Source: Siphonodentalium dalli (Eukaryota; Mollusca; Scaphopoda; Gadilida; Siphonodentaliidae). Taken from it: a stretch of 64,000 nt of DNA. The notes beneath the pieces are model-generated. The model had not been told where the DNA came from, searched no databases, and saw only the letters and a list, made by a program, of their open reading frames with translations. The stretch covers positions 46,348,911 to 46,412,910 of the forward strand of contig CP136066.1 of the NCBI GenBank assembly GCA_032622095.1, given 5' to 3'. Positions 1-64,000 of the stretch are shown one piece after another; positions within the stretch are counted from its first letter, which is position 1; each line of letters starts with the position of its first letter. The position numbers and the translations under genes are program-made.

Positions 1-1638
1 CTATAACAAAACGGCTACCATGAAGTCTGCTTATCCCAATCCCAGATACAGGACGAGAGTAGGTACCGTAATTAAACTGAACAAATAGACACTGAATGAA
101 AAAAAAACCCCGATATTGGCCAAATGTATGAGTCGCATCCGGAGTAGGGCAGTAGGCCTACACTTTTTAATGCTATTTCGATGTACACTTTATTATAATA
201 GGAGAATGATGGTTTTGTTCAACTTTTAATGAAGTTAACAATTGTATAAGTATATATACCGTATAGTGATGCAATTATACCATATATCTTCCGAGTACCG
301 GTACCGGTATACACACAATTTCCCCGAGTCGGCGTCAGGGCCGCAGTATGTCATTTTTTGACACCATGACAAATGTGAGAACTGATTATGTTTCAGTGAA
401 TAAAATAATTACTTCATATCACCAATATATTTCTACAACTTGTTGAAAGTATAATACAACATTTTGTAGAAGTGGGTAATAAAGCATGATCTAACTCGGC
501 TACACTTTTTCTCATTCTGGCTTGGAGTACACGTTTTAAATAGTATATTTTCGAAGCAACAATTCTATTAAAAAGTATATGTTGATAATTTTTCGGTAAT
601 ATTTTTATTACATATGTAATAAATTGGCATAGTAGCATAACATTTAGCAAAAGAATTTAGTTTTTCCATAATATCTTCCAAGTACACATTTCCAACAGTC
701 GTGTTCGGGGTGGAGTACACGTTTTATTGACCATCATGAAACATTGAACTGCGCATGACAAACAGCATTAACATGTGGTGAAATATCGCTTCCGTAAACA
801 GACAGACAACAATTTCTTTTGCACAAATGACAAAAGTCTTTAATTTAGCTCATGAAGGCGCGGATTTCGGAACTTTTGGTGGAATCTTGTCTTTATTGTC
901 ACCATAATAAGAGAACCAAGCAGAATCTGCGACCAGGAGTCCTTTGTCGCCTGTAATTAGAAAAGGTATGAGCATCAGATCCGGCCACTACTGACGAGAT
1001 CTGAGTCTCATACATGTGTATATCATGTATGTGACTCAACTGGGTCTAGTCAATCCCCCTTCCAGGTAGATGTTTTATGTTATGCATAGCAATTTGAAAG
1101 CATGCGATATTTTAAAGGAAACAAGTTTTGTAACACAGCCTTACTACCATTTTCTGTTGTTAAATCTATGTATCATGGTTGCATGGATATATCGATATTC
1201 CGGAAGATTCGTCCATATAGATTAACGACCTTGATCAACGCAATGAACGCATATTGCATATAGATCTGACAGTCCTTTATTGAGGCAGTAGCGCAGTGTA
1301 AAACAAGTTTTAAAATATACAGCCTTACGGTTGTGGCATAGCCAGTAAATGGGTACCGTTACAGTATTCTCGACGCTACCTGACATGCCCGAGTATTTGG
1401 GGTCGATTAAATTTTGTGAGATATGACAATTATCCCAAGAAATATTGTCACTATAAAATGCTTAAATTTTCCATTCGTGTGGTTAAATCTATGAGTTTCC
1501 AACTTGAAATTTCCCGCTTCCATTGAACCACTCACATTTCTGTCATGGATGTAGAGGGAATCATATAGCATAATTATATCAGTTCAGTGTGAGATAAACA
1601 GAACCGCATATGTGTGTTACCTGTCAAGTGGGAAATGA
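1..1638. other. Intergenic, no gene seen
   Basis: AT-rich sequence with stops in all frames and no splice-consistent coding block. A degenerate motif, GATATTCC followed by GGAAG and GTCC, occurs near 1194 and again near 1893, so the right half shares old repeat sequence with the next stretch. Confidence 0.5.
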
Positions 1639-1695
1639 CATAGTCGTGATATGGCCTAGCGGCTGAAACGACGTTAAACCCTCAATCAAACAAAG
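1639..1695 (+). mobile_element. 3' tail of mollusc-type SINE
   Basis: The block reads TCGTGATATGGCC, then GGCTGAAACGACGTTAAACCC, then CAATCAAACAAAG. It matches the 3' part of the full SINE at 11840-12156 (GATATGGCC...GTGGCT...CGAC.ATAAACCCCAATCA). No tRNA-like head is present upstream, so this is a 5'-truncated copy. Confidence 0.6.
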
Positions 1696-2095
1696 TTACC
1701 TGTCAATAGCTTATGAGATGCATGCGATTTTGTGTATAATTATCTTTCGTACCAAGCGTGCGGTATTGATATAGTGGCAGGTGCGTCCGTATGCTTGCGA
1801 CATGCAATGTGATAACAGTCCACAAATCTGTTAATTGCTCCTATTAATTCATGGCTATTTCTTAATTTCACAGTGCGTTTCAGAGTTGTTGATATTCCCG
1901 GAAGTTTGTCCGTATGCATGCTTGCTACATGTAACAGAGTGTTCCACCAAATACACGTAACAGGGGTACGCGCCGTTCTGCTAAGTACGCTCACCCAACT
2001 ACTCTTGTGGATCTTAATAAGCATGCATGTATGCTTCTATGTCCACCCTGTACTCTTATACTTGTATGCTTAATTATGTTTTTAATTTGCTGCCC
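1696..2095. repeat. Degenerate GTCCGTATGC repeat stretch
   Basis: Two imperfect copies of GTCCGTATGCTTGC-ACATG lie about 130 bases apart (near 1786 and 1908). Open frames on both strands here follow the repeat and show no known domain. Confidence 0.35.
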
Positions 2096-2640
2096 TATAT
2101 AGCAGGGGGGGGGGGGGGGTGAACAAAAATCTTCCGGCACGTAACCAACAAGCAATTTTTTCCGCAACTAAAAAAAAAAATTCCTGCTTGTTTTTTTAGT
2201 GTTTTGGCAATGGCTTGGGCTTCAAAACCACTTTGAATGAGCGAAATAATATAATTCTAACTTGTAAACTGACTGCAGGCAGTTATCGTGTTGTATTTTG
2301 TTGCAAATTTTGAAATCCAAGATGGCCGCTGGCAGCCATGTTTTTTTGGCCGAATGACCTCAAAATGACTCATTCCTATTTACATGTCCATGTTAACATC
2401 CATGATAAATAGTATGCACAGAAATTCATATACAGCTGTTTACAGTGAATTCCCCCCCCCCCCGCAAATCTCTGTTTTAGTGTTAAAAGGGGGGTGGGTG
2501 TCAAAATATGGTCGGAAAAAAACTGCCGAAAACGGAAAAAAAATTGGCGGTGGGGGTGGGTGGGTACAAAAAATGATCGAAAGGGAAAAAATGCCATACG
2601 TGCCTGAATTTTTTTTTCGACCCCCCCCCTGTATATAGTG
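2096..2640. repeat. Homopolymer-rich repeat with AAGATGGCCGC unit
   Basis: Contains G runs (about 2104-2118 and 2490-2565) and C runs (2453-2464 and 2620-2630). It also has one copy of the dispersed unit AAATCCAAGATGGCCGC followed by GGC.GCCATGTTTTTT (2312-2348), seen again at 9550-9870, 18890-18915 and 39560-39760. The reading frames are glycine/proline-rich on one strand and lysine-rich on the other, as expected from homopolymers. Confidence 0.6.
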
Positions 2641-4256
2641 TGTATTTGTGTCCGTATGTTTATTTAAACTGGGGTTGTCAGGCAGACTATATATACTAAA
2701 GGCCAATCAGAATGGATTATTTACTCAGATCAAGAAATGACGTTGCTGTTTGGTAAAACCTATTTTCGACAAAACATTTCTGAATTTGGGATATTTATAT
2801 GATTGACATAATAGAGCTTTCCAGGCTGACTTTATGCTATGTTGGGAATTGCTACCGTGTCGCCCCGTATACTCGTATCGACATTGGCAGAATTATCCAC
2901 CCTGTACTCTTATTCCGCACTGCATGTATGATGTATGCTTATTTAGACCCCGCGAGGGTACCTCCAATTTATGCACAGAAGCATTGGCAGCTCAGATTTG
3001 AATCATGCGCTGAAAGTGCTGGGATAAATTGATATTCCGTGACTATATGTACGATTACGAATATATCAATCGAAGTTGTAACATGGTATTTTAGTTTGAT
3101 GACACAGACATTTCTCCGAGTGGTCTAGCACATGTAGTACCATGTACGTAACATCCTATAATTATTGTAATATTGATCAATGTAACTTAATGATCAACTT
3201 GGTGGTTGCTCCATTACGTGTCACGTACGATCATATTAGGTTTACCACATGTGACTTGATTGACCAATGAAAACATTATTTCTCGGAGACACTCATTGAT
3301 ATGTTATCGCTAGTGCATGGGTAATCCGTGTTCTATTGTATTAGTGGTAATCGGTATCCTTTAAATAATCGCTCAGTGAGTACACCGCAACCGTTCGTGC
3401 ATTGTGTTATATGTCATCAATGGTTATCGTCTGTTCCAACAATTTAAGTTTTAAGATGTATTTCAAGGGTTGTCATGCAAAATCGCTGGAGTATTATATT
3501 GAATACCATTCTGATCAAACCCAATCACCCATCGGTAATGAGCACACGGGTATAATGTACTGTATTACAATACAGTGGTATATTGCACTTCACGCCTCCT
3601 GTGTACCTCCCATAACCTTGTACACTGTTCAACACGGCAATTGTAAATCTATAGTACAGGCACCAGGGGCCTATACTATAGAATACAATTTTTGTAATAG
3701 CAGGCTTATTTGAGCCGTACAGAAGGTGTCGAATACTATAGACCACTGTAATCTAACAGCGAACGCGATTTCTTGTAAATCACAAAAAGACGGCAAATCG
3801 AGTACTATCGACTACCGTTTGTTGAACGCACATCTAAACATTTGTGATTTCGTCAAGGGAAATTACTCTAATGATATATATGCGAATGATATGGCAGTGC
3901 ATATTTGTGTCAGTTGGTGAGTGATTTAGTTGATGTATAAAGGTACATTATGTGTGACTAGTTCCCGATAATTGGGTTATTTTGACCATGCACAATTGCG
4001 TACGGTGAAAATTCATTCCTTCGGTATTGTGTGGAATACTGGTTGCCATGTTGAGATATTTTATCCCACCTCGATTGCGTATATATAAAAGCGGAATATA
4101 TGGAATCCAATTCACGCGTGATGTTACACCCCACCCCAACCAATTCATATTTGAACCCCATGTCCCATGGCCGTAATCTTGCTCCGTCTATGTAATTATT
4201 ACTACAACAGCATACCAAGTCTCGTTCTCGTTGCGCATGTGACCAAAACATAGAAC
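2641..4256. other. Intergenic, upstream flank of Harbinger element
   Basis: No coding block recognised. The left terminal repeat of the Harbinger element starting at 4257 should lie here, but I could not find a matching inverted sequence to its right. The segment 3191-3235 (GGTTGCTCCA..ACGTGTCACGTACG) recurs inverted at 26976-27005, so part of this is a dispersed repeat. Confidence 0.4.
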
Positions 4257-5250
4257 ATGGCGTATTCGTCGGACGAGGAATTAGAATTATTTCTGCATGA
4301 TGGAAATGCTCGCCGAGAACGTCTTTTTAAGGAACGTCGCTTTAATGTACGGGCGGAATACGAATTTCGAGAGAGGTACCGAGTGCCAGGAAGTGTGGTT
4401 GATTATTTAGTGGACAAAATAGGCGGCCACTTAGTTCCTGACGCGGACAATAGCAAGCCATTATCTCCAAGGGAGCAAATCCTAATCTTTCAACATTTCA
4501 TGGGAACAAATGCTTTTTACCATGTTATACAAGATTGTCATGGCGTTGGCAGATATATAACTGTTAAGCGAATCATCCACAAGGTAGCCCCTCTTGTCGT
4601 TGGCTTAGCACCAGAGACTATAAGATGGCCAGATGACACCATTGCTGTGGCAGAGAAGTTTTTTTTAGATGAGTGGGGTGCCCAGCATATGTGGGATCAT
4701 CGATGGCTCGCACATCAGAGTAATTCCTGCCAGTGTCGACGAAGCTGCATATGTCAATCGACACCACGTACACAGCCTGAATGTCGCGATCGTTTGTGGT
4801 CCCGATCTCGAAATATATTTCGCGACCACTCGAGCACCAGGAAGCTGGAATGATTCCCGTGTTGCTAGAGAATCGGCATTGTGGCGTGAATTTAATGACA
4901 GAGGCAGGAGACCATTTCCAGGAGCTGTCATTTTGGGGGATAGTGCATGCGTACGCTTGCACTGACTGGCTAATTACCCCCTTCACCGCAGAAGTCATGG
5001 CAGCGCATAAACGGTTCAACAAGGCGCATCGAAAAGCTAGGAACACGGTTGAACGGTGTTTTGGGGTTGTTAAAAATCGCTTTTATGTTCTGAGGACAAT
5101 CATGCGAGTGAGAGACATTTCAAGGGCATCATAATTACTCCATAATTTGTGTCTCAGTCATGGCGATGATGGCACATATTTAAACGCCCCCCCCCCCAGA
5201 CAGACATGCCTCAAGATGAAGATGTCAACGACGAAGTTGACAACATGGAG
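4257..5250 (+). pseudogene. PIF/Harbinger (HARBI1-like) transposase, broken
   Basis: DDE-type nuclease of a PIF/Harbinger DNA transposon. It starts at an ATG in good context (AACATGG). The N-terminal 130 residues carry the family helical region: FRERYRVPGSVVDYLVDKI, then PLSPREQILIFQHFMGT, then VKRIIHKVAP. The catalytic part follows in other frames: IIDGSHIRV (first Asp, near 4696), PGAVILGDSA (second Asp, near 4935) and NTVERCFGVVKNRF (Glu, near 5050), then LLHNLCL. Two frameshifts are visible. One is at or just after a T8 run (4660-4668). The other, near 4945, looks like a 4-bp GCAT/ATGC duplication. An in-frame TAA sits at 5132-5134 just before LLHNL. The three acidic residues are kept but not in one frame, so this copy cannot make a full transposase unless it is frameshift-corrected. 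It lies tail to tail with the Myb-like gene at 5998-6693, the usual two-gene content of Harbinger elements. Confidence 0.88.
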
Positions 5251-5997
5251 AGGCGCGACCAACTACCCCGGCTGTTCGAGTAGAGTTGCCAGATTTGTGA
5301 TATACTCGTGGGCAACCCGTAAATGCGTATTATATGCATGTAATGAAGTAAAAAATATGTCTACCTGCATGTACATTTACTTATTTACTCTCCCATTATA
5401 CAATTTACAAATAAAGTCTGGGGCATAACATAAATTGACGTGGGGCAGCTACGTGGCCACACGGGATGTTTTGTGAGAGGGGATCCCATCCCTCAAATTT
5501 GTCAAAATATTTAATAGTTGGAAATGTCATGCCTGACACATTAGTTTGGAACCAAAAATAGATTGGATTTGTATACATAGTTTGATATTGGGGATTGTTA
5601 GGTGGACACCCTGAACATACACCTTATAACCACGTCCATGGGTGATGGGATGCGAATTTTACAAACCCTTAAAGGGATACAATACACTAAATCCGGCCAT
5701 GTATGGGACCATCTCCCTTTATACTCAACAAAACATATGCAACAAATGAATGAATCTGAGCCATTGATTAGTGCAAAATATACTCGTGTGCTCTATGAAC
5801 AATGCAAGCAACATGGTAATTATAATTAAAATGACTTTTTTACCGAGTCATAAACTCATTTGCATTTTAATTACCATGTTTTAATTACCATCGTGCGATT
5901 ACCATATATTGTTTACCTGGAGTTTCAGAAACTTAAACACAACACAAATATAAATCAACATTTTCTTCATAAACCTGTAAAGTAACGTCAATTTAGT
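5251..5997. other. Spacer between the two Harbinger genes
   Basis: Lies between the 3' ends of the transposase and the Myb-like gene. AATAAA at 5409-5414 could polyadenylate the transposase message. The part 5665-5770 is a dispersed repeat shared with 44258-44355, so it may be a later insertion. Confidence 0.45.
5665..5770. repeat. Dispersed repeat, TTAAAGGG...CCGGCCAT family
   Basis: TTAAAGGGATACA, ATCCGGCCAT, CTTTATACTCAACA and ATATGCAACAAAT occur in the same order at 44258-44355. The TTAAAGGG start suggests a TTAA-targeting element fragment, but only one end is recognisable. Confidence 0.5.
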
Positions 5998-6693
5998 TCA
6001 GTTGCTTAGTTTCTTGATATCCTCCAGTTGAAGTTTTAAAGCACGTATCTCAAGTTTTTTACAAATGTTCTTCAATCTCAGATTTTCTATTTCTAGGGTG
6101 AGTTTTCTTTTTTTTAGATTGATAAAGTCGTCGTTTAGTAGTTTGTCGATTCCTCTGACTTTGGCTTTCCCTTTCCCTTTAGCTGTCATGGTTGGTGGTG
6201 CCGGTGTTTCTGTGACGTTATTTGATGCACTAGCGTCCGATGTGCTAGGTGTCTGCGTGTCCTGCTGTTCACTATCAGGAATGTTCACATTTAAATTCGC
6301 CTGTGCCGCATCCGATGTCGACCCCATTATAACAGGCGTGTCTGGCACTGCCGTTGAGTTCAAAGCCGCCGAATCGCGTCCAATGCTATCCAGAATGACG
6401 TTATCGACGTCGCTGAGTGCTGCTGTTGAACCACCTTCTGTTCCGGTGCCGTTCTTCCCCTTCAAATACCTCGCTAATGTTGCCCGCTTGAGGTTCGGCC
6501 ACACAGTGTCTCTCAGTGTTTTCGCATCCGAAATTCTGGCATCAAGGGACCACATTCTATCAAACACTGTCTGCCATGTTTGCTCTTTAGATTTTCTGGT
6601 GATTGTGGGTGTAAATTTCCCAAAGAGAATGTCTTTTTTATCTCGTATCGCCTGTACGAGCATCATTTTTTGCTGGTTATTCAAGTTGACCAT
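5998..6693 (-). CDS. Myb/SANT-like DNA-binding protein, Harbinger partner gene
   Basis: Intact 231-residue frame, taking the ATG at 6693 (an upstream in-frame ATG near 6714 would add seven residues). Residues about 1-75 form a Myb/SANT-like helical domain: NQQKMMLVQAIRDKKDILFG, then WQTVFDRMWSLD, then LRDTVWPNLKRATLARYLKG. This is the type found in the second gene of Harbinger transposons and in MSANTD/NAIF1-type host proteins. A Ser/Thr/Ala/Asn-rich linker follows (about 80-165), then a basic patch (KGKGKAKVRG) and a C-terminal coiled-coil-like Lys/Leu/Glu helix (about 185-228). In characterised Harbinger systems the Myb-like protein binds the transposase and transposon ends and is needed for nuclear import and transposition; here that role is inferred from family and position. 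The frame is unbroken although the transposase beside it is degraded. Confidence 0.8.
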   Translation of the reverse strand: MVNLNNQQKMMLVQAIRDKKDILFGKFTPTITRKSKEQTWQTVFDRMWSLDARISDAKTLRDTVWPNLKRATLARYLKGKNGTGTEGGSTAALSDVDNVILDSIGRDSAALNSTAVPDTPVIMGSTSDAAQANLNVNIPDSEQQDTQTPSTSDASASNNVTETPAPPTMTAKGKGKAKVRGIDKLLNDDFINLKKRKLTLEIENLRLKNICKKLEIRALKLQLEDIKKLSN

Positions 6694-8385
6694 AATTACA
6701 ACGTTGTTGCACAACTAAAGTTGACATTTTCCCACAATAAAAATCTAACACTGAATCAGGGTGCGGCAGTTTATGATAACACTATTGTCCAGAAAATACA
6801 CTCAAGTCTCGTGCATCAATGTGTTAAGCTACACGATCAGACACACATCTCAGTCGTGGGTCACTGCACTATACCCATTATATGCGAAAGTACACATATA
6901 GTACATGCACTCTAAGAAACAAGTGTAACCAATTGGTTCGTCATTGGTTTCCCACTTTGTCCCCAAATCAAGAACCAACTGGTTCTGCGTGGAACAGAGA
7001 ACCATTTGGTTTTTGATGAACCACTGACGAAAATCCAGACAAACAATCAGTTGGCTATTTGCGACATAGTTTGGTCTTCACAAATAAGCAAGCAAAAAAC
7101 CATTGGTTTTTCGTCATGCATAGTTTGGTTCTTCGGTCTCGTCCATCGGAAGAGTGTAGAGATGTTTAGAAATCGGATTCACCATTTGCAAGAAGACATT
7201 CAGCGCGAGGTGCCATATATAAACCGCTCCCTATATAACAGAGGGTGGATATGACCGCTGAGAGTTGAGTCAAAATCGTGTACATAGCATGTAGCAATCC
7301 AACCGAAATACGTGTGTCCATCTAACTTCCCAGATACCCCAAATATTTCAATATACATCTCTCCCAATCATTCTGATTATGATTATAACGTCTTCGCTGA
7401 AACGCTAGCACATATCGTATCCGTATACATTCAATTGAGAGCAGAGCAACGATCATTTGTGTACACTCAGTGGGACATCATAAACCGTATAGGTTGTACT
7501 CCATAGTATATGCGATACATCATTCACACGTGTGCAATGGCTAAATCCTAACAAGCCGGTGTGATGCTATAGTCATGCCGAATATGCTATATCCACATCA
7601 CAAGTATGGATATAGTTATGTTTCGAGACATCAAAGTCATTGTCCCCGGACAAAACGCACTGATCTGTTAGCTGTTGGAGCTGACGCCATCAAAGGACCA
7701 ATCAATGCCTCGAGGAAGACATATTGTGGGTTATCTTGGTCGTGTGTCTACGGTTATATAATGTACACGTTTCTTAACGGTTCGTCGAAAGAGGTCGGGA
7801 AACACGCCTACATGTTGCCCTTGAACTGGCAACATCAACTGTATATAGCAACTTATGATTGCCAAGAGTGGAACCTGATTTTTCTAGCTAGCTTTGGACG
7901 GGGACAGCGGCCGAAATATTAGAAGTGGGAACATCTAGACCTTAACAGTTGAACAGTTTGAGGTACCATGCAGCTGGATAAAATTCAACCCATGATGGTG
8001 GTGCGATGGCTGTTCTCGGACTTGATATTTTCGACCTGTGTCAAGATGCAATGCACTAGATACCATACACAGTGATAACAGACCATGCAGCGATGTCTAC
8101 GGTTATGTCTGCCACAAAAATGTACTGTGACGTCAAGCATGCAGAGGATCGCGGGAAAGACAGAGACAAACATAGCACTTTGACAGTATGGTGACCTATA
8201 TAATGCATCTACAAGCATGAACATTATTATAACATTCAAAATAATGAACAGAAATTTTCGACTGATCTTTCAAATGGAAACGGACAATAAAAGCCCACAA
8301 AATATAAAAAAAATCCCCTAATTTGCAGTATCGTGTCTCATTCTAGACTATTGTTTTTTTTAATATGGTGCCATCGATCTATATA
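6694..8385. other. No gene seen; right flank of Harbinger element
   Basis: The promoter of the Myb-like gene should lie just right of 6693, and the right transposon terminus somewhere beyond. No inverted match to the left side was found. The stretch 6920-7140 repeats AACCA(A/C)TTGGTT and ATTGGTTTTT words and is low in complexity. Open frames at 7575-7922 and elsewhere show no domain, and codon content looks random. Confidence 0.4.
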
Positions 8386-8926
8386 TAGAGGATCTACAAC
8401 GATTTCCAAGTTTATAGCGAAATTTACAAAACGAGACCAGTAAATTAGGTCTGGACCGAGCCTTTGACGATGTCTATACCTAATTTACTGGACGAGTTTT
8501 GTAAATTCCACTATAAACTGTGGAGGAGTTGTTGATTATATTTATTACATGATCCAGAACCTGGACAAAACATACTTAAATCAACAAATGGGACACGAAA
8601 CTAACATCGGCTTCTATAAAGCATGCGATGGCGTTTCATGTATCCATGCGTTGTTTGCCCGCGTATATAAATAGTCCCAGATAAATAAAACATCTTTGGC
8701 GTACTTAATGGCGTATATGTAATGACAACTTTTAAAATTCTTCATTCATTACAGTTTGTTGGAAAAAATATTGGAGACATAGTGTTTTGAGACGTATATA
8801 GCATATGGAACGTAAACAGACGACACCGGAAGTCAAAGGTCATCTGGAACGATTTCCTGGTTTAATATCACAATATATAGAATGGGTTTATTTAATGGAA
8901 TAAGGCTATGATCATGTAATAAATAA
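8386..8926. repeat. Palindromic element, TAGAGGATCTACAACGA family, copy 1
   Basis: The left part is an imperfect hairpin. AAATTTACAAAACGAG...CAGTAAATTAGG (about 8430-8450) pairs with CCTAATTTACTGG.CGAGTTTTGTAAATT (8480-8508), inside outer arms TAGAGGATCTACAACGA / GGAGGAGTTGTTGA. The right part is bounded by TTTATTACATGATCC (about 8540) and its inverse ATCATGTAATAAA (8911-8923). A second copy with the same order of parts lies at 28104-28642. Confidence 0.7.
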
Positions 8927-9529
8927 ATCGATGTTATCAGGATCATAAACAAATCAATGTGTGTAAAATACAATTATTTATTATATAATTACATGCATTA
9001 AGGGTTTCTTGAGCGTTTTTGTACTCGTTGTTATCCAGACCATATAACACCATCTGAATCTTAACGAATGAAGGGGGACTGTATTTATAGTTTCCACTCG
9101 AGTGCCATACACTCAATAGCGATGGAATAAAGGGGATATTTTTCACGTTATTTGTATTCTATGTCACTGAATTGCACTCGAATTCTGTATCTGGTGGGGT
9201 CAATATATTACTACTTATATTTACATTCATTTAATGCAACGGATAAACGGATCGTCAATAAAATTGGACAATAATTTGTCTATACAAGGGGGGTGGGGTC
9301 AGGACAAAATTTCCGGACACCATGCGCTAATTGTTTTCACCACCCCCTAATTTTTATTTTATCCGATTCTGAGATAGGGACATACCCGCGCCAAACTGAT
9401 TCAAATGACAATTTTGCTCAGTTTTCCTGTTCGTATCCGACCAATGTTCGGTATCATGATTATAGATTATCTTATATACCAAAAAGACTGTATAGTTTCA
9501 AAACAACTCTCCAATAAATATGGGCTATA
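8927..9529. other. No gene seen
   Basis: AT-rich. A G-rich word near 9290-9300 marks the start of another homopolymer-type repeat. No coding block. Confidence 0.4.
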
Positions 9530-9950
9530 GGCTGTGCTGGTGGATTGACATTTGAAATCCAAGATGGCTGCTGGTGGCCATGTTTGTTTAAACAACTTTT
9601 GGGGGGAAATGGAGGTCACCTCGAAGATAAAATATGAAGTTTGGTGACGATTGGATGAGAAATGTGACCTGTAATGTGCGCTAAAGGATTTTGTCACACA
9701 AAGAGTAAAATCCAAACTGGCCGCTGGCCGCTGTGTTTTCTTTTACAAAATTCGGGGGGGGGGGTGGTAGGTACCTATCGAGAGGTCACGGAAGAAGGAT
9801 AAGCTATGCAGGGTGTGTTAAAGGATTTAGTGATGCAAAGAGTAAAATCCAAGATGGCTGGCAGCGGGCATATTTTTCACATCTAGAGGTGATCCCAGAC
9901 CCATATACCGAACATCATTGAAATCGGTCAAAGTTTGTTTTAACACCTTT
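9530..9950. repeat. Tandem remnants of AAATCCAAGATGGC unit
   Basis: Three degenerate units about 140-160 bp apart: AAATCCAAGATGGCTGCTGG (9551), AAATCCAAACTGGCCGCTGG (9709) and AAATCCAAGATGGCTGGCAG (9845). Each is preceded by TTTTGTCACACAAAGAGTAAA or TTTAGTGATGCAAAGAGTAAA. A G10 run sits at about 9753. The same unit lies in the SDR introns (18890; 39580 and 39755). Confidence 0.6.
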
Positions 9951-10523
9951 GTTTTATTTTATTATGTTTTTATGAATAGTCTATTTGTATTTTAAAAGTT
10001 CAGTGAAGAGTTTACAATTATTTGAAGAATTTATTATTGTGTTATGTTTTCATTTATATCAGGTTGAATAAACGATTTTCAATATAACTGATTAAATCGG
10101 AGCCTTTTCATGTCAATGTGCATTGTTACATCCTTGATGAAAACATTTATCAACCTGACCTTTTTATTTCCCATTGGTGTCATACCTCACTATTAGCTGA
10201 TGGTGAACTCAAACCGCCTGCCAAGAGTTAAGTGCTTACATATTACATAATAAAAGCATTCTTGAAACCTTTTGTTCCATTATTTTGAAGAAAAATGACT
10301 CTAGGAACAAATTTACAGGGCCAGGAAAAAATGTGTAAGCCGGGCTGCTGACTCACCCACCACCCCCGCCTATTGTTCGGAAAAAAAACATTGCAGACCC
10401 ACCTAGTCTACAAGGAAATATTTGGGCACTTTATTTTTACTAAAAGAGCAACAAATAACATTGCCTCTCTTTTGTGTCGTCTGCTTGGATCAGTGTGAGG
10501 CTCCATACGGGACTGTGCTATAA
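9951..10523. other. No gene seen
   Basis: AT-rich flank between the AAGATGGC repeat and the TTAA element, with one poly(A) stretch near 10380. No open frame of interest. Confidence 0.4.
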
Positions 10524-11400
10524 CCCTTTCATGATGGGAGCTGCTCTGGTGCAACATTAAAGCCTTGTGCCAATGCATATATATATAATCTAGGTCGCCT
10601 CGCATATATAAGAGAATGCATTGGCTTAATAATGTTTCATCATTTTTTATAATTTTGTCCTACATGTACATTCTTTAATCACAACATTTTTTTTAACATA
10701 ACAAAGGTAAGTCGATAGGCGAAAACTCTTTATTTGATATTGATTAATAACGAAACTACATGTAAGAAAAAACTCCATCTATTTTATATGTACGTGCTGG
10801 TGATAGTTTTACAGAATTTTAGCAAATTTACTTATTTTCACATTTACCCTCCGCGGGTGTCGTTGCAATGTATGTTCATATAAAACGAGCACAATGCTTT
10901 CCACTGAAGCTTCTTGAAATATTGCTAAAAACCCTGTCCCAATGCATTATCTTATAAATATATGTGAGTCTCCCACAGGGAGCCTTTCATATATAAGATA
11001 ATTCATAATTGGCGTAACAATATTACCTTGACCTGTAAGCCAGTGCATTCTCTTCTATATCAGAGGCTCCCTGTGTGAGACTCGCATCAATATATAAGAG
11101 AATGCACAGCCACAGGGACGATAACGTTGCACTAGTACAGATCCAGTCATGAAATGGTTAACGTTTCCATGACTGTAGTTTCCTGAAATGATGAGAAAAC
11201 CATATACTAATGCATTATCTTATATATGTGATTCTCGCATATGGAGACTCGCATATATAAGAGAATACATTGGCCTAACAATATTTACATTGACCTTGTG
11301 AAGCCAGTGCATTCTCCTATATATTCACGGCTCCATGTAAGATAATGCACTGGCACATTATAATTAATGCTGCACATGCGCAGCTCCCGATATGAAAGGG
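10524..11400. mobile_element. piggyBac-like TTAA MITE with internal hairpins
   Basis: Inverted ends: CCCTTTCATGATGGGAGCTG at 10524-10543, and its inverse CAGCTCCCGATATGAAAGGG ending at 11400, followed by TTAA (the left target reads ATAA, one change). The inside repeats hairpin units in which TGCATTCTCTTATATATG is mirrored by CATATATAAGAGAATGCA around a CTCCC-TGTGAGACTC core (about 10575, 10950-11010, 11040-11105, 11210-11270, 11300-11345). A short relative lies at 45159-45421 and a left end at 51911. TTAA targeting plus CCC...GGG ends are typical of piggyBac; no transposase is present. Confidence 0.7.
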
Positions 11401-11839
11401 TTAAGAATCGTTATCGAAACTGAACTTAGGGTCATGAACATAATTCGAAGTAGATTAGTAGAATACTCATCGTTGTTTTGTCCTACACAGTACATGGTTC
11501 CATCTTGGTTATAAGGAGAAGGTGACCATAGCGGGGTTGTATATCTTTTATCCGAATTGTGACCACGAATAAAGCGACATGTAAATACACTGAAAAACTA
11601 AATTGTTGATATTCGACACAAAAGAGTAGCATTTATACTCTGTTATGGATACAATTTGATCCAATTCTTTAAAGTGTAGCCATTGCATATGCGTAGAGTA
11701 AATATTTACACAATTTATCTAGGTGCAGCTACATTTTTATATCGTTGAATTTTACTTTAATACACTTTATTGTATCACATGAACCAGGCCTCATACCTTT
11801 TAGTAAGACACACGTCTAGAATTGGCACGCACAATGACG
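11401..11839. other. No gene seen
   Basis: AT-rich; no repeat or coding block recognised. Confidence 0.4.
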
Positions 11840-12156
11840 TATGATTTATTGATTGACTGATTGGGGTTTATTGTCGCTTTAGCCACTACGGCCATATCAC
11901 GACATTGCCAGTTTTAGTGGTGGAGGAAATCCGCACACTTGCGACTAATCTAACAGTGATTTCAATGGCTGATAAACTCGTCAACCATGTGCGGCAAACC
12001 ACCGGCCATCGGCGAGTAACTGGTAACTCCACCAGATAACGATTTCGAGTTACAAAGTCCATGATGGAAACATGTGGATTTGAACCCTAATCGCCAGCGC
12101 TGGAGGGCGAAACGGCTTGGAGTTACACCCCTAACCGATTGAGCCACCGAGGCCCC
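11840..12156 (-). mobile_element. tRNA-derived SINE, mollusc type
   Basis: On the minus strand the element opens with GGCCTCGGTGGCTCAATCGG, which contains a pol III A box (TGGCTCAATCGG). About 55 bases on comes the B box GGTTCAAATCC. A conserved body follows (CGTGATATGGCCGTAGTGGC) and then a tail of CCAATCAGTCAATCAATAAA. The A/B spacing and the head fold resemble a tRNA, but the anticodon region is not tRNA-like, so it is a SINE head and not a tRNA gene. Confidence 0.82.
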
Positions 12157-12423
12157 TTCACAAGGACGTAAGAGGTTAGCGCAATTATAGCGATCATTCG
12201 AATGCACTACAGTTTAGCTGCCATTATACATTATACCAAAATACAATAACTGATTTACGGGGGTCAATTATCGATAAGCTGTCGGAAAGTGTAGTCCGGT
12301 TCAAAGGCACCGGCGCGCGCCCCAAATGTTCGATATTCCTACGCGTCAATGTTAACAGCTGATCTAATTTAACTGGTTGCTATATAAACAAAACAATTTT
12401 ATCTTTAGTTTTGATAAGGAAAT

Positions 12424-12610
12424 CAATATTAATTTTTTAAACCCAGCCGTTCCAGATCGTTTTTTCTTGCTCAAATGTGATTATATGATAAAAGGGATCT
12501 TAAATTCGTCGCAATTCTATACGAAATGTATTAATCTCGTCCACTAAATTTAGTGCACTCGGTTAATACATTTCGTATAGAATTTCGACTCATTAGATTC
12601 CTCTATGTAC
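12424..12610. repeat. Hairpin element, TTAATACATTTCGTATAGAAT family, copy 1
   Basis: GCAATTCTATACGAAATGTA at about 12511 is inverted at 12565-12584 (TACATTTCGTATAGAATTTC). The loop contains CTAAATTTAGTGCACTCGG. It is flanked by TTTTTAAACCCAGCCGTTCC on the left and ATTAGATTCCTCTAT on the right. Relatives lie at 21095-21190 and, inverted, at 55440-55670. Confidence 0.65.
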
Positions 12611-12719
12611 ACAAAGGAGCAACACTAATATGTAGAATTCATCCAAAACAAACCGTTTAGTTTATTACCCAAAAATGACGGATGACAAACATAGCATGCG
12701 GGAACCACCGTGTGGCGAA

Positions 12720-13080
12720 TTAGTTTAAGCTGATAATAAACGTTCTTTATTGCTAATTATTAGTGCCTTGAGGTCATTTGAGGACAACGGCATCTATCCC
12801 GGGACATTTCCCGTGTCTTGCTATACCTCTGCACCAAATTTCCCACATATTTTATGAGCTGATAATAAAAGCTCTTTATTAATAATGTAATCTATCAGTC
12901 CCCATGTAAGTCATCTGAGGTCGAAGGTGCCTTTCCCAGGACATTCCGCTGGCCGTGTGTCTAATATGTACCAATATCCCTACATATATTCTAAGCTGAT
13001 AAGGAGTGCTTTTGTTTACTCATATATGCCCCATTAAGTCGTCTGATTTCAAAATTGACGAGTGACAAACATGTCATTCA
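12720..13080. repeat. Degenerate ~135-bp tandem repeat, about 2.7 units
   Basis: AGCTGATAATAAA.G.TCTTTATT followed by AAGTCATCTGAGGTC recurs at about 12730, 12856 and 12992, with a GGACATT(T/C)CC word between. Units are too diverged for a recent array. Confidence 0.5.
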
Positions 13081-13221
13081 GGACAATATCATCACCGCTG
13101 CACCGCTGATAATAACCACGCATATAAAGAAAGCTGAAAGTTTGTCCGGAATTTACGACGGACACCGCTGAAACCACGTTCGTCTTTAGAGTAGTTAACG
13201 CATTATCATCCCTGGTCAAGT

Positions 13222-13624
13222 GGTCCTGCAAAAGTGCTATGATGCTGTTAGCACAAACTGATGCTGTTAAAACACCGCTATGTTATCTAAAGTTGTCATA
13301 TGTGTGGTTTTCGAATAATCTGAACACCAAGGAAAACCCATTATTTGTATCAAATATTTGAGAAACATATTTTGCGAAATATTTGTAATACTAATTGTAT
13401 TAGTTGTTGAAAATCGACTCCAATCAATATGGCTATTCATGTCGTTTTACAAACACAAAGAGCAGACATTATTAAATTTTTCAAAAATATATATATGTTC
13501 TTGAATGTTTCATACAGACCCTGACTTTTTCTCAAATCCCTCGGATTAGCCAAACACCGCAAAAATGGCGTTTTCTTAACAGCATCGGTTTGACCTACCT
13601 GCATCATAGCAATTCAGCAGGACC
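13222..13624. mobile_element. Inverted-repeat MITE, ~400 bp
   Basis: GGTCCTGCAAAAGTGCTATG...GATGCTGTTAAAAC at 13222-13278 is mirrored at 13563-13624 (CTTAACAGCATCGG...CATAGCAATTCAGCAGGACC). The interior is AT-rich with no coding capacity. Target duplication not resolved. Confidence 0.6.
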
Positions 13625-14062
13625 CACCAGTATCACAGGTATTTGGCTAAACAAAAAATCAATAAAAATATATAAAGCTAAGTATCAAGGCTGATAGTGA
13701 AAATAGGAGGTCAAAAATCATCATCACAAAGCAAATTATTTTATCAAATTGATCTGTAATTCTAGCATTATGTGCCCAAGTAATCATATGTTTGGTTAAA
13801 GTTTTGTTTTCCGTCGTACTTTAAACAAGTGAGCATAGAAAATCATTCGAAGTTGTCAATGAAATTTATTTTTTGTTAACCGAAACGTCCGTCGAATGAA
13901 AAATCAAATAATCCAACCGGTAAATCACCGAAATCTATACTATTATCATCAAACTAAATAGCCCTATTGTCAAACATATGTTGTTTTATGAAGTACAGAA
14001 AATTTGGGGGTTGTACTCAACATACATCGAATTTAATAACGATTTATGTCCTTTTTTTTCGT

Positions 14063-14349
14063 CAGTTTTACAGATTTCTTTTCGCGGTAGGCCATTTTGC
14101 AAAACTGAAAGCGAAACTAACTTGAACTTTATTAAATTAATTTTAATATATCTCTTTTAATTGATATCCGGCATTCTTAATGATAAAAATCATGCGGTGG
14201 ATATATAATACCCACTAGATAAGCAATTAGATAAACATTTTTTGGTATCGATGTAAAATTATTTTATTTTGGGGTCATTTACTGCAGCGTTTCTCGAGTT
14301 TGTTTCGCACTTTAAAATGGCCTCCTACGAAAAGAAATCTGTAAAACTG
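14063..14349. mobile_element. Inverted-repeat MITE at the duplication edge
   Basis: CAGTTTTACAGATTTCTTTT followed by AGGCCATTTTGCAAAACTG (14063-14110) is mirrored by TTTAAAATGGCCTCC and AAAAGAAATCTGTAAAACTG (14310-14349). It ends exactly where homology to the second SDR locus begins (14350 / 36328). Confidence 0.6.
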
Positions 14350-15585
14350 TTATTCTATAAATAATGCATGTTTGTCTGAGTGAAACAAATTAAAACAGAA
14401 CAATATTTAAATACGAGTGAGGTAGGTATCGATGCATCTATCCCGCATATTAAACATCATGAGAATGTGTAGCATTTGCAGCTTCCACTAACGCTGACCA
14501 TCACAACGTTTGTTCAGTTGGTAGAATGATGATGTCGTGTACCTGGAACAGATATGTATGTGGCAAATTAGACATGAACCGATTATCGTTGTCTCAAAAT
14601 TGGGTGAAGCAATAGTAGGATCTGCATTAACATAAGACGAAACATATGAGTCATACAACTATTTTTTCTTTGAATATTGTGACTGGAAATGCACGTGATA
14701 TTCCATACAAGTCTATTATATATATATACGTATTTCAGCATTAGCTATACCTATGTAACTGTTATACCGTTGGTGATTGGAACACAAGGACAATATAAGT
14801 CTACTGTACACCATTAAGCCACATGTCTAGTCTACATAGAGTACGGCCATCAAATAAAACCATAACGCACTAACATAATTTATCCACGCAAGCAAATATA
14901 CGCGTCACAGAGCCGAGACGAAGTTTCCGGGATTAGTCCAGAGAGACCATTGGATCCATTCCAGACGAATGTCGTTAGATGGATTGTGAGTTTACAACCA
15001 TGGGCAATAATGATCGATATTTCCGGTCATCAACAAACCACGCAACTATTCATTAAGTATTATATCCCGCAAGACTGCAATTCCATAACACACATATTGA
15101 CCGCGCATTACGATGCGAACAAATATCATAATATATGAAGTACAAATCACGACTAAATCATAAATAAAGATACCGGATCTCTTCCGGGACACCATTACAC
15201 CGATATAATTTATATAAAAAAAAGATTTTAAGACTACAAATAAATTGTTCTGTGGATAGAACACTGAATAACTAAAGATTGGATATATTATTGGTCTACA
15301 CATGTATAATAAAGGGGTTTATTCCTGGTGTTGCAGATTAAAATATTTCCAATTTTGCTTTGGTGGAGAGTGGGAAAATGTATCCTTCAGGAGTGGCAGG
15401 TCACTATGACACTGCGTGTGTCATTGCTATATAAATATACATCTCAAAAGTGGCAGAGTAGCATTCACATAGCGCTAAGTCGTTACCTCCCTGAAGAAGC
15501 AAACTAATATTTAGTGAGATGAAATGTTATCGTAAAATGCCACACAAAATTAAATCGCTTATTACTCGACACATGTCTTTATATA
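14350..15585. other. 3' flank and 3' UTR side of DHRS11-like copy 1
   Basis: Aligns with 36328-37634: TCTATAAATAATG, then GAGGTAGGTATCGATGCATC, then the blocks at 14461-14580 and 14935-15090. The block 14950-15090 is the best conserved and contains an open plus-strand frame in both copies (PFQT.VVRWI.SLQPWAIMI). I read this as conserved flank, not a gene, because no domain is known and no splice context is seen. Confidence 0.55.
15318..15323 (-). terminator. Candidate polyadenylation signal, DHRS11-like copy 1
   Basis: Minus-strand AATAAA about 265 bases past the stop codon, in the context GGAATAAACCCCTTT. The same signal and context are kept in copy 2 at 37330-37335. Confidence 0.5.
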
Positions 15586-15690
15586 TTATGTGATTGTACT
15601 GCGACCAATTCGGTCCGAGCTTACTTGAACGTGGGGTGAAGCTGATAGCGAATAAATCAAAGCATCGGCGATGTCGTCGGCTTGTAGAAA
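15586..15690 (-). CDS. DHRS11-like copy 1, last exon
   Basis: 35 codons with stop TAA at 15588-15586. Acceptor TTTGCAG|TTT. Reads FLQADDIADALIYSLSASPH then VQVSSDRIGRSTIT, equivalent to the family's PEDVAEAVIYVLS.P.HIQIGDI C-terminus. Confidence 0.88.
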   Translation of the reverse strand, partial: FLQADDIADALIYSLSASPHVQVSSDRIGRSTIT

Positions 15691-18600
15691 CTGCAAAGAA
15701 AAGAGCAAGTCTAGAAGTAAAACGTATCCGTGTTCATGGGTTAAACGGAAATGGCTCGTTCGATCCCAAAATCACGTAAACATAATTTTGGTGAGAGGTA
15801 TCTCAAACATATATGCATAGATTTCTTGATAATTTCGTCGATATAGTGCTCAAAGAACGTGGAAACCCCGTTGTGCAATTCTAACTTTATTTGACATATA
15901 TTGGACAAATTTTGACATAATTATATGTCAACCAATTGAATACCAATAAAGCTAAAATAATGTCATTACATTCAAATAGAGTTATGCACCTTGTATAAAG
16001 TGACTTTGGAGCTGTAATACTAGATGTACTCTGACCACTGGATATTGGATGTTCATGTGATAACTAATTTAGTGTTATACTTATATCACCTGCAACTATT
16101 TGGATCAAATCTTCATATTTTCACAGCTGGACATCACATATAATGGTATAAAACTGTTAAATGTGTGTTCATTAACACACCTGGTTCAACAATAAAAGGG
16201 TTGATTAAGCAATGCCAACCTCAATACAGATAAGTGCTAAGACAAACTTAAGTAAGAATACGAGGAAGATCAGAATAAAAGTATTTGACTTATTGCATCG
16301 GATAGTATGTGTGTGAATGATTAATTATTTCCTATACACCGATCAACCAATCGATACCAAAAAATAAACAGGTGCGGGGTGTGTCATCAACAGAAATTAA
16401 CACGATTCGACAAAAATACTAGAGCTCTTTTGAACACTTTTTTGTTGAGAAAAATAGGAATCACCCACAAGTGTATCGTCGTGGGTATGTACGGATGGAT
16501 GGACAGATGCACGACGGATTGTTGATTATAGGCATGTTGTGTACCATGCATTGTATGTGTACACAGAAACAAAGCATTTGTCTCAAGTGTGGTGAGAGAA
16601 AAGTTAAAACTGAAAAAAAGAAACATTTCATAATGAAAAGCAGTGCATACGCTGACTTGAGTAATTAATTCATTTTGCTCAACATTATCACATACACGTT
16701 ACAAACATTAGCGATGATGACAAATTCATCTTCACAATGACAACGGTCGCAAACTAATGATCAATTATGTGTGCAATATGATCCGGTTATTCTTCCAAAC
16801 AAGAGAAAATGGAACTATGGGCAAATGCAAGTGATGGACAATTAATATTTATATTTAATCAAGACTGATATGTAGGGTATAGTTAGACGATTGTTTGCTG
16901 TTTTATGCATGTCTATTATCTATATGTAGGGTATAGTTAGACGATTGTTGGCTGTTTTATGCATGTCTATTATGTATATGTAGGGTATAGTTAGACGATT
17001 GTTGGCTGTTTATGCATGTCTATTATGTATATGTAGGGTATAGTTAGACGATTGTTGGCTGGTTTATGCATGTCTATTATCTATATGTTTAATTTACTAT
17101 TAACTTATCTTATACTTTCTGGTATTTTCATCTGCTTGACTCGCCTGCATAAATTATCTGATCTGATCTTATCGTATTCTATCTTATCTTATCGGATTCT
17201 TATCTTAACAAACCCGCATAACTGATCTGATCTGATCTTATCGTATCTTATCTTATCTGATTCTTATCTTAACAAGCCTGCATAAATGATCTGATCTGAT
17301 CTTATCGTATGCTATCTTATCTTATCGGATTCTTATCTTAACAAACCCGCATAACTGATCTGATCTGATCTTATCGTATCTTATCTTATCTGATTCTTAT
17401 CTTAACAAGCCTGCATAACTGATCTGATCTGATCTTATCGTATTCTATCTTATCTTATCGTATCTTATCTGATTCTTATCTTAACAAGCCTGCATAAATG
17501 ATCTGATCTGATCTTATCGTATGCTATCTTATCTTATCGGATTCTTATCTTAGGGTGCGTTTACATTGCTGTATATATGTATACAGTTCTACACACATAC
17601 TAGTGTAAACGGTTAATATAGAAATGCACACAGAAAGAAAACAGTATTCGTTCGTGTGAGCAAAAATCGTGTCCGTTATAATTCACGGTCAACACCGAGG
17701 CATTGCGACATGCAAATCTGATTTGTTTAATTGTTACCCGGGCTTGGCGAATGTGCGTAAAATTTCTTTGTCATTTCAACCCATGTATTTCATATGGAAT
17801 ACAACGAGCATTGGGACAATTGTCAGAAAATCCGGTGCGCTATCTTTCTGCGGCAGTAGCACACGGCCGGGCCCACCATCTCCTGCTTCTCTTATACTCA
17901 ACTGATGCTGACGCGGCACATATCAAATCGCTTTGGTCTGCTGATTCATTATTTTTGTCTGGCCTAAACTGTCATGACTCATAGTGAATTGTCAATTACC
18001 AGATTACTGATGAGCGCGCGTTCACTATCAGTAATCATATTGTGATCACAGTAATCCGCGACACGTGACTTCATACATATCTGTATACAGATCCACGCCA
18101 ATGTAAATGCACCCTTAGCAAGACGCTGATTCTAATGATGATATTCCTGATTATGAATATGTAGTAATTGTGATTATTTATTATATATAAAATACTATTG
18201 ACTTAATTACTTACACAGCATACACTAATGGCATTATTTATTGATATGCTCTACGACAGTACACAGGGCACATTTGATCAGAGTTGTTGTAAACGAAGGA
18301 CGCGGATTATTACATTCTGTCAATAGTAAGATCAGATCAACGTACATGTACCTACGCATTCGTCTGAATGTAAAAAGTACCATGAAATGTGTATTAAACT
18401 ATTCTATGGCCTAATTCTATGTGCACAGTTGGGATTTGTTTAACTATATTTATTGACAAGTTGTTTACAGATATGTTGCCAGTTATACGGGGACTTAAAA
18501 CAAAGGCCCCAAATTCGAGACTGCAGATTTCCAAGATCATGTCATGAATCTTTACTTCGGCTTACGCCCGTAGAGATCACATTCCACCAGTACAAAACCT

Positions 18601-21600
18601 GGGAACTTCTTCATGTTCTGACCTAATGTAAATAAGGCTGGAATATATTTCTTTATTAATACGTGTTCCTCGATAATCTACTTTAAATTTGGGGATGGTT
18701 ATAGCTCCAGATTGTATGATTTTTAACTTAACTTGACGAAGTAAAGCTTGAGCTATTGCCATGTGTTGACGTCCCTCGTGGGTGCGTGCGTCCATCAACT
18801 ATTTACTTTGGTTCACCAAACTTCATATGGATCTTTGGATGGACATCTAGATGGGAGCCATCCATTATTTATGAAATCAGTTAATAAAAACATGGCCGCC
18901 AACAGCCATCTTGGATTTCTAATTTTAATCCATCGGCACATCCTGCAGCCCGCATATATCGAAGAAATATTTTATATATTTACAGCCATCATTAGGATCA
19001 CCTCCAGATAACAGCTATAGAATTTGAACGATTTTCGATGAAAAACATGGCCACCGGCAGGTACGAAATTAGGCCAGTACGTATTTGTTCAAGTTTGTCG
19101 AACATACTTTTGCTTTCTGGACTCGTTCTCAGATCACTGAGCAAGGTATTTATTATTGATTCGTGATGCCCATGGAACTGTGAACGACACAAATTTCGAC
19201 CGCTACCATGTCGGATTCGAACCCTCGACCGCATCGAAGGTGTATGTCGACCCACTAATCAAATTATCTATTCACTTCCAATTATGTACGTGACGGCAGT
19301 GGTAAGACCAGCTTAGCTATGGGACATAACGGTGTCTTGTAGTTTGCCATAGACAGCCCAATTCGTTACACATATCGAATTCGAGTTAGTGCTTACATGG
19401 GAGCGACTGTACCAAGCTTGAGCCGTTTCTTCGTCGAAACCACGCGCCAGAAACTCTGTCTTAACTAATCCAGGACTGATACTCTGAAACGAAATAAAAA
19501 TGAATAGCGGTTTCAATGTGGTCCACGAATAAAATCAGCAAAATGCATCAAAGATCTGATTTGATAACACGAAGCTACCATTTGTACTGTTTCTATACCC
19601 GAGATTACCCATGTAACAATGCAGTCATCCATGTTGTGTTCACCTACAATCAGGCCTCAAAATATGGTGCTGGTCATTTGCATACCGAGGTCCGCAGAGG
19701 GTGAATTTAGTAATGCGACCCTGCATAGTGGGCTAGCGTCACCAAAATTCACCCCTTTGGGGGCCTGACTCTGCACGGCTTCATCTGCAATGGGAGACAA
19801 AGATTTGATGTTCTCAGATGACGAACATGGTGATGAGCAACCATTTGGTACCTGGATTATGAGTTGTGTCGTCTCTCCAATTTGGGGATATACATAACGA
19901 AACAAGAAATGCAGCTTTAAGCTGCCCACGGAATGTTGGCACTTTTATTAAATTCATTGACTGGTCTACATTATCTATCGGCTTTCGACTTGAAACGAAA
20001 TGCATGTTTCTCGAAAGTGGTTCATCAGATCTAGATGGCGATCTAATTACTCCCTGGTCATATATACTAGTAGATTTTCAAAATATGATGTTTGAAAAAA
20101 TAATTAACTTTTTGTCCCGGAGAAAAAACCTGAAGATAATAAAGATCATTCGCACTTTTCTACAGCTGTCACTCAAATACTCAAATAATGAGCAGATATG
20201 TTTTACCAATCAGCGACAGAGCCGGTCGCTTGCTGCTAATGCTGTTATACATGCATACTTTCAGTGTTGAATTGTCTATTTCAAACAATGTTTTTGTTGT
20301 CAAATCATGTGCTGAACTGTTTATTTCGCCATTATGAATTGTATCTATGGTTATAACACTGTTTTTCATTTTGCACGAGATTGTCATAATTTTCACAATT
20401 AAGTCGGAAGTGTTCCGGTGTATACATGTACAAAACAGTAGGATCTGTCGGTTCGTAATTTTTCTCCCAGACCCAGTCTTTTTTAATTTTGATTGAAACA
20501 ATTATATTTTTATTTTAATGTTTGTTTGTTTGTTAAATGTTAAACTGAGCAAGGAGTTCAAACTAAACAAGTTAAAAAACATTTTTTTTAATAAAAAATG
20601 TTTAAAAGATTAAAATATGCTCGAAGTGCAAAGCTGAGTCTGTTTCTGTTAGTGATAGCATATGGGAGCGATCATAAACTAATTAAACTATATAAAAATA
20701 AAAAAAACTGGTATCCCAGCAACCGTAAGCGCCTCCCACTAGTGAATATATATAGAAAGCTCCCCTATGAGCTTCTGTACTTTTTTTCAGAAACAATTGA
20801 TGGCTTCTTTTTTTTTTACCGACACATTACGAATAGTGGTTATTGCATAATTACTAATAGTGATTATTGTATGTACTCGCGATAAATGTACATTAATTAC
20901 TAAAAGTGGTTATTGCATGTATTTCGCAAACATACTAATAGTTATTATTTCATGTATTTCGCGACACATGTAGATTACTAATTGTGATATATAATTGTAT
21001 GTATTACGCGACACAATCATGTATACGTTACTAAAAGTGGTTATTGCATGTATTTCGCGACACATGTACATTACTAATAGTGTTAACTAATTTGTTTTAA
21101 CCCCAGCCATTTCGAGATCGCTAAGGCTCGGCTCGAATCGAATTTAGTGCACTCGGATAATACATTTCATATACTTGCGAGTCATTAGAGATCCTTTATA
21201 TATCACACTAGCCGATGAGCCCGACGTTGTCCGGGCTATTCAAAAACCAAATTTCAAGTCCGGGCTATTCAAAAACCAAATTTCGATAGTTCTACCCGTT
21301 TCCGAGATCTGGTCTGCGCATGCGCGAAGCTGGCGTCGCACTGGCTCGGCGACCCGATAAAATTCGTATCCGGGGCAAGATACATTCACATAGCAAATTT
21401 CAAGTCGATAGCTCCACCCGTTTCCGAGATCTCGTCTGCGCATGCGCTGCACGGGCTCGCCAATACGACAACGTCCACCGCCTGGTCAAACTACACACAC
21501 GTACCAAGTTTCGTCCCGATCGGTCGAGAATCGTAGATTTGTATTAATGACAGACAAACAGACAGACAAACAGACAGACAAACAGACAGACAGAGGTCTA

Positions 21601-24600
21601 CAAAATATATATGAGATATATATATATATATATAATCTTTCCATAAAAATTCAAGTAAAAATTGAAAAATATACGAAATAGTTGCCAGAAAGGTGATCGT
21701 ATGAGGTTTTATGAACTTACTAATTCTAGACCAGTGTTATTCAAAAACCAAATTTCAAGTCGATAGCTCTACCCAGCCCGACGTTGTCCGGGCTATTCAA
21801 CAACCAAATTTCAAGTCGATAGCTCTACCCGTTTCCGAGATCTGGTCTGCGCATGTGCGAAGCTGGCGTCGCACGGGCTCGGCGACCCGATAAAATTCGT
21901 ATCCGGGGCAAGATACATTCACATAGCAAATTTCAAGTCGATAGCTCCACCCGTTTCCGAGATCTCGTCGATAGCTCCACCAGTTTCCGATATCTGGTCT
22001 GCGCATGCGCGAAGCTGGCGTCGCACGGGCTCGGCGACCCGATAAAATTCGTATCCGTTGTCCGGGATATTCAAAAACCAAATTTCAAGTCGATAGCTCC
22101 ACACGTTTCCGAGATCTGGTCTGCGCATGTGCGAAGCTGGCGTCGCACGGGCTCGGCGACCCGATAAAATTCGTATCCGGGGCAAGATACATTCACATAG
22201 CAAATTTCAAGTCGATAGCTCCACCCGTTTCCGAGGTCTCGTCTGCGCATGCGCGAAGCTGGCGTCACACGGGCTCGGCGACCAGATAAAATTCGTATCC
22301 GGGGCAAGATACATTCACATATCAAATTTCAAGTCGATAGCTCCACCCGTTTCCGAGGTCTCGTCTGCGCATGCGCGAAGCTGGCGTCGCACGGGCTCGG
22401 CGATCCGATAAAATTCGTATCCGGGGCAAGATACATTCACATAGCAAATTTCAAGTCGATAGCTCCACCCGTTTCGGAGATCTCGTCTGCGCATGCGCGA
22501 AGCGGGCGCCACACGGGCTCGCCAATACGACAACGTCGACCGCCTGGTCAAACTACACACAAGTACCAAGTTTCGTCCCGATCGGTCGAGAATCGTAGAT
22601 TTGTATTAATGACAGACAGACAGACAAACAAACAGACAGACAGACAGACAGAGGTCTTCAAAATATATATGAGATGAAACTCCTATAATATCATTGAAAA
22701 ATCCATTACATATTTTCTTATCTGTCATTAGTGGCTATTAGCTAATAGTCCAAGCGGTAATCACTTTCATTGTATACCTGCGCGCGTGACGTAATTTTGA
22801 TTCCGTACTATTTTGTGAATTACTATTTAAAACTGATTATTTGTTTTGATTAAAATTATATTATTGACAAATGTTACCAATAAATAACCCAATAGACGTT
22901 GTAATATCCATAACATTTCATGTTATATATTTTTTGTGTATTATTGTTCAATGTACGTCGACCTTAAGAATGTGTATCTCTGGTCAGTTACGATTGAATA
23001 GATAACCACTCATTGCATGAACTCATTATGTCTCACTCCACGATCGGTCCGTTGATTGTGATTAATGAATAGCACGATGTGTCCCTCCGCTTGGATAGTT
23101 CGTATTATATTGTGACTTTTAATAAACTCATCGAACCAGTCAGTTGTGTGTTATTCAGTTATTCTTTATTGTGTCATATTGCTGGCCATCACATTTGGCG
23201 ACGATTGATGTGGAACTGCATGAAGACTGCTACAAGATTAACACTGTACAGAGAGGTAAATTTGCTGCTGTTAGCAGTGATTTTGATCACTTTGCCCGAC
23301 TTTAGGCCATTCGCTGATAGAGAAATGGAGGCGTCGTTGTCGTCCTTTCCATGTTTCGACATATCAGACACGAACAATCTCTCGAACAACTGGTCCAAAT
23401 GGTTGAATAAATTTGAAATATTCATGGTTGCGATGGATGTAACGGACAACCCTAGAAAACGGGGTCTGTTATTACATTATTCCGGTTCTGCAGTTTACGA
23501 TGTATTTGAAACACAAGACTTGTATACAGTGTGCATGTTCTCTACAGAGATGATGTTGTTAAAAAGGCATAAAGCTTTAGTTTTTTTCATGTGATATACA
23601 AGATATTCAACGAGTTATGTTGGGATATAAGATTTTATGAAACTCGTTTGATAAATTTGATTCACAACTCGTCTACGACTCGTTGTGAATCAAATTAATC
23701 AAACTCGTTTCATAAAATCTTATATCCCAACATAACTCGTTGGAGATCCTCTATATCTGAGTATGTTTCGGGTGAACTATTCGTCAGTGAGTATTTAGTG
23801 TATACAGTGTTAAGATGGCGCTGAGGTTTCCACCCTCACAAGAATCTCAGTTCGTCACAACGGGAAATTAAAAAAAAGTGGTGCATTAACTGCATTCTTA
23901 ATAAACTAGAAAACTTTTCTGAACTACAGACACTGCTGAAACCCCAAAATTGAGATAATTCAAATAAATTCAGATATGTTTTTGAGCAGAACAAATATTT
24001 TTAAAATATAATTTATTTGGATGTGAGTTGAATTCTTATGAAAATCACAAAAAACAAACATACAATGATTGTATACAATATACAATCGCTGGTTGATTGG
24101 TTCAAGTAAATAAATAGGACAATTTGTTTTGGTTGAAAACCATGAAGTGCCAATTGGAAGAAGGGGAACACATTGCATACAAAGTATCTTGTGCGGCAAT
24201 ACAAGAAATGCATGTACTCACATGGCGGTTTGTGCTCCAAAATACACATAATATTATTCGCTTTTGAATTTTTCTCACTATCGAAATAAGTCGATAAATA
24301 TCTGAACTACCTTTCTACGAGCATTATGTAACCCAAAAAGGCGCATTGAAGTATTGAAAAATATTTTTACTATGAATAGGTGTTTGGGTCCCAAACAAAA
24401 ATCGCAGTTTGTGCGACATGGAACAGAAAAGAGTCTATTCCTGATATAGTAGCAATAAGAGCGTTTTTCTGACTTCTGGCGAAACGTAGAAAACGGCTGA
24501 AAAATGGCTGTGACTTTGGCAAGTGTTTTTTCAGAGCATATGAAGCCGGTATAGTTCATTTATTTATCGACCTATCGTATCCGTTGCTCCAGATTACGTA

Positions 24601-27600
24601 GACAAACAATTAGAGGTTCGAATGAGCCATGTCCGTTTCAGCGCTTTAGCTTTTCAATGAATACACTAATAAGAACTAGTTTCCTTTATTGACGATTTAG
24701 TTTTTCAATACAATCGACATGGCTACCATTTCTTAAATAAACCGCCACTGTAAAACATTAAATAATTTGGCTACCATGAATACGTTACCGTAGTCCGTAT
24801 GTTAGTCTTCTTTTCCCGTAACTCGTTCCTAACACCCTCAGCGATGGCTCTAACAGCGAACTTGGATGCGGTGTAGACGTGTATGTATTCACTGTTTAGC
24901 ACGCGGTGCCCAGATATGCTGTATAGAAATAAGCAGGTATGTATACATGTATATAATGCTGTTTTAGCCCTTTCCGATTCAGTTATAACATATACATTTG
25001 AATGGGTTATCATTCATCTAAAAGAATGATAAGAAAATATAAGCAAACGAACAACAGGAATCGTATCCATTAGAGGGAATTATACTTTCAACAAACGACA
25101 AACAGACGCACATCTAATCTAATATATATTTTGGGATTTATATTTGTCTGTCTGTCTGTTAGCTATGGCCGGGAAAACTGCCGGACGGATTTAGCCAAAC
25201 TCGCTATATAAGGGTAAAAACACACGGGAATGGTCATCGGACCGCTTTTGAGAACGTCCGAGCACTCCTTCTCCGTGCCCCCTGTCACCGTCCTTGGCAG
25301 GGAGTGGTTAACACAATCCATATTTGGTATTGTTAACCGAATAACGCTCTTTATTCTGTCCATATTTGCGCCTACGGCTGTTTGCAAGCTATTTTCCATA
25401 TTTGGTTTTGTTCACCAAATAACGCTCTTTATTCTGTCCATATTCGGTTTTGTTTATTCCGTCCACTCGCTCTGGTTCTGGCGTTCTCCGCAGTCTGATT
25501 TCACAGTTGCAGCAGAGTTCCGTTGTCGCTGATTTCACACACGTTGCAGGTCTCATTTGATGAATTTTTCTTGATAACATTTGCCACTAATTTCTGCTGC
25601 TCTCTACATAATTTCGTTGCGGCTGTTGAACTTCTCTCACACTACTCTTGCCTTCCATATTGCCATGTCTCCGCAGTCTGATTTCACACACGTTGCATCA
25701 GAGTTCTGTCCACTCGCTTTGGTTCTGGCGTTCTCCCGCAGTCTGATTTCACACACGTTGCAGGGACGGGTACCATCATTTCTCTTCATTAAAAAGGCAG
25801 ATTTAACTCAAATTAAATACAAAAATTAACGGATTTCGACGAAATTTGATACCTATGGATACTTTTGTCGGGGGAGTGTTTTGGACGGGTCAAATCGTTA
25901 CCCCGACCTGACCTTAAAAATGGTCAATTCAAGGTCAAAGTCCGGACGAAGTCGGGTCACCTGCTAGTATAATATAAATACCATGGGAATCGACTCCATT
26001 AATGGAAATGGTTTTTAACCCTTTCTAGAATCAAGAGAAGAACATCAGCAAAGGTGTGACAAAAATGTTTTGGACATATGCAGGTATCTGACTACCACTA
26101 TTTTGATGGTTGGTTGATAGTTAGACAGAGTATCCTTCCCTGTTATATGCTACTGTTGAAAACTTCTTGATTATGTCTGGCTTCAGATCACTAATGGCAT
26201 TAGCAGTTGAACAGTTATCATAAGCACCGATCTGCATGTTGAGTCATTATTAAGTGGAGCACATCTAGTTATCTCAGGACAACTGGTATAATGTTCATTG
26301 CATATTAACAGGATAACTAAGTTTTATATATTGTTATAATATATTTGTTTGCTATATATTTCTCCAGTTAAATGTAAATTATTCCCTCAAAACATATTGA
26401 CCATGATGTTATAAATGAACTTGATACCTCGGTTTAGTATAAGGCAAATTAAAGCACCATCGTATTGCAACATATATATTCACCCCTACCAAAATATAGT
26501 TTTTTAGGCTACTGGACAATTATAATAGAACAGTCTCAGGGTTTGTCTATAATTATGAAAAAACCCATTTGGAAAAAATTTGCAAGCACCAGAAAAAAAC
26601 ATGTTTCTCTGGTCTCCGGAACACCCACCCACCCCTCTGTGTACGGATTTGTTTGTGATACCCCCATGTACAGTGTAGTGTATTTAAGATAGTGCTATGT
26701 CGCATATTACCTGTTAAGGAAGAATATATGCCCGTCGTCTACTTTCCTCTCCTCTAAGGACCGGTATGTCTCTCTTGTGCATATCATCAATGCCAAAACA
26801 TTCACCTGCAACTCGTTCGTATAATACAATCAATAAATCAACAAGACGCTCTCCTTTGCAGCTTTCGGAACCACGGCCTTCGTTGGTATTTAATGTATAG
26901 ATTCAACTACGTTAAAGGCCCACTTAATTTTCGAATCACCAGATCACATTTTATACAACATATTCCATAATATGAATCGTACGTGACACGTAGTGGAGCA
27001 ACCACACATGCTGTGCCTCAATTTTGCCTTTTATCGGCGACATAGCGCTAAGAATAATTTATGTAACATCACGCAGTGATCAGGACGGAGATGATATGCC
27101 AACTTGACAAGACGTTTCGTGGATTGTGCAATCTTGTCTGGATTGTGGCCCACAAACCCAAAACGACATCATAAACCGATTTCATCAAGCTAACCAAAGA
27201 AATTGGTCTAATTGAAATTAATAGACCTAAATCACACGTGAATTCTTCGTAAGTTGTGAATTAGTTACTTTCATTTTTATCGCGATGCTTCATTCACAAT
27301 TCCGCGTTTTTTGCAATCTCCACACTGTTGCTAACCGGAAGTCACGTGATAATTTCTCCAGAATCCATACCCGCGATCTAAAAAATCACTGATGGATATA
27401 GAAAAAAATATATGACGTCATGCACATGCCTTAGGGATAAGCACCCTTGGTGGTTGCTATTATATACCAGTTGAAAGAGGAAGCTCTCAAACATTGTATT
27501 ATCAACTGATCCGGTCGAATACACTGGGAACATGCTGTTTTGTCGATGTACCGAGATGTGTACTGTACTTAAGTTTGATCCTGACTGCACTGTACAGTAT

Positions 27601-30600
27601 ATTATTCTTAATGGAAGGGGAATAACTTGTTCTCTTGGTTTGAATTATGATGGATTGGCAACTGCTGACTATTATTTCCACATGGAATAGAATAATATGC
27701 TACATATAGAACCCTGCATCATCTCGACACAACCCACTCATGTTAAAATGTTACCATTACTATATATATTACTTACATTGAACGTTTCTCTCCACGCATC
27801 AGTGCTTCCACACAGCAAAGACGCGGGTTGAGCCATAAGTCCCGCGTTATTGACACAAACATCAACACCTCCGAATGTCTGCTTAATGTCGGAGAACATC
27901 GATAAAATCTGTGCCTCATCCGTTAAATCGCACATCATCGCATGAAGTTTACCCTTTTGGTCTTTGAGGTTATCTGCCATCTCCTGCAACGTATTGATGA
28001 TCCATATACAAGGTTGATGTGATATGTGTCCCCTCAGTGTCCGTGTGGGTGTTGAAAAAGCGGATTGCGCCGTAAATACCCGCGCAATGCGTCTATACGG
28101 AACATAGAGGATTTACAACGAGTCCCCCGTTTATAGCGGAATTTACAAAACGAGTCCAGTCATGGACCGAGCCTTTGCATGGCGAGGCTCAGACCTAATT
28201 TACTGGGCGCGTTTTGTAAATTCCGCTGTAAACTGGGGACGAGTTGTATATTTTATTTATTACATGATCCAAAACCTAGATAAATCATACATAAATCAAC
28301 AAATGGGGCGTGAAACTAACATCGGCTTCAAAATACCTGCGATGACGTTTCACGTAACTATGCGCTGTTTGTCCGCGTAAAGAAATATTCCCAGATAAAT
28401 AAAGACTCTTGGCTCGTTTAATGGCGTGAATTTAATGAAATAACTTCATTCATTGGATGTTGTTGGAAAACATATTGGAAGCCATAGTACTTTTGAGACG
28501 TGGAGTACGAAATGTAAACAGACGACAAACCGAAAGTCAAAGGTCAACTAGCACTATTTCCTATTATGCAACGAACGTTTGATGTCACAATTTATATCGA
28601 ACGAGTTTATTGAATGGAATAAGGGTAGGATCATGTAATAAAAACTGATCTAGGATAACAGTTAACGTTTATACTTCTAGCCACCATTTCGACAGCTATC
28701 CTGGGAAGAGGGAGTATCATATTTTCACAAATTATAGGGTCTATGACATGTACATTTGCATATAATTTCACACGACATTCTCTCTCATAAAAGCGAGACT
28801 GACAATAGCCCGCGGATCAGTATGCCTCCTAATTAGATAGCCATGTTGTGTTTTGTTTCGCTCATTTTGTTTGTGTTTGTTTTAGTTCTACATGTACCGA
28901 ACTAGAATCATATTTGTTTGGAATGACTAATTGTGCTAATTTTGAAGCTGTAAATTTACAACATCATAATATTATTTATGGACAGCCATCCAGGGTACAG
29001 GGGTATCATATTTCCCAAAATTATAGGTCTGTTACATGTATGTTTTCATATAATTTCACACGACATTCTCTCTCATAAGCGAAACAGACAATAGCCCGCG
29101 GATCATATGCCAACTAATTAGATAGCCCTGTGTTTTGTTTCCCTGTATTTTGATTTTACTTATACCTAACTAGAATCATAATTATGGTATGACTGGACTA
29201 ATTGTGCTAATTATGAAGCTGTACATTTTTTTTATCTGTTTGTTAAAAGTAGATATATACACAGTCCGCCTGTGTTATACATCAAATCATTAAATCATGT
29301 TCAGTGATTGGTCAACTGTCAATTGGGTCACCCGTTTCATACCTAAAAATAACACACAAACACGACGTCACAAATTGTGTTGACCTGTTCTGACCTAACC
29401 ACCAAAAGCGGTAATCAGAATACATGTGAAACTGTGCGTGCTTTTGAAGGCAATCTCACACGACTTCCCCGTCAAGTACATTTTGGGCTGAAGTTTGTTT
29501 TAAAGTGCAGCCCTCCCCCCAAGCCCACCCAGTGACCCACCCTACAAGTGTTTTTTTCCTATAGTGTTTTTGAAACGCGTCTCTTTGTGGTGTCATTCTT
29601 GTGGTGTGTCCGTTATTTCGTAAAGGTGATATTTTACGAAATAACGGGTATGTTAGAGTTATGTTTCTTTGAAAAACTAAAAACATTGGGCGACAAATTT
29701 TCTCGACGGGGAAGTCGTATGATATTGCCGGTCGTTACTTCGCGGGTCACACAATGTGCCCCAACGACCACACCGCCGTATCCCACAATAACACAACATA
29801 GTCGGTGTTATGATATATATGGTGTGTTCTATCATTATGGCCATTTTACAAACGTTATAGTGAGGAAGAGCTCATTCTTTTATAAATTTTCGACCATATT
29901 GGAAGCAATTGCAACTCTGTTACGCTTTCGTGTCCTTAAAGATGCAAGCGTTATATAAAGCATGTACTTGTAATACAACAATAAGGTTACCACTTAGTAC
30001 TTATTACAGTTAGTAAATATATTAAAATTGACAACAGTTTCTCGCTGCCATAATTTATATACGATTCATCCACGTATTATTATTATTAGTAGTATAGATA
30101 GATTTAGAACGCATTATACAATAAATTAGTTTCAATGCGCTCACAATACAAACATGGCACACATCCTAAAATAATAATGCACAAATGGATAAAATTATAT
30201 ACAAACAACCTAACTAGATAATACCAACTTAACCTAATAATCAACCGCAGTAAGACAATAATAACAGCTAGACCATTTAAAATACACGAAGATGTACGAT
30301 TGAATCACAGCTAAAATTATATGGTGAAAGTAAAAGTTAATATATGGGTTAAACGGTCTAGACTCGCACGCACATAACAGACTCTGGTAAACAGCTATCG
30401 AAGAACACCTTTTTTTGGCAGATTGAAGCATATCTCGAACAAGTGAGTCTTAAGTTTTGACTTGAATTTGGGAAAAGTAGCACAATTCCGGATGTCCATT
30501 GGAAGTCTATTCCAGTTGTTGATGGAAGTCTCTTGGAAGCACCTAATTCCGCAGTTGATGTTATGCTTCCTGGTCGCTCTGCGGATATCTTTCGCACTGG

Positions 30601-31222
30601 TAAATGATCGTGTCACACCCCCGCTTTTCAGAACAAACATGTCAGAAATGTACACAGGAACCGTATGATTCAGCGATTTGAATACTGTGACCGCACATTT
30701 GTATTCCATTCTAAACTGAAAAGTCATTATATGTTCACTAATCAACGTCTTGGTCTTGCTTTTTTTGTCGATGAGTCTTGCACAGTTGTTAATTAAGACA
30801 TCAATCCGGTGCATATTCTCCTTGGTGATATTTGTCAGCAGAGAATTCAAACTATCAACACGTGACATGACAAGCGATAAGACTGCGCGTTTCATAGCTT
30901 TTTTGCTCAGGTGACATCGAACTCTGGTAGTGGTAGTAACATGTTCGCAGTATGTCAGATACCATTTTGTCAAGACACATGGTATAATCAAAGTGCGTAC
31001 CAACGTACAATGTATAATGAACATTTTAAACTCTGAAATTATTATTTTGTGGCACGAACGCGTCGGATAATCTTCATCATGCGAACCTACCTCAATTTTT
31101 GCAATGTTCCGGCTGCAAGCGACGACAGTCATCCCTTCACATGTCAGTCTTCTGGCGATGGCGGCTCCGATACCCGATGAGGCACCCGTCACGAGAGCTA
31201 CTCTTCCCAACCAACGATCCAT
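15586..31222 (-). CDS. DHRS11-like short-chain dehydrogenase/reductase, copy 1 (6 exons)
   Basis: Complete gene rebuilt from GT-AG junctions: exons 31222-31091, 27983-27777, 26805-26711, 24918-24789, 19483-19397 and 15690-15586. Phases match throughout and give 251 residues with no internal stop. It is a classical NADP(H)-dependent SDR. The cofactor loop TGASSGIG is at residues 12-19, and NNAG at 89-92. The structural Asn lies in NVNVLAL near 115. Catalytic Ser147 is in ISGHRV, with Tyr160 and Lys164 in YTASK; SISPGLVKTEF follows. Exon order, length and the motifs FNVNVLA, DDGHI and SGHRV are those of DHRS11 (vertebrate form about 260 residues, an NADP(H)-linked steroid/carbonyl reductase). 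The substrate in this animal cannot be read from sequence. Introns hold most of the local transposons. The start ATG at 31222 is chosen because MDRW followed by RVALVTG matches the family N-terminus. Predicted cytosolic, with no signal peptide. Confidence 0.9.
15691..16867. other. Intron 5 of copy 1, left part
   Basis: Intronic and AT-rich, homologous to 37740-38110 at its left end. No coding block seen. Confidence 0.5.
16868..17082. repeat. 54-bp tandem repeat, 4 units
   Basis: ATATGTAGGGTATAGTTAGA then CGATTGTTGGCTGTTTTATG then CATGTCTATTAT, repeated four times with one or two changes per unit; the third copy lacks one T. Absent from copy 2, so it arose after the duplication or was lost there. 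Confidence 0.92.
17145..17549. repeat. TATC-rich satellite with alternating ~65/70-bp units
   Basis: Six units opening with CCTGCATAA or CCCGCATAA, followed by GATCTGATCTGATCTTATCG and ending GATTCTTATCTTAACAA. Long units (with ATTCTATC or ATGCTATC before CTTATCTTATCGG) alternate with short ones, a dimeric higher-order pattern. The last unit is interrupted by the Harbinger MITE at 17553. Confidence 0.9.
17553..18114. mobile_element. Harbinger-type MITE, 562 bp, TSD TTA
   Basis: GGGTGCGTTTACATTG at the left end is mirrored by CAATGTAAATGCACCC at the right. TTA flanks both sides (17550-17552 and 18115-18117). The left flank is the satellite motif CTTATCTTA, so the element jumped into the satellite. 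The 3-bp TWA target and GGG start are the PIF/Harbinger signature. Open frames at 17669-17984 have no transposase motif. A trans-acting Harbinger source is required; the broken element at 4257 is a candidate family member only, since its ends were not found. Confidence 0.82.
18118..19396. other. Intron 5 of copy 1, right part
   Basis: From about 18400 this is collinear with 39090-40226. It holds one AAGATGGC-type unit (18830-18930: CTTCATATGGATC..., CATGGCCGCCAACAGCCATC). Copy 2 has two such units here. The minus-strand open frames at 18577-18798 and 18998-19255 have no domain and are broken in copy 2. Confidence 0.6.
19397..19483 (-). CDS. DHRS11-like copy 1, exon 5
   Basis: 29 codons, SISPGLVKTEFLARGFDEET to AQAWYSRSH. 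Acceptor GTTTCAG|AGT, donor CAT|GTAAGC. SPGLVKT is the SDR 'PG' motif contacting the nicotinamide. Confidence 0.9.
20815..21085. repeat. ~43-60-bp minisatellite, TTCGCGACACATGTACA type
   Basis: TTACTAA(T/A)AGTGGTTATTGC then ATGTATTTCGCGACACATGT recurs five to six times with indels. The same minisatellite lies at the matching place of copy 2 (41127-41345), so it predates the gene duplication. Confidence 0.75.
21095..21190. repeat. Half hairpin element, TTTAGTGCACTCGG family
   Basis: GTTTTAACCCCAGCCATTTC, then GAATTTAGTGCACTCGG, ATACATTTCATATACTTGCG and TCATTAGAGATCCT match the right half of 12424-12610. The left arm is missing. Confidence 0.55.
21208..21616 (-). mobile_element. Non-autonomous Helitron (122-bp repeat family), copy C
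   Basis: Read on the minus strand it starts TCTCATATATATTTTGTAGA and ends CATCGGCTAG, with A before and T after. The hairpin AGCCCG-GACAACGT-CGGGCT sits 10 bases from the CTAG end, the rolling-circle terminator of Helitrons. Near the 5' end are TCTGTCTG repeats and CGACCGATCGGGACGAAACT. The body has one to two units of the 122-bp repeat. No Rep/helicase is present. Confidence 0.78.
21726..22674 (-). mobile_element. Non-autonomous Helitron, copy D, with 5-6 repeat units
   Basis: Same family and orientation as 21208-21616, with 5' end TCTCATATATATTTTGAAGA at 22674. The CTAG end at 21726 lacks a good hairpin, but an internal copy of the terminator (AGCCCGACGTTGTCCGGGCT) lies at 21776-21795, as if a new end had been captured. 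The 122-bp units (GATAAAATTCGTATCCGGGG, CAAATTTCAAGTCGATAGCT, GTCTGCGCATGCGCGAAGC) repeat at about 21890, 22042, 22164, 22286 and 22408. Both strands are open over most of the array, which yields many overlapping false ORFs. Confidence 0.75.
22921..23193 (+). mobile_element. 5' LTR of a Gypsy-type retrotransposon (bounds approximate)
   Basis: Starts TGTTATATATTTTTTGTG and ends GGCCATCACA. It includes AATAAACTCATCGAACCAG as polyadenylation region. It is followed by TTTGGCGACGATTG, the position of a primer-binding site. No second LTR is in the window, so the left edge rests on the TG start only. Confidence 0.5.
23194..23520 (+). pseudogene. Gypsy gag-like fragment, 3'-truncated
   Basis: After the putative primer site an open frame reads SSFPCFDISDTNNLSNNW, then KWLNKFEIFMVAMDVTDNP, then KRGLLLHYSGSAVYDVFET. 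This is the N-terminal capsid-like pattern of Gypsy/Ty3 gag proteins (W..W...F..F..A). Similarity stops at about 23515; the palindrome at 23609 follows. No protease, RT or integrase is seen. Confidence 0.7.
23609..23741. repeat. Near-perfect palindrome, ~64-bp arms
   Basis: AACGAGTTATGTTGGGATAT...AAGATTTTATGAAAC is mirrored by GTTTCATAAAATCTTATATC...CCAACATAACTCGTT with a CTACG centre. Arms differ at a few sites, notably two ACTCGT words that are in the same orientation in both arms. It is followed by GGAGATCCTCTATAT, the inverse of the TAGAGGATCTACAACGA end at 8386 and 28104, so it belongs to the same superfamily of fold-back elements. Confidence 0.88.
23742..24788. other. Intron 4 of copy 1, right part
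   Basis: No coding block. Homology to copy 2 resumes at about 24635 (CGCTTTAGCTTTTCAA.GAAT, matched at 54535). Confidence 0.5.
24789..24918 (-). CDS. DHRS11-like copy 1, exon 4 (catalytic)
   Basis: 130 bp. Acceptor TATACAG|C, donor ACG|GTAACG. Reads ISGHRVLNSEYIHVYTASKF then AVRAIAEGVRNELREKKTNI. Carries the catalytic Ser, Tyr and Lys with the expected S-x12-Y-x3-K spacing. Confidence 0.92.
25113..25967 (+). mobile_element. Non-autonomous Helitron, 855 bp, with paralogous empty site
   Basis: Begins TCTAATCTAATATATATTTT and carries TCTGTCTGTCTGTTAGCTAT near its 5' end. It ends CCGGACGAAGTCGGGTCACC then TGCTAG, with a short GC hairpin before CTAG. Flanks are A on the left and T on the right. 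The matching site in copy 2 (55014-55030) reads ACGAACATATAATACC with nothing inserted, so the insertion lies exactly between A and T with no target duplication. The interior repeats CCGCAGTCTGATTTCACACA and AATAACGCTCTTTATTCTGT. No protein domain. Confidence 0.88.
25968..26710. other. Intron 3 of copy 1
   Basis: Starts with the Helitron right flank and is then collinear with 55017 onward for about 60 bases (TACCATGGGAATCGACTCCA). No gene or clear repeat in the rest. Confidence 0.45.
26711..26805 (-). CDS. DHRS11-like copy 1, exon 3
   Basis: 95 bp, too short for a simple ORF scan. Acceptor CCTGCAG-type (TTGCAG|GTG), donor AACAG|GTAATA. Reads VNVLALMICTRETYRSLEE then RKVDDGHIFFLN, ending with AG of a codon completed by the C of exon 4 (Ser). 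Confidence 0.88.
26876..26925. repeat. Single ancestral unit of the 41-bp minisatellite
   Basis: TTCGTTGGTATTTAATGTAT then AGATTCAACTACGTTAAAGG: one unit only, at the site where copy 2 carries a long array (59765-60850). Confidence 0.8.
27777..27983 (-). CDS. DHRS11-like copy 1, exon 2
   Basis: 69 codons, EMADNLKDQKG to DAWRETFN. Acceptor GTTGCAG|GAG, donor AAT|GTAAGT, phase 0 at both ends. Contains CDLTDE (Asp contacting the adenine side) and VNNAG. Confidence 0.9.
28104..28642. repeat. Palindromic element, TAGAGGATCTACAACGA family, copy 2
   Basis: Same structure as 8386-8926. The hairpin arms are GGATTTACAACGAGTCCCC...TAGCGGAATTTACAAAACG and CGTTTTGTAAATTCCGCTGT...GGGGACGAGTTGTA. The right module is bounded by TTTATTACATGATCC and GGATCATGTAATAAA. 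It lies in intron 1 of copy 1. Confidence 0.72.
28690..29235. repeat. ~295-bp direct tandem duplication
   Basis: TTTCACACGACATTCTCTCT...GACAATAGCCCGCGGATCA, AATTAGATAGCC and ACTAATTGTGCTAATT occur twice in the same order (28770-28955 and 29055-29220), with moderate divergence. Confidence 0.8.
29457..29721. mobile_element. Inverted-repeat element with inner 15-bp hairpin
   Basis: CACACGACTTCCCCGTCAAG at the left is mirrored by CTCGACGGGGAAGTCGTATG at the right. Inside, CCGTTATTTCGTAAA and TTTACGAAATAACGG (29608-29646) form a perfect 15-bp stem. Located in intron 1 of copy 1. Confidence 0.6.
30395..31030 (-). mobile_element. 3' end of a non-LTR retrotransposon (LINE)
   Basis: Minus-strand frame with the C-terminal pattern of LINE reverse transcriptases: LSLVMSRVDSLNSLL, then MHRIDVLINNCARL, then FRMEYKCAVTVFKSLNHTVP, YISDMF and SINNWNRLPMDIRNC followed by FPKFKSKLKTHLF. 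The catalytic YADD region is absent, so it is 5'-truncated. AT-rich sequence down to about 30080 may be its 3' UTR. It sits in intron 1 of the SDR gene, in the gene's sense orientation, and happens to be in frame with exon 1. Confidence 0.8.
31091..31222 (-). CDS. DHRS11-like copy 1, exon 1
   Basis: 44 codons from MDRWLGRVALVTGASSGIG to NIAKIE; donor GAG|GTAGGT. It holds the Rossmann beta1-alphaB with the glycine motif, and ACSRN after beta2, where Arg is expected to select NADP(H). Confidence 0.9.
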
Positions 31223-33220
31223 AATGCCCACGATAACAATATGGCGATGAAGTACGGTCACTCGAAATACAGGGGTATAGTTTTCAACGACCTCCGATCT
31301 GCCACAGTGTTAGCAAGGTGATAAACAAACTCCAAGCAGAGTTATCTCTCATCGCAACCCTGATAAACTGTTAACAAACAAAGAAGCAGATCAACGCGGC
31401 CCACATTACAGCAGCAAACGAAAGGTCAATAACAGTGGGTATATGTGCCACATGTAAACAAGAGTCACTGTATCGCTGTTCGGTCAGTAGTGTCAGCGTA
31501 TTGTTGTTCGGATAGTTAATTAAAGGCACGCATTGCTTTTAAAGCATATTTAGTTAAGATTCTGCGACTGGTAGTAGTTTTTTTAAATTAAAGTGAAACA
31601 CTGCGCTGGTAAAGGTCACGCTACCACTAGTGACATTCGCAGACTATTTATATTGTATCAAAAATAGATATAAATTATTTTACGATACTATTACTTTTGT
31701 TTCAAATTAAAATCTTTTGTTTCAGAATCAAATAAACTTGGTAAAGAGAACATTACAAAATGTATTTATTTATGTATACTTGTAATTACAGTAAGTTCCA
31801 AGATTTGGAACAAACCTGGACAGTTCTAATTTATGTATAGTGTATATCGTTTTCTCATTTAACCTGTAAATGGCTGAGAATAATAAAGCATTATTTACTT
31901 ACGTACTGATACCTATTCATATTGAATTTTTCAAGCTGTTTACTCTCGATTATTATCAATAAATCAGCAAACAAAATCCGTTAGAAATTTACTGCCACAT
32001 TCTTAATCTTTGAATGTCGGATTCTGCATATTAAAACTATGCAGGGTAGATTTACCCCTGTTAACCTACATAACGGTCAGTTTTAGTCGTTGTTAACATA
32101 ATATATACGGGGTGGAATCGCGTGGTATCAAGGTTGATGTGTACCACGCATTCAAAAGCAAGCGCAAAAAAAAAACCCAGAATATTTGACAAACTGACAC
32201 AACACGTATAATTTAGACTGTTACGAGCATACTTATGCTAGTTTATTTAAACAAACAAGATTACCTTCTTTCTTCCGAAATACTCAGTACTAGCTTTCTA
32301 TAATATTCAGACCATAGTTGCCAGTCGGCGGTTCATGGGATACACCAGTCCATGTATTTATAGGAGAATCCTTCGACTGACAACTTTATTCAGAAGGTTG
32401 GAGCAAACAACAGTGAGTTTGTACAGAAATGATGTATCAGCTATTTTGAAAATATAAATCATATGCTCGTATGTCACATCATAGTTTATTGCCTTTTTCA
32501 TCGTTTCTGGTTGTTTGCGATCGCCTCGGCCATTTTGAACGCGTGATACTCATCAACTAGAATTAACGTGATTTCCCACAGTGAAATTGTACCCACCGAC
32601 TGCATTAGTGTCGACTGTTTACCATTATTAATGGTGTTGTTCCCTGTCCAATCAAATCTTTGTGGACGCTTAAACACGTGGCAGTTTTCAACCGATGCTA
32701 TTGGCGTCTCTTCTTTATGCTGATCACGAAGATGGCGAGTGAGTTTGTCAGAAAATATTTAACCGATCTAGGTTATGTTTATATTGTACTCGTGTTTGAA
32801 GGTTTGTTGATTTCCTTGTGGCACTATGTGTTATTACGCACGCTCCGAGTGTATACTGTCCTAGAGATTCTAGAGAGCTGTGGGCGCTGACATCAGGGTG
32901 TTTTATTTATAGAATGGGAATTTTTGGAGGCCGAGTCTGGTAAAAGGTGTAGTTGGGAAATTCAATTTCGTTTATTGTCCTATTAACATTATGTCAATAA
33001 TGCTGATTTTTGGTTTGTGATAAGCTATGCCAATTACAAATAAAATAAATAAAAAGGATAATTTGTATGTCTTATATTTCTACTTTTATGTTTCGTTCTG
33101 CAGCCTACTGGGGATTGTGGTTGGAGACGGCCGAGTCGGCCGCCGGTTCGTTAATTAGGTGCTGGTTGTTATTGTTTTTATTAACGGAAATCTGAGTTGG
33201 TCATTCGCAAAACAATATAT
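31223..33220. other. Upstream region of DHRS11-like copy 1
   Basis: The copy 1 promoter must lie just above 31222. No TATA box or CpG-rich block stands out. AT-rich; the plus-strand open frame at 32660-32890 has no domain. No gene seen. Confidence 0.45.
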
Positions 33221-34620
33221 TTTATCTATATATCTATATTTGCGGATGTCTGTCTGTCTGTCTGTCTGTGTTCTATATAAATTCACAGGGAACTATCTAG
33301 ATGGCACCAAAGGGGTCTACTAGGTGTAACTTTTTACGAGAAAGATAATGGTGAGGATTAGGATTTTCTAAAGTGACGCTGTTGTCAGGAGCAGAACAGG
33401 GGAAGGGGCCGATTTTTTTTTCGCCGATTGCTATGAAACTTATATATAATCATCCCCATGATATAAGGAATCTGATGGTGTGATTTAAATATGTCAAGAG
33501 TGGCGCCGTTCGAGTCAGGGATGCACGGAAGGGGAGCACCAAAATTGATAAACTAAGTTTAGCGCCGAGGGAGCATCTAGATGGCACCAAACGGTCTACT
33601 AGGGGTAACACGAGAAAGATAATGGTTCTGGTTAGATTTTTCTAAACTGACGCCGATGTCCGGGGCAGAAAAGGGAAGGTGTAGCGACTATTCATTGTTG
33701 TTATGTCCACTGTATATATGTTTACTGTTCTTGTATTATTTGAATTTCCTTTTGTCCATTTATATTATTCATAACTCTCCGTGAATGGAGGAAATAAAGA
33801 TATATATATATATATATATATATTCCCATGATATGATGAATCTAATGGTGTTGTTTAAATTGGTCAAACGTGGCGCCATTCATATCAGGGGTGCACGGAA
33901 TAGGAGAGGGGCACCAAAATTGATAAAACTAATTTTAGCGCCGATTTCCACCAAAATAATATATATTCTTCTACATGATAGAAGGAATCTAATTGTGCAA
34001 TATAAAGACTCCAAGTTGCTGTTATGTTGATGAAAGACTGGGAGGGGTACCCGATTTGATAAGACTGGGTTTAGTCGCCGATTGCCACCACACGTATACA
34101 ATATCATCCACATGGTATGAGGAGTCTAATGGTGTGGCTTAAATCTGTGAAAAGTGGCGTCATTTGAGTCAGGGTTGAATTGAAAGGCAGAGGGGCACCA
34201 AAATTGATACGCAATAATTTTAGCGCCAATTTCTAAGTGATACGCATTCTAATTCATAGTACGAGGAGTCTGATCGTGCGATTTAAAGACGCCATGTTGG
34301 TGCTGTTTGTGTAATAATGGGGGTTAGTGGGCACTAAATTTGATCAAAATCGGTTTACCAAACTTATCAATAATCATCTCCATGATATCATGAGTATAAT
34401 GGTGTGGTTTAAGGGTGTCACAAGTGGGACCATTCGAGTCAGGATGCATAGAGGGTGATAGGAACACTCTAGATTTGATAAAAAATATTGTTTATCTGCC
34501 GATTAGCTTCAAACTTATAAATATTTATCTCCATGATATCAGGAGTCTAATTGTGTGGTTTAAATGGACATTTCTTTAAAACATCTGTATCTTCATGGAG
34601 ATATGATAACCAGATGTCCT
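33221..34620. repeat. Degenerate ~140-bp satellite or element body
   Basis: Opens TCTATATATCTATATTTGCG followed by TCTGTCTG repeats, the look of a Helitron 5' end, but no CTAG terminator was found. About eight diverged units follow, with the words CATGATATNAGGAGTCTAAT, GTGTGGTTTAAA, AGTGGCGCCATTCGAGTCAG and GGGGCACCAAAATTGATA. A (TA)n tract lies at 33802-33824. Confidence 0.55.
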
Positions 34621-34784
34621 CAAATCTTAGTCCAACCCACTAGATTGACTGATACATCTCTATGTAAAACCCAATTGTCGTCTTTTATTTCTGCGAACTG
34701 CGAACTAATGTGTTTATGATGTTCATGTTATAACGTCTGAAGTACACGCAGTTGTAAATAAATAAATAGTTCTTTATTGGTGGG

Positions 34785-35629
34785 CAGTGTTCGCGCTGTC
34801 GGTAGCGAAATTAGCCAATGGCTAATATTTTTCGAATTTGGCTAATAAAAATTTCATTTGGCTAAACTTTTGGCTAAACTTTTTTTTACCCCAAATGGAG
34901 ACGGAAAGTATGGCGTCAAAAAGCTAATACGGACATACGAAATGACGATAGTTGATGAGAGGAAGTTACTGAACAGACGAACGAACCTGACGAAGCACTA
35001 CTGAATACGACGAGACCGAAAGACATTAGTTTACTGACGCCTAAAAGTCTTCTGATGTTCAGACATTGGGATTTCCGTTGAGATCCTAACCAGCCTAATC
35101 GTCAAAACGTATAAGCTGTATATTGGTTATGTAATTGATTAACTCAATGGTTACGTAATGGGTGTTATAAAATGCATCCCGTCTATTAACCGGGCATCAC
35201 ATCATAAAATATTTGAATACAATATATATTCATCAGTTAACACCTTACTACAGTATAATAAGCCATCGTTAGTGGTCGTCGTGCCAAGGTGGCAGTATAG
35301 AGTAATTGCAATTAGTTTAGCGGATTATAATTATATAGAATATGTTATTTTCATGTTTGCGAATGCGAATGCCTGTGTGGTATGTGATGATATGTTCGTA
35401 TAATATTGTTTTTAAAGTTGTTATTTTACGTTGTTTTAAATATGTTTTCATTCTGAGTATAACAAATAAAGTTTAAAACAAATATTTTAGTCATTAATTG
35501 TGAACCGACCAGAAAACGATGATTTAATTTGGCTTTTTAATTTGGCTAAATTATTTTTCATTTGGCTAATAAAATGTTCATTTGGCTAAACTTTTGGCTA
35601 AAGTTTTTTTCGGTCCAGCGCGAACACTG
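34785..35629. mobile_element. hAT-type non-autonomous element, 845 bp, 8-bp TSD
   Basis: Ends are CAGTGTTCGCGCTG and its perfect inverse CAGCGCGAACACTG. The target duplication TTGGTGGG is perfect at 34777-34784 and 35630-35637. Just inside each end lie several copies of TTTGGCTAA in the same orientation at both ends, an asymmetric subterminal repeat set. The interior has no transposase; the open frame at 35158-35403 has no known motif. CAG termini with an 8-bp duplication define the hAT superfamily. Confidence 0.9.
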
Positions 35630-35637
35630 TTGGTGGG

Positions 35638-36327
35638 ACGCACGAAACCCAGATTGTGGCGCTACGTGCCTTGCTCTGCATTTCTTGTACTGGGACCCAA
35701 GCTGATTATAACATACATGTGTAGAACCGTCTTCGCTGCAGCCATATACAATATGGTATCGCCAATCAAAGTAGTGTTCTGTCCCAATAAATATGAATGT
35801 TTCTTACGTGGCGTTTACAAGTTAGCCCTCCGTAATCACGTTGTCCTCATCTTCAGTTGTCCATTTACAGGGCGTAATCAACGTCACCATACCTTACTAG
35901 TATTTAAATTAGCGCAGCACTTTTGTTTGCACAGTTTATATTTGCACATTATGAGTATGCGCATCGTTGTACGCGGATTCATACATGTATATGTGACAAA
36001 ATATGTCCACAAAAATGTTGAGTATCCGATGCACGGTGGTCATAGCCGCCTCATCTATCAAGAATCATGAGAATGTGAAGCATTTGCAGCGGCCACTAAC
36101 ACTAATCATCAAGATGTTTGTTCGGTTGGCCGAATGAGGATGTTGTGTACCTGGGACATATATTTATATATGGAAAATTAGACTTTAACTGGTGATCTTC
36201 CTTTCCTTGGGTGAAAAAAACACTATGATCCACATACATTTATGACACACGAGCCCTACAATGAATACCAACTTGTGTATACACATTCAAATCAAATGTC
36301 ATACATCTGAATTCGTAGTTCCTATTC
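35638..36327. other. Spacer between SDR loci
   Basis: The long open frame 35582-36070 begins inside the hAT end and has no domain. 36040-36200 (TCATGAGAATGTGAAGCATT then TGCAGCGGCCACTAACACTA) is an extra copy of the flank block repeated at 36430-36560, and at 14455-14590 in unit 1. Confidence 0.5.
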
Positions 36328-36700
36328 TATAAATAATGTATGTTTGTCTAAGTGAAACGAATTAAAACGTAACAATATTTAAATACGAGTGAGGTAGGTA
36401 TCGATGCATCTATCCCGCCTATTGACATAATGAGAATGTGAATCATTTGCAGCGTCCACTAACACTGACCATCACAACTTTTGTTCAGTTGGTAGAATGA
36501 TGATATCGTGTACCTGGAACAGATATGTATATAGCAAATTAGACATGAACGGATCATTGTTGTCTCAAAATGGGGTGAAGCAATAGGATCTTCATTAACA
36601 TACAACTATTTGTTCTTTGAATATTGTGACTGGAAATGCACGTGATATATGCGGGATAATCCAGTAATACCCCACATATTCCATACCAGTATATTATATA
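36040..36700. repeat. Local duplication of the SDR 3' flank block
   Basis: The ATGAGAATGTG...GCATTTGCAGC...CTAACACTGACCATCA block is present twice (36060-36200 and 36429-36560), but once in unit 1. Confidence 0.65.
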
Positions 36701-37329
36701 TACGTATTTCAGCATTAGCTATACCTATGTAACTTTTATACCGTTAGTGATCGGAATACATGGACCATATAAGTCTACATATTGTACACCATAAAGCCAC
36801 CAGTCTGCATAGAGTACGGACATCAAATGAGACCAGAACGCCCTAACATAATTTATCAACACAAGAAAATATACGGGTCAAACAGACGAGCTCCTTAGCA
36901 GTGATATTCGAGACGAAGTTCCCGGGATTAGTCCAGAGACCGTTGGGTCCATTCCAGACGGACGTCGTTAGATGGATTATGAGTTTACAACCATGGGCAA
37001 TAATGATCGATATTTCCGGTCATCAACAAACCACGCAACTATTCATTAAAGATTATATCACACAAGACTGTGGAATTCCATAACCCCAGATATTGACCGC
37101 GCAATACGATGCAAAAAACAAATCCTAATATATGAAGTACAAATAACGACAAAATAATATATAAAGATACTGGATCTCTTCCGGGTCACTATTACACCGA
37201 CATACTTTCATATACAAGAAAAAAAAAAAAAACGATTTCAAGACTACAAATAAATTGTTCTGTGGATAAAACACGGACAAACTAAGGATTGGATATATTA
37301 TTGGTCTATACACATGCAAAATAAAGGGG

Positions 37330-37335
37330 TTTATT
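37330..37335 (-). terminator. Candidate polyadenylation signal, DHRS11-like copy 2
   Basis: Minus-strand AATAAA about 300 bases beyond the stop, in the same GGAATAAACCCCTTT context as copy 1. Confidence 0.5.
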
Positions 37336-37634
37336 CCTGGTGTTGCAGATTAAAATAGTTCCAATTTAGCTTTGGTGGAGAGTGGGAACATTTACCCTTC
37401 AGGAGTGGCTGAATAGAGCGCTAATATATTACCAACCTGGAGTGGCGGCCTATAGGACTTCAGAAGGGAGATGGTAGCATTTCGTATGGAGGTCACTATG
37501 ACCCCGGTGTGTCATTGCTATATAATATACATCTCAAAAGTGGCAGAGTAGCATTCACATAGCGCTAAGACATTACTTCCCCGAAGAAGCAAACTAACAT
37601 TTTACTGCGACGTATAAGTGATATTTTGTAGATA

Positions 37635-37739
37635 TTATATGACTGTACTGCGACTAATTATGTCCGAGCTTACTTGAACGTGTGGTGAAGCTGATAGCGA
37701 ATAAATCAAAGCATCGGCGATGTCATCGGCTTGTAGAGA
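37635..37739 (-). CDS. DHRS11-like copy 2, last exon
   Basis: 35 codons ending TAA at 37637-37635. Acceptor TTTGTAG|TCT. Reads SLQADDIADALIYSLSASPH then VQVSSDIISRSTVI. Confidence 0.87.
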   Translation of the reverse strand, partial: SLQADDIADALIYSLSASPHVQVSSDIISRSTVI

Positions 37740-40700
37740 CTACAAAGAAAAGAGCAAGTCTAGAAGTAAAACGTATCCGTGTTCATGGGTTAAACGGAAA
37801 TTGCCCGTTCGAACCCAAAATCGTGGGAACATAATTTGAGGAGAGGCATCTCAAAACATACATTCATAGAATATATTGATAAAGTCTCAATATAGTATTC
37901 AAAGTACGTGGAAACCTTGTTATGAAATTTTAACTTTATTTGAGGAACTAGAGTGATTTATTAATCACATTTTGACATATATGATAAACAACTAACTACC
38001 AACAAACCTAACCTTGTTGCTTTCAAAAGCCGCGTTGGAGTTATACTACTAGATGTACATCACCGCTGGATATGGGATGTCCATGTGGTAACTAATTTAG
38101 TTATATAATTATATCACATGCAATTCAATGGGGGGGGGGGGGGGGTACAAAAATTGCAGAAATGTATGCTGGGTGCTCCGAGAAACAAAACGCGCGTTTT
38201 TTTTACAACCTCATGCATTTTTTTAATAAAGACATTTTGTGCACATATTTGACATATGTAACAGTTTAAAACATATTATAACTGCAAAAACACCTTATTT
38301 ATGTTACTGGGACCTTATATGGGCCTTAGTGGAGGTGACATTAAGCTGGAGCTGGCATGTTGCACACGGGACGGTGGTGTGAAACCTTCCTTCCCGACAA
38401 CTTTCAAAAGAAGCGTCCATAAATTGAAAACTGATACAAATAAACTTGTCATCATGACTATTGTAACTAAGAACTTTGGGGTACGTTCATACGCTGGCAA
38501 GTTTGCACGGTATGGTTTCGCAGGCATGGATATGTCTACATAATGGACGCATTATAATTTCCATGTATCAGTATGGAATTTGACCACTCAGGGAAATGTG
38601 TGACGAGAGTGTGCTAATAGGTCTTCCTGTGTGGTCAAATTCCATACTGCTAAATGGCTATTCTAATGCGTCCATATAGTGGACAAATAAAGTAACCAAA
38701 CAGAAGCTGACATGTGCACATAAACACTAGTATAAGGCAATTTTACAAAAAAAACAAATGATACATATTCCAGCATATCCCCTGTATACCCAGTGATATA
38801 TCATTTTCCCCTGCAAGCTATTACATGAACCGAACATGCAATTGTTTTCGCTATTTGGCTCTAACACATTTTAAGCTCATACAATCTCAGGACAATGAAC
38901 TAAATATTGACTTTCGAGTCATTGTTGAAATTAGGTAGACATATCCATGACAAATCAGTTGTTAAACTTCAGTTTAACTAGAGTTGACCTATTTAGAAAG
39001 TAGATCCACATCTAGAGATGATAGTTGCCAGGCTGCAATTGGAAATATTATTTTATAAAACGGGAACACGAAATAAGTATTAAACTATTATTTGGCTTAA
39101 TTCTATGGAAAACAATTGTGATTTGTTCAACCATATTTATTGACAATTGGTTTGCACATATGTTGTGAACTTATACGGGGACGTAAAACAACGCACCCAA
39201 ATTCGAGACCGCCGATTTCCTATATCATGCCATGAATCTCTACTTCGGCCTACGCCCGTAGATATCACATTCCACAAGTACAAAACCTGGGAACTTGTTC
39301 ATGTTCTGACCTAAATAAGGCAGGAATATATTTCTTTGTTAATACTTGTTCCTCGATAATCTACTTCAAATTTGGGAATGGTTCTAGCTCGAGATTGTAT
39401 GATTTTTAACTCAACTTGACGAAGTAAAGCTTGAGCTATTGCTATGGGTTGACGCCCCCCGTGGGTGCGTGCGTCCATCAACTATTTACTTTGGTTCACC
39501 AAACTTCGTATGGATCTTCGGGATGACCTCTAGATGGGAGCCATCGATTATTTTCGAAATTCGTTAAAAAAAATGGCCTCAGGAGCCATCTTGGATTTTA
39601 CACTTTGCATGACTAAATCCTTGGACAGGCAACATTCCTTCACCCGATCGTCACCAAACTTCATATGGATCTTCGGGGTGACTTGTTGATGGGATCCATC
39701 GATTATTTATTAAATTTGTTAAAAAAAACTTGGCCGCCAGCGGCCATCTTGGATTTCAAATTTGAATCCATCGGCACACCCTGCAGTCCGCATATATCGA
39801 AGAAATGTTTTATAAATTTACAGGCATGATTAGGATCACCTCCAGATAAGAGCTATATAATTTGAACGAATTTCGATGAAAAACGAAATTCGGCCAGTAC
39901 GTTAAATTTGTCAGACAAACTTTTGCTTCTGGAATCGTTCTCAGATCACTGATCGTGGCATTGATTGTTGATTCGTGATGCCCATGGAACTGGGAATGCA
40001 GAATATCGACGCAAAGTTCGACCGGTAGCATGACGGATTCGAAACCTCGACCGCATCGTAGGTGTATGTCGACCCACTAATCAACTGAACTATTCGCCCA
40101 CAAAAATGTACGTGACGGCAGTGGTAAGACCAGCGGAGCTAGGGGAAATAACGCCATAACGGTGTCTTGTAGTTTGCCATAGACAGCCCAATTCGTTGCA
40201 CATATCGAATTCGTGTTTGTGCTTACATGGGAGCGACTGTACCAAGCTTGGGCCGTTTCTTCGTCGAAATTACGCGCCAGAAACTCTGTCTCAACTAATC
40301 CAGGACTGATACTCTGAAACGAAACAAAAGTGAATAACGGTTTCAATGTGGTCCACGAATAAAATCAGCAAAATGCATCAAAGATATTATTTGATAACAC
40401 GGAGCTACCATTTGCACTGTTTCTATACCAGAGATTACTCATGTATCAATGCACTCATCCATGTTGTGTTCACTTACAATCAGGCCTCAAAATATAGTGA
40501 TGGTCATTTGCATACCGAGGTCCCCAGAGGGTGAATTTAGTGATGCTACCCTGCATAGTGGGCTAGCGTCACCGAAATTCATCCCTTGTGGTCCTGATTC
40601 TGCACGGCCTCACCTGCTACGGGAGACATAGACAACAGTTTTAGTTCCCAGATGGTGAAGAGGGTGGTGTGTACCCATTGGTTACCTCGATTATGCATGG

Positions 40701-43700
40701 TGTCGTCCAAATTTGGTGATAAATAAACGAAACAAGAAATTCAGCTTAACGCACGGAATTTTGGCACTTTTATAAAAATCATTGACTATATCTATCGGCT
40801 TTCGATAAAGCTGCTCATGAAACTAAATGCATGTTTCACGAAAGTGGTACATCAGATCGAGATGATGACCAAATTAATCCCTGGTCAGAAATATGTTTTC
40901 AAACATGACATTTGAAATAATAATTAACTTTTTGTCGTGTAAGAAAGAAACTGTAGATAATGACGATCGTCCACATCGGACTTTTACACAGCTGTCACTC
41001 AAATAATTATTAGATATGTTTAACCAGTCAGCGACTGAGCTGGTCGCTTGCTGAAAATTCTTTATCCGACACTAATGCAGCCACATGCATACTTTCAGTG
41101 TTAAATTGCCTGCATCAAATAGCTTTGTATTTCGCGACACATGTACATATAACTAATAGTGGTTACTGTATGTTATTTCGCGATATACGTACATAACAAA
41201 TAGTGGTTATATTACATGTATTTAGCGAGTCGCGACACATGTACAATACTAATAGTGGTTATTGCATTTATTTCGCTACACAATCATGTACATAACAAAT
41301 AGGAGTTATTACATATATTTCGCGACACATATACATCGCTAATACTCTGGCTATTACATTTTGTTACATTATGTGTTACAAATATTTATCCAATTGAGGA
41401 TACACACGGTCATTCTTATATGTTAATTAATATAAATGAAATGACTCTCCATGGCGAAATCATATGTGTTAGATAGTTGCGTCCCGAATAGAGGTGTAAA
41501 TATTTACAATCGGGCGTACACTGCCAAAAATATTTTCTCAATTCAGAAAAAAAAACCACTTGAAATGAGAAATTATCTTGGGAGAATAGCTAGAAAAATA
41601 AGACCAAGATATTTTCTAGGTCAAGAAATGAAAGGGTGGGAAAATTTCTTTTCTGAGAAAATTTCTTTAAGAAAACACAGTAATCTTAGTAAGAAAATCC
41701 TAGTAAAAAAATCTTAGTATAGATTTTTTTTCTTATTGTAGGAAAGATTGTATTTCTCGCATAAGTTAATTTTTCTTAAAATAAGATAAGTTTAAGATAC
41801 TGCGATTATCTTGGGAGAATAGCTAGAAATTTAAGAAAGCTCACAATTATTCTAGAACAAGAAATAATATTTTCTATAGTAAGAAATATCGTCAAGATAT
41901 TTTATCTTAAGTGTCGCCAATTTTTTCTAGAACGAGATTTTCTCAAGCAGGAAAATAAATCTAAGTAAGGAAAAACAAGTTTTCTTAAGTAGGAATATTT
42001 TCCCCATTTAGGAGAGATAATTAGAAAACAATTCTTAATTAAGAAAACATTTAATTTTAAATTAATATAGAATTTTTTCAAGATATATATATATGTATGT
42101 ATAATAGAGACAATAAGGTGACTTAAAAGGCACGGGAGGCCTTATAGTTGTCGAAAATATTAATATTTGTTTCAATCACCGTAAACAGAAAAACATACAG
42201 TTCCGTTCATATATACCATGGTCATGGCGTAAACAGCATATCATTAAAACCTACTAGTACTATATTTCACCCAAGCAAGAGCCTGCATGTTTGTGTTACA
42301 GAAGACAGCACAGTGTTACTGGCTAATCACACACAAATGATATAAACGCTCTTTATTAGTTCCATATTAGGAATTCAGCAACAAAGGGCACTCCTTATGT
42401 TTACCATCATAATATAAACAAACACCAGGAAAGTAACTGTTTATGCTTTTGTTTACAATCATGGTCCAACATATGACAATAACATATTGTTACTAATGCA
42501 ATATTTCTCATTTGTACACATTTTAATATTCTTTCTGTTTGTGGCGGTTTTTGACCGGTGGAAATATTTTCACAGCATACTCACCGCCATGGCCTCCCGT
42601 ACCTTTAAATATACAAACAACAATTTTCGTTACATTTATGTATTTCTAAAATTGCAAGAGTAAAAACAAGATACTGTGTACATTCCCGAAGTGAAACTAT
42701 ACAAAGTACCTGACAGGTACTACCTGTATCTTGTTCTGCCTCTTAAAATTGTATAAACCTATATACGCAACAAAAATATATTGATTGCTAATAATTACGC
42801 CTGACACATGATTTTCAACATGTTTATAGAAAGATTTATCTCAAATCTGTCGGTTGCAAAAAAAATATAACAATTTCTGTTATTTGAGTATCCAGTTCAA
42901 ATGATAGGAAAAAAATCACCACACATGACAAACTAAGCCCTGTATGTGCCTCAATAAACATTGTAAGCCTGTATTTTTAAATGCACCGATTCTACGACAG
43001 GTGGTGTGTAATAAACAAAGAAAGACCCTTGTATTAATGGATTTGTTGATACAGCACTTGTGCAATTGAGGAAAGATAGAACTCTAGGCTGTGCTGTTTA
43101 TTCTATCTTTGTGCGCTAGCGCTTGTGTCAAATCAACAAACCCATAAACAAAATTGTGACATTCTGTGTAATAACAGCATCAGCATGGTTTCAATAGCTG
43201 TGTCATGAATCATGCAGATTGCATGTTTACTGTTCAGGTACTAGCCCAAGTCTTTTCGGTATGCAACAGCTTGGGATATCAAATACAGTAATGCCCTAAG
43301 TACCGGTGTAATTGACTCCTTAAACACAGCAGAATTATTCATAACTTTTCAGGATTTAGTCAGAAATATGGCTTGTTGTCATTCATCGGAAAGCTCTCCC
43401 CAAAAGCTTTCCGATGAATGGCAACAAGCCATATTGCCGACTAAATCCTGAAAAGTTTGCCATAATTCTGCTGTGGTTAAGGAGTCGATTACTTAGAGCA
43501 TTACTGTACATGAAACTGTTTTGGACCGAGTCCTGTCTGGCTACTCTTCTATATTATAACCTATCCAGATTTCATTGTTCAAAGGGTCACCATGAATCAC
43601 TCAATTAAACAATCATGATGATGTTGAGTGTTTTGCTTATCGCTCACTATTTAAGTGCTGTATATAAACAAACGATTGACTCACACAAAGTGTGTTTTGT

Positions 43701-46700
43701 GGATAATAATGCATTCATATGAACATTATCATATACTATTAGTATATTCTTGGGAAACTTTTTGCAAATGTTATTTTTAAATTATAACCTATAACGAAGG
43801 CCATCCATTCCTTTAAGTTCCAAAGATGTAAGGAAAATCACTGCATTTTAATTGCATACCGCATCCATCATGGTGCAACTATTTTTTGTTCAAGCAGTAA
43901 CCTTACCATGGTGTTGGAAATTACTGCAGTGTAATACCGCAGCATTACTGGGGTAACACCACGTTAGAGATGGTCAATTACTTTAAGTATATGCGGGTTT
44001 GAAATCATCATGCTTGCATGGGAAAGGCTGCCCTCTATGTTCTTATAAAAAAAGCGTCAATTTGACCTAATCTGAAGAAATACTGGTAGTGCTATAATCA
44101 AGATAACTTCAGCCCACAATTCTGGGCGTAAAGTCCATTATAGAAGAACATCGGGATGGGACTCGGTCAAGAACAGCATCAACCCAACCGATACCACAAG
44201 TTGTGTACCGGGAAAACTTGGGTCTAAACAGGTACTAGTGCATGCATGTATTACAAGCATTAAAGGGTACACTGATTCCGGCCATTTATGAGATCATCGC
44301 CTTTTATACTCAACAGAATATATGCAACAAATGGAATGAATTTGACCCATGATATGGGACTTAAAGAGCTTTGGTCTGTCTTCTACTGGAAACAACTCTT
44401 AAATTTATTAAGAGTTTATCAAGTTTTTTTCACAGTATAGTCTACATGTTAGTATAGCACTAGTACTCCCAGACTTTTTGTGATAAAAATGCGGATAAAA
44501 GTGCAGAATTCCATATACATGTACTTGTTTTAAATTGATGAATTAAGTGCATGAGCGGCTTTAGAGTTCTTTGAAGTGCAGTCATGCAAAATAACATAAA
44601 AGTTTGTAAAAAAAGGTACATGTACATACTACTACAATTATAGCGGTATGAAGTGTCTGGAGCACCTTTGATGGATAGAAGCGAATGTAAAACAGGCCTT
44701 TAAATTTTGCAAGAATCAAACTATAGCATTTCTACATCAAATCAGCTGCTTTTTACCAGACTCAAACTAAGAATCATGATTCTGACTCTAATCATACTAA
44801 AATCCCTACAAAATAATCTACTGGTGCACAGATATTTCATTGAGTGTTTCAAATCATTTTGATGGGACCCAAGGCACTCACAGTGAGTAGTAAATATGCC
44901 AAACATACTGTATAACATACAACAGTTCGTAAAAACATCACCACTAAGAAAAACATGATTACTGGTTCCTATATTAATTATTGAAAGTTTTCCAATAATG
45001 CAATTTCTCCTGTTGGAACCACCGCTATGTAAACAAAACTGTTACAGTGATTTGTCAACAAACATTGCTACTAGTAATCGCGTAGAGGGTTAAAAATATT
45101 TTAGTCTAAATATTATTTTCAGAATATTTTTCAAATGCTTTGGCCTTGCAATGTTTAACCCTTTCATGATGGGAGATGCGCTGGTGCAGCATTACCGCCA
45201 TTAAAGATCATGTACCAGTGAATTCTTGAAAATAAACAAGTCTCACATTGCGAGCATCACATGTATAAACAAATGCAATGGATTACAAGGTCAAGGTAAA
45301 TATTGTTAGGCCATGTATTCTCTTATATATGTGAGGCTCTATTTTGGAGACCAGCAAATATAAGAGAATGCATTGGCGCAGGGTTTTAGCAAAATTTCAG
45401 GAATCTCCAGTCATGGAAGGTTTAAGTTTTATTAAACTTTGGCATCTTATTGGACTTATTCAACACTGGTTGGTAATGTCATTTTAACAGTGATGTTTAT
45501 CAGAATTGCTAGCATGCAATGCCATTCTTTCACATAAATTACTCACAAAATATCGAAAGACCAGATGTGAGTATAATATAAATTTATCACCCCATTTTAT
45601 GCAGGGATACATACAATAAACATAACATATGTTACTAGTATGCTTTAAAGTCAACATGGAAAATTAAAGGTAAACAATCTCTCCATGGTCTCCATATCAT
45701 TAGATTCTAAGAACAACATTTCTTAATAAATTAATTACCAAAACATAATGCTACAGTAATGGCCAAAGTAATCGACCACTTAACCACAGCTGAATTATGG
45801 GTAATTTTTCAGGATTTAGTCGGAAATATGACTTGTTGCCATTCATCGGAAAGCTCTCCCCAAGAGCTTTCCGATGAATGGCAACAAGCCAATTAATTCT
45901 GCTGTGGTTAAGTGGTCAATTACTTTGGGCATTACTGTAACTACTGTCAACTCTAGTGTAACATTTTCCAAAACGTGTTATAAATCAACATTTTGTTCAT
46001 CGCAACTTGGTATCAAGATTATGTCAATCGACTCATTGAATATTTGCTAGGCCGGGAAATATTCAAGGTGGTGAAAAATAACAGATTTCAAAAAATTATA
46101 TTTTATAACTCAGAACATTAAAGGGTGTGTTCCTCAACTCGAATAAATTATTTTTACCCCTGAAGCCAAAGAAATGGTAATTGAGGAGCGTGAACTCAGA
46201 TTATCTGTCTTTAAATGTACATGTATGGTACATGTCTAAGCCACATTAAGCTCCTTGTACAGATTACTTGGTGATACAGCAGGTTGACAAAGATAAAGGA
46301 ACATCAGAATATTTTTATTCTGTGATGGATTTTAAGGCCTGTATGTGTGTACATGTACATGAATCTGATTTATTGACATGCTGCAATAATTTGTCACTTA
46401 AAGTGATGTGAAACACTCCAATAGGGTGATAAAATATAAATGGAGAATAATCTTGTTCAAAGTAGTACTTTTTACAAATATTATATCCAAATTAACAACA
46501 CACACCATCATTCGTATACATAATTAAATGCAGTAACTATCAAAGGCGAACTCGTTTTCGTTATATTATCGCCGATAGAATGGCCCAGAATCGAGTAGTA
46601 AATATTCACAATTGAGCGTAGTTCAGACAATGTTTTCTATGGAGTAATACGGTTGATTTGCTTTAGATTTTCGGCTATGTTAGTAGAATGCTACCTTCTT

Positions 46701-49700
46701 CCAGTTGGCATAGCGCCTTGGTACTAACTGATCAGTTTCACACACCAGAACAAGTGCATAATATATCTTTAAAAGTTCATATCCTTCAGACAAGCTCAGA
46801 AACAAGGCTTGAGACTGATCCATGGGTACTGTTGTGCTTTGTGTAGAGATATGAAACTGGTACACCTCCAAATTCTGGTCAATGTATTATGAAGTACGGT
46901 ATAACAAAGGTTATGCATACACTGGATGCCATAGTGCACATTTTCTGAGACTCATACAGGTACATACAGAAGCATACAGGTACATGTATGTTGTAGAATT
47001 GAATTCACTAACTTCACTTGCCATGATTTTCACCACTAAGTCTGATAAAATGTAGACGTCACTGATCGGTCTCCATCAAGGAAGGAATGGATGTGTCATT
47101 TTTGCCTTTGATGAAGACATTGGTCATCATGTGGTTATATATTAAAGCCTCCCCTTCGCTGCACAGTACTGGATTCAGTGCATACCGTCCATTGGTATAC
47201 ATATGGTACATGTATATAGCCAGGACTGTCACAAAGCAACAACTCACATTATGTCATGCATGGACGAATACCGATAACATCTAGATTACATGTATCCATT
47301 ACATGTACACCGAATAACATTTGAAATCCTTCCTCATCCAGAATTAATAATATTGGTATCAAGGGTAATCATTATCTGCAAGAAACACTCAGGAAACATG
47401 ATTCTATGATTGGTTATCATATATCAGGCCTTGAATGAAATTTGTATGTCTCAATCCAGTCAGGCAGCTCTTCCTGTCTGAAAAATAAGATTTGAATGCT
47501 TGTAATGACATCAGAAAAACGGAATGACTAATCATGTACATATTATTAAGATGTACGGTCCAAATTAATCACCGGGGGGGGGGGCAGTTATAACAGTAAT
47601 GTTATCCATTCAAACGCTGCATGTTGGTCAGAATCAGCTACAAATACATATATTTACATACTAAGTGTTGTCATCACTAAATCCAGCATATTGATTGGTC
47701 GGCGCCCACGTGGCTAGTTGCAGTTATTTCTCGGTGAATGCGCAACGGCTCATAACACCAAGCTCACAACACCATCCATACGTCATTGGGTTTGGAAAGA
47801 CGAACGCGTAATGTTTTGGGCGCATTTGGACTCGCGCAGGATTGACTTAATACATCATCTGGTTGCAATATGAAGAGAAATTATTCCTATTAACTTTTGC
47901 CAAGGGTGCTATTGGGTACTTTGGGCTGTTTTTGTCACGATACAATATTCAATTTAAATACATTTACAAAAGTGGCTTTTTCGCTAAATGTATATAAATA
48001 TAAGGATTAACTGTCATGTGGACTATTTTAATGGAGATATAACCGTGAGGTAAGTGGTCATAACTTGTATGTAAAACCCTTTGGGTTTTACACAAGTTAT
48101 GTCCACTTACCTCACGGTTACATCTCCATAAAAACAGTCCACATGACAGTTAATACTTATGTACATGTACTAGTAGCATATACCGTTGTAACAGGATACC
48201 TCCCCTTAAATATCTCCCCACTCACGATACCCACATGAATGACTAAAATAAAATTTCACTCATTTGATATGTTACTTGAACAAACAAAATTAAATAAAAA
48301 ACAAACGTAAATCTCATAAAACATCTTTTTCGGGCCATTTCATGGTCAAACGATATCAAAAGGGTGAATTTTCTTTTAGTCATATATTGGGGGAATGTCA
48401 GGGAATTACAGTAATGCCCAAAGTAAGTGACCACTTAACCTCAGGATTGTGGGTAATTTTTCAGGATTTATTCAGAAATATGGCTTGTGTGGTCTCACAC
48501 CAGAAACTTCTAACACAGCAGTACTAGAAAGGTTACCGCTTCAACACTGCACAAAATCGGTTGATATTTATGTAAAATATACTAAGCAGACTAGGTGTTA
48601 TGTATTGCTCCGCGTACCTATTTGTCCATGTACCTAAGAATAAGTCAAGCCATGTTCCATGTGTGAGGTATGGCTACATGTATACTCAAAGTAATTGGCC
48701 ACCTCTTTTTTTCCAAATATGTATTTTCAGACTCACAACTTCAATTTTCTCTCATTTTATAGAATATGGATTAACCTTAATATCCAAATCATATATACAT
48801 GAGTAGTACAATCCACATAAAACAATTTTGGATAACCACTGTCTTGGTTTACATGTGATATTGACCCCATTAACCCTCTTAATAATGCCAACTATGTCAG
48901 TGTCTACCAGTCGATTGCAGAATTCTACCCTGCGATCGCTTATCTGGCAAATTTTTACTGCAGAACTATCCCATGTATTAAACAATTTCTCCTCCAATGG
49001 TATCAGAAAACAGTTATATGCTGGTATCTCACTCATCTCATTTGCATCTTTTTCAAAGTCGAGGTAATGACTAGTTGTCATTTTTTAAAGTGCATACATA
49101 GCGTTGCGATCACCAATATACATGTTTGTACATGTCATGACATCACGAGGTACAAATCTGCGTTCTACTGGTAGACAATGACCATTTTAGTCATAATAAT
49201 CTAAACTAAGTTACCAAGCACCTTCTCGTGAATTGTATGCTCCGGTGTTTTTTTCGGTTTCCGGTCAAACCAAGTTGTTGTCTGGCTGGGGTAGATTTTA
49301 TTTTTCTGGGGGGGGGGGGGGCAATGGTCAGTGGAAAAAACTGCAGTTTTTGCTGTTTTGGGGGGGGGGGGGGCGGTACCCAAAACCGAAGAAAACAGTT
49401 TTTTTTCACCCTGTGTCTGCAGTTTCCCCCCCCCCCCCCATTTTTAAGGTCCATAATTATGAGGATAGCGGTATATACATGTATTGGTGACAATGTACAA
49501 ATATTCATCTGCATGGTAGCTATAGATTATAAACTCACCACTGGTATTTTGGCGAACAGACTTCCAGTAATATTTCACCTGTCATTTGTTCATTGCCACG
49601 TGTCTAGCTTGACAGGACCCATGCACGCTTAGACTAATCATGGGCGAAATCAATCTTCATATGTTGGAAGATGAGAGGGCATGATGCCGCATCCACCATG

Positions 49701-52700
49701 GCTAATGAATCTGGTATTTCTGTAATTGAAGAAAAAATACATGTACATGTATGCTGCATATATATGTACATGTATGCTGCATATATATGTACATGTATGT
49801 GGTATGGATGCATGTATTTTCATAATTTGCAAACATATTCAAAAACCAAGTGTAAAGTTCATTCTTCCAACAATATTAGCATTTTCGGCGATTCAGATGT
49901 CAGAAGACCATAATTCAATCGTAAATGGGGGGAATCGGGCCTGACAAAATCATGGATAGTTTGTTACGATGTCATCGCAGATGAGTATATTTAATATCGG
50001 TGGTTAACCACGTGATTAACTATCCTATGATATTTCCATTGACTTTGTACGATTTTTAAGTACACGCAAATTTCACCAAGTGGAGGTAACCAAGGATACG
50101 TCACAATTTTGCAATTCTGCATTGATATAACTCGTGATCATGTCGTGAGCATGCGCAGTCCAACTATCGGTTATTACCCAAGATGGGAATCTGTCCACTT
50201 ACAATTGAATCGTAGTCATATGGATCATGAATGTTCACTCAGTGAACGTACAGATGGAAGATACAATCTTACGTGGAGGAACCGAGATTGACGAGATCGT
50301 GGATAGTTTGTTCACACGATTACGATGTCGTACATGATGAAATCACAGTTTTTTTGTATGTGATTGACTATCATGCGATCCTTCAGGCCACAATTTTTAC
50401 ATACACATGACTGATTAGTGATTACGTCGCAAATGGGGATAACCAAGGATACGCCACAATTTCGCTTTTAAATAAAACAGTGCATGGTATTATTTTTTAC
50501 CTACGATTTTGAGGTGAGCATGCACAGTTGAGCGGTTGCTTCCTACGATGGAAATATTTCCACTTACGATTGTATCGTGGTAATCTGAACGTTCACTTAG
50601 TGTTAAATTGGCCATGGCATGACAATATTAAAGAGATTGTGGGAATTCTATCAGGTTGACATTTGTTAGAATATAAATGGTATGAAGTATAACTGATCAT
50701 AACTGACAATTTCCTTATAAGCTACATGTATATTTTCAATAAATGGAACCTTTTTATTTTCCAACTATTGTCATATTAATGTCGACCGATAATTCACTGC
50801 ATTTATGGCAGAATTTGATTTTGCAGACGAAAATAGCCATTCCCGGATAGTTTTTCTGTTTATGTAGCATAAAATTTAGGCCAATTTATAATTCATTAAA
50901 AATCGTTTTTGCAGTTGGGAACACAGTTGGGAATATTGTGTAGGGCTACCTTTATATATGAATCATAAATGCCATATAATCATAGTCCGTCAGAAGTTAC
51001 TATTTTGACCAAAAAAATGTTCATTTATCAATGACGGATTCCATTTTCTGAAATATTTCACGGAAACAAAATTAGGCCGATTTACTATCAAATTTCATTT
51101 GAATAAAATGGATAAGTCGTGCGCTTTTAATTGTAGTTCTAGTAACAGTCTGTTCATAATGAGAAATCACTTCAATTTATTACTAATTAGTTTCACTTAC
51201 CTAAAATCCGATCAATTTGTATCCTATGAAAACGTAAGATGGACGTCGTTATTGATCCATGCACGAGGCCCCGATCTGCGCCGGTAGGTAAAAAATAGGA
51301 ATCATTGTGCCGCTGTTGTAAAGTGGAACGAAATTACACGCATCAAGAACTATTACCTCAAATTTGTTAAGGCCACCACCAACAGGAGCGTGAAGACAGG
51401 GTGATTCAAGTTGGGGTGTATATATCCCAAACAGTTCATGACTGCCACATTAGTTGTAAACTTCACACCATATAAGAGCACCCCACCCCCTGGAATACGG
51501 AATAATAGGCCTACCACTTAACACAGAGGGTGGAATACGAAATACCAGTTAACAGCCATATGGATAAATTCTCTATTGCCGTACGAACGCCGGTCATCAT
51601 GTCTAAAATTATATAAATTGATGATCGACGATCTGTATGTCAAACCGTGCATTTATTGTGACAAACATCGCATTTATATTATTCTTATGATCATTTTTTT
51701 GGAAGGTTGGTATACGAATAGCGGTATTTTTGGAATACCGAATACCTCCGAACAGAGGGGCCGGAATATGGCGTACCTCATAACAGGGCATGGAATACGG
51801 CGTACGAAATGGGGGGGCTCTTATACCGGGTATGACATATATTACATAAAAAACACACTCAACGCGCTGTTGAAGGGGGATGTCTGTGTAACCTTTGTTT
51901 ATTAATTTAACCCTTTCATAACGGGAGTTAGGCTGGTGCAGCATTAAGGACGCTGTTTGTATTAAACATTTATCATGGTCAGTGTATGCATTTTAATATA
52001 CAAGGCAATGTAGAAAACATCATTTGATGGATATTTTACTTAAAATAGTCAGTGGAAACTACATAAAAGCAATATTGTATGCATCCCTGTATAGCCAAAT
52101 CGAATTGAACTGTGGATATTGTATTGTTTTTTCATCTGAGACATGTATTCTGTTCAGATATAGCCTTATATATGTTATAAACATGCCAATAATGGCATAA
52201 TTTAGGCTTTTTCCCCATAATTTAGAGGGTCAAAGCTGAATAAATTCCCTTATTTCAAATTTGTAAGATGCCAAGCCAGCTGAAATGGTGTATCAAACCT
52301 CAAATGGCAGCATTTCTTATCAGATGGACATCTCTACCAATAAATTAAACATTTTTCATGGTCATTGCATGCATTTTAATATACAGGACAAGGCAGAAAA
52401 CATCATTTGATGGAAATTTTACTTAAAATAGTCTGTGGAAACAACATAAAAGCCATGTTGTATGCATCCCTGTATAGCCAAAACAAATTAAACTATGGAT
52501 ATTTTATTGTTGATTTCATCAGAGACATGTATTCTGTTGAGATATAGCCTTATATATGTTATAAACATGCAAATAGTGGCTTCATTTGGGCTTGCTTCCA
52601 TAATTTAGAGAGTCAAACCTGAAGAGATTCCCTTATTTAAAATTTGTAAGATGCCAAGCCAGCTGAAATGGTGTATCAAACCTTAAATGGCAGTATTTCT

Positions 52701-55700
52701 TATTAGATGGACATCTCTCCCAATAAATTAAACATTTCTCATGGTCACTGCGTGCATTATGCTATATAGGGCAAGGTAGAAAACATTATTGGATGGATAT
52801 CTTACTTAAAATAGTCTGTGGAAACTACTTAAAAGCAATATTGTATGCATCCCTCCATAGCCAAATGCAATTAAACTATGGACATTTTATGGTGTATTTT
52901 ATCAGCGACATGTATTCTGTTGAGATATAGCCTTATACATGTCATTAACATGCAAATAGTGGCTTCATTTTGGGCTTTCTTCAATTATTTAGAGAGTCAA
53001 AGCTGAATAAATTCCCTTAGGTTTCAAATTTAAAAGATGCCAAGCCAGCTGAAATGGTGTATCAAACCTAAAATGTCATTATTTCTTATCAGATGGACAT
53101 CTCTACCAATAAATTAAGCATTTCTCATGGCCATTGCATGCATTTTAATATATAGGACAAGGCAGAATACATCACTTGATGGATATTTTACTTAAAATAC
53201 TTTGTGGAAACTACATAAAAGCCACATTGTATGCTTTCCTATATAGCCAAATGAAATTCAACTATGGATAAATTGGATATTTTATTGTTTGTATCATCAG
53301 ATACATGCATTCTGCTAAGATATAGTCTTTTGTGTGTTATAAACATACAATAGGTGCATGGCCTCATTGGGCTTGCTTTCATAATAAGAGAGTCAACTCT
53401 GAAGAAATACCATCGGTTTGAAATTGGTAGCATCTTCCATCCTTAATAAGAGGGGTATATACCAGCTTGAAGTACCGGTTTAATTAATTGGTTCAATGCG
53501 AGGGGCCACCAGAGAGGTTTGTCTAGTTCGGGATGGTGTGGCAAACCACCAACTGGAGATTTCAAGGGAGGCCTCCTCAATGGCGACCCACTATATTGTG
53601 CAAACAAAATTTTATTAAAATTGTATAAAGGTCAGCATGCCCTAAGAGCATTGAGAAATAGATAAAAACACTTACTGACAGATTGCCAATAACAAAATTA
53701 CAGCTGTTGAAACTATTGTTATGTAAACAAAACTGTTACAGTGATTTGTCAACACATATATAATACTAGCTGTATTATTAGTTCAAATATTTAACTATGA
53801 ATAACATTTTCAGAATATTTAATCAACAGGTTGGACCTTTTCCAATGTTATGTAAACAAAACTGTTACAGTGAGTGACTTGTCAACAATTATATAATCCT
53901 ATAGCTGTAGTATTACATTTAGTTCAAATATTTAAGTATGAATATGAATTTCAGAATATTTAATCAACAGGTTGGACCTTTTTCAATGTTTACCATAAAA
54001 TTTTGATCACAATTTTGCTATCGTTGGACTTTTACAGTTATTTCATTACAGCAGTAATTTGTACATAACAATTAATTCTTGGTTTAGAAATATTTTCTTT
54101 AAGTATTTCTTAACTTAGAAAAAAAATCTTTGAAATAAGAAATATATATTTAATTTTTGAAGCCATTTTCTTAGTAAGGAAATTGTTTCTTGTTTCAAGA
54201 CTAAAATCTATCTTTTTTGAGAAAACTATCTTTTGTCTGGTGGGAGTTTCTTAAATTTTCTTGATGTAGCAGACTTGGGGGGTATATTTCCCAAAATAAG
54301 ATTTATTTTCCCGTTTCAGGAAATAGTTTTTCTTGTTTCAAGATATTTTATCTTATTAAGAAATTATTTTTGGCAGTGTAGTTCATGCAATGTTTTCTAT
54401 GGCGTGGTATGGTCGATTTCTTTTTAAATTTCGCGGATGTTAGTAGAATGCTATATTCCACAGGTTGGCATAGCGCCTGAGGACTAACTTATCAATCTCA
54501 CGCACACCATCAAGTCCATATTATGTCTTTAATCGCTTTAGCTTTTCAACGAATACACTAATAAGAACTAGATTCATTTACTGAAGATTTAGTTCTTCAA
54601 ATCAATTGACATGGCTACCAACGCTGAAACAAATCGCCACTGTGAAACATTAAATAATTTGGTTACCATGGATCAGTTACCGTAGTTCGTATGTTAGTCT
54701 TCTTTTCTCGTAACTCGTTCCTAACACCCTCGGCGATGGCTCTGACTGCGAACTTTGATGCGGTGTAGACGTGCATGTGTTCATTGTTTCGCACGCGGTG
54801 TCCTGATAAGCTGTATAGAAACAAGCAGGTATACATGTATATAATGCTATTTTAGCCCTTTCTTCTCCCATTCAGTTATAAAACATACATTATAATGGGT
54901 TAGCATTCATTTGGAAGAGTGTTCAGAAAAAAGTAAGCAGACGAATAGCAGGAATCGTATCCATTGGAGGGAATTGTTCATATAATACGTTCAAAAAACG
55001 ACATACAGACGAACATATAATACCAATACCATTGGAATCGACTCCATTAATGGAAATTGTTTAAATAACGTATGTATTGTTCAACAACCGGCCGTTTGTA
55101 ATCCTTTCTGTACTAAATTGTTTCTCCCAGTCAGTTAAGAATTGTACATATATGGAATGGTCCTATTGGTTTAGATGGGCTGTTCAGGCGATAAAAGCCG
55201 ACGACAGATACCTGAACATGCAGGAGTCCTATTTATTGAGGGACATGTTTCGATAGTGAGTTCAACAAACTTATTCTCTGAACATGTCCTACGGGGTAAC
55301 TATACTCATTAATGATCCTTTAGTATAGAGAGTGTTTTAAACTTAATATCTGAAGATGTCACAAGGGAATTACTTGTCAATGAGTATTTGGTAAATACCT
55401 TGTTAATTCAAATATACAGTAAGAAAATAAGTTCGTCGATTCCAATGTACCGTAGGATATATAGAAGATCTTTGATGAGTCTCAATTCCATACGAATTTT
55501 ATTAAACGAGTGCACACAATTCTATTCAGATCGAATTTAGGGGATGAGGTTAATACATTTCGTGTACAATTGCGACGAACTTGTGATCCCATTTATCACA
55601 TAATTATATTTTAACAATGGAAAAACGATCTCGAAACGGCTGGGGTTAAACAATATTAAAATGAATTTTCTTATCGCAACCAAAGAGGAATTAAATACAC

Positions 55701-58700
55701 CTTAAAAAAAATATAGTTCCATTTTAAATGCGTCTTTTCTTGTTGACAAAATTGTTCAATCACCCATTTTTATCTCACAGTCAACACTAAATAAAATAAC
55801 CCAACGCAACTCGAACATCATAATTATATTCTAATTAACACAATAATTTAAATTCCGTCAATGACATCTACGACATTGCGATAGATAGATATGCTTTATT
55901 CTCTCATCCAAATAAACACATGGAAATTACATGTAACGGATATTGAGAAACAGAGTTATATACAATAGTCATATAGTATGATTATAATACAAAAGATAAT
56001 ATATACGTCATGTAACCCCGGATCTATAGCAGGTTGGGTTTAATCACCCTCATTAGTTGTCAGAAACCGCTACCAGCGTATCAGCTGAGACGAGTAAGAA
56101 TGCACTGCGCAACGCTCTGGTGTCACCACACGCGCACGATAATACACTAATATTAAGCTACAGAACAGGATGGCGAATGGCAGCAAACGTAGATTCAATG
56201 TTGAACTATTTGAATGTTTAGTTAGAGCATGTCCCGTCTCCATTCAATTATGTGTGCGTGAAAGTGTAACTGGACATCCCACACTTTTATCCCACAATGA
56301 CATTTTGTTTGAGATAACACCAACTTATGATTATATTACGGGTGCAATTGCACCAATATTCAGAATTCCGGGAGCAAATATAAGTTCTCTCGCTGTGTTT
56401 TCCTCATGGGAAGAAATGCAGATTGAAAATAGGTTGAAATTGTTCTGCTATTTGAGTTTCCAATACTAACTAATATAATCTATGCCGATTTTAGACCATG
56501 ATGCGAATATTTTCCAAGCCGCAGTCATAAATGACTTAAATGGTCATCGCTTTAAAAATAGCCACATGGGTGTTGGGTTGGAAACGTAAAGATAAGGATT
56601 GTCTATTTCTTCCTAAGCACGTTTTATATAGTTTCCGGGGCACATTATAATATATATGAATTAAAGACCGATATCCGGAAACGCTTCTATCAATTAATAT
56701 TGATAATATACCAACATTTTCTTATATAATACGATTTATCAAGTTGGACATTTTTTGTTACAATTTTTAGGACTTTAGATATTAATTGGTAGAAGCGTTT
56801 ACATACCCAGGAAACTATATAAAACGTGTCATAGGAAGAAACAGACAATCTTTAACAGTCGAACAACTCCGACTAATGGCTGCGGACACATGTACCACAG
56901 TAGCGATGGCATGGTAGGTGTGACAATTTATTATGGTGTAGTTTGGTGACAATTGGATGTCATAATTAATGTGCCATAGCAAGCCATGTCGCCCTCTGAA
57001 AATTCGCACAATGAGTTTACCAAGCTCTACCAGCGACGGTCGATATCTCAAGGATGTATCTACCGCGAATGTCTTGTCGATGTTGATCTTTACTCAATCC
57101 GCAGTGTTATATATTTGTATGCTATAACCACACAAGTTCACTCACTTGATAACTTAATGAATAACCCATCTCAACAGCAATGATTGTTCTTACTAATGCA
57201 ATTAATATAAGTAGATAAACATGCATGCATTAAGATCATATAAAAAAACGAACCACAATAATCTCATATATATTTTGAAGACCTCTGTCTGTTTGTCTGT
57301 TTGTCTGTATGTATGTTTGTCTGTCATTTATACAAATCTACGATTCTCGACCGATCGGGACGAAACTTGGTACGTGTGTGTAGTTTGACCAGGCGGTCGA
57401 CGTTGTCGTATTGGCGAGCCCGTGCGGCGCCCGCTTCGCGCATGCGCAGACGAGATCTCGGAAACGGGTGGAGCTATCGACTTGAAATTTGATGTGTGAA
57501 TGTATCTTGCCCCGGATACGAAATTTAGTGAATATATCTTGCCCCGGATACGAATTTTATCGGGTCGTCGAGCCCGTGCGACGCCAGCTTCGCGCATGCG
57601 CAGACGAGATCTCGGAAACGGGTGGAGCTATCGACTTGAAATTTGGTGTGTGAATGTATCTTGCCCCGGATACGAATTTTATCGGGTCGCCGAGCCCGTG
57701 CGACGCCGGCTTCGCGCATGCGCAGACGAGATCTCGGAAACGGGTGGAGCTATCGACTTGAAATTTGGTATGTGAATGTATCTTGCCCCGAATACGAATT
57801 GTATCGGGTCGCCGAGCCCGTGCGACACCAGCTTCGCCAATGCGCAGACCAGATCTCGGAAACGGGTGGAGCTATCGACTTGAAATTTGGTGTTTGAATA
57901 GCCCGGACAACGACGGGCTCATCGGCTATCTCATATATATTTTGAAGACCTCTGTTTGTCTGTTTGTCTGTATGTTTGTTTGTCATTTATACAAATCTAC
58001 GATTCTCGACCGATCGGGACGAAACTTGGTACGTGAGTGTAGTTTGACCAGGCGGTCGACGTTGTCGTATTGGCGAGCCCGTGCGGTGCCCGCTTCGCGC
58101 ATGCGCAGACCAGATCTCGGAAACTGGTGGAGCTATCGACTTGAGAAATTTGCTACGTGAATGTATCTTGCCCCGGATACGAATTTTATCGGGCCGCCGA
58201 GCCCGTGCGACGCAAGCTTCGCGCATGCGCAGACCAGATCTCGGAAACGGGTGGAGCTATCGACTTGAAATTTGGTTTTAGAATAGCCCGGACAACGTTG
58301 GGCCCATCGGCTAGTAATATATATTTGAGTCAATGAGTAAATGCCACCAGGCCACGGTTAAACACAATTCTGGATGATCTATCGTGCAAGTATATATATC
58401 GTCGGGAATACAAGTTAGCAAAACGTAATGAGTAGAGATCAACATTGGTGAAAATCAATGGTTAATTGGTCCAATTGACTCATTGTGCGGAAAATCAGCG
58501 GGCGACATGGATAGCTATGGCACATAATTATGACGGACCGATTGTCACCAAACTCCACCATAATAAATTGTCACACCTACTATGCCATCGCTACTGTGGT
58601 ACGTGTGTCCGCAGCAAATGTGGAATAAATAAAGTTTCCGGGAATTGTGCTCTACAAAAGTGATGCAGTTAAAAGGCTAAATATCAATTTTAGTCAGCTT

Positions 58701-59689
58701 TGCAGGGCTCTGCTGGCACAATTTGTTATTGTTACATTCATAATTCATAGTTGGTGTTGCAGGGCTAGACTGGCGGCAATATTTAAACAAAAACAATACA
58801 AATGTATTGAAGGCGGATAATCTCTTTGTAAACACGTGATATATAATTAGCGGGGTATACAATATTAGATATCAATCGAAGATTCCTGTCCGGAAATGCT
58901 TCTATCGATCAATATTTACTTTATTTCGAATATTTTCTGGTCTAAAAGGGTTTCGTTGTTCAGCTAACGAACAATATTGGTTACTGTTAACAGAGACCAG
59001 AAACTTTATTGTGTAATTTTGTCACAAATAAACGTTAATTAGACTCATTACTGTGGAATAAAACAATACAATCAATCTGGGACATTTGACATTCGGTACG
59101 TATAGGAGCAGCCTAATGCTCTCTATCGCTATATGGATCCCCCGAATGGTCTGTACTAAAAATAGACAAATAAAGTGTCCCAATTAATCATAATAAAATA
59201 TTCGAAATAAAATCAATATAATTGACGGAGGCCTTTCCGGACAGGGGTCATCAATTCATATTTATTAATTTATACTCACGCAACTTTTAGTTAAAGAGAT
59301 AATCCATTCTATCCCACTTTAATTCAGTCGATCATGCAGGGCTTGATCGGCTCCTCACTTCTCATAACATCATCAGTGGCGGTCTTGTGGTCGGACGCAA
59401 CATAATTCTCAGCTTATGTAAATATTTTATTTCAGCATTCGTTATAATGTCTGTAAATATTTCGTCCATTTTATATAAATGTCCATCCTCGACATCACAA
59501 TACGGTATGGACCCTATTAAAAACGATATCTTTATTATTGCTTTATTTTAACCCTGAGTTGTTATGCATAAAATGATGTTATGTCACATATTACCCGTTA
59601 ATGAAGACTATATGTCCATCGTCTATTTTCCTCTCATCCAATGACCGGTATGTCTCTCTTGTACATATCATCAATGCCAAAACATTCAC
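37635..59689 (-). CDS. DHRS11-like SDR, copy 2 (3' four exons; 5' end outside window)
   Basis: Second member of the tandem pair. Exons 59689-59595, 54810-54681, 40313-40227 and 37739-37635 match exons 3 to 6 of copy 1 in length, phase and splice signals, with no stop or frameshift. Catalytic Ser (LSGHRV), Tyr and Lys (YTASK) are kept. Differences are conservative (LDERKIDDGHIVFING, GLVETEFLARNFDEET, SSDIISRSTVI), which argues for a functional paralogue. Intron 4 is 14.4 kb against 5.3 kb in copy 1 because of nested insertions, and intron 3 is 4.8 kb. No exon 1 or 2 match was found between 59690 and 64000, so they should lie to the right of the window. The substrate is unknown; NADP(H)-linked reduction is expected from the family. 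Confidence 0.85.
38122..38145. repeat. Poly(G) tract
   Basis: A run of about 16 G inside intron 5 of copy 2, absent from copy 1. It is followed by TACAAAAATTGCAGAAATG, a context resembling the G-tract repeat at 2550-2590. Confidence 0.6.
38544..38674. repeat. Palindromic element, ~52-bp arms
   Basis: TGGACGCATTATAATTTCCA...CAGTATGGAATTTGACCAC is mirrored by GTGGTCAAATTCCATACTG...CTATTCTAATGCGTCCA around a 30-base loop. Found in copy 2 intron 5 only. Confidence 0.82.
39480..39790. repeat. Two tandem AAGATGGC-type units (one in copy 1)
   Basis: CCAAACTTC.TATGGATCTTC, GATGGGA.CCATCGATTATT and GGCCATCTTGGATTT recur at 39495-39600 and 39654-39760. The matching place in copy 1 (18800-18930) has a single unit, so a ~160-bp unit was gained or lost after duplication. 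Confidence 0.75.
40227..40313 (-). CDS. DHRS11-like copy 2, exon 5
   Basis: 29 codons, SISPGLVETEFLARNFDEET to AQAWYSRSH. Acceptor GTTTCAG|AGT, donor CAT|GTAAGC. Confidence 0.9.
41127..41345. repeat. Minisatellite, TTCGCGACACATGTACA type, copy 2
   Basis: Five units of the repeat also found at 20815-21085, at the collinear position of the second SDR locus. Confidence 0.7.
42123..42608. mobile_element. TTAA-flanked MITE, ~485 bp
   Basis: TTAAAAGGCACGGGAGGCC on the left and its inverse GGCCTCCCGTACCTTTAA on the right. TTAA at both edges suggests a piggyBac- or Kolobok-like element. No coding capacity. Confidence 0.7.
42609..43036. other. No gene seen
   Basis: AT-rich interior of the 12-kb insert. 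Confidence 0.4.
43037..43144. repeat. Imperfect hairpin, ~45-bp arms
   Basis: ATGGATTTGTTGATACAGCA...GGAAAGATAGAA is mirrored by TTCTATCTTTGTGCGC...AAATCAACAAACCCAT. Confidence 0.65.
43284..43508. mobile_element. Palindromic element, TACAGTAATGC family, copy 1
   Basis: Ends TACAGTAATGCCCTAAGTA and GCATTACTGTA. Arms contain TTTCAGGATTTAGTC.GAAAT and GGCTTGTTG.CATTCATCGG, folding around CTCTCCCCAAAAGC. Confidence 0.85.
44258..44355. repeat. Dispersed repeat, TTAAAGGG...CCGGCCAT family, copy 2
   Basis: Same ordered words as 5665-5770: TTAAAGGGTACAC, TTCCGGCCATTTATG, CTTTTATACTCAACA and TATGCAACAAAT. Confidence 0.5.
45000..45158. repeat. Repeat with TGTAAACAAAACTGTTACAG
   Basis: One copy of the unit duplicated at 53700-54000 (ATGTAAACAAAACTGTTACA then GTGATTTGTCAACA, ending CAATGTTTA). 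The TTAA MITE at 45159 inserted at its right end. Confidence 0.65.
45159..45421. mobile_element. piggyBac-like TTAA MITE, short copy
   Basis: TTAA then CCCTTTCATGATGGGAGATG at the left, and CTCCAGTCATGGAAGGTTTAA at the right. It contains the same TATTCTCTTATATATGTGAG / AAATATAAGAGAATGCATTG hairpin as 10524-11400. The relative at 53985 shows the unfilled site (CAATGTTTACC). Confidence 0.72.
45752..45939. mobile_element. Palindromic element, TACAGTAATGC family, copy 2
   Basis: TACAGTAATGGCCAAAGTAA at the left and TTACTTTGGGCATTACTGTA at the right. Arms TTTTTCAGGATTTAGTCGG and GTTGCCATTCATCGGAAAGC / GCTTTCCGATGAATGGCAAC are almost perfectly paired. The right arm lacks the CATATTGCCGACTAAATCC part seen in copy 1. 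Confidence 0.88.
46501..46694. other. Intron flank with empty TA site
   Basis: Homologous to 41402-41518 joined to 54379-54430. GAGCGTAGTTCAGACAATG spans the TA without the element found at the other locus. Confidence 0.6.
46695..46874 (-). CDS. Exon of an unrecognised gene (60 codons)
   Basis: Minus strand. Acceptor TTGACCAG|AAT, donor AAG|GTAGCA; exactly 60 codons with phase 0 at both ends. Reads NLEVYQFHISTQSTTVPMDQ, then SQALFLSLSEGYELLKIYYA, then LVLVCETDQLVPRRYANWKK. The composition looks like a globular protein and differs from nearby random frames. I do not recognise the family. A decayed copy lies at 54425-54533. The preceding coding block at 47013 ends with a donor of matching phase. 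It lies on the same strand as the SDR gene, inside its intron 4, but does not belong to it. Confidence 0.45.
47013..47247 (-). pseudogene. Coding block upstream of the 60-codon exon, probable frameshift
   Basis: Minus strand. One frame reads GRYALNPVLCSEGEALIYNH then MMTNVFIKGKNDTSIPSLME and stops at TGA near 47065. The next frame then reads ISDVYILSDLVVKIMASE up to a GAA|GTTAGT donor (47013), phase 0, which joins well to NLEVYQFH. Either a one-base change broke the exon, or a short exon starts at a TCAG just before TGACGTC. Not recognised. Confidence 0.35.
48006..48153. repeat. Palindromic element, ~70-bp arms
   Basis: ATTAACTGTCATGTGGACT...GGAGATATAACCGTGAGG...TAAGTGGTCATAACTTG is mirrored by CAAGTTATGTCCACTTACC...TCACGGTTACATCTCC...AGTCCACATGACAGTTAAT around an AAACCCTTTGGGTTT centre. 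Confidence 0.88.
48407..48490. mobile_element. Palindromic element, TACAGTAATGC family, half copy
   Basis: Left arm only: TACAGTAATGCCCAAAGTAA, GACCACTTAACC, GGGTAATTTTTCAGGATTTA and ATATGGCTTGT; then unrelated sequence. Confidence 0.75.
48853..49081 (-). CDS. Putative exon of an unrecognised gene
   Basis: Minus-strand frame of about 75 residues: HYLDFEKDANEMSEIPAYN, CFLIPLEEKLFNTWDSS, AVKICQISDRRVEFCNRLVD, TDIVGIIKRVNGVNIT. It ends at a possible donor ACAT|GTAAAC (48852). An AG before TCATTACC (about 49068) could be the acceptor. It may be an upstream exon of the gene at 46695-47247, since it shares strand and spacing. No domain recognised; low certainty. Confidence 0.3.
49228..49450. repeat. 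Poly(G)/poly(C) repeat
   Basis: G runs at 49307-49321 and 49360-49373 and a C run at 49426-49439, linked by AAAAAACTGCAGTTTTTGCTG and CCAAAACCGAAGAAAACAG. It resembles 2450-2640. Overlapping frames on both strands are glycine- or proline-rich and not genes. Confidence 0.8.
49738..49803. repeat. ~25-bp tandem repeat, about 2.5 units
   Basis: ACATGTATGCTGCATATATATGT repeated: GCTGCATATATATGTACATG occurs twice, then decays. Confidence 0.8.
49945..50640. repeat. ~340-bp diverged direct duplication
   Basis: GTGGATAGTTTGTT, AACCAAGGATACG(T/C)CACAATTT, GAGCATGC.CAGT and TCCACTTAC.ATTG.ATCGT occur in the same order at 49952-50260 and 50291-50610. Confidence 0.7.
50641..51906. other. No gene seen
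   Basis: AT-rich with a weak repeat of GGAATACG words (51490-51800). The open frames at 51576-51944 on both strands follow this repeat and have no domain. Confidence 0.4.
51907..53440. repeat. 385-bp tandem array, 4 units, with a TTAA/CCCTTTCAT end
   Basis: Left edge TTAACCCTTTCATAACGGGAG matches the piggyBac-like ends at 10524 and 45159. Four units follow, starting ATTAAACATTTNTCATGGTCA at about 51961, 52345, 52729 and 53114. Each contains TACTTAAAATAGTCTGTGGAA, GCCAAGCCAGCTGAAATGGT and GATGGACATCTCT. No matching right end was found. Also absent from copy 1. Confidence 0.85.
53700..54000. repeat. ~140-bp direct duplication
   Basis: TATGTAAACAAAACTGTTAC..., TTCAAATATTTAA.TATGAATA and TTTAATCAACAGGTTGGACC occur twice (53717-53848 and 53850-53990). 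A third copy is at 45000-45158. Confidence 0.75.
54425..54533 (-). pseudogene. Decayed copy of the 60-codon exon
   Basis: GATAAGTTAGTCCTCAGGCG then CTATGCCAACCTG on the minus strand matches the 3' half of the exon at 46695-46874 and its downstream intron. Stops and changes break the frame. It sits immediately right of the split TA element; similarity ends where collinearity with SDR copy 1 resumes (54535). Confidence 0.6.
54681..54810 (-). CDS. DHRS11-like copy 2, exon 4 (catalytic)
   Basis: 130 bp. Acceptor TATACAG|C, donor ACG|GTAACT. Reads LSGHRVRNNEHMHVYTASKF then AVRAIAEGVRNELREKKTNI. The frame is masked because longer open frames occur on other phases. Confidence 0.9.
55017..55440. other. 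Intron 3 of copy 2, left part
   Basis: Holds the empty Helitron target at about 55014-55030. No gene. Confidence 0.5.
55440..55670. repeat. Hairpin element, TTAATACATTTCGT family, inverted copy
   Basis: AGAAGATCTTTGATGAGTCT..., GAGTGCACACAATTCT, GGTTAATACATTTCGTGTAC, ACAATGGAAAAACGATCTCG and AACGGCTGGGGTTAAA are the reverse of 12424-12610 in order. Confidence 0.6.
55671..56169. other. No gene seen
   Basis: AT-rich intronic sequence (intron 3 of copy 2). 55870-56000 resembles a LINE 3' UTR (TAGATAGATATGCTTTATTC) but has no coding part. Confidence 0.35.
56170..56469 (+). CDS. Hypothetical 99-residue ORF in SDR intron
   Basis: ATG in strong context (AGGATGG), reading MANGSKRRFNVELFECLVRA to KLFCYLSFQY. 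It is opposite in strand to the SDR gene and lies inside intron 3 of copy 2. It is hydrophobic-rich in the middle (ITGAIAPIFRIPGANISSLA) but has no clear membrane helix. No family recognised. No polyadenylation signal close by and no counterpart in copy 1 intron 3. It may be an orphan gene or chance. Confidence 0.25.
   Translation: MANGSKRRFNVELFECLVRACPVSIQLCVRESVTGHPTLLSHNDILFEITPTYDYITGAIAPIFRIPGANISSLAVFSSWEEMQIENRLKLFCYLSFQY
56593..56853. mobile_element. MITE, 261 bp, ~46-bp terminal inverted repeats
   Basis: GATTGTCTATTTCTTCCTAA...CACGTTTTATATAGTTTCC is mirrored by GGAAACTATATAAAACGTG...AGGAAGAAACAGACAATC. Inside, GGAAACGCTTCTATCAATTA is mirrored again by TAATTGGTAGAAGCGTTT, giving a nested second hairpin. 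Confidence 0.78.
57262..57928 (+). mobile_element. Non-autonomous Helitron A, first of a head-to-tail dimer
   Basis: Starts TCTCATATATATTTTGAAGA after an A, has TCTGTTTGTCTG repeats, then CGACCGATCGGGACGAAACT and several 122-bp units. Its end is AGCCCG-GACAACGA-CGGGCT then CATCGGCTA, which runs directly into the next element's TCTCATATA without intervening DNA (the final G of CTAG is missing). Confidence 0.8.
57929..58314 (+). mobile_element. Non-autonomous Helitron B, second of the dimer
   Basis: Starts TCTCATATATATTTTGAAGA at the junction and ends GCCCGGACAACGTTGGGC then CCATCGGCTAG, followed by T. It has about two 122-bp units. Outer flanks of the dimer are A (57261) and T (58315). Confidence 0.8.
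58315..58884. other. No gene seen
   Basis: Intron 3 of copy 2; 58466-58663 has an open frame without a domain. AT-rich. Confidence 0.4.
58885..59245. mobile_element. MITE, ~361 bp, ~50-bp terminal inverted repeats
   Basis: CCTGTCCGGAAATGCTTCTA...ATCAATATTTACTTTATTTC is mirrored by GAAATAAAATCAATATAATT...GGCCTTTCCGGACAGG. CCGGAAA.GCTTCTATC links it to the inner hairpin of 56593-56853. Confidence 0.72.
59595..59689 (-). CDS. DHRS11-like copy 2, exon 3
   Basis: 95 bp as in copy 1. Acceptor ATTTCAG|GTG, donor ACGG|GTAATA. Reads VNVLALMICTRETYRSLDE then RKIDDGHIVFIN. The junction codon becomes GGC (Gly) where copy 1 has AGC (Ser); this lies two residues before the catalytic Ser. Confidence 0.87.
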
Positions 59690-59764
59690 CTGAAATGATA
59701 GCTCGTTCGTACAACTGTAAGCTATAAATAAACAAGTTGCTCTCCTTTGTATCTTTCGGGACTA

Positions 59765-60850
59765 TTGCATTCGTTAGCATTTAAAATATAGATTCAACGA
59801 CGTTAATGTAGTCGTTAGCTTTTAAAATATAAATTTCAACCACGTTAAGTTATCCTTTAGCATTTAATATATAGATTCAACTACGTTAATGTAAGCGTTA
59901 GATTTTAATATATATATTCAACTACGTTAATGCAGTTGTAGCTATTACTATAGATATTCAACTGCGTTAATGTAATCGATAGCTTTTAATATACAGATTC
60001 AACTACATTAATGTAGGCGTTAGCTTTTATTATATTGATTCAACAGCGTTAATGTAGTCGTAGCTTTTAATATAGAGATTCAACTACGTTAATGTAGACG
60101 TTAGCATTTAGTAAATAGATTCAACTACGTTAATGTGGTCGTTAGCATTTAATATATAGATTCAACCATGTTGAAAGAGTACTCCTACGCCATTTTTAAC
60201 AAATTCACGGTAATAACAACGATCTAATCTCGATAATATGTAGAAAAATAAGTAATTTGAGTTGAAGATGTATCCTGTAAAATGTAGTCGATAGCTTTTA
60301 GTATATAGATTCAACTACGTTAATTCAGTCGTATCTTTTAATATATAGACTCAACTGAGTTAATGTAGACGTTAGCATTTCATAAATAGATTCAACTACG
60401 TTAATGTAGTAGTTAGCAACTAATATAAGATTCAACTACGTTAATGTTGCCATTAGCTTTTAATATAGAGATTCAACTACGTTAATGTAGTCGTTAGCTT
60501 TTAATATGCAGATTCAACTACGTTCGTGTAGCCGTTAGCATCTAATATAAGATTCAACTACGTTAATGTAGACGTTAGCATTTAGTAAATAGATTCAACT
60601 ACGTTAATGTGGTCGTTAGCATTTAATATATAGATTTAACTACGTTAATGAAGTCGACCAGTCGTTAGCTTTTAGTATATAGATTCAGCTACGTTAATGT
60701 AGTCATTAGCATTTAATATATAGATTCAACCATGTTGAAAGAGTACTGTACGCCATTTTCAAAACATTCCCGGTACTAACAACGATCTAATCTCGATAAT
60801 ATATAAAATAAATAAGTAATTTGAGTTGAAGATGTATCCTGTAAAGTTAA
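59765..60850. repeat. 41-bp minisatellite, 10 + 11 units with duplicated spacer
   Basis: The unit is about 41 bp: TTAGC(A/T)TTTAATATATAGA then TTCAACTACGTTAATGTAG. Ten units (to 60180) end in ACCATGTTGAAAGAGTAC, followed by a ~105-bp spacer (CAACGATCTAATCTCGATAA ... GAAGATGTATCCTGTAAA). Then come eleven units (60290-60740) with the same terminal unit and spacer again. So the whole block was itself duplicated. A stray unit lies at 61880-61935. Confidence 0.9.
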
Positions 60851-61139
60851 GATTAATAGGTTATCTTAAAATCAAAGTTAATAATTTGATATAAATTTAA
60901 TTTATGGCTTGGGGCCATAATTTAAACTACGAATGTCCGTGTACAAGAATTACTTAACGGACAGTGGATTGAGCAACGCATGGCTGGCACACATGATCGT
61001 GTAAAAACAATATGTTGATACGGGGCGTAAACTCAAGCCACTCACTGACTAGTGACTATACAATAAATTAAATGAGTATTTGGAACTAGTATGCATATTA
61101 TCAGCCAATACGCCAGGGATTATATAGCAAACTATATGT

Positions 61140-61640
61140 AATCGGGGTTAACGATTAGATGGCTAGTGTCATCTAATCGCGAGCACAGGTGGCACGTGAT
61201 GTTCGATCGAATATCAGAAATGTTGGATATCATATAATCCCATATCTCATAATATGTCAAATATAGCGAATTATCGAAATATGAAATATAACAAAAAAGC
61301 GAAATAGGAAAATACAGCGAAATAGAGCGAAAAAGGAAAATACAGCGAAATAGAGCGAAATAGAGCGAAATATAGAAATAGGAAATTATTTTTATAAACG
61401 AAATAACGGACATATATGAAGAAGTGTTTTAAAGAGCAATAGAAGAATTTGACGTATATTTCACAAAAGTTTATCTATTGTGGTGTTGCAATTTCTCATA
61501 CAAATCGCCGTTATTTCGTCAAAGTACATTCTTTATAGAGTTATTACCCTTCAGATTAAATATGATATTCAATCGAAACCACGCGTGCCTCCCGTTGTCG
61601 CGATTATATGCCAATAGCCATATAATCGTGAACCCCGATT
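61140..61640. mobile_element. MITE, 501 bp, ~57-bp terminal repeats that are themselves hairpins
   Basis: Left end AATCGGGGTTAACGATTAGA then TGGCTAGTGTCATCTAATCG; the right end is its inverse (CGATTATATGCCAATAGCCA then TATAATCGTGAACCCCGATT). Each end alone folds (CGATTAGATG/CATCTAATCG). The interior holds an AGCGAAATAG microsatellite (about 61290-61375). Confidence 0.8.
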
Positions 61641-63803
61641 GACTATCTTTTGGTAGTCAAACGTGGGCGTATTAGGTGAATAGTGTATAACATTTATTGT
61701 ATACTTTTGCTTTAAAGCTGTACAAACATTACTCGGCAGTTCACATTTGCACAATCATACTAATCTGCCATCCGTTACATTACTTCATAGCCAACAAACT
61801 TTCAAATAATCAAAATCTGGTTACTTTATTCTACGACTCGGAGACAATAGAAACCAACAACAACAATTGACTACAGTACCCCTTTAATGTAGTCGTTTGT
61901 GTTTAATATATAGATTCAACAACTTTAATGTAGTTGCATCGATAAAGTCAATGCGGATGAAGGCTATGAGGCCAAAGCTTCAAAACAGAGCAACTTGTTG
62001 ATTTTAATAAACGATGTCCCTCCATCTCAATACTAATTTGATGGACCTTTAAGTTAATTATTTATACAATCTAGAAGCATCAACTTAATCGTAGCATCTA
62101 TTTATTTTTCATGTTATGGGGATCAAAGTGTTCAGACTATGAACATGATATGATATATAATTAAACCTGTTTGTTATAATTACTCATTGGCGAGTAGTTC
62201 ATATAATAAGTTAAAAAACCATCATGTTGAACTTACTATCTGAACATTTCCCATCGTGCAGTCAATACGAGTCCTTCTGTATTATTTTCCGATTGTCTAC
62301 CGTCCGCTACTATTTTCTGGACACCTATCCAAATGAATGATATACTATATACAAGTGTATACTTTTATAACTGAATAGGAGGATTTACTTAGTGTGGAAA
62401 GGGTTAAATAATTGTGTAAGGTCTATCCAGAAGTCAATTACTGAAGTTGAGTTATAGCCATCGTCGCGTAGTTACGTTCATTATATATGTCGCCCACGAT
62501 CTCCCCAACTATGCACTAAGGGTGGATACACACATGCATGTAATCTCTGTATGCAAAATCCATGTATTTTACATGGTCACACCAATCATTGATAGCATTA
62601 ATCGCATGCGCGCGATCGGTTCATTTAAACAGGCGAGACCAGTGAGTAGTTTTTAGCCAAACTCAAACTAACTGCTATCAAGAGATTTCAGGCCAGTCAT
62701 AACCATGTCTTCTTTCATGGGTGCCGAAATGAATAAATCCTGTATTATATCTGTTGCTGTTTTTCACGAGTTTTAGTTCATTTCGAAAAGTGGATTTGAG
62801 TCCGTCGATTTTATACTTGATTTGTTTCTCGTCATTTCTTGGAAACAGGGTCATCCAAAATAAAAATAAAATGTGCAGACTTTTGAAGCTCTTTTATGAC
62901 GATTGTGATAAATGAGTGTTTAATTTCCCACACACTGACTCCCAATTTTATCTCGTCCAGCAAAACCCGAACGGCTCTATGGCTCCACATTTTGGAAGTG
63001 CTATATTAATACACATGGCAATCAACTGACTCAAACATGGTGAATTCTATGCTAAGTGATTTATCCTAATCGGACAACAAAATTAATGCAGGTACAGCGT
63101 TGAAAGAAAAAAGAGTCAACCCCCCCCCCCCATTTTAACCCATACTTTACAGAACAGTATATGTTACTGAGGCCAAAGGATGAACAGGTTCCTAACTGTC
63201 ACAATTTTAGACTGTTCAGTCTTGAATTATAACATTTTGGACTATAATCCATTATTGTGGGAGGGGGCTGGTTCTCGAAAGTTTCGAATAACTAAGGGAC
63301 ACACAGCAACACCACCTTCTATACCTTCAAATTTAAAGCTGTAATAATATGTTCATAATTATATGAATAGCATAAATTGCTGCAAATGAGATTACTCACT
63401 CATAGCAAACAAACACGACAGATATGACTGTCAACTACAATATTTACAAATCAAGAGTGGCTTCTTGGCCTCGGTATGGGGTCAGGACTCAGTATGTTGC
63501 ATGGCCCCGTCGATGAAATATGTAGTGGTCAGTCCGGTAGCTTCCGGGATAATATAGCCCCCATGTTGGGGATCATAGCCCCTGCATTGGGGAAATCCTG
63601 GGACCATCTCTGGTACAAAATCAAGAAAAGACTGACAATTATATCAACAGAACGTCCAACATTTGGGTTATCGCGGGAACAATTATTTTAAGCGGCCTGA
63701 CGACTTCGTCCAGTCAACGGCTCTATGCACGTTCTGAGCTTGACTCACTGTGGTCAAACATAGCCGCAATGATTGGGTTGTCAGCAGACACATATTACAT
63801 GGT
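61641..63803. other. No gene seen; expected intron 2 of copy 2
   Basis: No match to exon 1 or 2 of copy 1 was found. A C12 run is at 63121-63132. GGGGATCATAGCCCC-type words near 63560-63590 repeat weakly. Open frames lack domains. Confidence 0.4.
62518..62575. repeat. Half copy of the GGGTGGATACACACATGCAT element
   Basis: GGGTGGATACACACATGCAT, GTAATCTCTGTATGCAAAA and CATGTATTTTACATGG match one arm of 63804-64000. Confidence 0.75.
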
Positions 63804-64000
63804 CTGTATGATTCATGTAAAACGCAAAATACATGATATTTACAGAGATTACATGCATGTGTGTATCCACCCTAAGGGTGGATACACACATGCATGTAAT
63901 CTCTGTAATTATCGTGTATTTGGCGTTTTAGGGTGGATACACACATGCATGTAATCTCTGTAAATATCGTGTATTTGGAGTTTTACATGGATCATACACA
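63804..64000. repeat. Palindrome with one duplicated arm, cut by window edge
   Basis: Left arm TGTATGATTCATGTAAAACG...ATTTACAGAGATTACATGCA...TGTGTATCCACCCT. Its inverse AGGGTGGATACACACATGCA...TGTAATCTCTGTAATTATCG follows at once. Then the same right arm repeats (from about 63930) and ends GTTTTACATGGATCATACA. So one 55-bp arm segment is tandemly doubled. Confidence 0.88.

Follow-up and report, generated by a model that had tools for sequence, protein, structure and literature searches.

A tandem pair of DHRS11-like reductase genes in the scaphopod Siphonodentalium dalli, one copy with glycine at the catalytic serine position

Human DHRS11, listed with the synonyms ARPG836 and SDR24C1 and described as a gene of 7 exons encoding 260 amino acids (PMC6157328), is the closest solved relative of the locus reported here, and tandem amplification within the same gene family is on record in cichlids, where dhrs11-a arrays of 8–14 copies are described (PMC8073704). 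The catalytic residues of classical SDRs are assigned to standard positions 144/159/163 in an account of one plant SDR, in which alanine at each of these positions is stated to have nearly abolished imine reduction (PMC7540600). A departure at the serine site is described for GOX0716, an SDR that carries threonine there and so keeps the hydroxyl (PMC11926874).

We analysed a stretch of 64,000 nucleotides of S. dalli DNA (hereafter the window; contig CP136066.1), which has a low G+C content of 37.5%, kilobase introns and many tandem arrays, as suits an animal genome. Its minus strand carries a spliced DHRS11-like SDR gene (copy 1) and, further right, a second, tandem copy (copy 2) of which the 3′ half is visible. 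Judging from sequence comparison, and with a probability of roughly 0.7, we interpret them as two tandem same-strand genes for DHRS11-like classical SDRs, putative NADP(H)-type carbonyl/hydroxysteroid reductases, of which copy 1 would be a working enzyme and copy 2 a selected protein with a diverged active-site loop. The pair is real and of an ordinary kind, given that tandem dhrs11 duplication has already been described in cichlids (PMC8073704), there with 8–14 copies against the two visible here; the replacement of serine by glycine in the otherwise intact frame of copy 2 is not ordinary.

The original prediction of a tandem DHRS11-like pair built from short exons is borne out by protein-to-DNA searches, by the match to human DHRS11 and by the splice junctions. 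A tblastn search of the window with the joined copy-1 protein recovered the six pieces claimed for copy 1 together with four for copy 2, in matching strand and order, the latter lying near 59.7, 54.8, 40.3 and 37.7 kb (exons 3 to 6) with matches far beyond chance (E 1.2e-22, 8.8e-15, 6.2e-14 and 4.6e-12). DHRS11 is by a clear margin the best solved match of copy 1 (1xg5, E 7.7e-80), ahead of the next solved relative, farnesol dehydrogenase 7w61 (E 9.1e-41, 37% identity). With the exon model of the original prediction, copy 1 is 54% identical to human DHRS11 and matches Pfam adh_short at E 3.3e-46, and exons 3–6 of copy 2 match 1xg5 at E 3.2e-38 versus 1.5e-16 for the next solved relative. The TGxxxGxG cofactor motif of classical SDRs is present in exon 1 of copy 1 as TGASSGIG, and the catalytic YxxxK in both copies (Tyr160 and Lys164). 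Among NCBIfam models, 228 SDR families were listed and none of the best 25 reached its own cut-off; no relative turned up when genomes were scanned with the protein by itself.

All five junctions proposed for copy 1 obey GT–AG and the joined frame is open as claimed; the total of 251 codons in six exons gives way, in our sequence-based gene model, to 252 codons in seven coding exons of 132, 207, 95, 130, 87, 66 and 42 bases (Table 1). The alignment with 1xg5 runs from the start methionine to residue 248 of 252, and the agreement with the 7 exons described for the human gene (PMC6157328) is a likeness in exon number only. That the exons were thought hidden from simple open-frame calling is simply the normal look of a spliced animal gene. 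Exon 3 does lie under an unrelated longer frame, exon 6 narrowly so (68 versus 61 codons), and exon 4 does not, its longest overlapping frame (80 codons, 25013–24774) being the true one. Exon 1 of copy 1 stays open in frame into intron 1, forming a 288-codon frame (30395–31261, minus strand) whose intron part (30398–31090) has no Pfam match and ends in what we take to resemble the tail of a LINE reverse transcriptase.

The 3′ end originally drawn for both copies was wrong, with exon 6 running into an intron and a seventh exon missed. HVQ is encoded immediately ahead of GTAAGC, a phase 0 donor (CAA/GTAAGC), in copy 1 and copy 2 alike, which places the end of exon 6 at 15625 and 37674, respectively, instead of at the stop at 15586 drawn for copy 1. 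We reject the extension to that stop, with its tail VSSDRIGRSTIT, as intron read-through because it is unlike the tails of the family and a better tail exists: the earlier tail reads HVQVSSDRIGRSTIT, relatives end, for example, in HVQVHDILVRPTQQ (L001), and downstream acceptors lead to VHDIIILPTEQTL and a stop in copy 1 and to VHDIIILPTEQKL and a stop in copy 2. The corrected tail outscores the earlier one in 80/80 fetched relatives (mean gain 9.0 bits), which are bacterial records, the best 80 of 165 relatives among 218 matching stretches, all found through one C-terminal pattern and not an unbiased sample of SDRs. It also extends the 1xg5 alignment to copy-1 residue 248 from 242 before. Within the window, exon 7 matches at three places, with E 6e-11 (the query's own origin), 1.7e-5 and 1.9e-4, and the next match is at E 0.32; a PT.Q tail occurs in only 47 of the 80 loci, and the motif alone is not diagnostic.

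Table 1. Features of the gene pair in window coordinates; exons on the minus strand start at the higher coordinate.
Feature	Positions	Strand	Remarks
Copy 1 exon 1	31091–31222	-	Start Met, TGASSGIG cofactor motif; open frame and GT donor; tblastn; 1xg5 aligned from first residue
Copy 1 exon 2	27777–27983	-	NNAG motif; GT–AG; 1xg5 alignment
Copy 1 exon 3	26711–26805	-	Asn115; ends with AG, first two bases of Ser145 codon
Copy 1 exon 4	24789–24918	-	Third base of Ser145 codon; Tyr160, Lys164
Copy 1 exon 5	19397–19483	-	GT–AG; tblastn
Copy 1 exon 6	15625–15690	-	End corrected to donor CAA/GTAAGC
Copy 1 exon 7	14501–14542	-	VHDIIILPTEQTL then stop; missed in original prediction
Copy 1 3′ flank	14351–15397	-	In common with 36323–37409; left edge of duplicated unit
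Copy 2 exon 3	59595–59689	-	Last two bases GG turn Ser145 codon into Gly
Copy 2 exon 4	54681–54810	-	Tyr160 and Lys164 kept
Copy 2 exon 5	40227–40313	-	GT–AG
Copy 2 exon 6	37674–37739	-	Corrected end at donor
Copy 2 exon 7B	36472–36513	-	VHDIIILPTEQKL then stop; counterpart of copy 1 exon 7
Copy 2 exon 7A	36109–36150	-	VHNILIRPTEQTS then stop; second candidate terminal exon

The three junctions between exons 3 and 6 of copy 2 are all GT–AG, and over its five exons there is no stop and no indel, with splice sites intact. In the last 4.3 kb of the window, beyond exon 3 (59690–64000), tblastn recovered neither exon 1 nor exon 2; they lie beyond the window or are missing. Exon 7A sits inside a repeat of about 140 bases (36056–36197, minus strand) whose identity is 79.6% to the exon-7 segment of copy 1 and 81.7% to that of copy 2. 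Nothing equivalent to exon 7A turned up in the rest of the window, copy 1 included, and it may represent either an alternative last exon or a relic. The stretch between 36490 and 36000 lacks both AATAAA and ATTAAA, and two ATTAAA lie near 35.5 kb, beyond exon 7A.

The tetrad Asn115–Ser145–Tyr160–Lys164 is complete in copy 1, as it is in human DHRS11. The catalytic set said to be kept in both copies is broken in copy 2, which retains Asn115, Tyr160 and Lys164 and has glycine for Ser145. Codon 145 is split by intron 3 at the junction of exons 3 and 4, reading AG/C (Ser) in copy 1 and GG/C (Gly) in copy 2; one A-to-G change therefore both removes the serine and leaves the exon 3 donor with 6 instead of 7 consensus bases out of 9. 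None of the other GT sites near exon 3 of copy 2 rescues a serine, the sole in-frame one lying 42 bases on, behind an in-frame TAA. Gly145 depends on a single base in one assembly, and a lone A-to-G difference would fit a sequencing or assembly error or a rare allele; as it stands among 31 other substitutions between the copies, we regard such an origin as highly improbable.

We identify Ser145, and not Ser147, as the catalytic serine on the strength of conservation, spacing and the solved farnesol dehydrogenase. Position 145 is serine in 80/80 of the pattern-selected bacterial loci and in 3/3 solved relatives; position 147 is serine in 11/80 and alanine in 65/80 of those loci, and alanine in farnesol dehydrogenase. 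The distances from Ser145 to the tyrosine and on to the lysine (15 and 4) are those of the standard positions 144/159/163. It seems unlikely, at well under an even chance, that copy 2 works as a usual DHRS11-type enzyme in which Ser147 or a main-chain group takes the part of Ser145, and that the pair is simply a duplication for dosage or substrate range. The three remaining tetrad residues would suit such an enzyme, as would Ser147, which copy 2 keeps and which is close enough in sequence that it could partly stand in, and tandem dhrs11 copies with different expression are described in cichlids (PMC8073704). Yet Ser145 is invariant in 83 relatives (the 80 loci and three solved), the substitute position is serine in just 11/80 loci, and GOX0716, another SDR without the serine, is described as using threonine, with the hydroxyl kept (PMC11926874). 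A literature search for SDRs lacking the serine returned no directly matching title among those listed. In copy 1, which would be a working reductase, Tyr160 would act as proton donor, Lys164 would lower the pKa of Tyr160 and Ser145 would polarise the substrate carbonyl. The activity to be expected of a DHRS11 enzyme is NADPH-dependent reduction of 17-keto and 3-keto steroids.

Across exons 3–7 of the corrected model, the copies differ at 32 of 417 bases, with 14 of 139 residues changed and 17 codons silently so. The dN/dS comparison proposed in the original prediction gave a pairwise omega of 0.318 for these exons, which rejects 1 (2ΔlnL 9.18), does not reject 0.65 at the usual level (3.63) and does not reject 0.5 (1.46), the omega predicted for a pair in which only copy 2 had been released from constraint; with the earlier exon model, omega was 0.39 (2ΔlnL 6.5 against 1 and 0.47 against 0.5). 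The whole alignment thus leaves room for an escape of copy 2 from constraint, and a decaying pseudogene, which has lost its catalytic serine and perhaps exons 1–2 as well and owes its intact look to youth, is a serious rival, if an improbable one. The serine is indeed lost, and exons 1–2 did not turn up in the part of the window to the right of exon 3 (4.3 kb). Indels number 0 in 417 coding columns versus 50 in 3,773 noncoding columns (counted with the earlier exon 6; the corrected exons are also equal in length), where about 5.5 coding indels would be expected on both branches together; for the copy-2 branch alone, their absence has a P of only 0.063, which can be counted on the side of decay. 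Noncoding divergence over six collinear blocks is 0.141 (K2P; 0.093 to 0.241 per block).

Against decay stand the five exons of copy 2 with neither stop nor indel and with intact splice sites, and the distribution of the changes. Residues 131–157, which hold position 145 and lead to Tyr160, take up 10 of the 14 residue differences, leaving 4/14 residue changes and 13/17 silent changes outside; without this segment, omega falls to 0.149 and 0.5 is rejected (2ΔlnL 5.53), on a split chosen post hoc. A scan for clustering of the residue changes gave p 0.0006–0.004 for windows of 17–30 residues and 0.36 for a window of 10, and Fisher tests gave p 0.012 and 0.018, with the window lengths and the 131–157 boundary chosen after the data were seen. 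The silent changes are not clustered (scan p 0.37–0.70). Under the earlier exon model the corresponding values were 0.006–0.019, 0.63, and 0.057 and 0.080. At the sites where human 1xg5 agrees with one of the two copies, the changed copy is copy 2 at positions 135, 145 and 152, and copy 1 at 143 and 196; the loop has thus been altered in both.

We therefore retain, at the probability given above, the reading of an intact copy 1 beside a selected copy 2. The product of copy 2 would still fold and could reduce carbonyls poorly, accept other substrates or have a non-catalytic role. More specifically and tentatively, as one possibility among several, copy 2 might be a maintained DHRS11 paralogue that lacks the tetrad serine and has a rebuilt loop, either a pseudo-reductase or a reductase of altered chemistry beside its intact parent, possibly in mixed SDR oligomers and with exons 7A and 7B perhaps providing alternative C-termini. 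Human HSDL1, an SDR pseudoenzyme that keeps the fold with a lost catalytic residue, offers a parallel, with the difference that HSDL1 changes the tyrosine, whereas copy 2 changes the serine and keeps the tyrosine and lysine.

The expectation that most repeats in the introns could be dated relative to the duplication did not hold. Only 4,630 of the 12,565 bases of copy 1 between 14351 and 26915 match copy 2 collinearly, and most intron sequence therefore has no counterpart for comparison. A 47-base array (41178–41325) is probably older than the duplication because it lies within a shared block (20877–21088 with 41126–41344); the arrays at 16868–17088, 17143–17552 and 21815–22521 lie outside shared blocks. 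A dispersed element, built around a 122-base tandem core with GACA-type microsatellite flanks, occupies 21197–22675 (plus strand) and 57261–58324 (reverse), and may belong with non-autonomous Helitron-type elements with minisatellite cores, which it resembles. Copy 1 carries its 122-base minisatellite in intron 4 and copy 2 carries it, reversed, in intron 3 (90.5% identity over 652 columns), non-equivalent introns and opposite orientations that mark two separate insertions. Intron 4 of copy 2 also holds 3.7 tandem units of 383 bases (51961–53408), and intron 2 some 23 units of 41 bases (59771–60730), the first of them about 80 bases upstream of exon 3; no alignment with copy 1 extends past the edge of this 41-base array.

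Elsewhere in the window, an open frame at 5998–6714 (minus strand) encodes a Myb/SANT-like DNA-binding domain (PF13873, E 5.8e-7) and adjoins a frame at 4257–4853 (plus strand) that has no Pfam match; the two may represent a Harbinger-type transposon, which they resemble. Ten further open frames had no Pfam match above the curated cut-off, and Rfam gave no match at its gathering thresholds.

The value of these results lies mostly in annotation: a gene model drawn by eye was nearly right yet ended inside an intron, and whether catalysis was conserved hinged on one codon split across an intron. Should copy 2 turn out to be expressed and under constraint, the two genes would offer a compact example of an SDR that lost a single catalytic residue next to an intact parent, in which the effect of the serine would be testable in one background.
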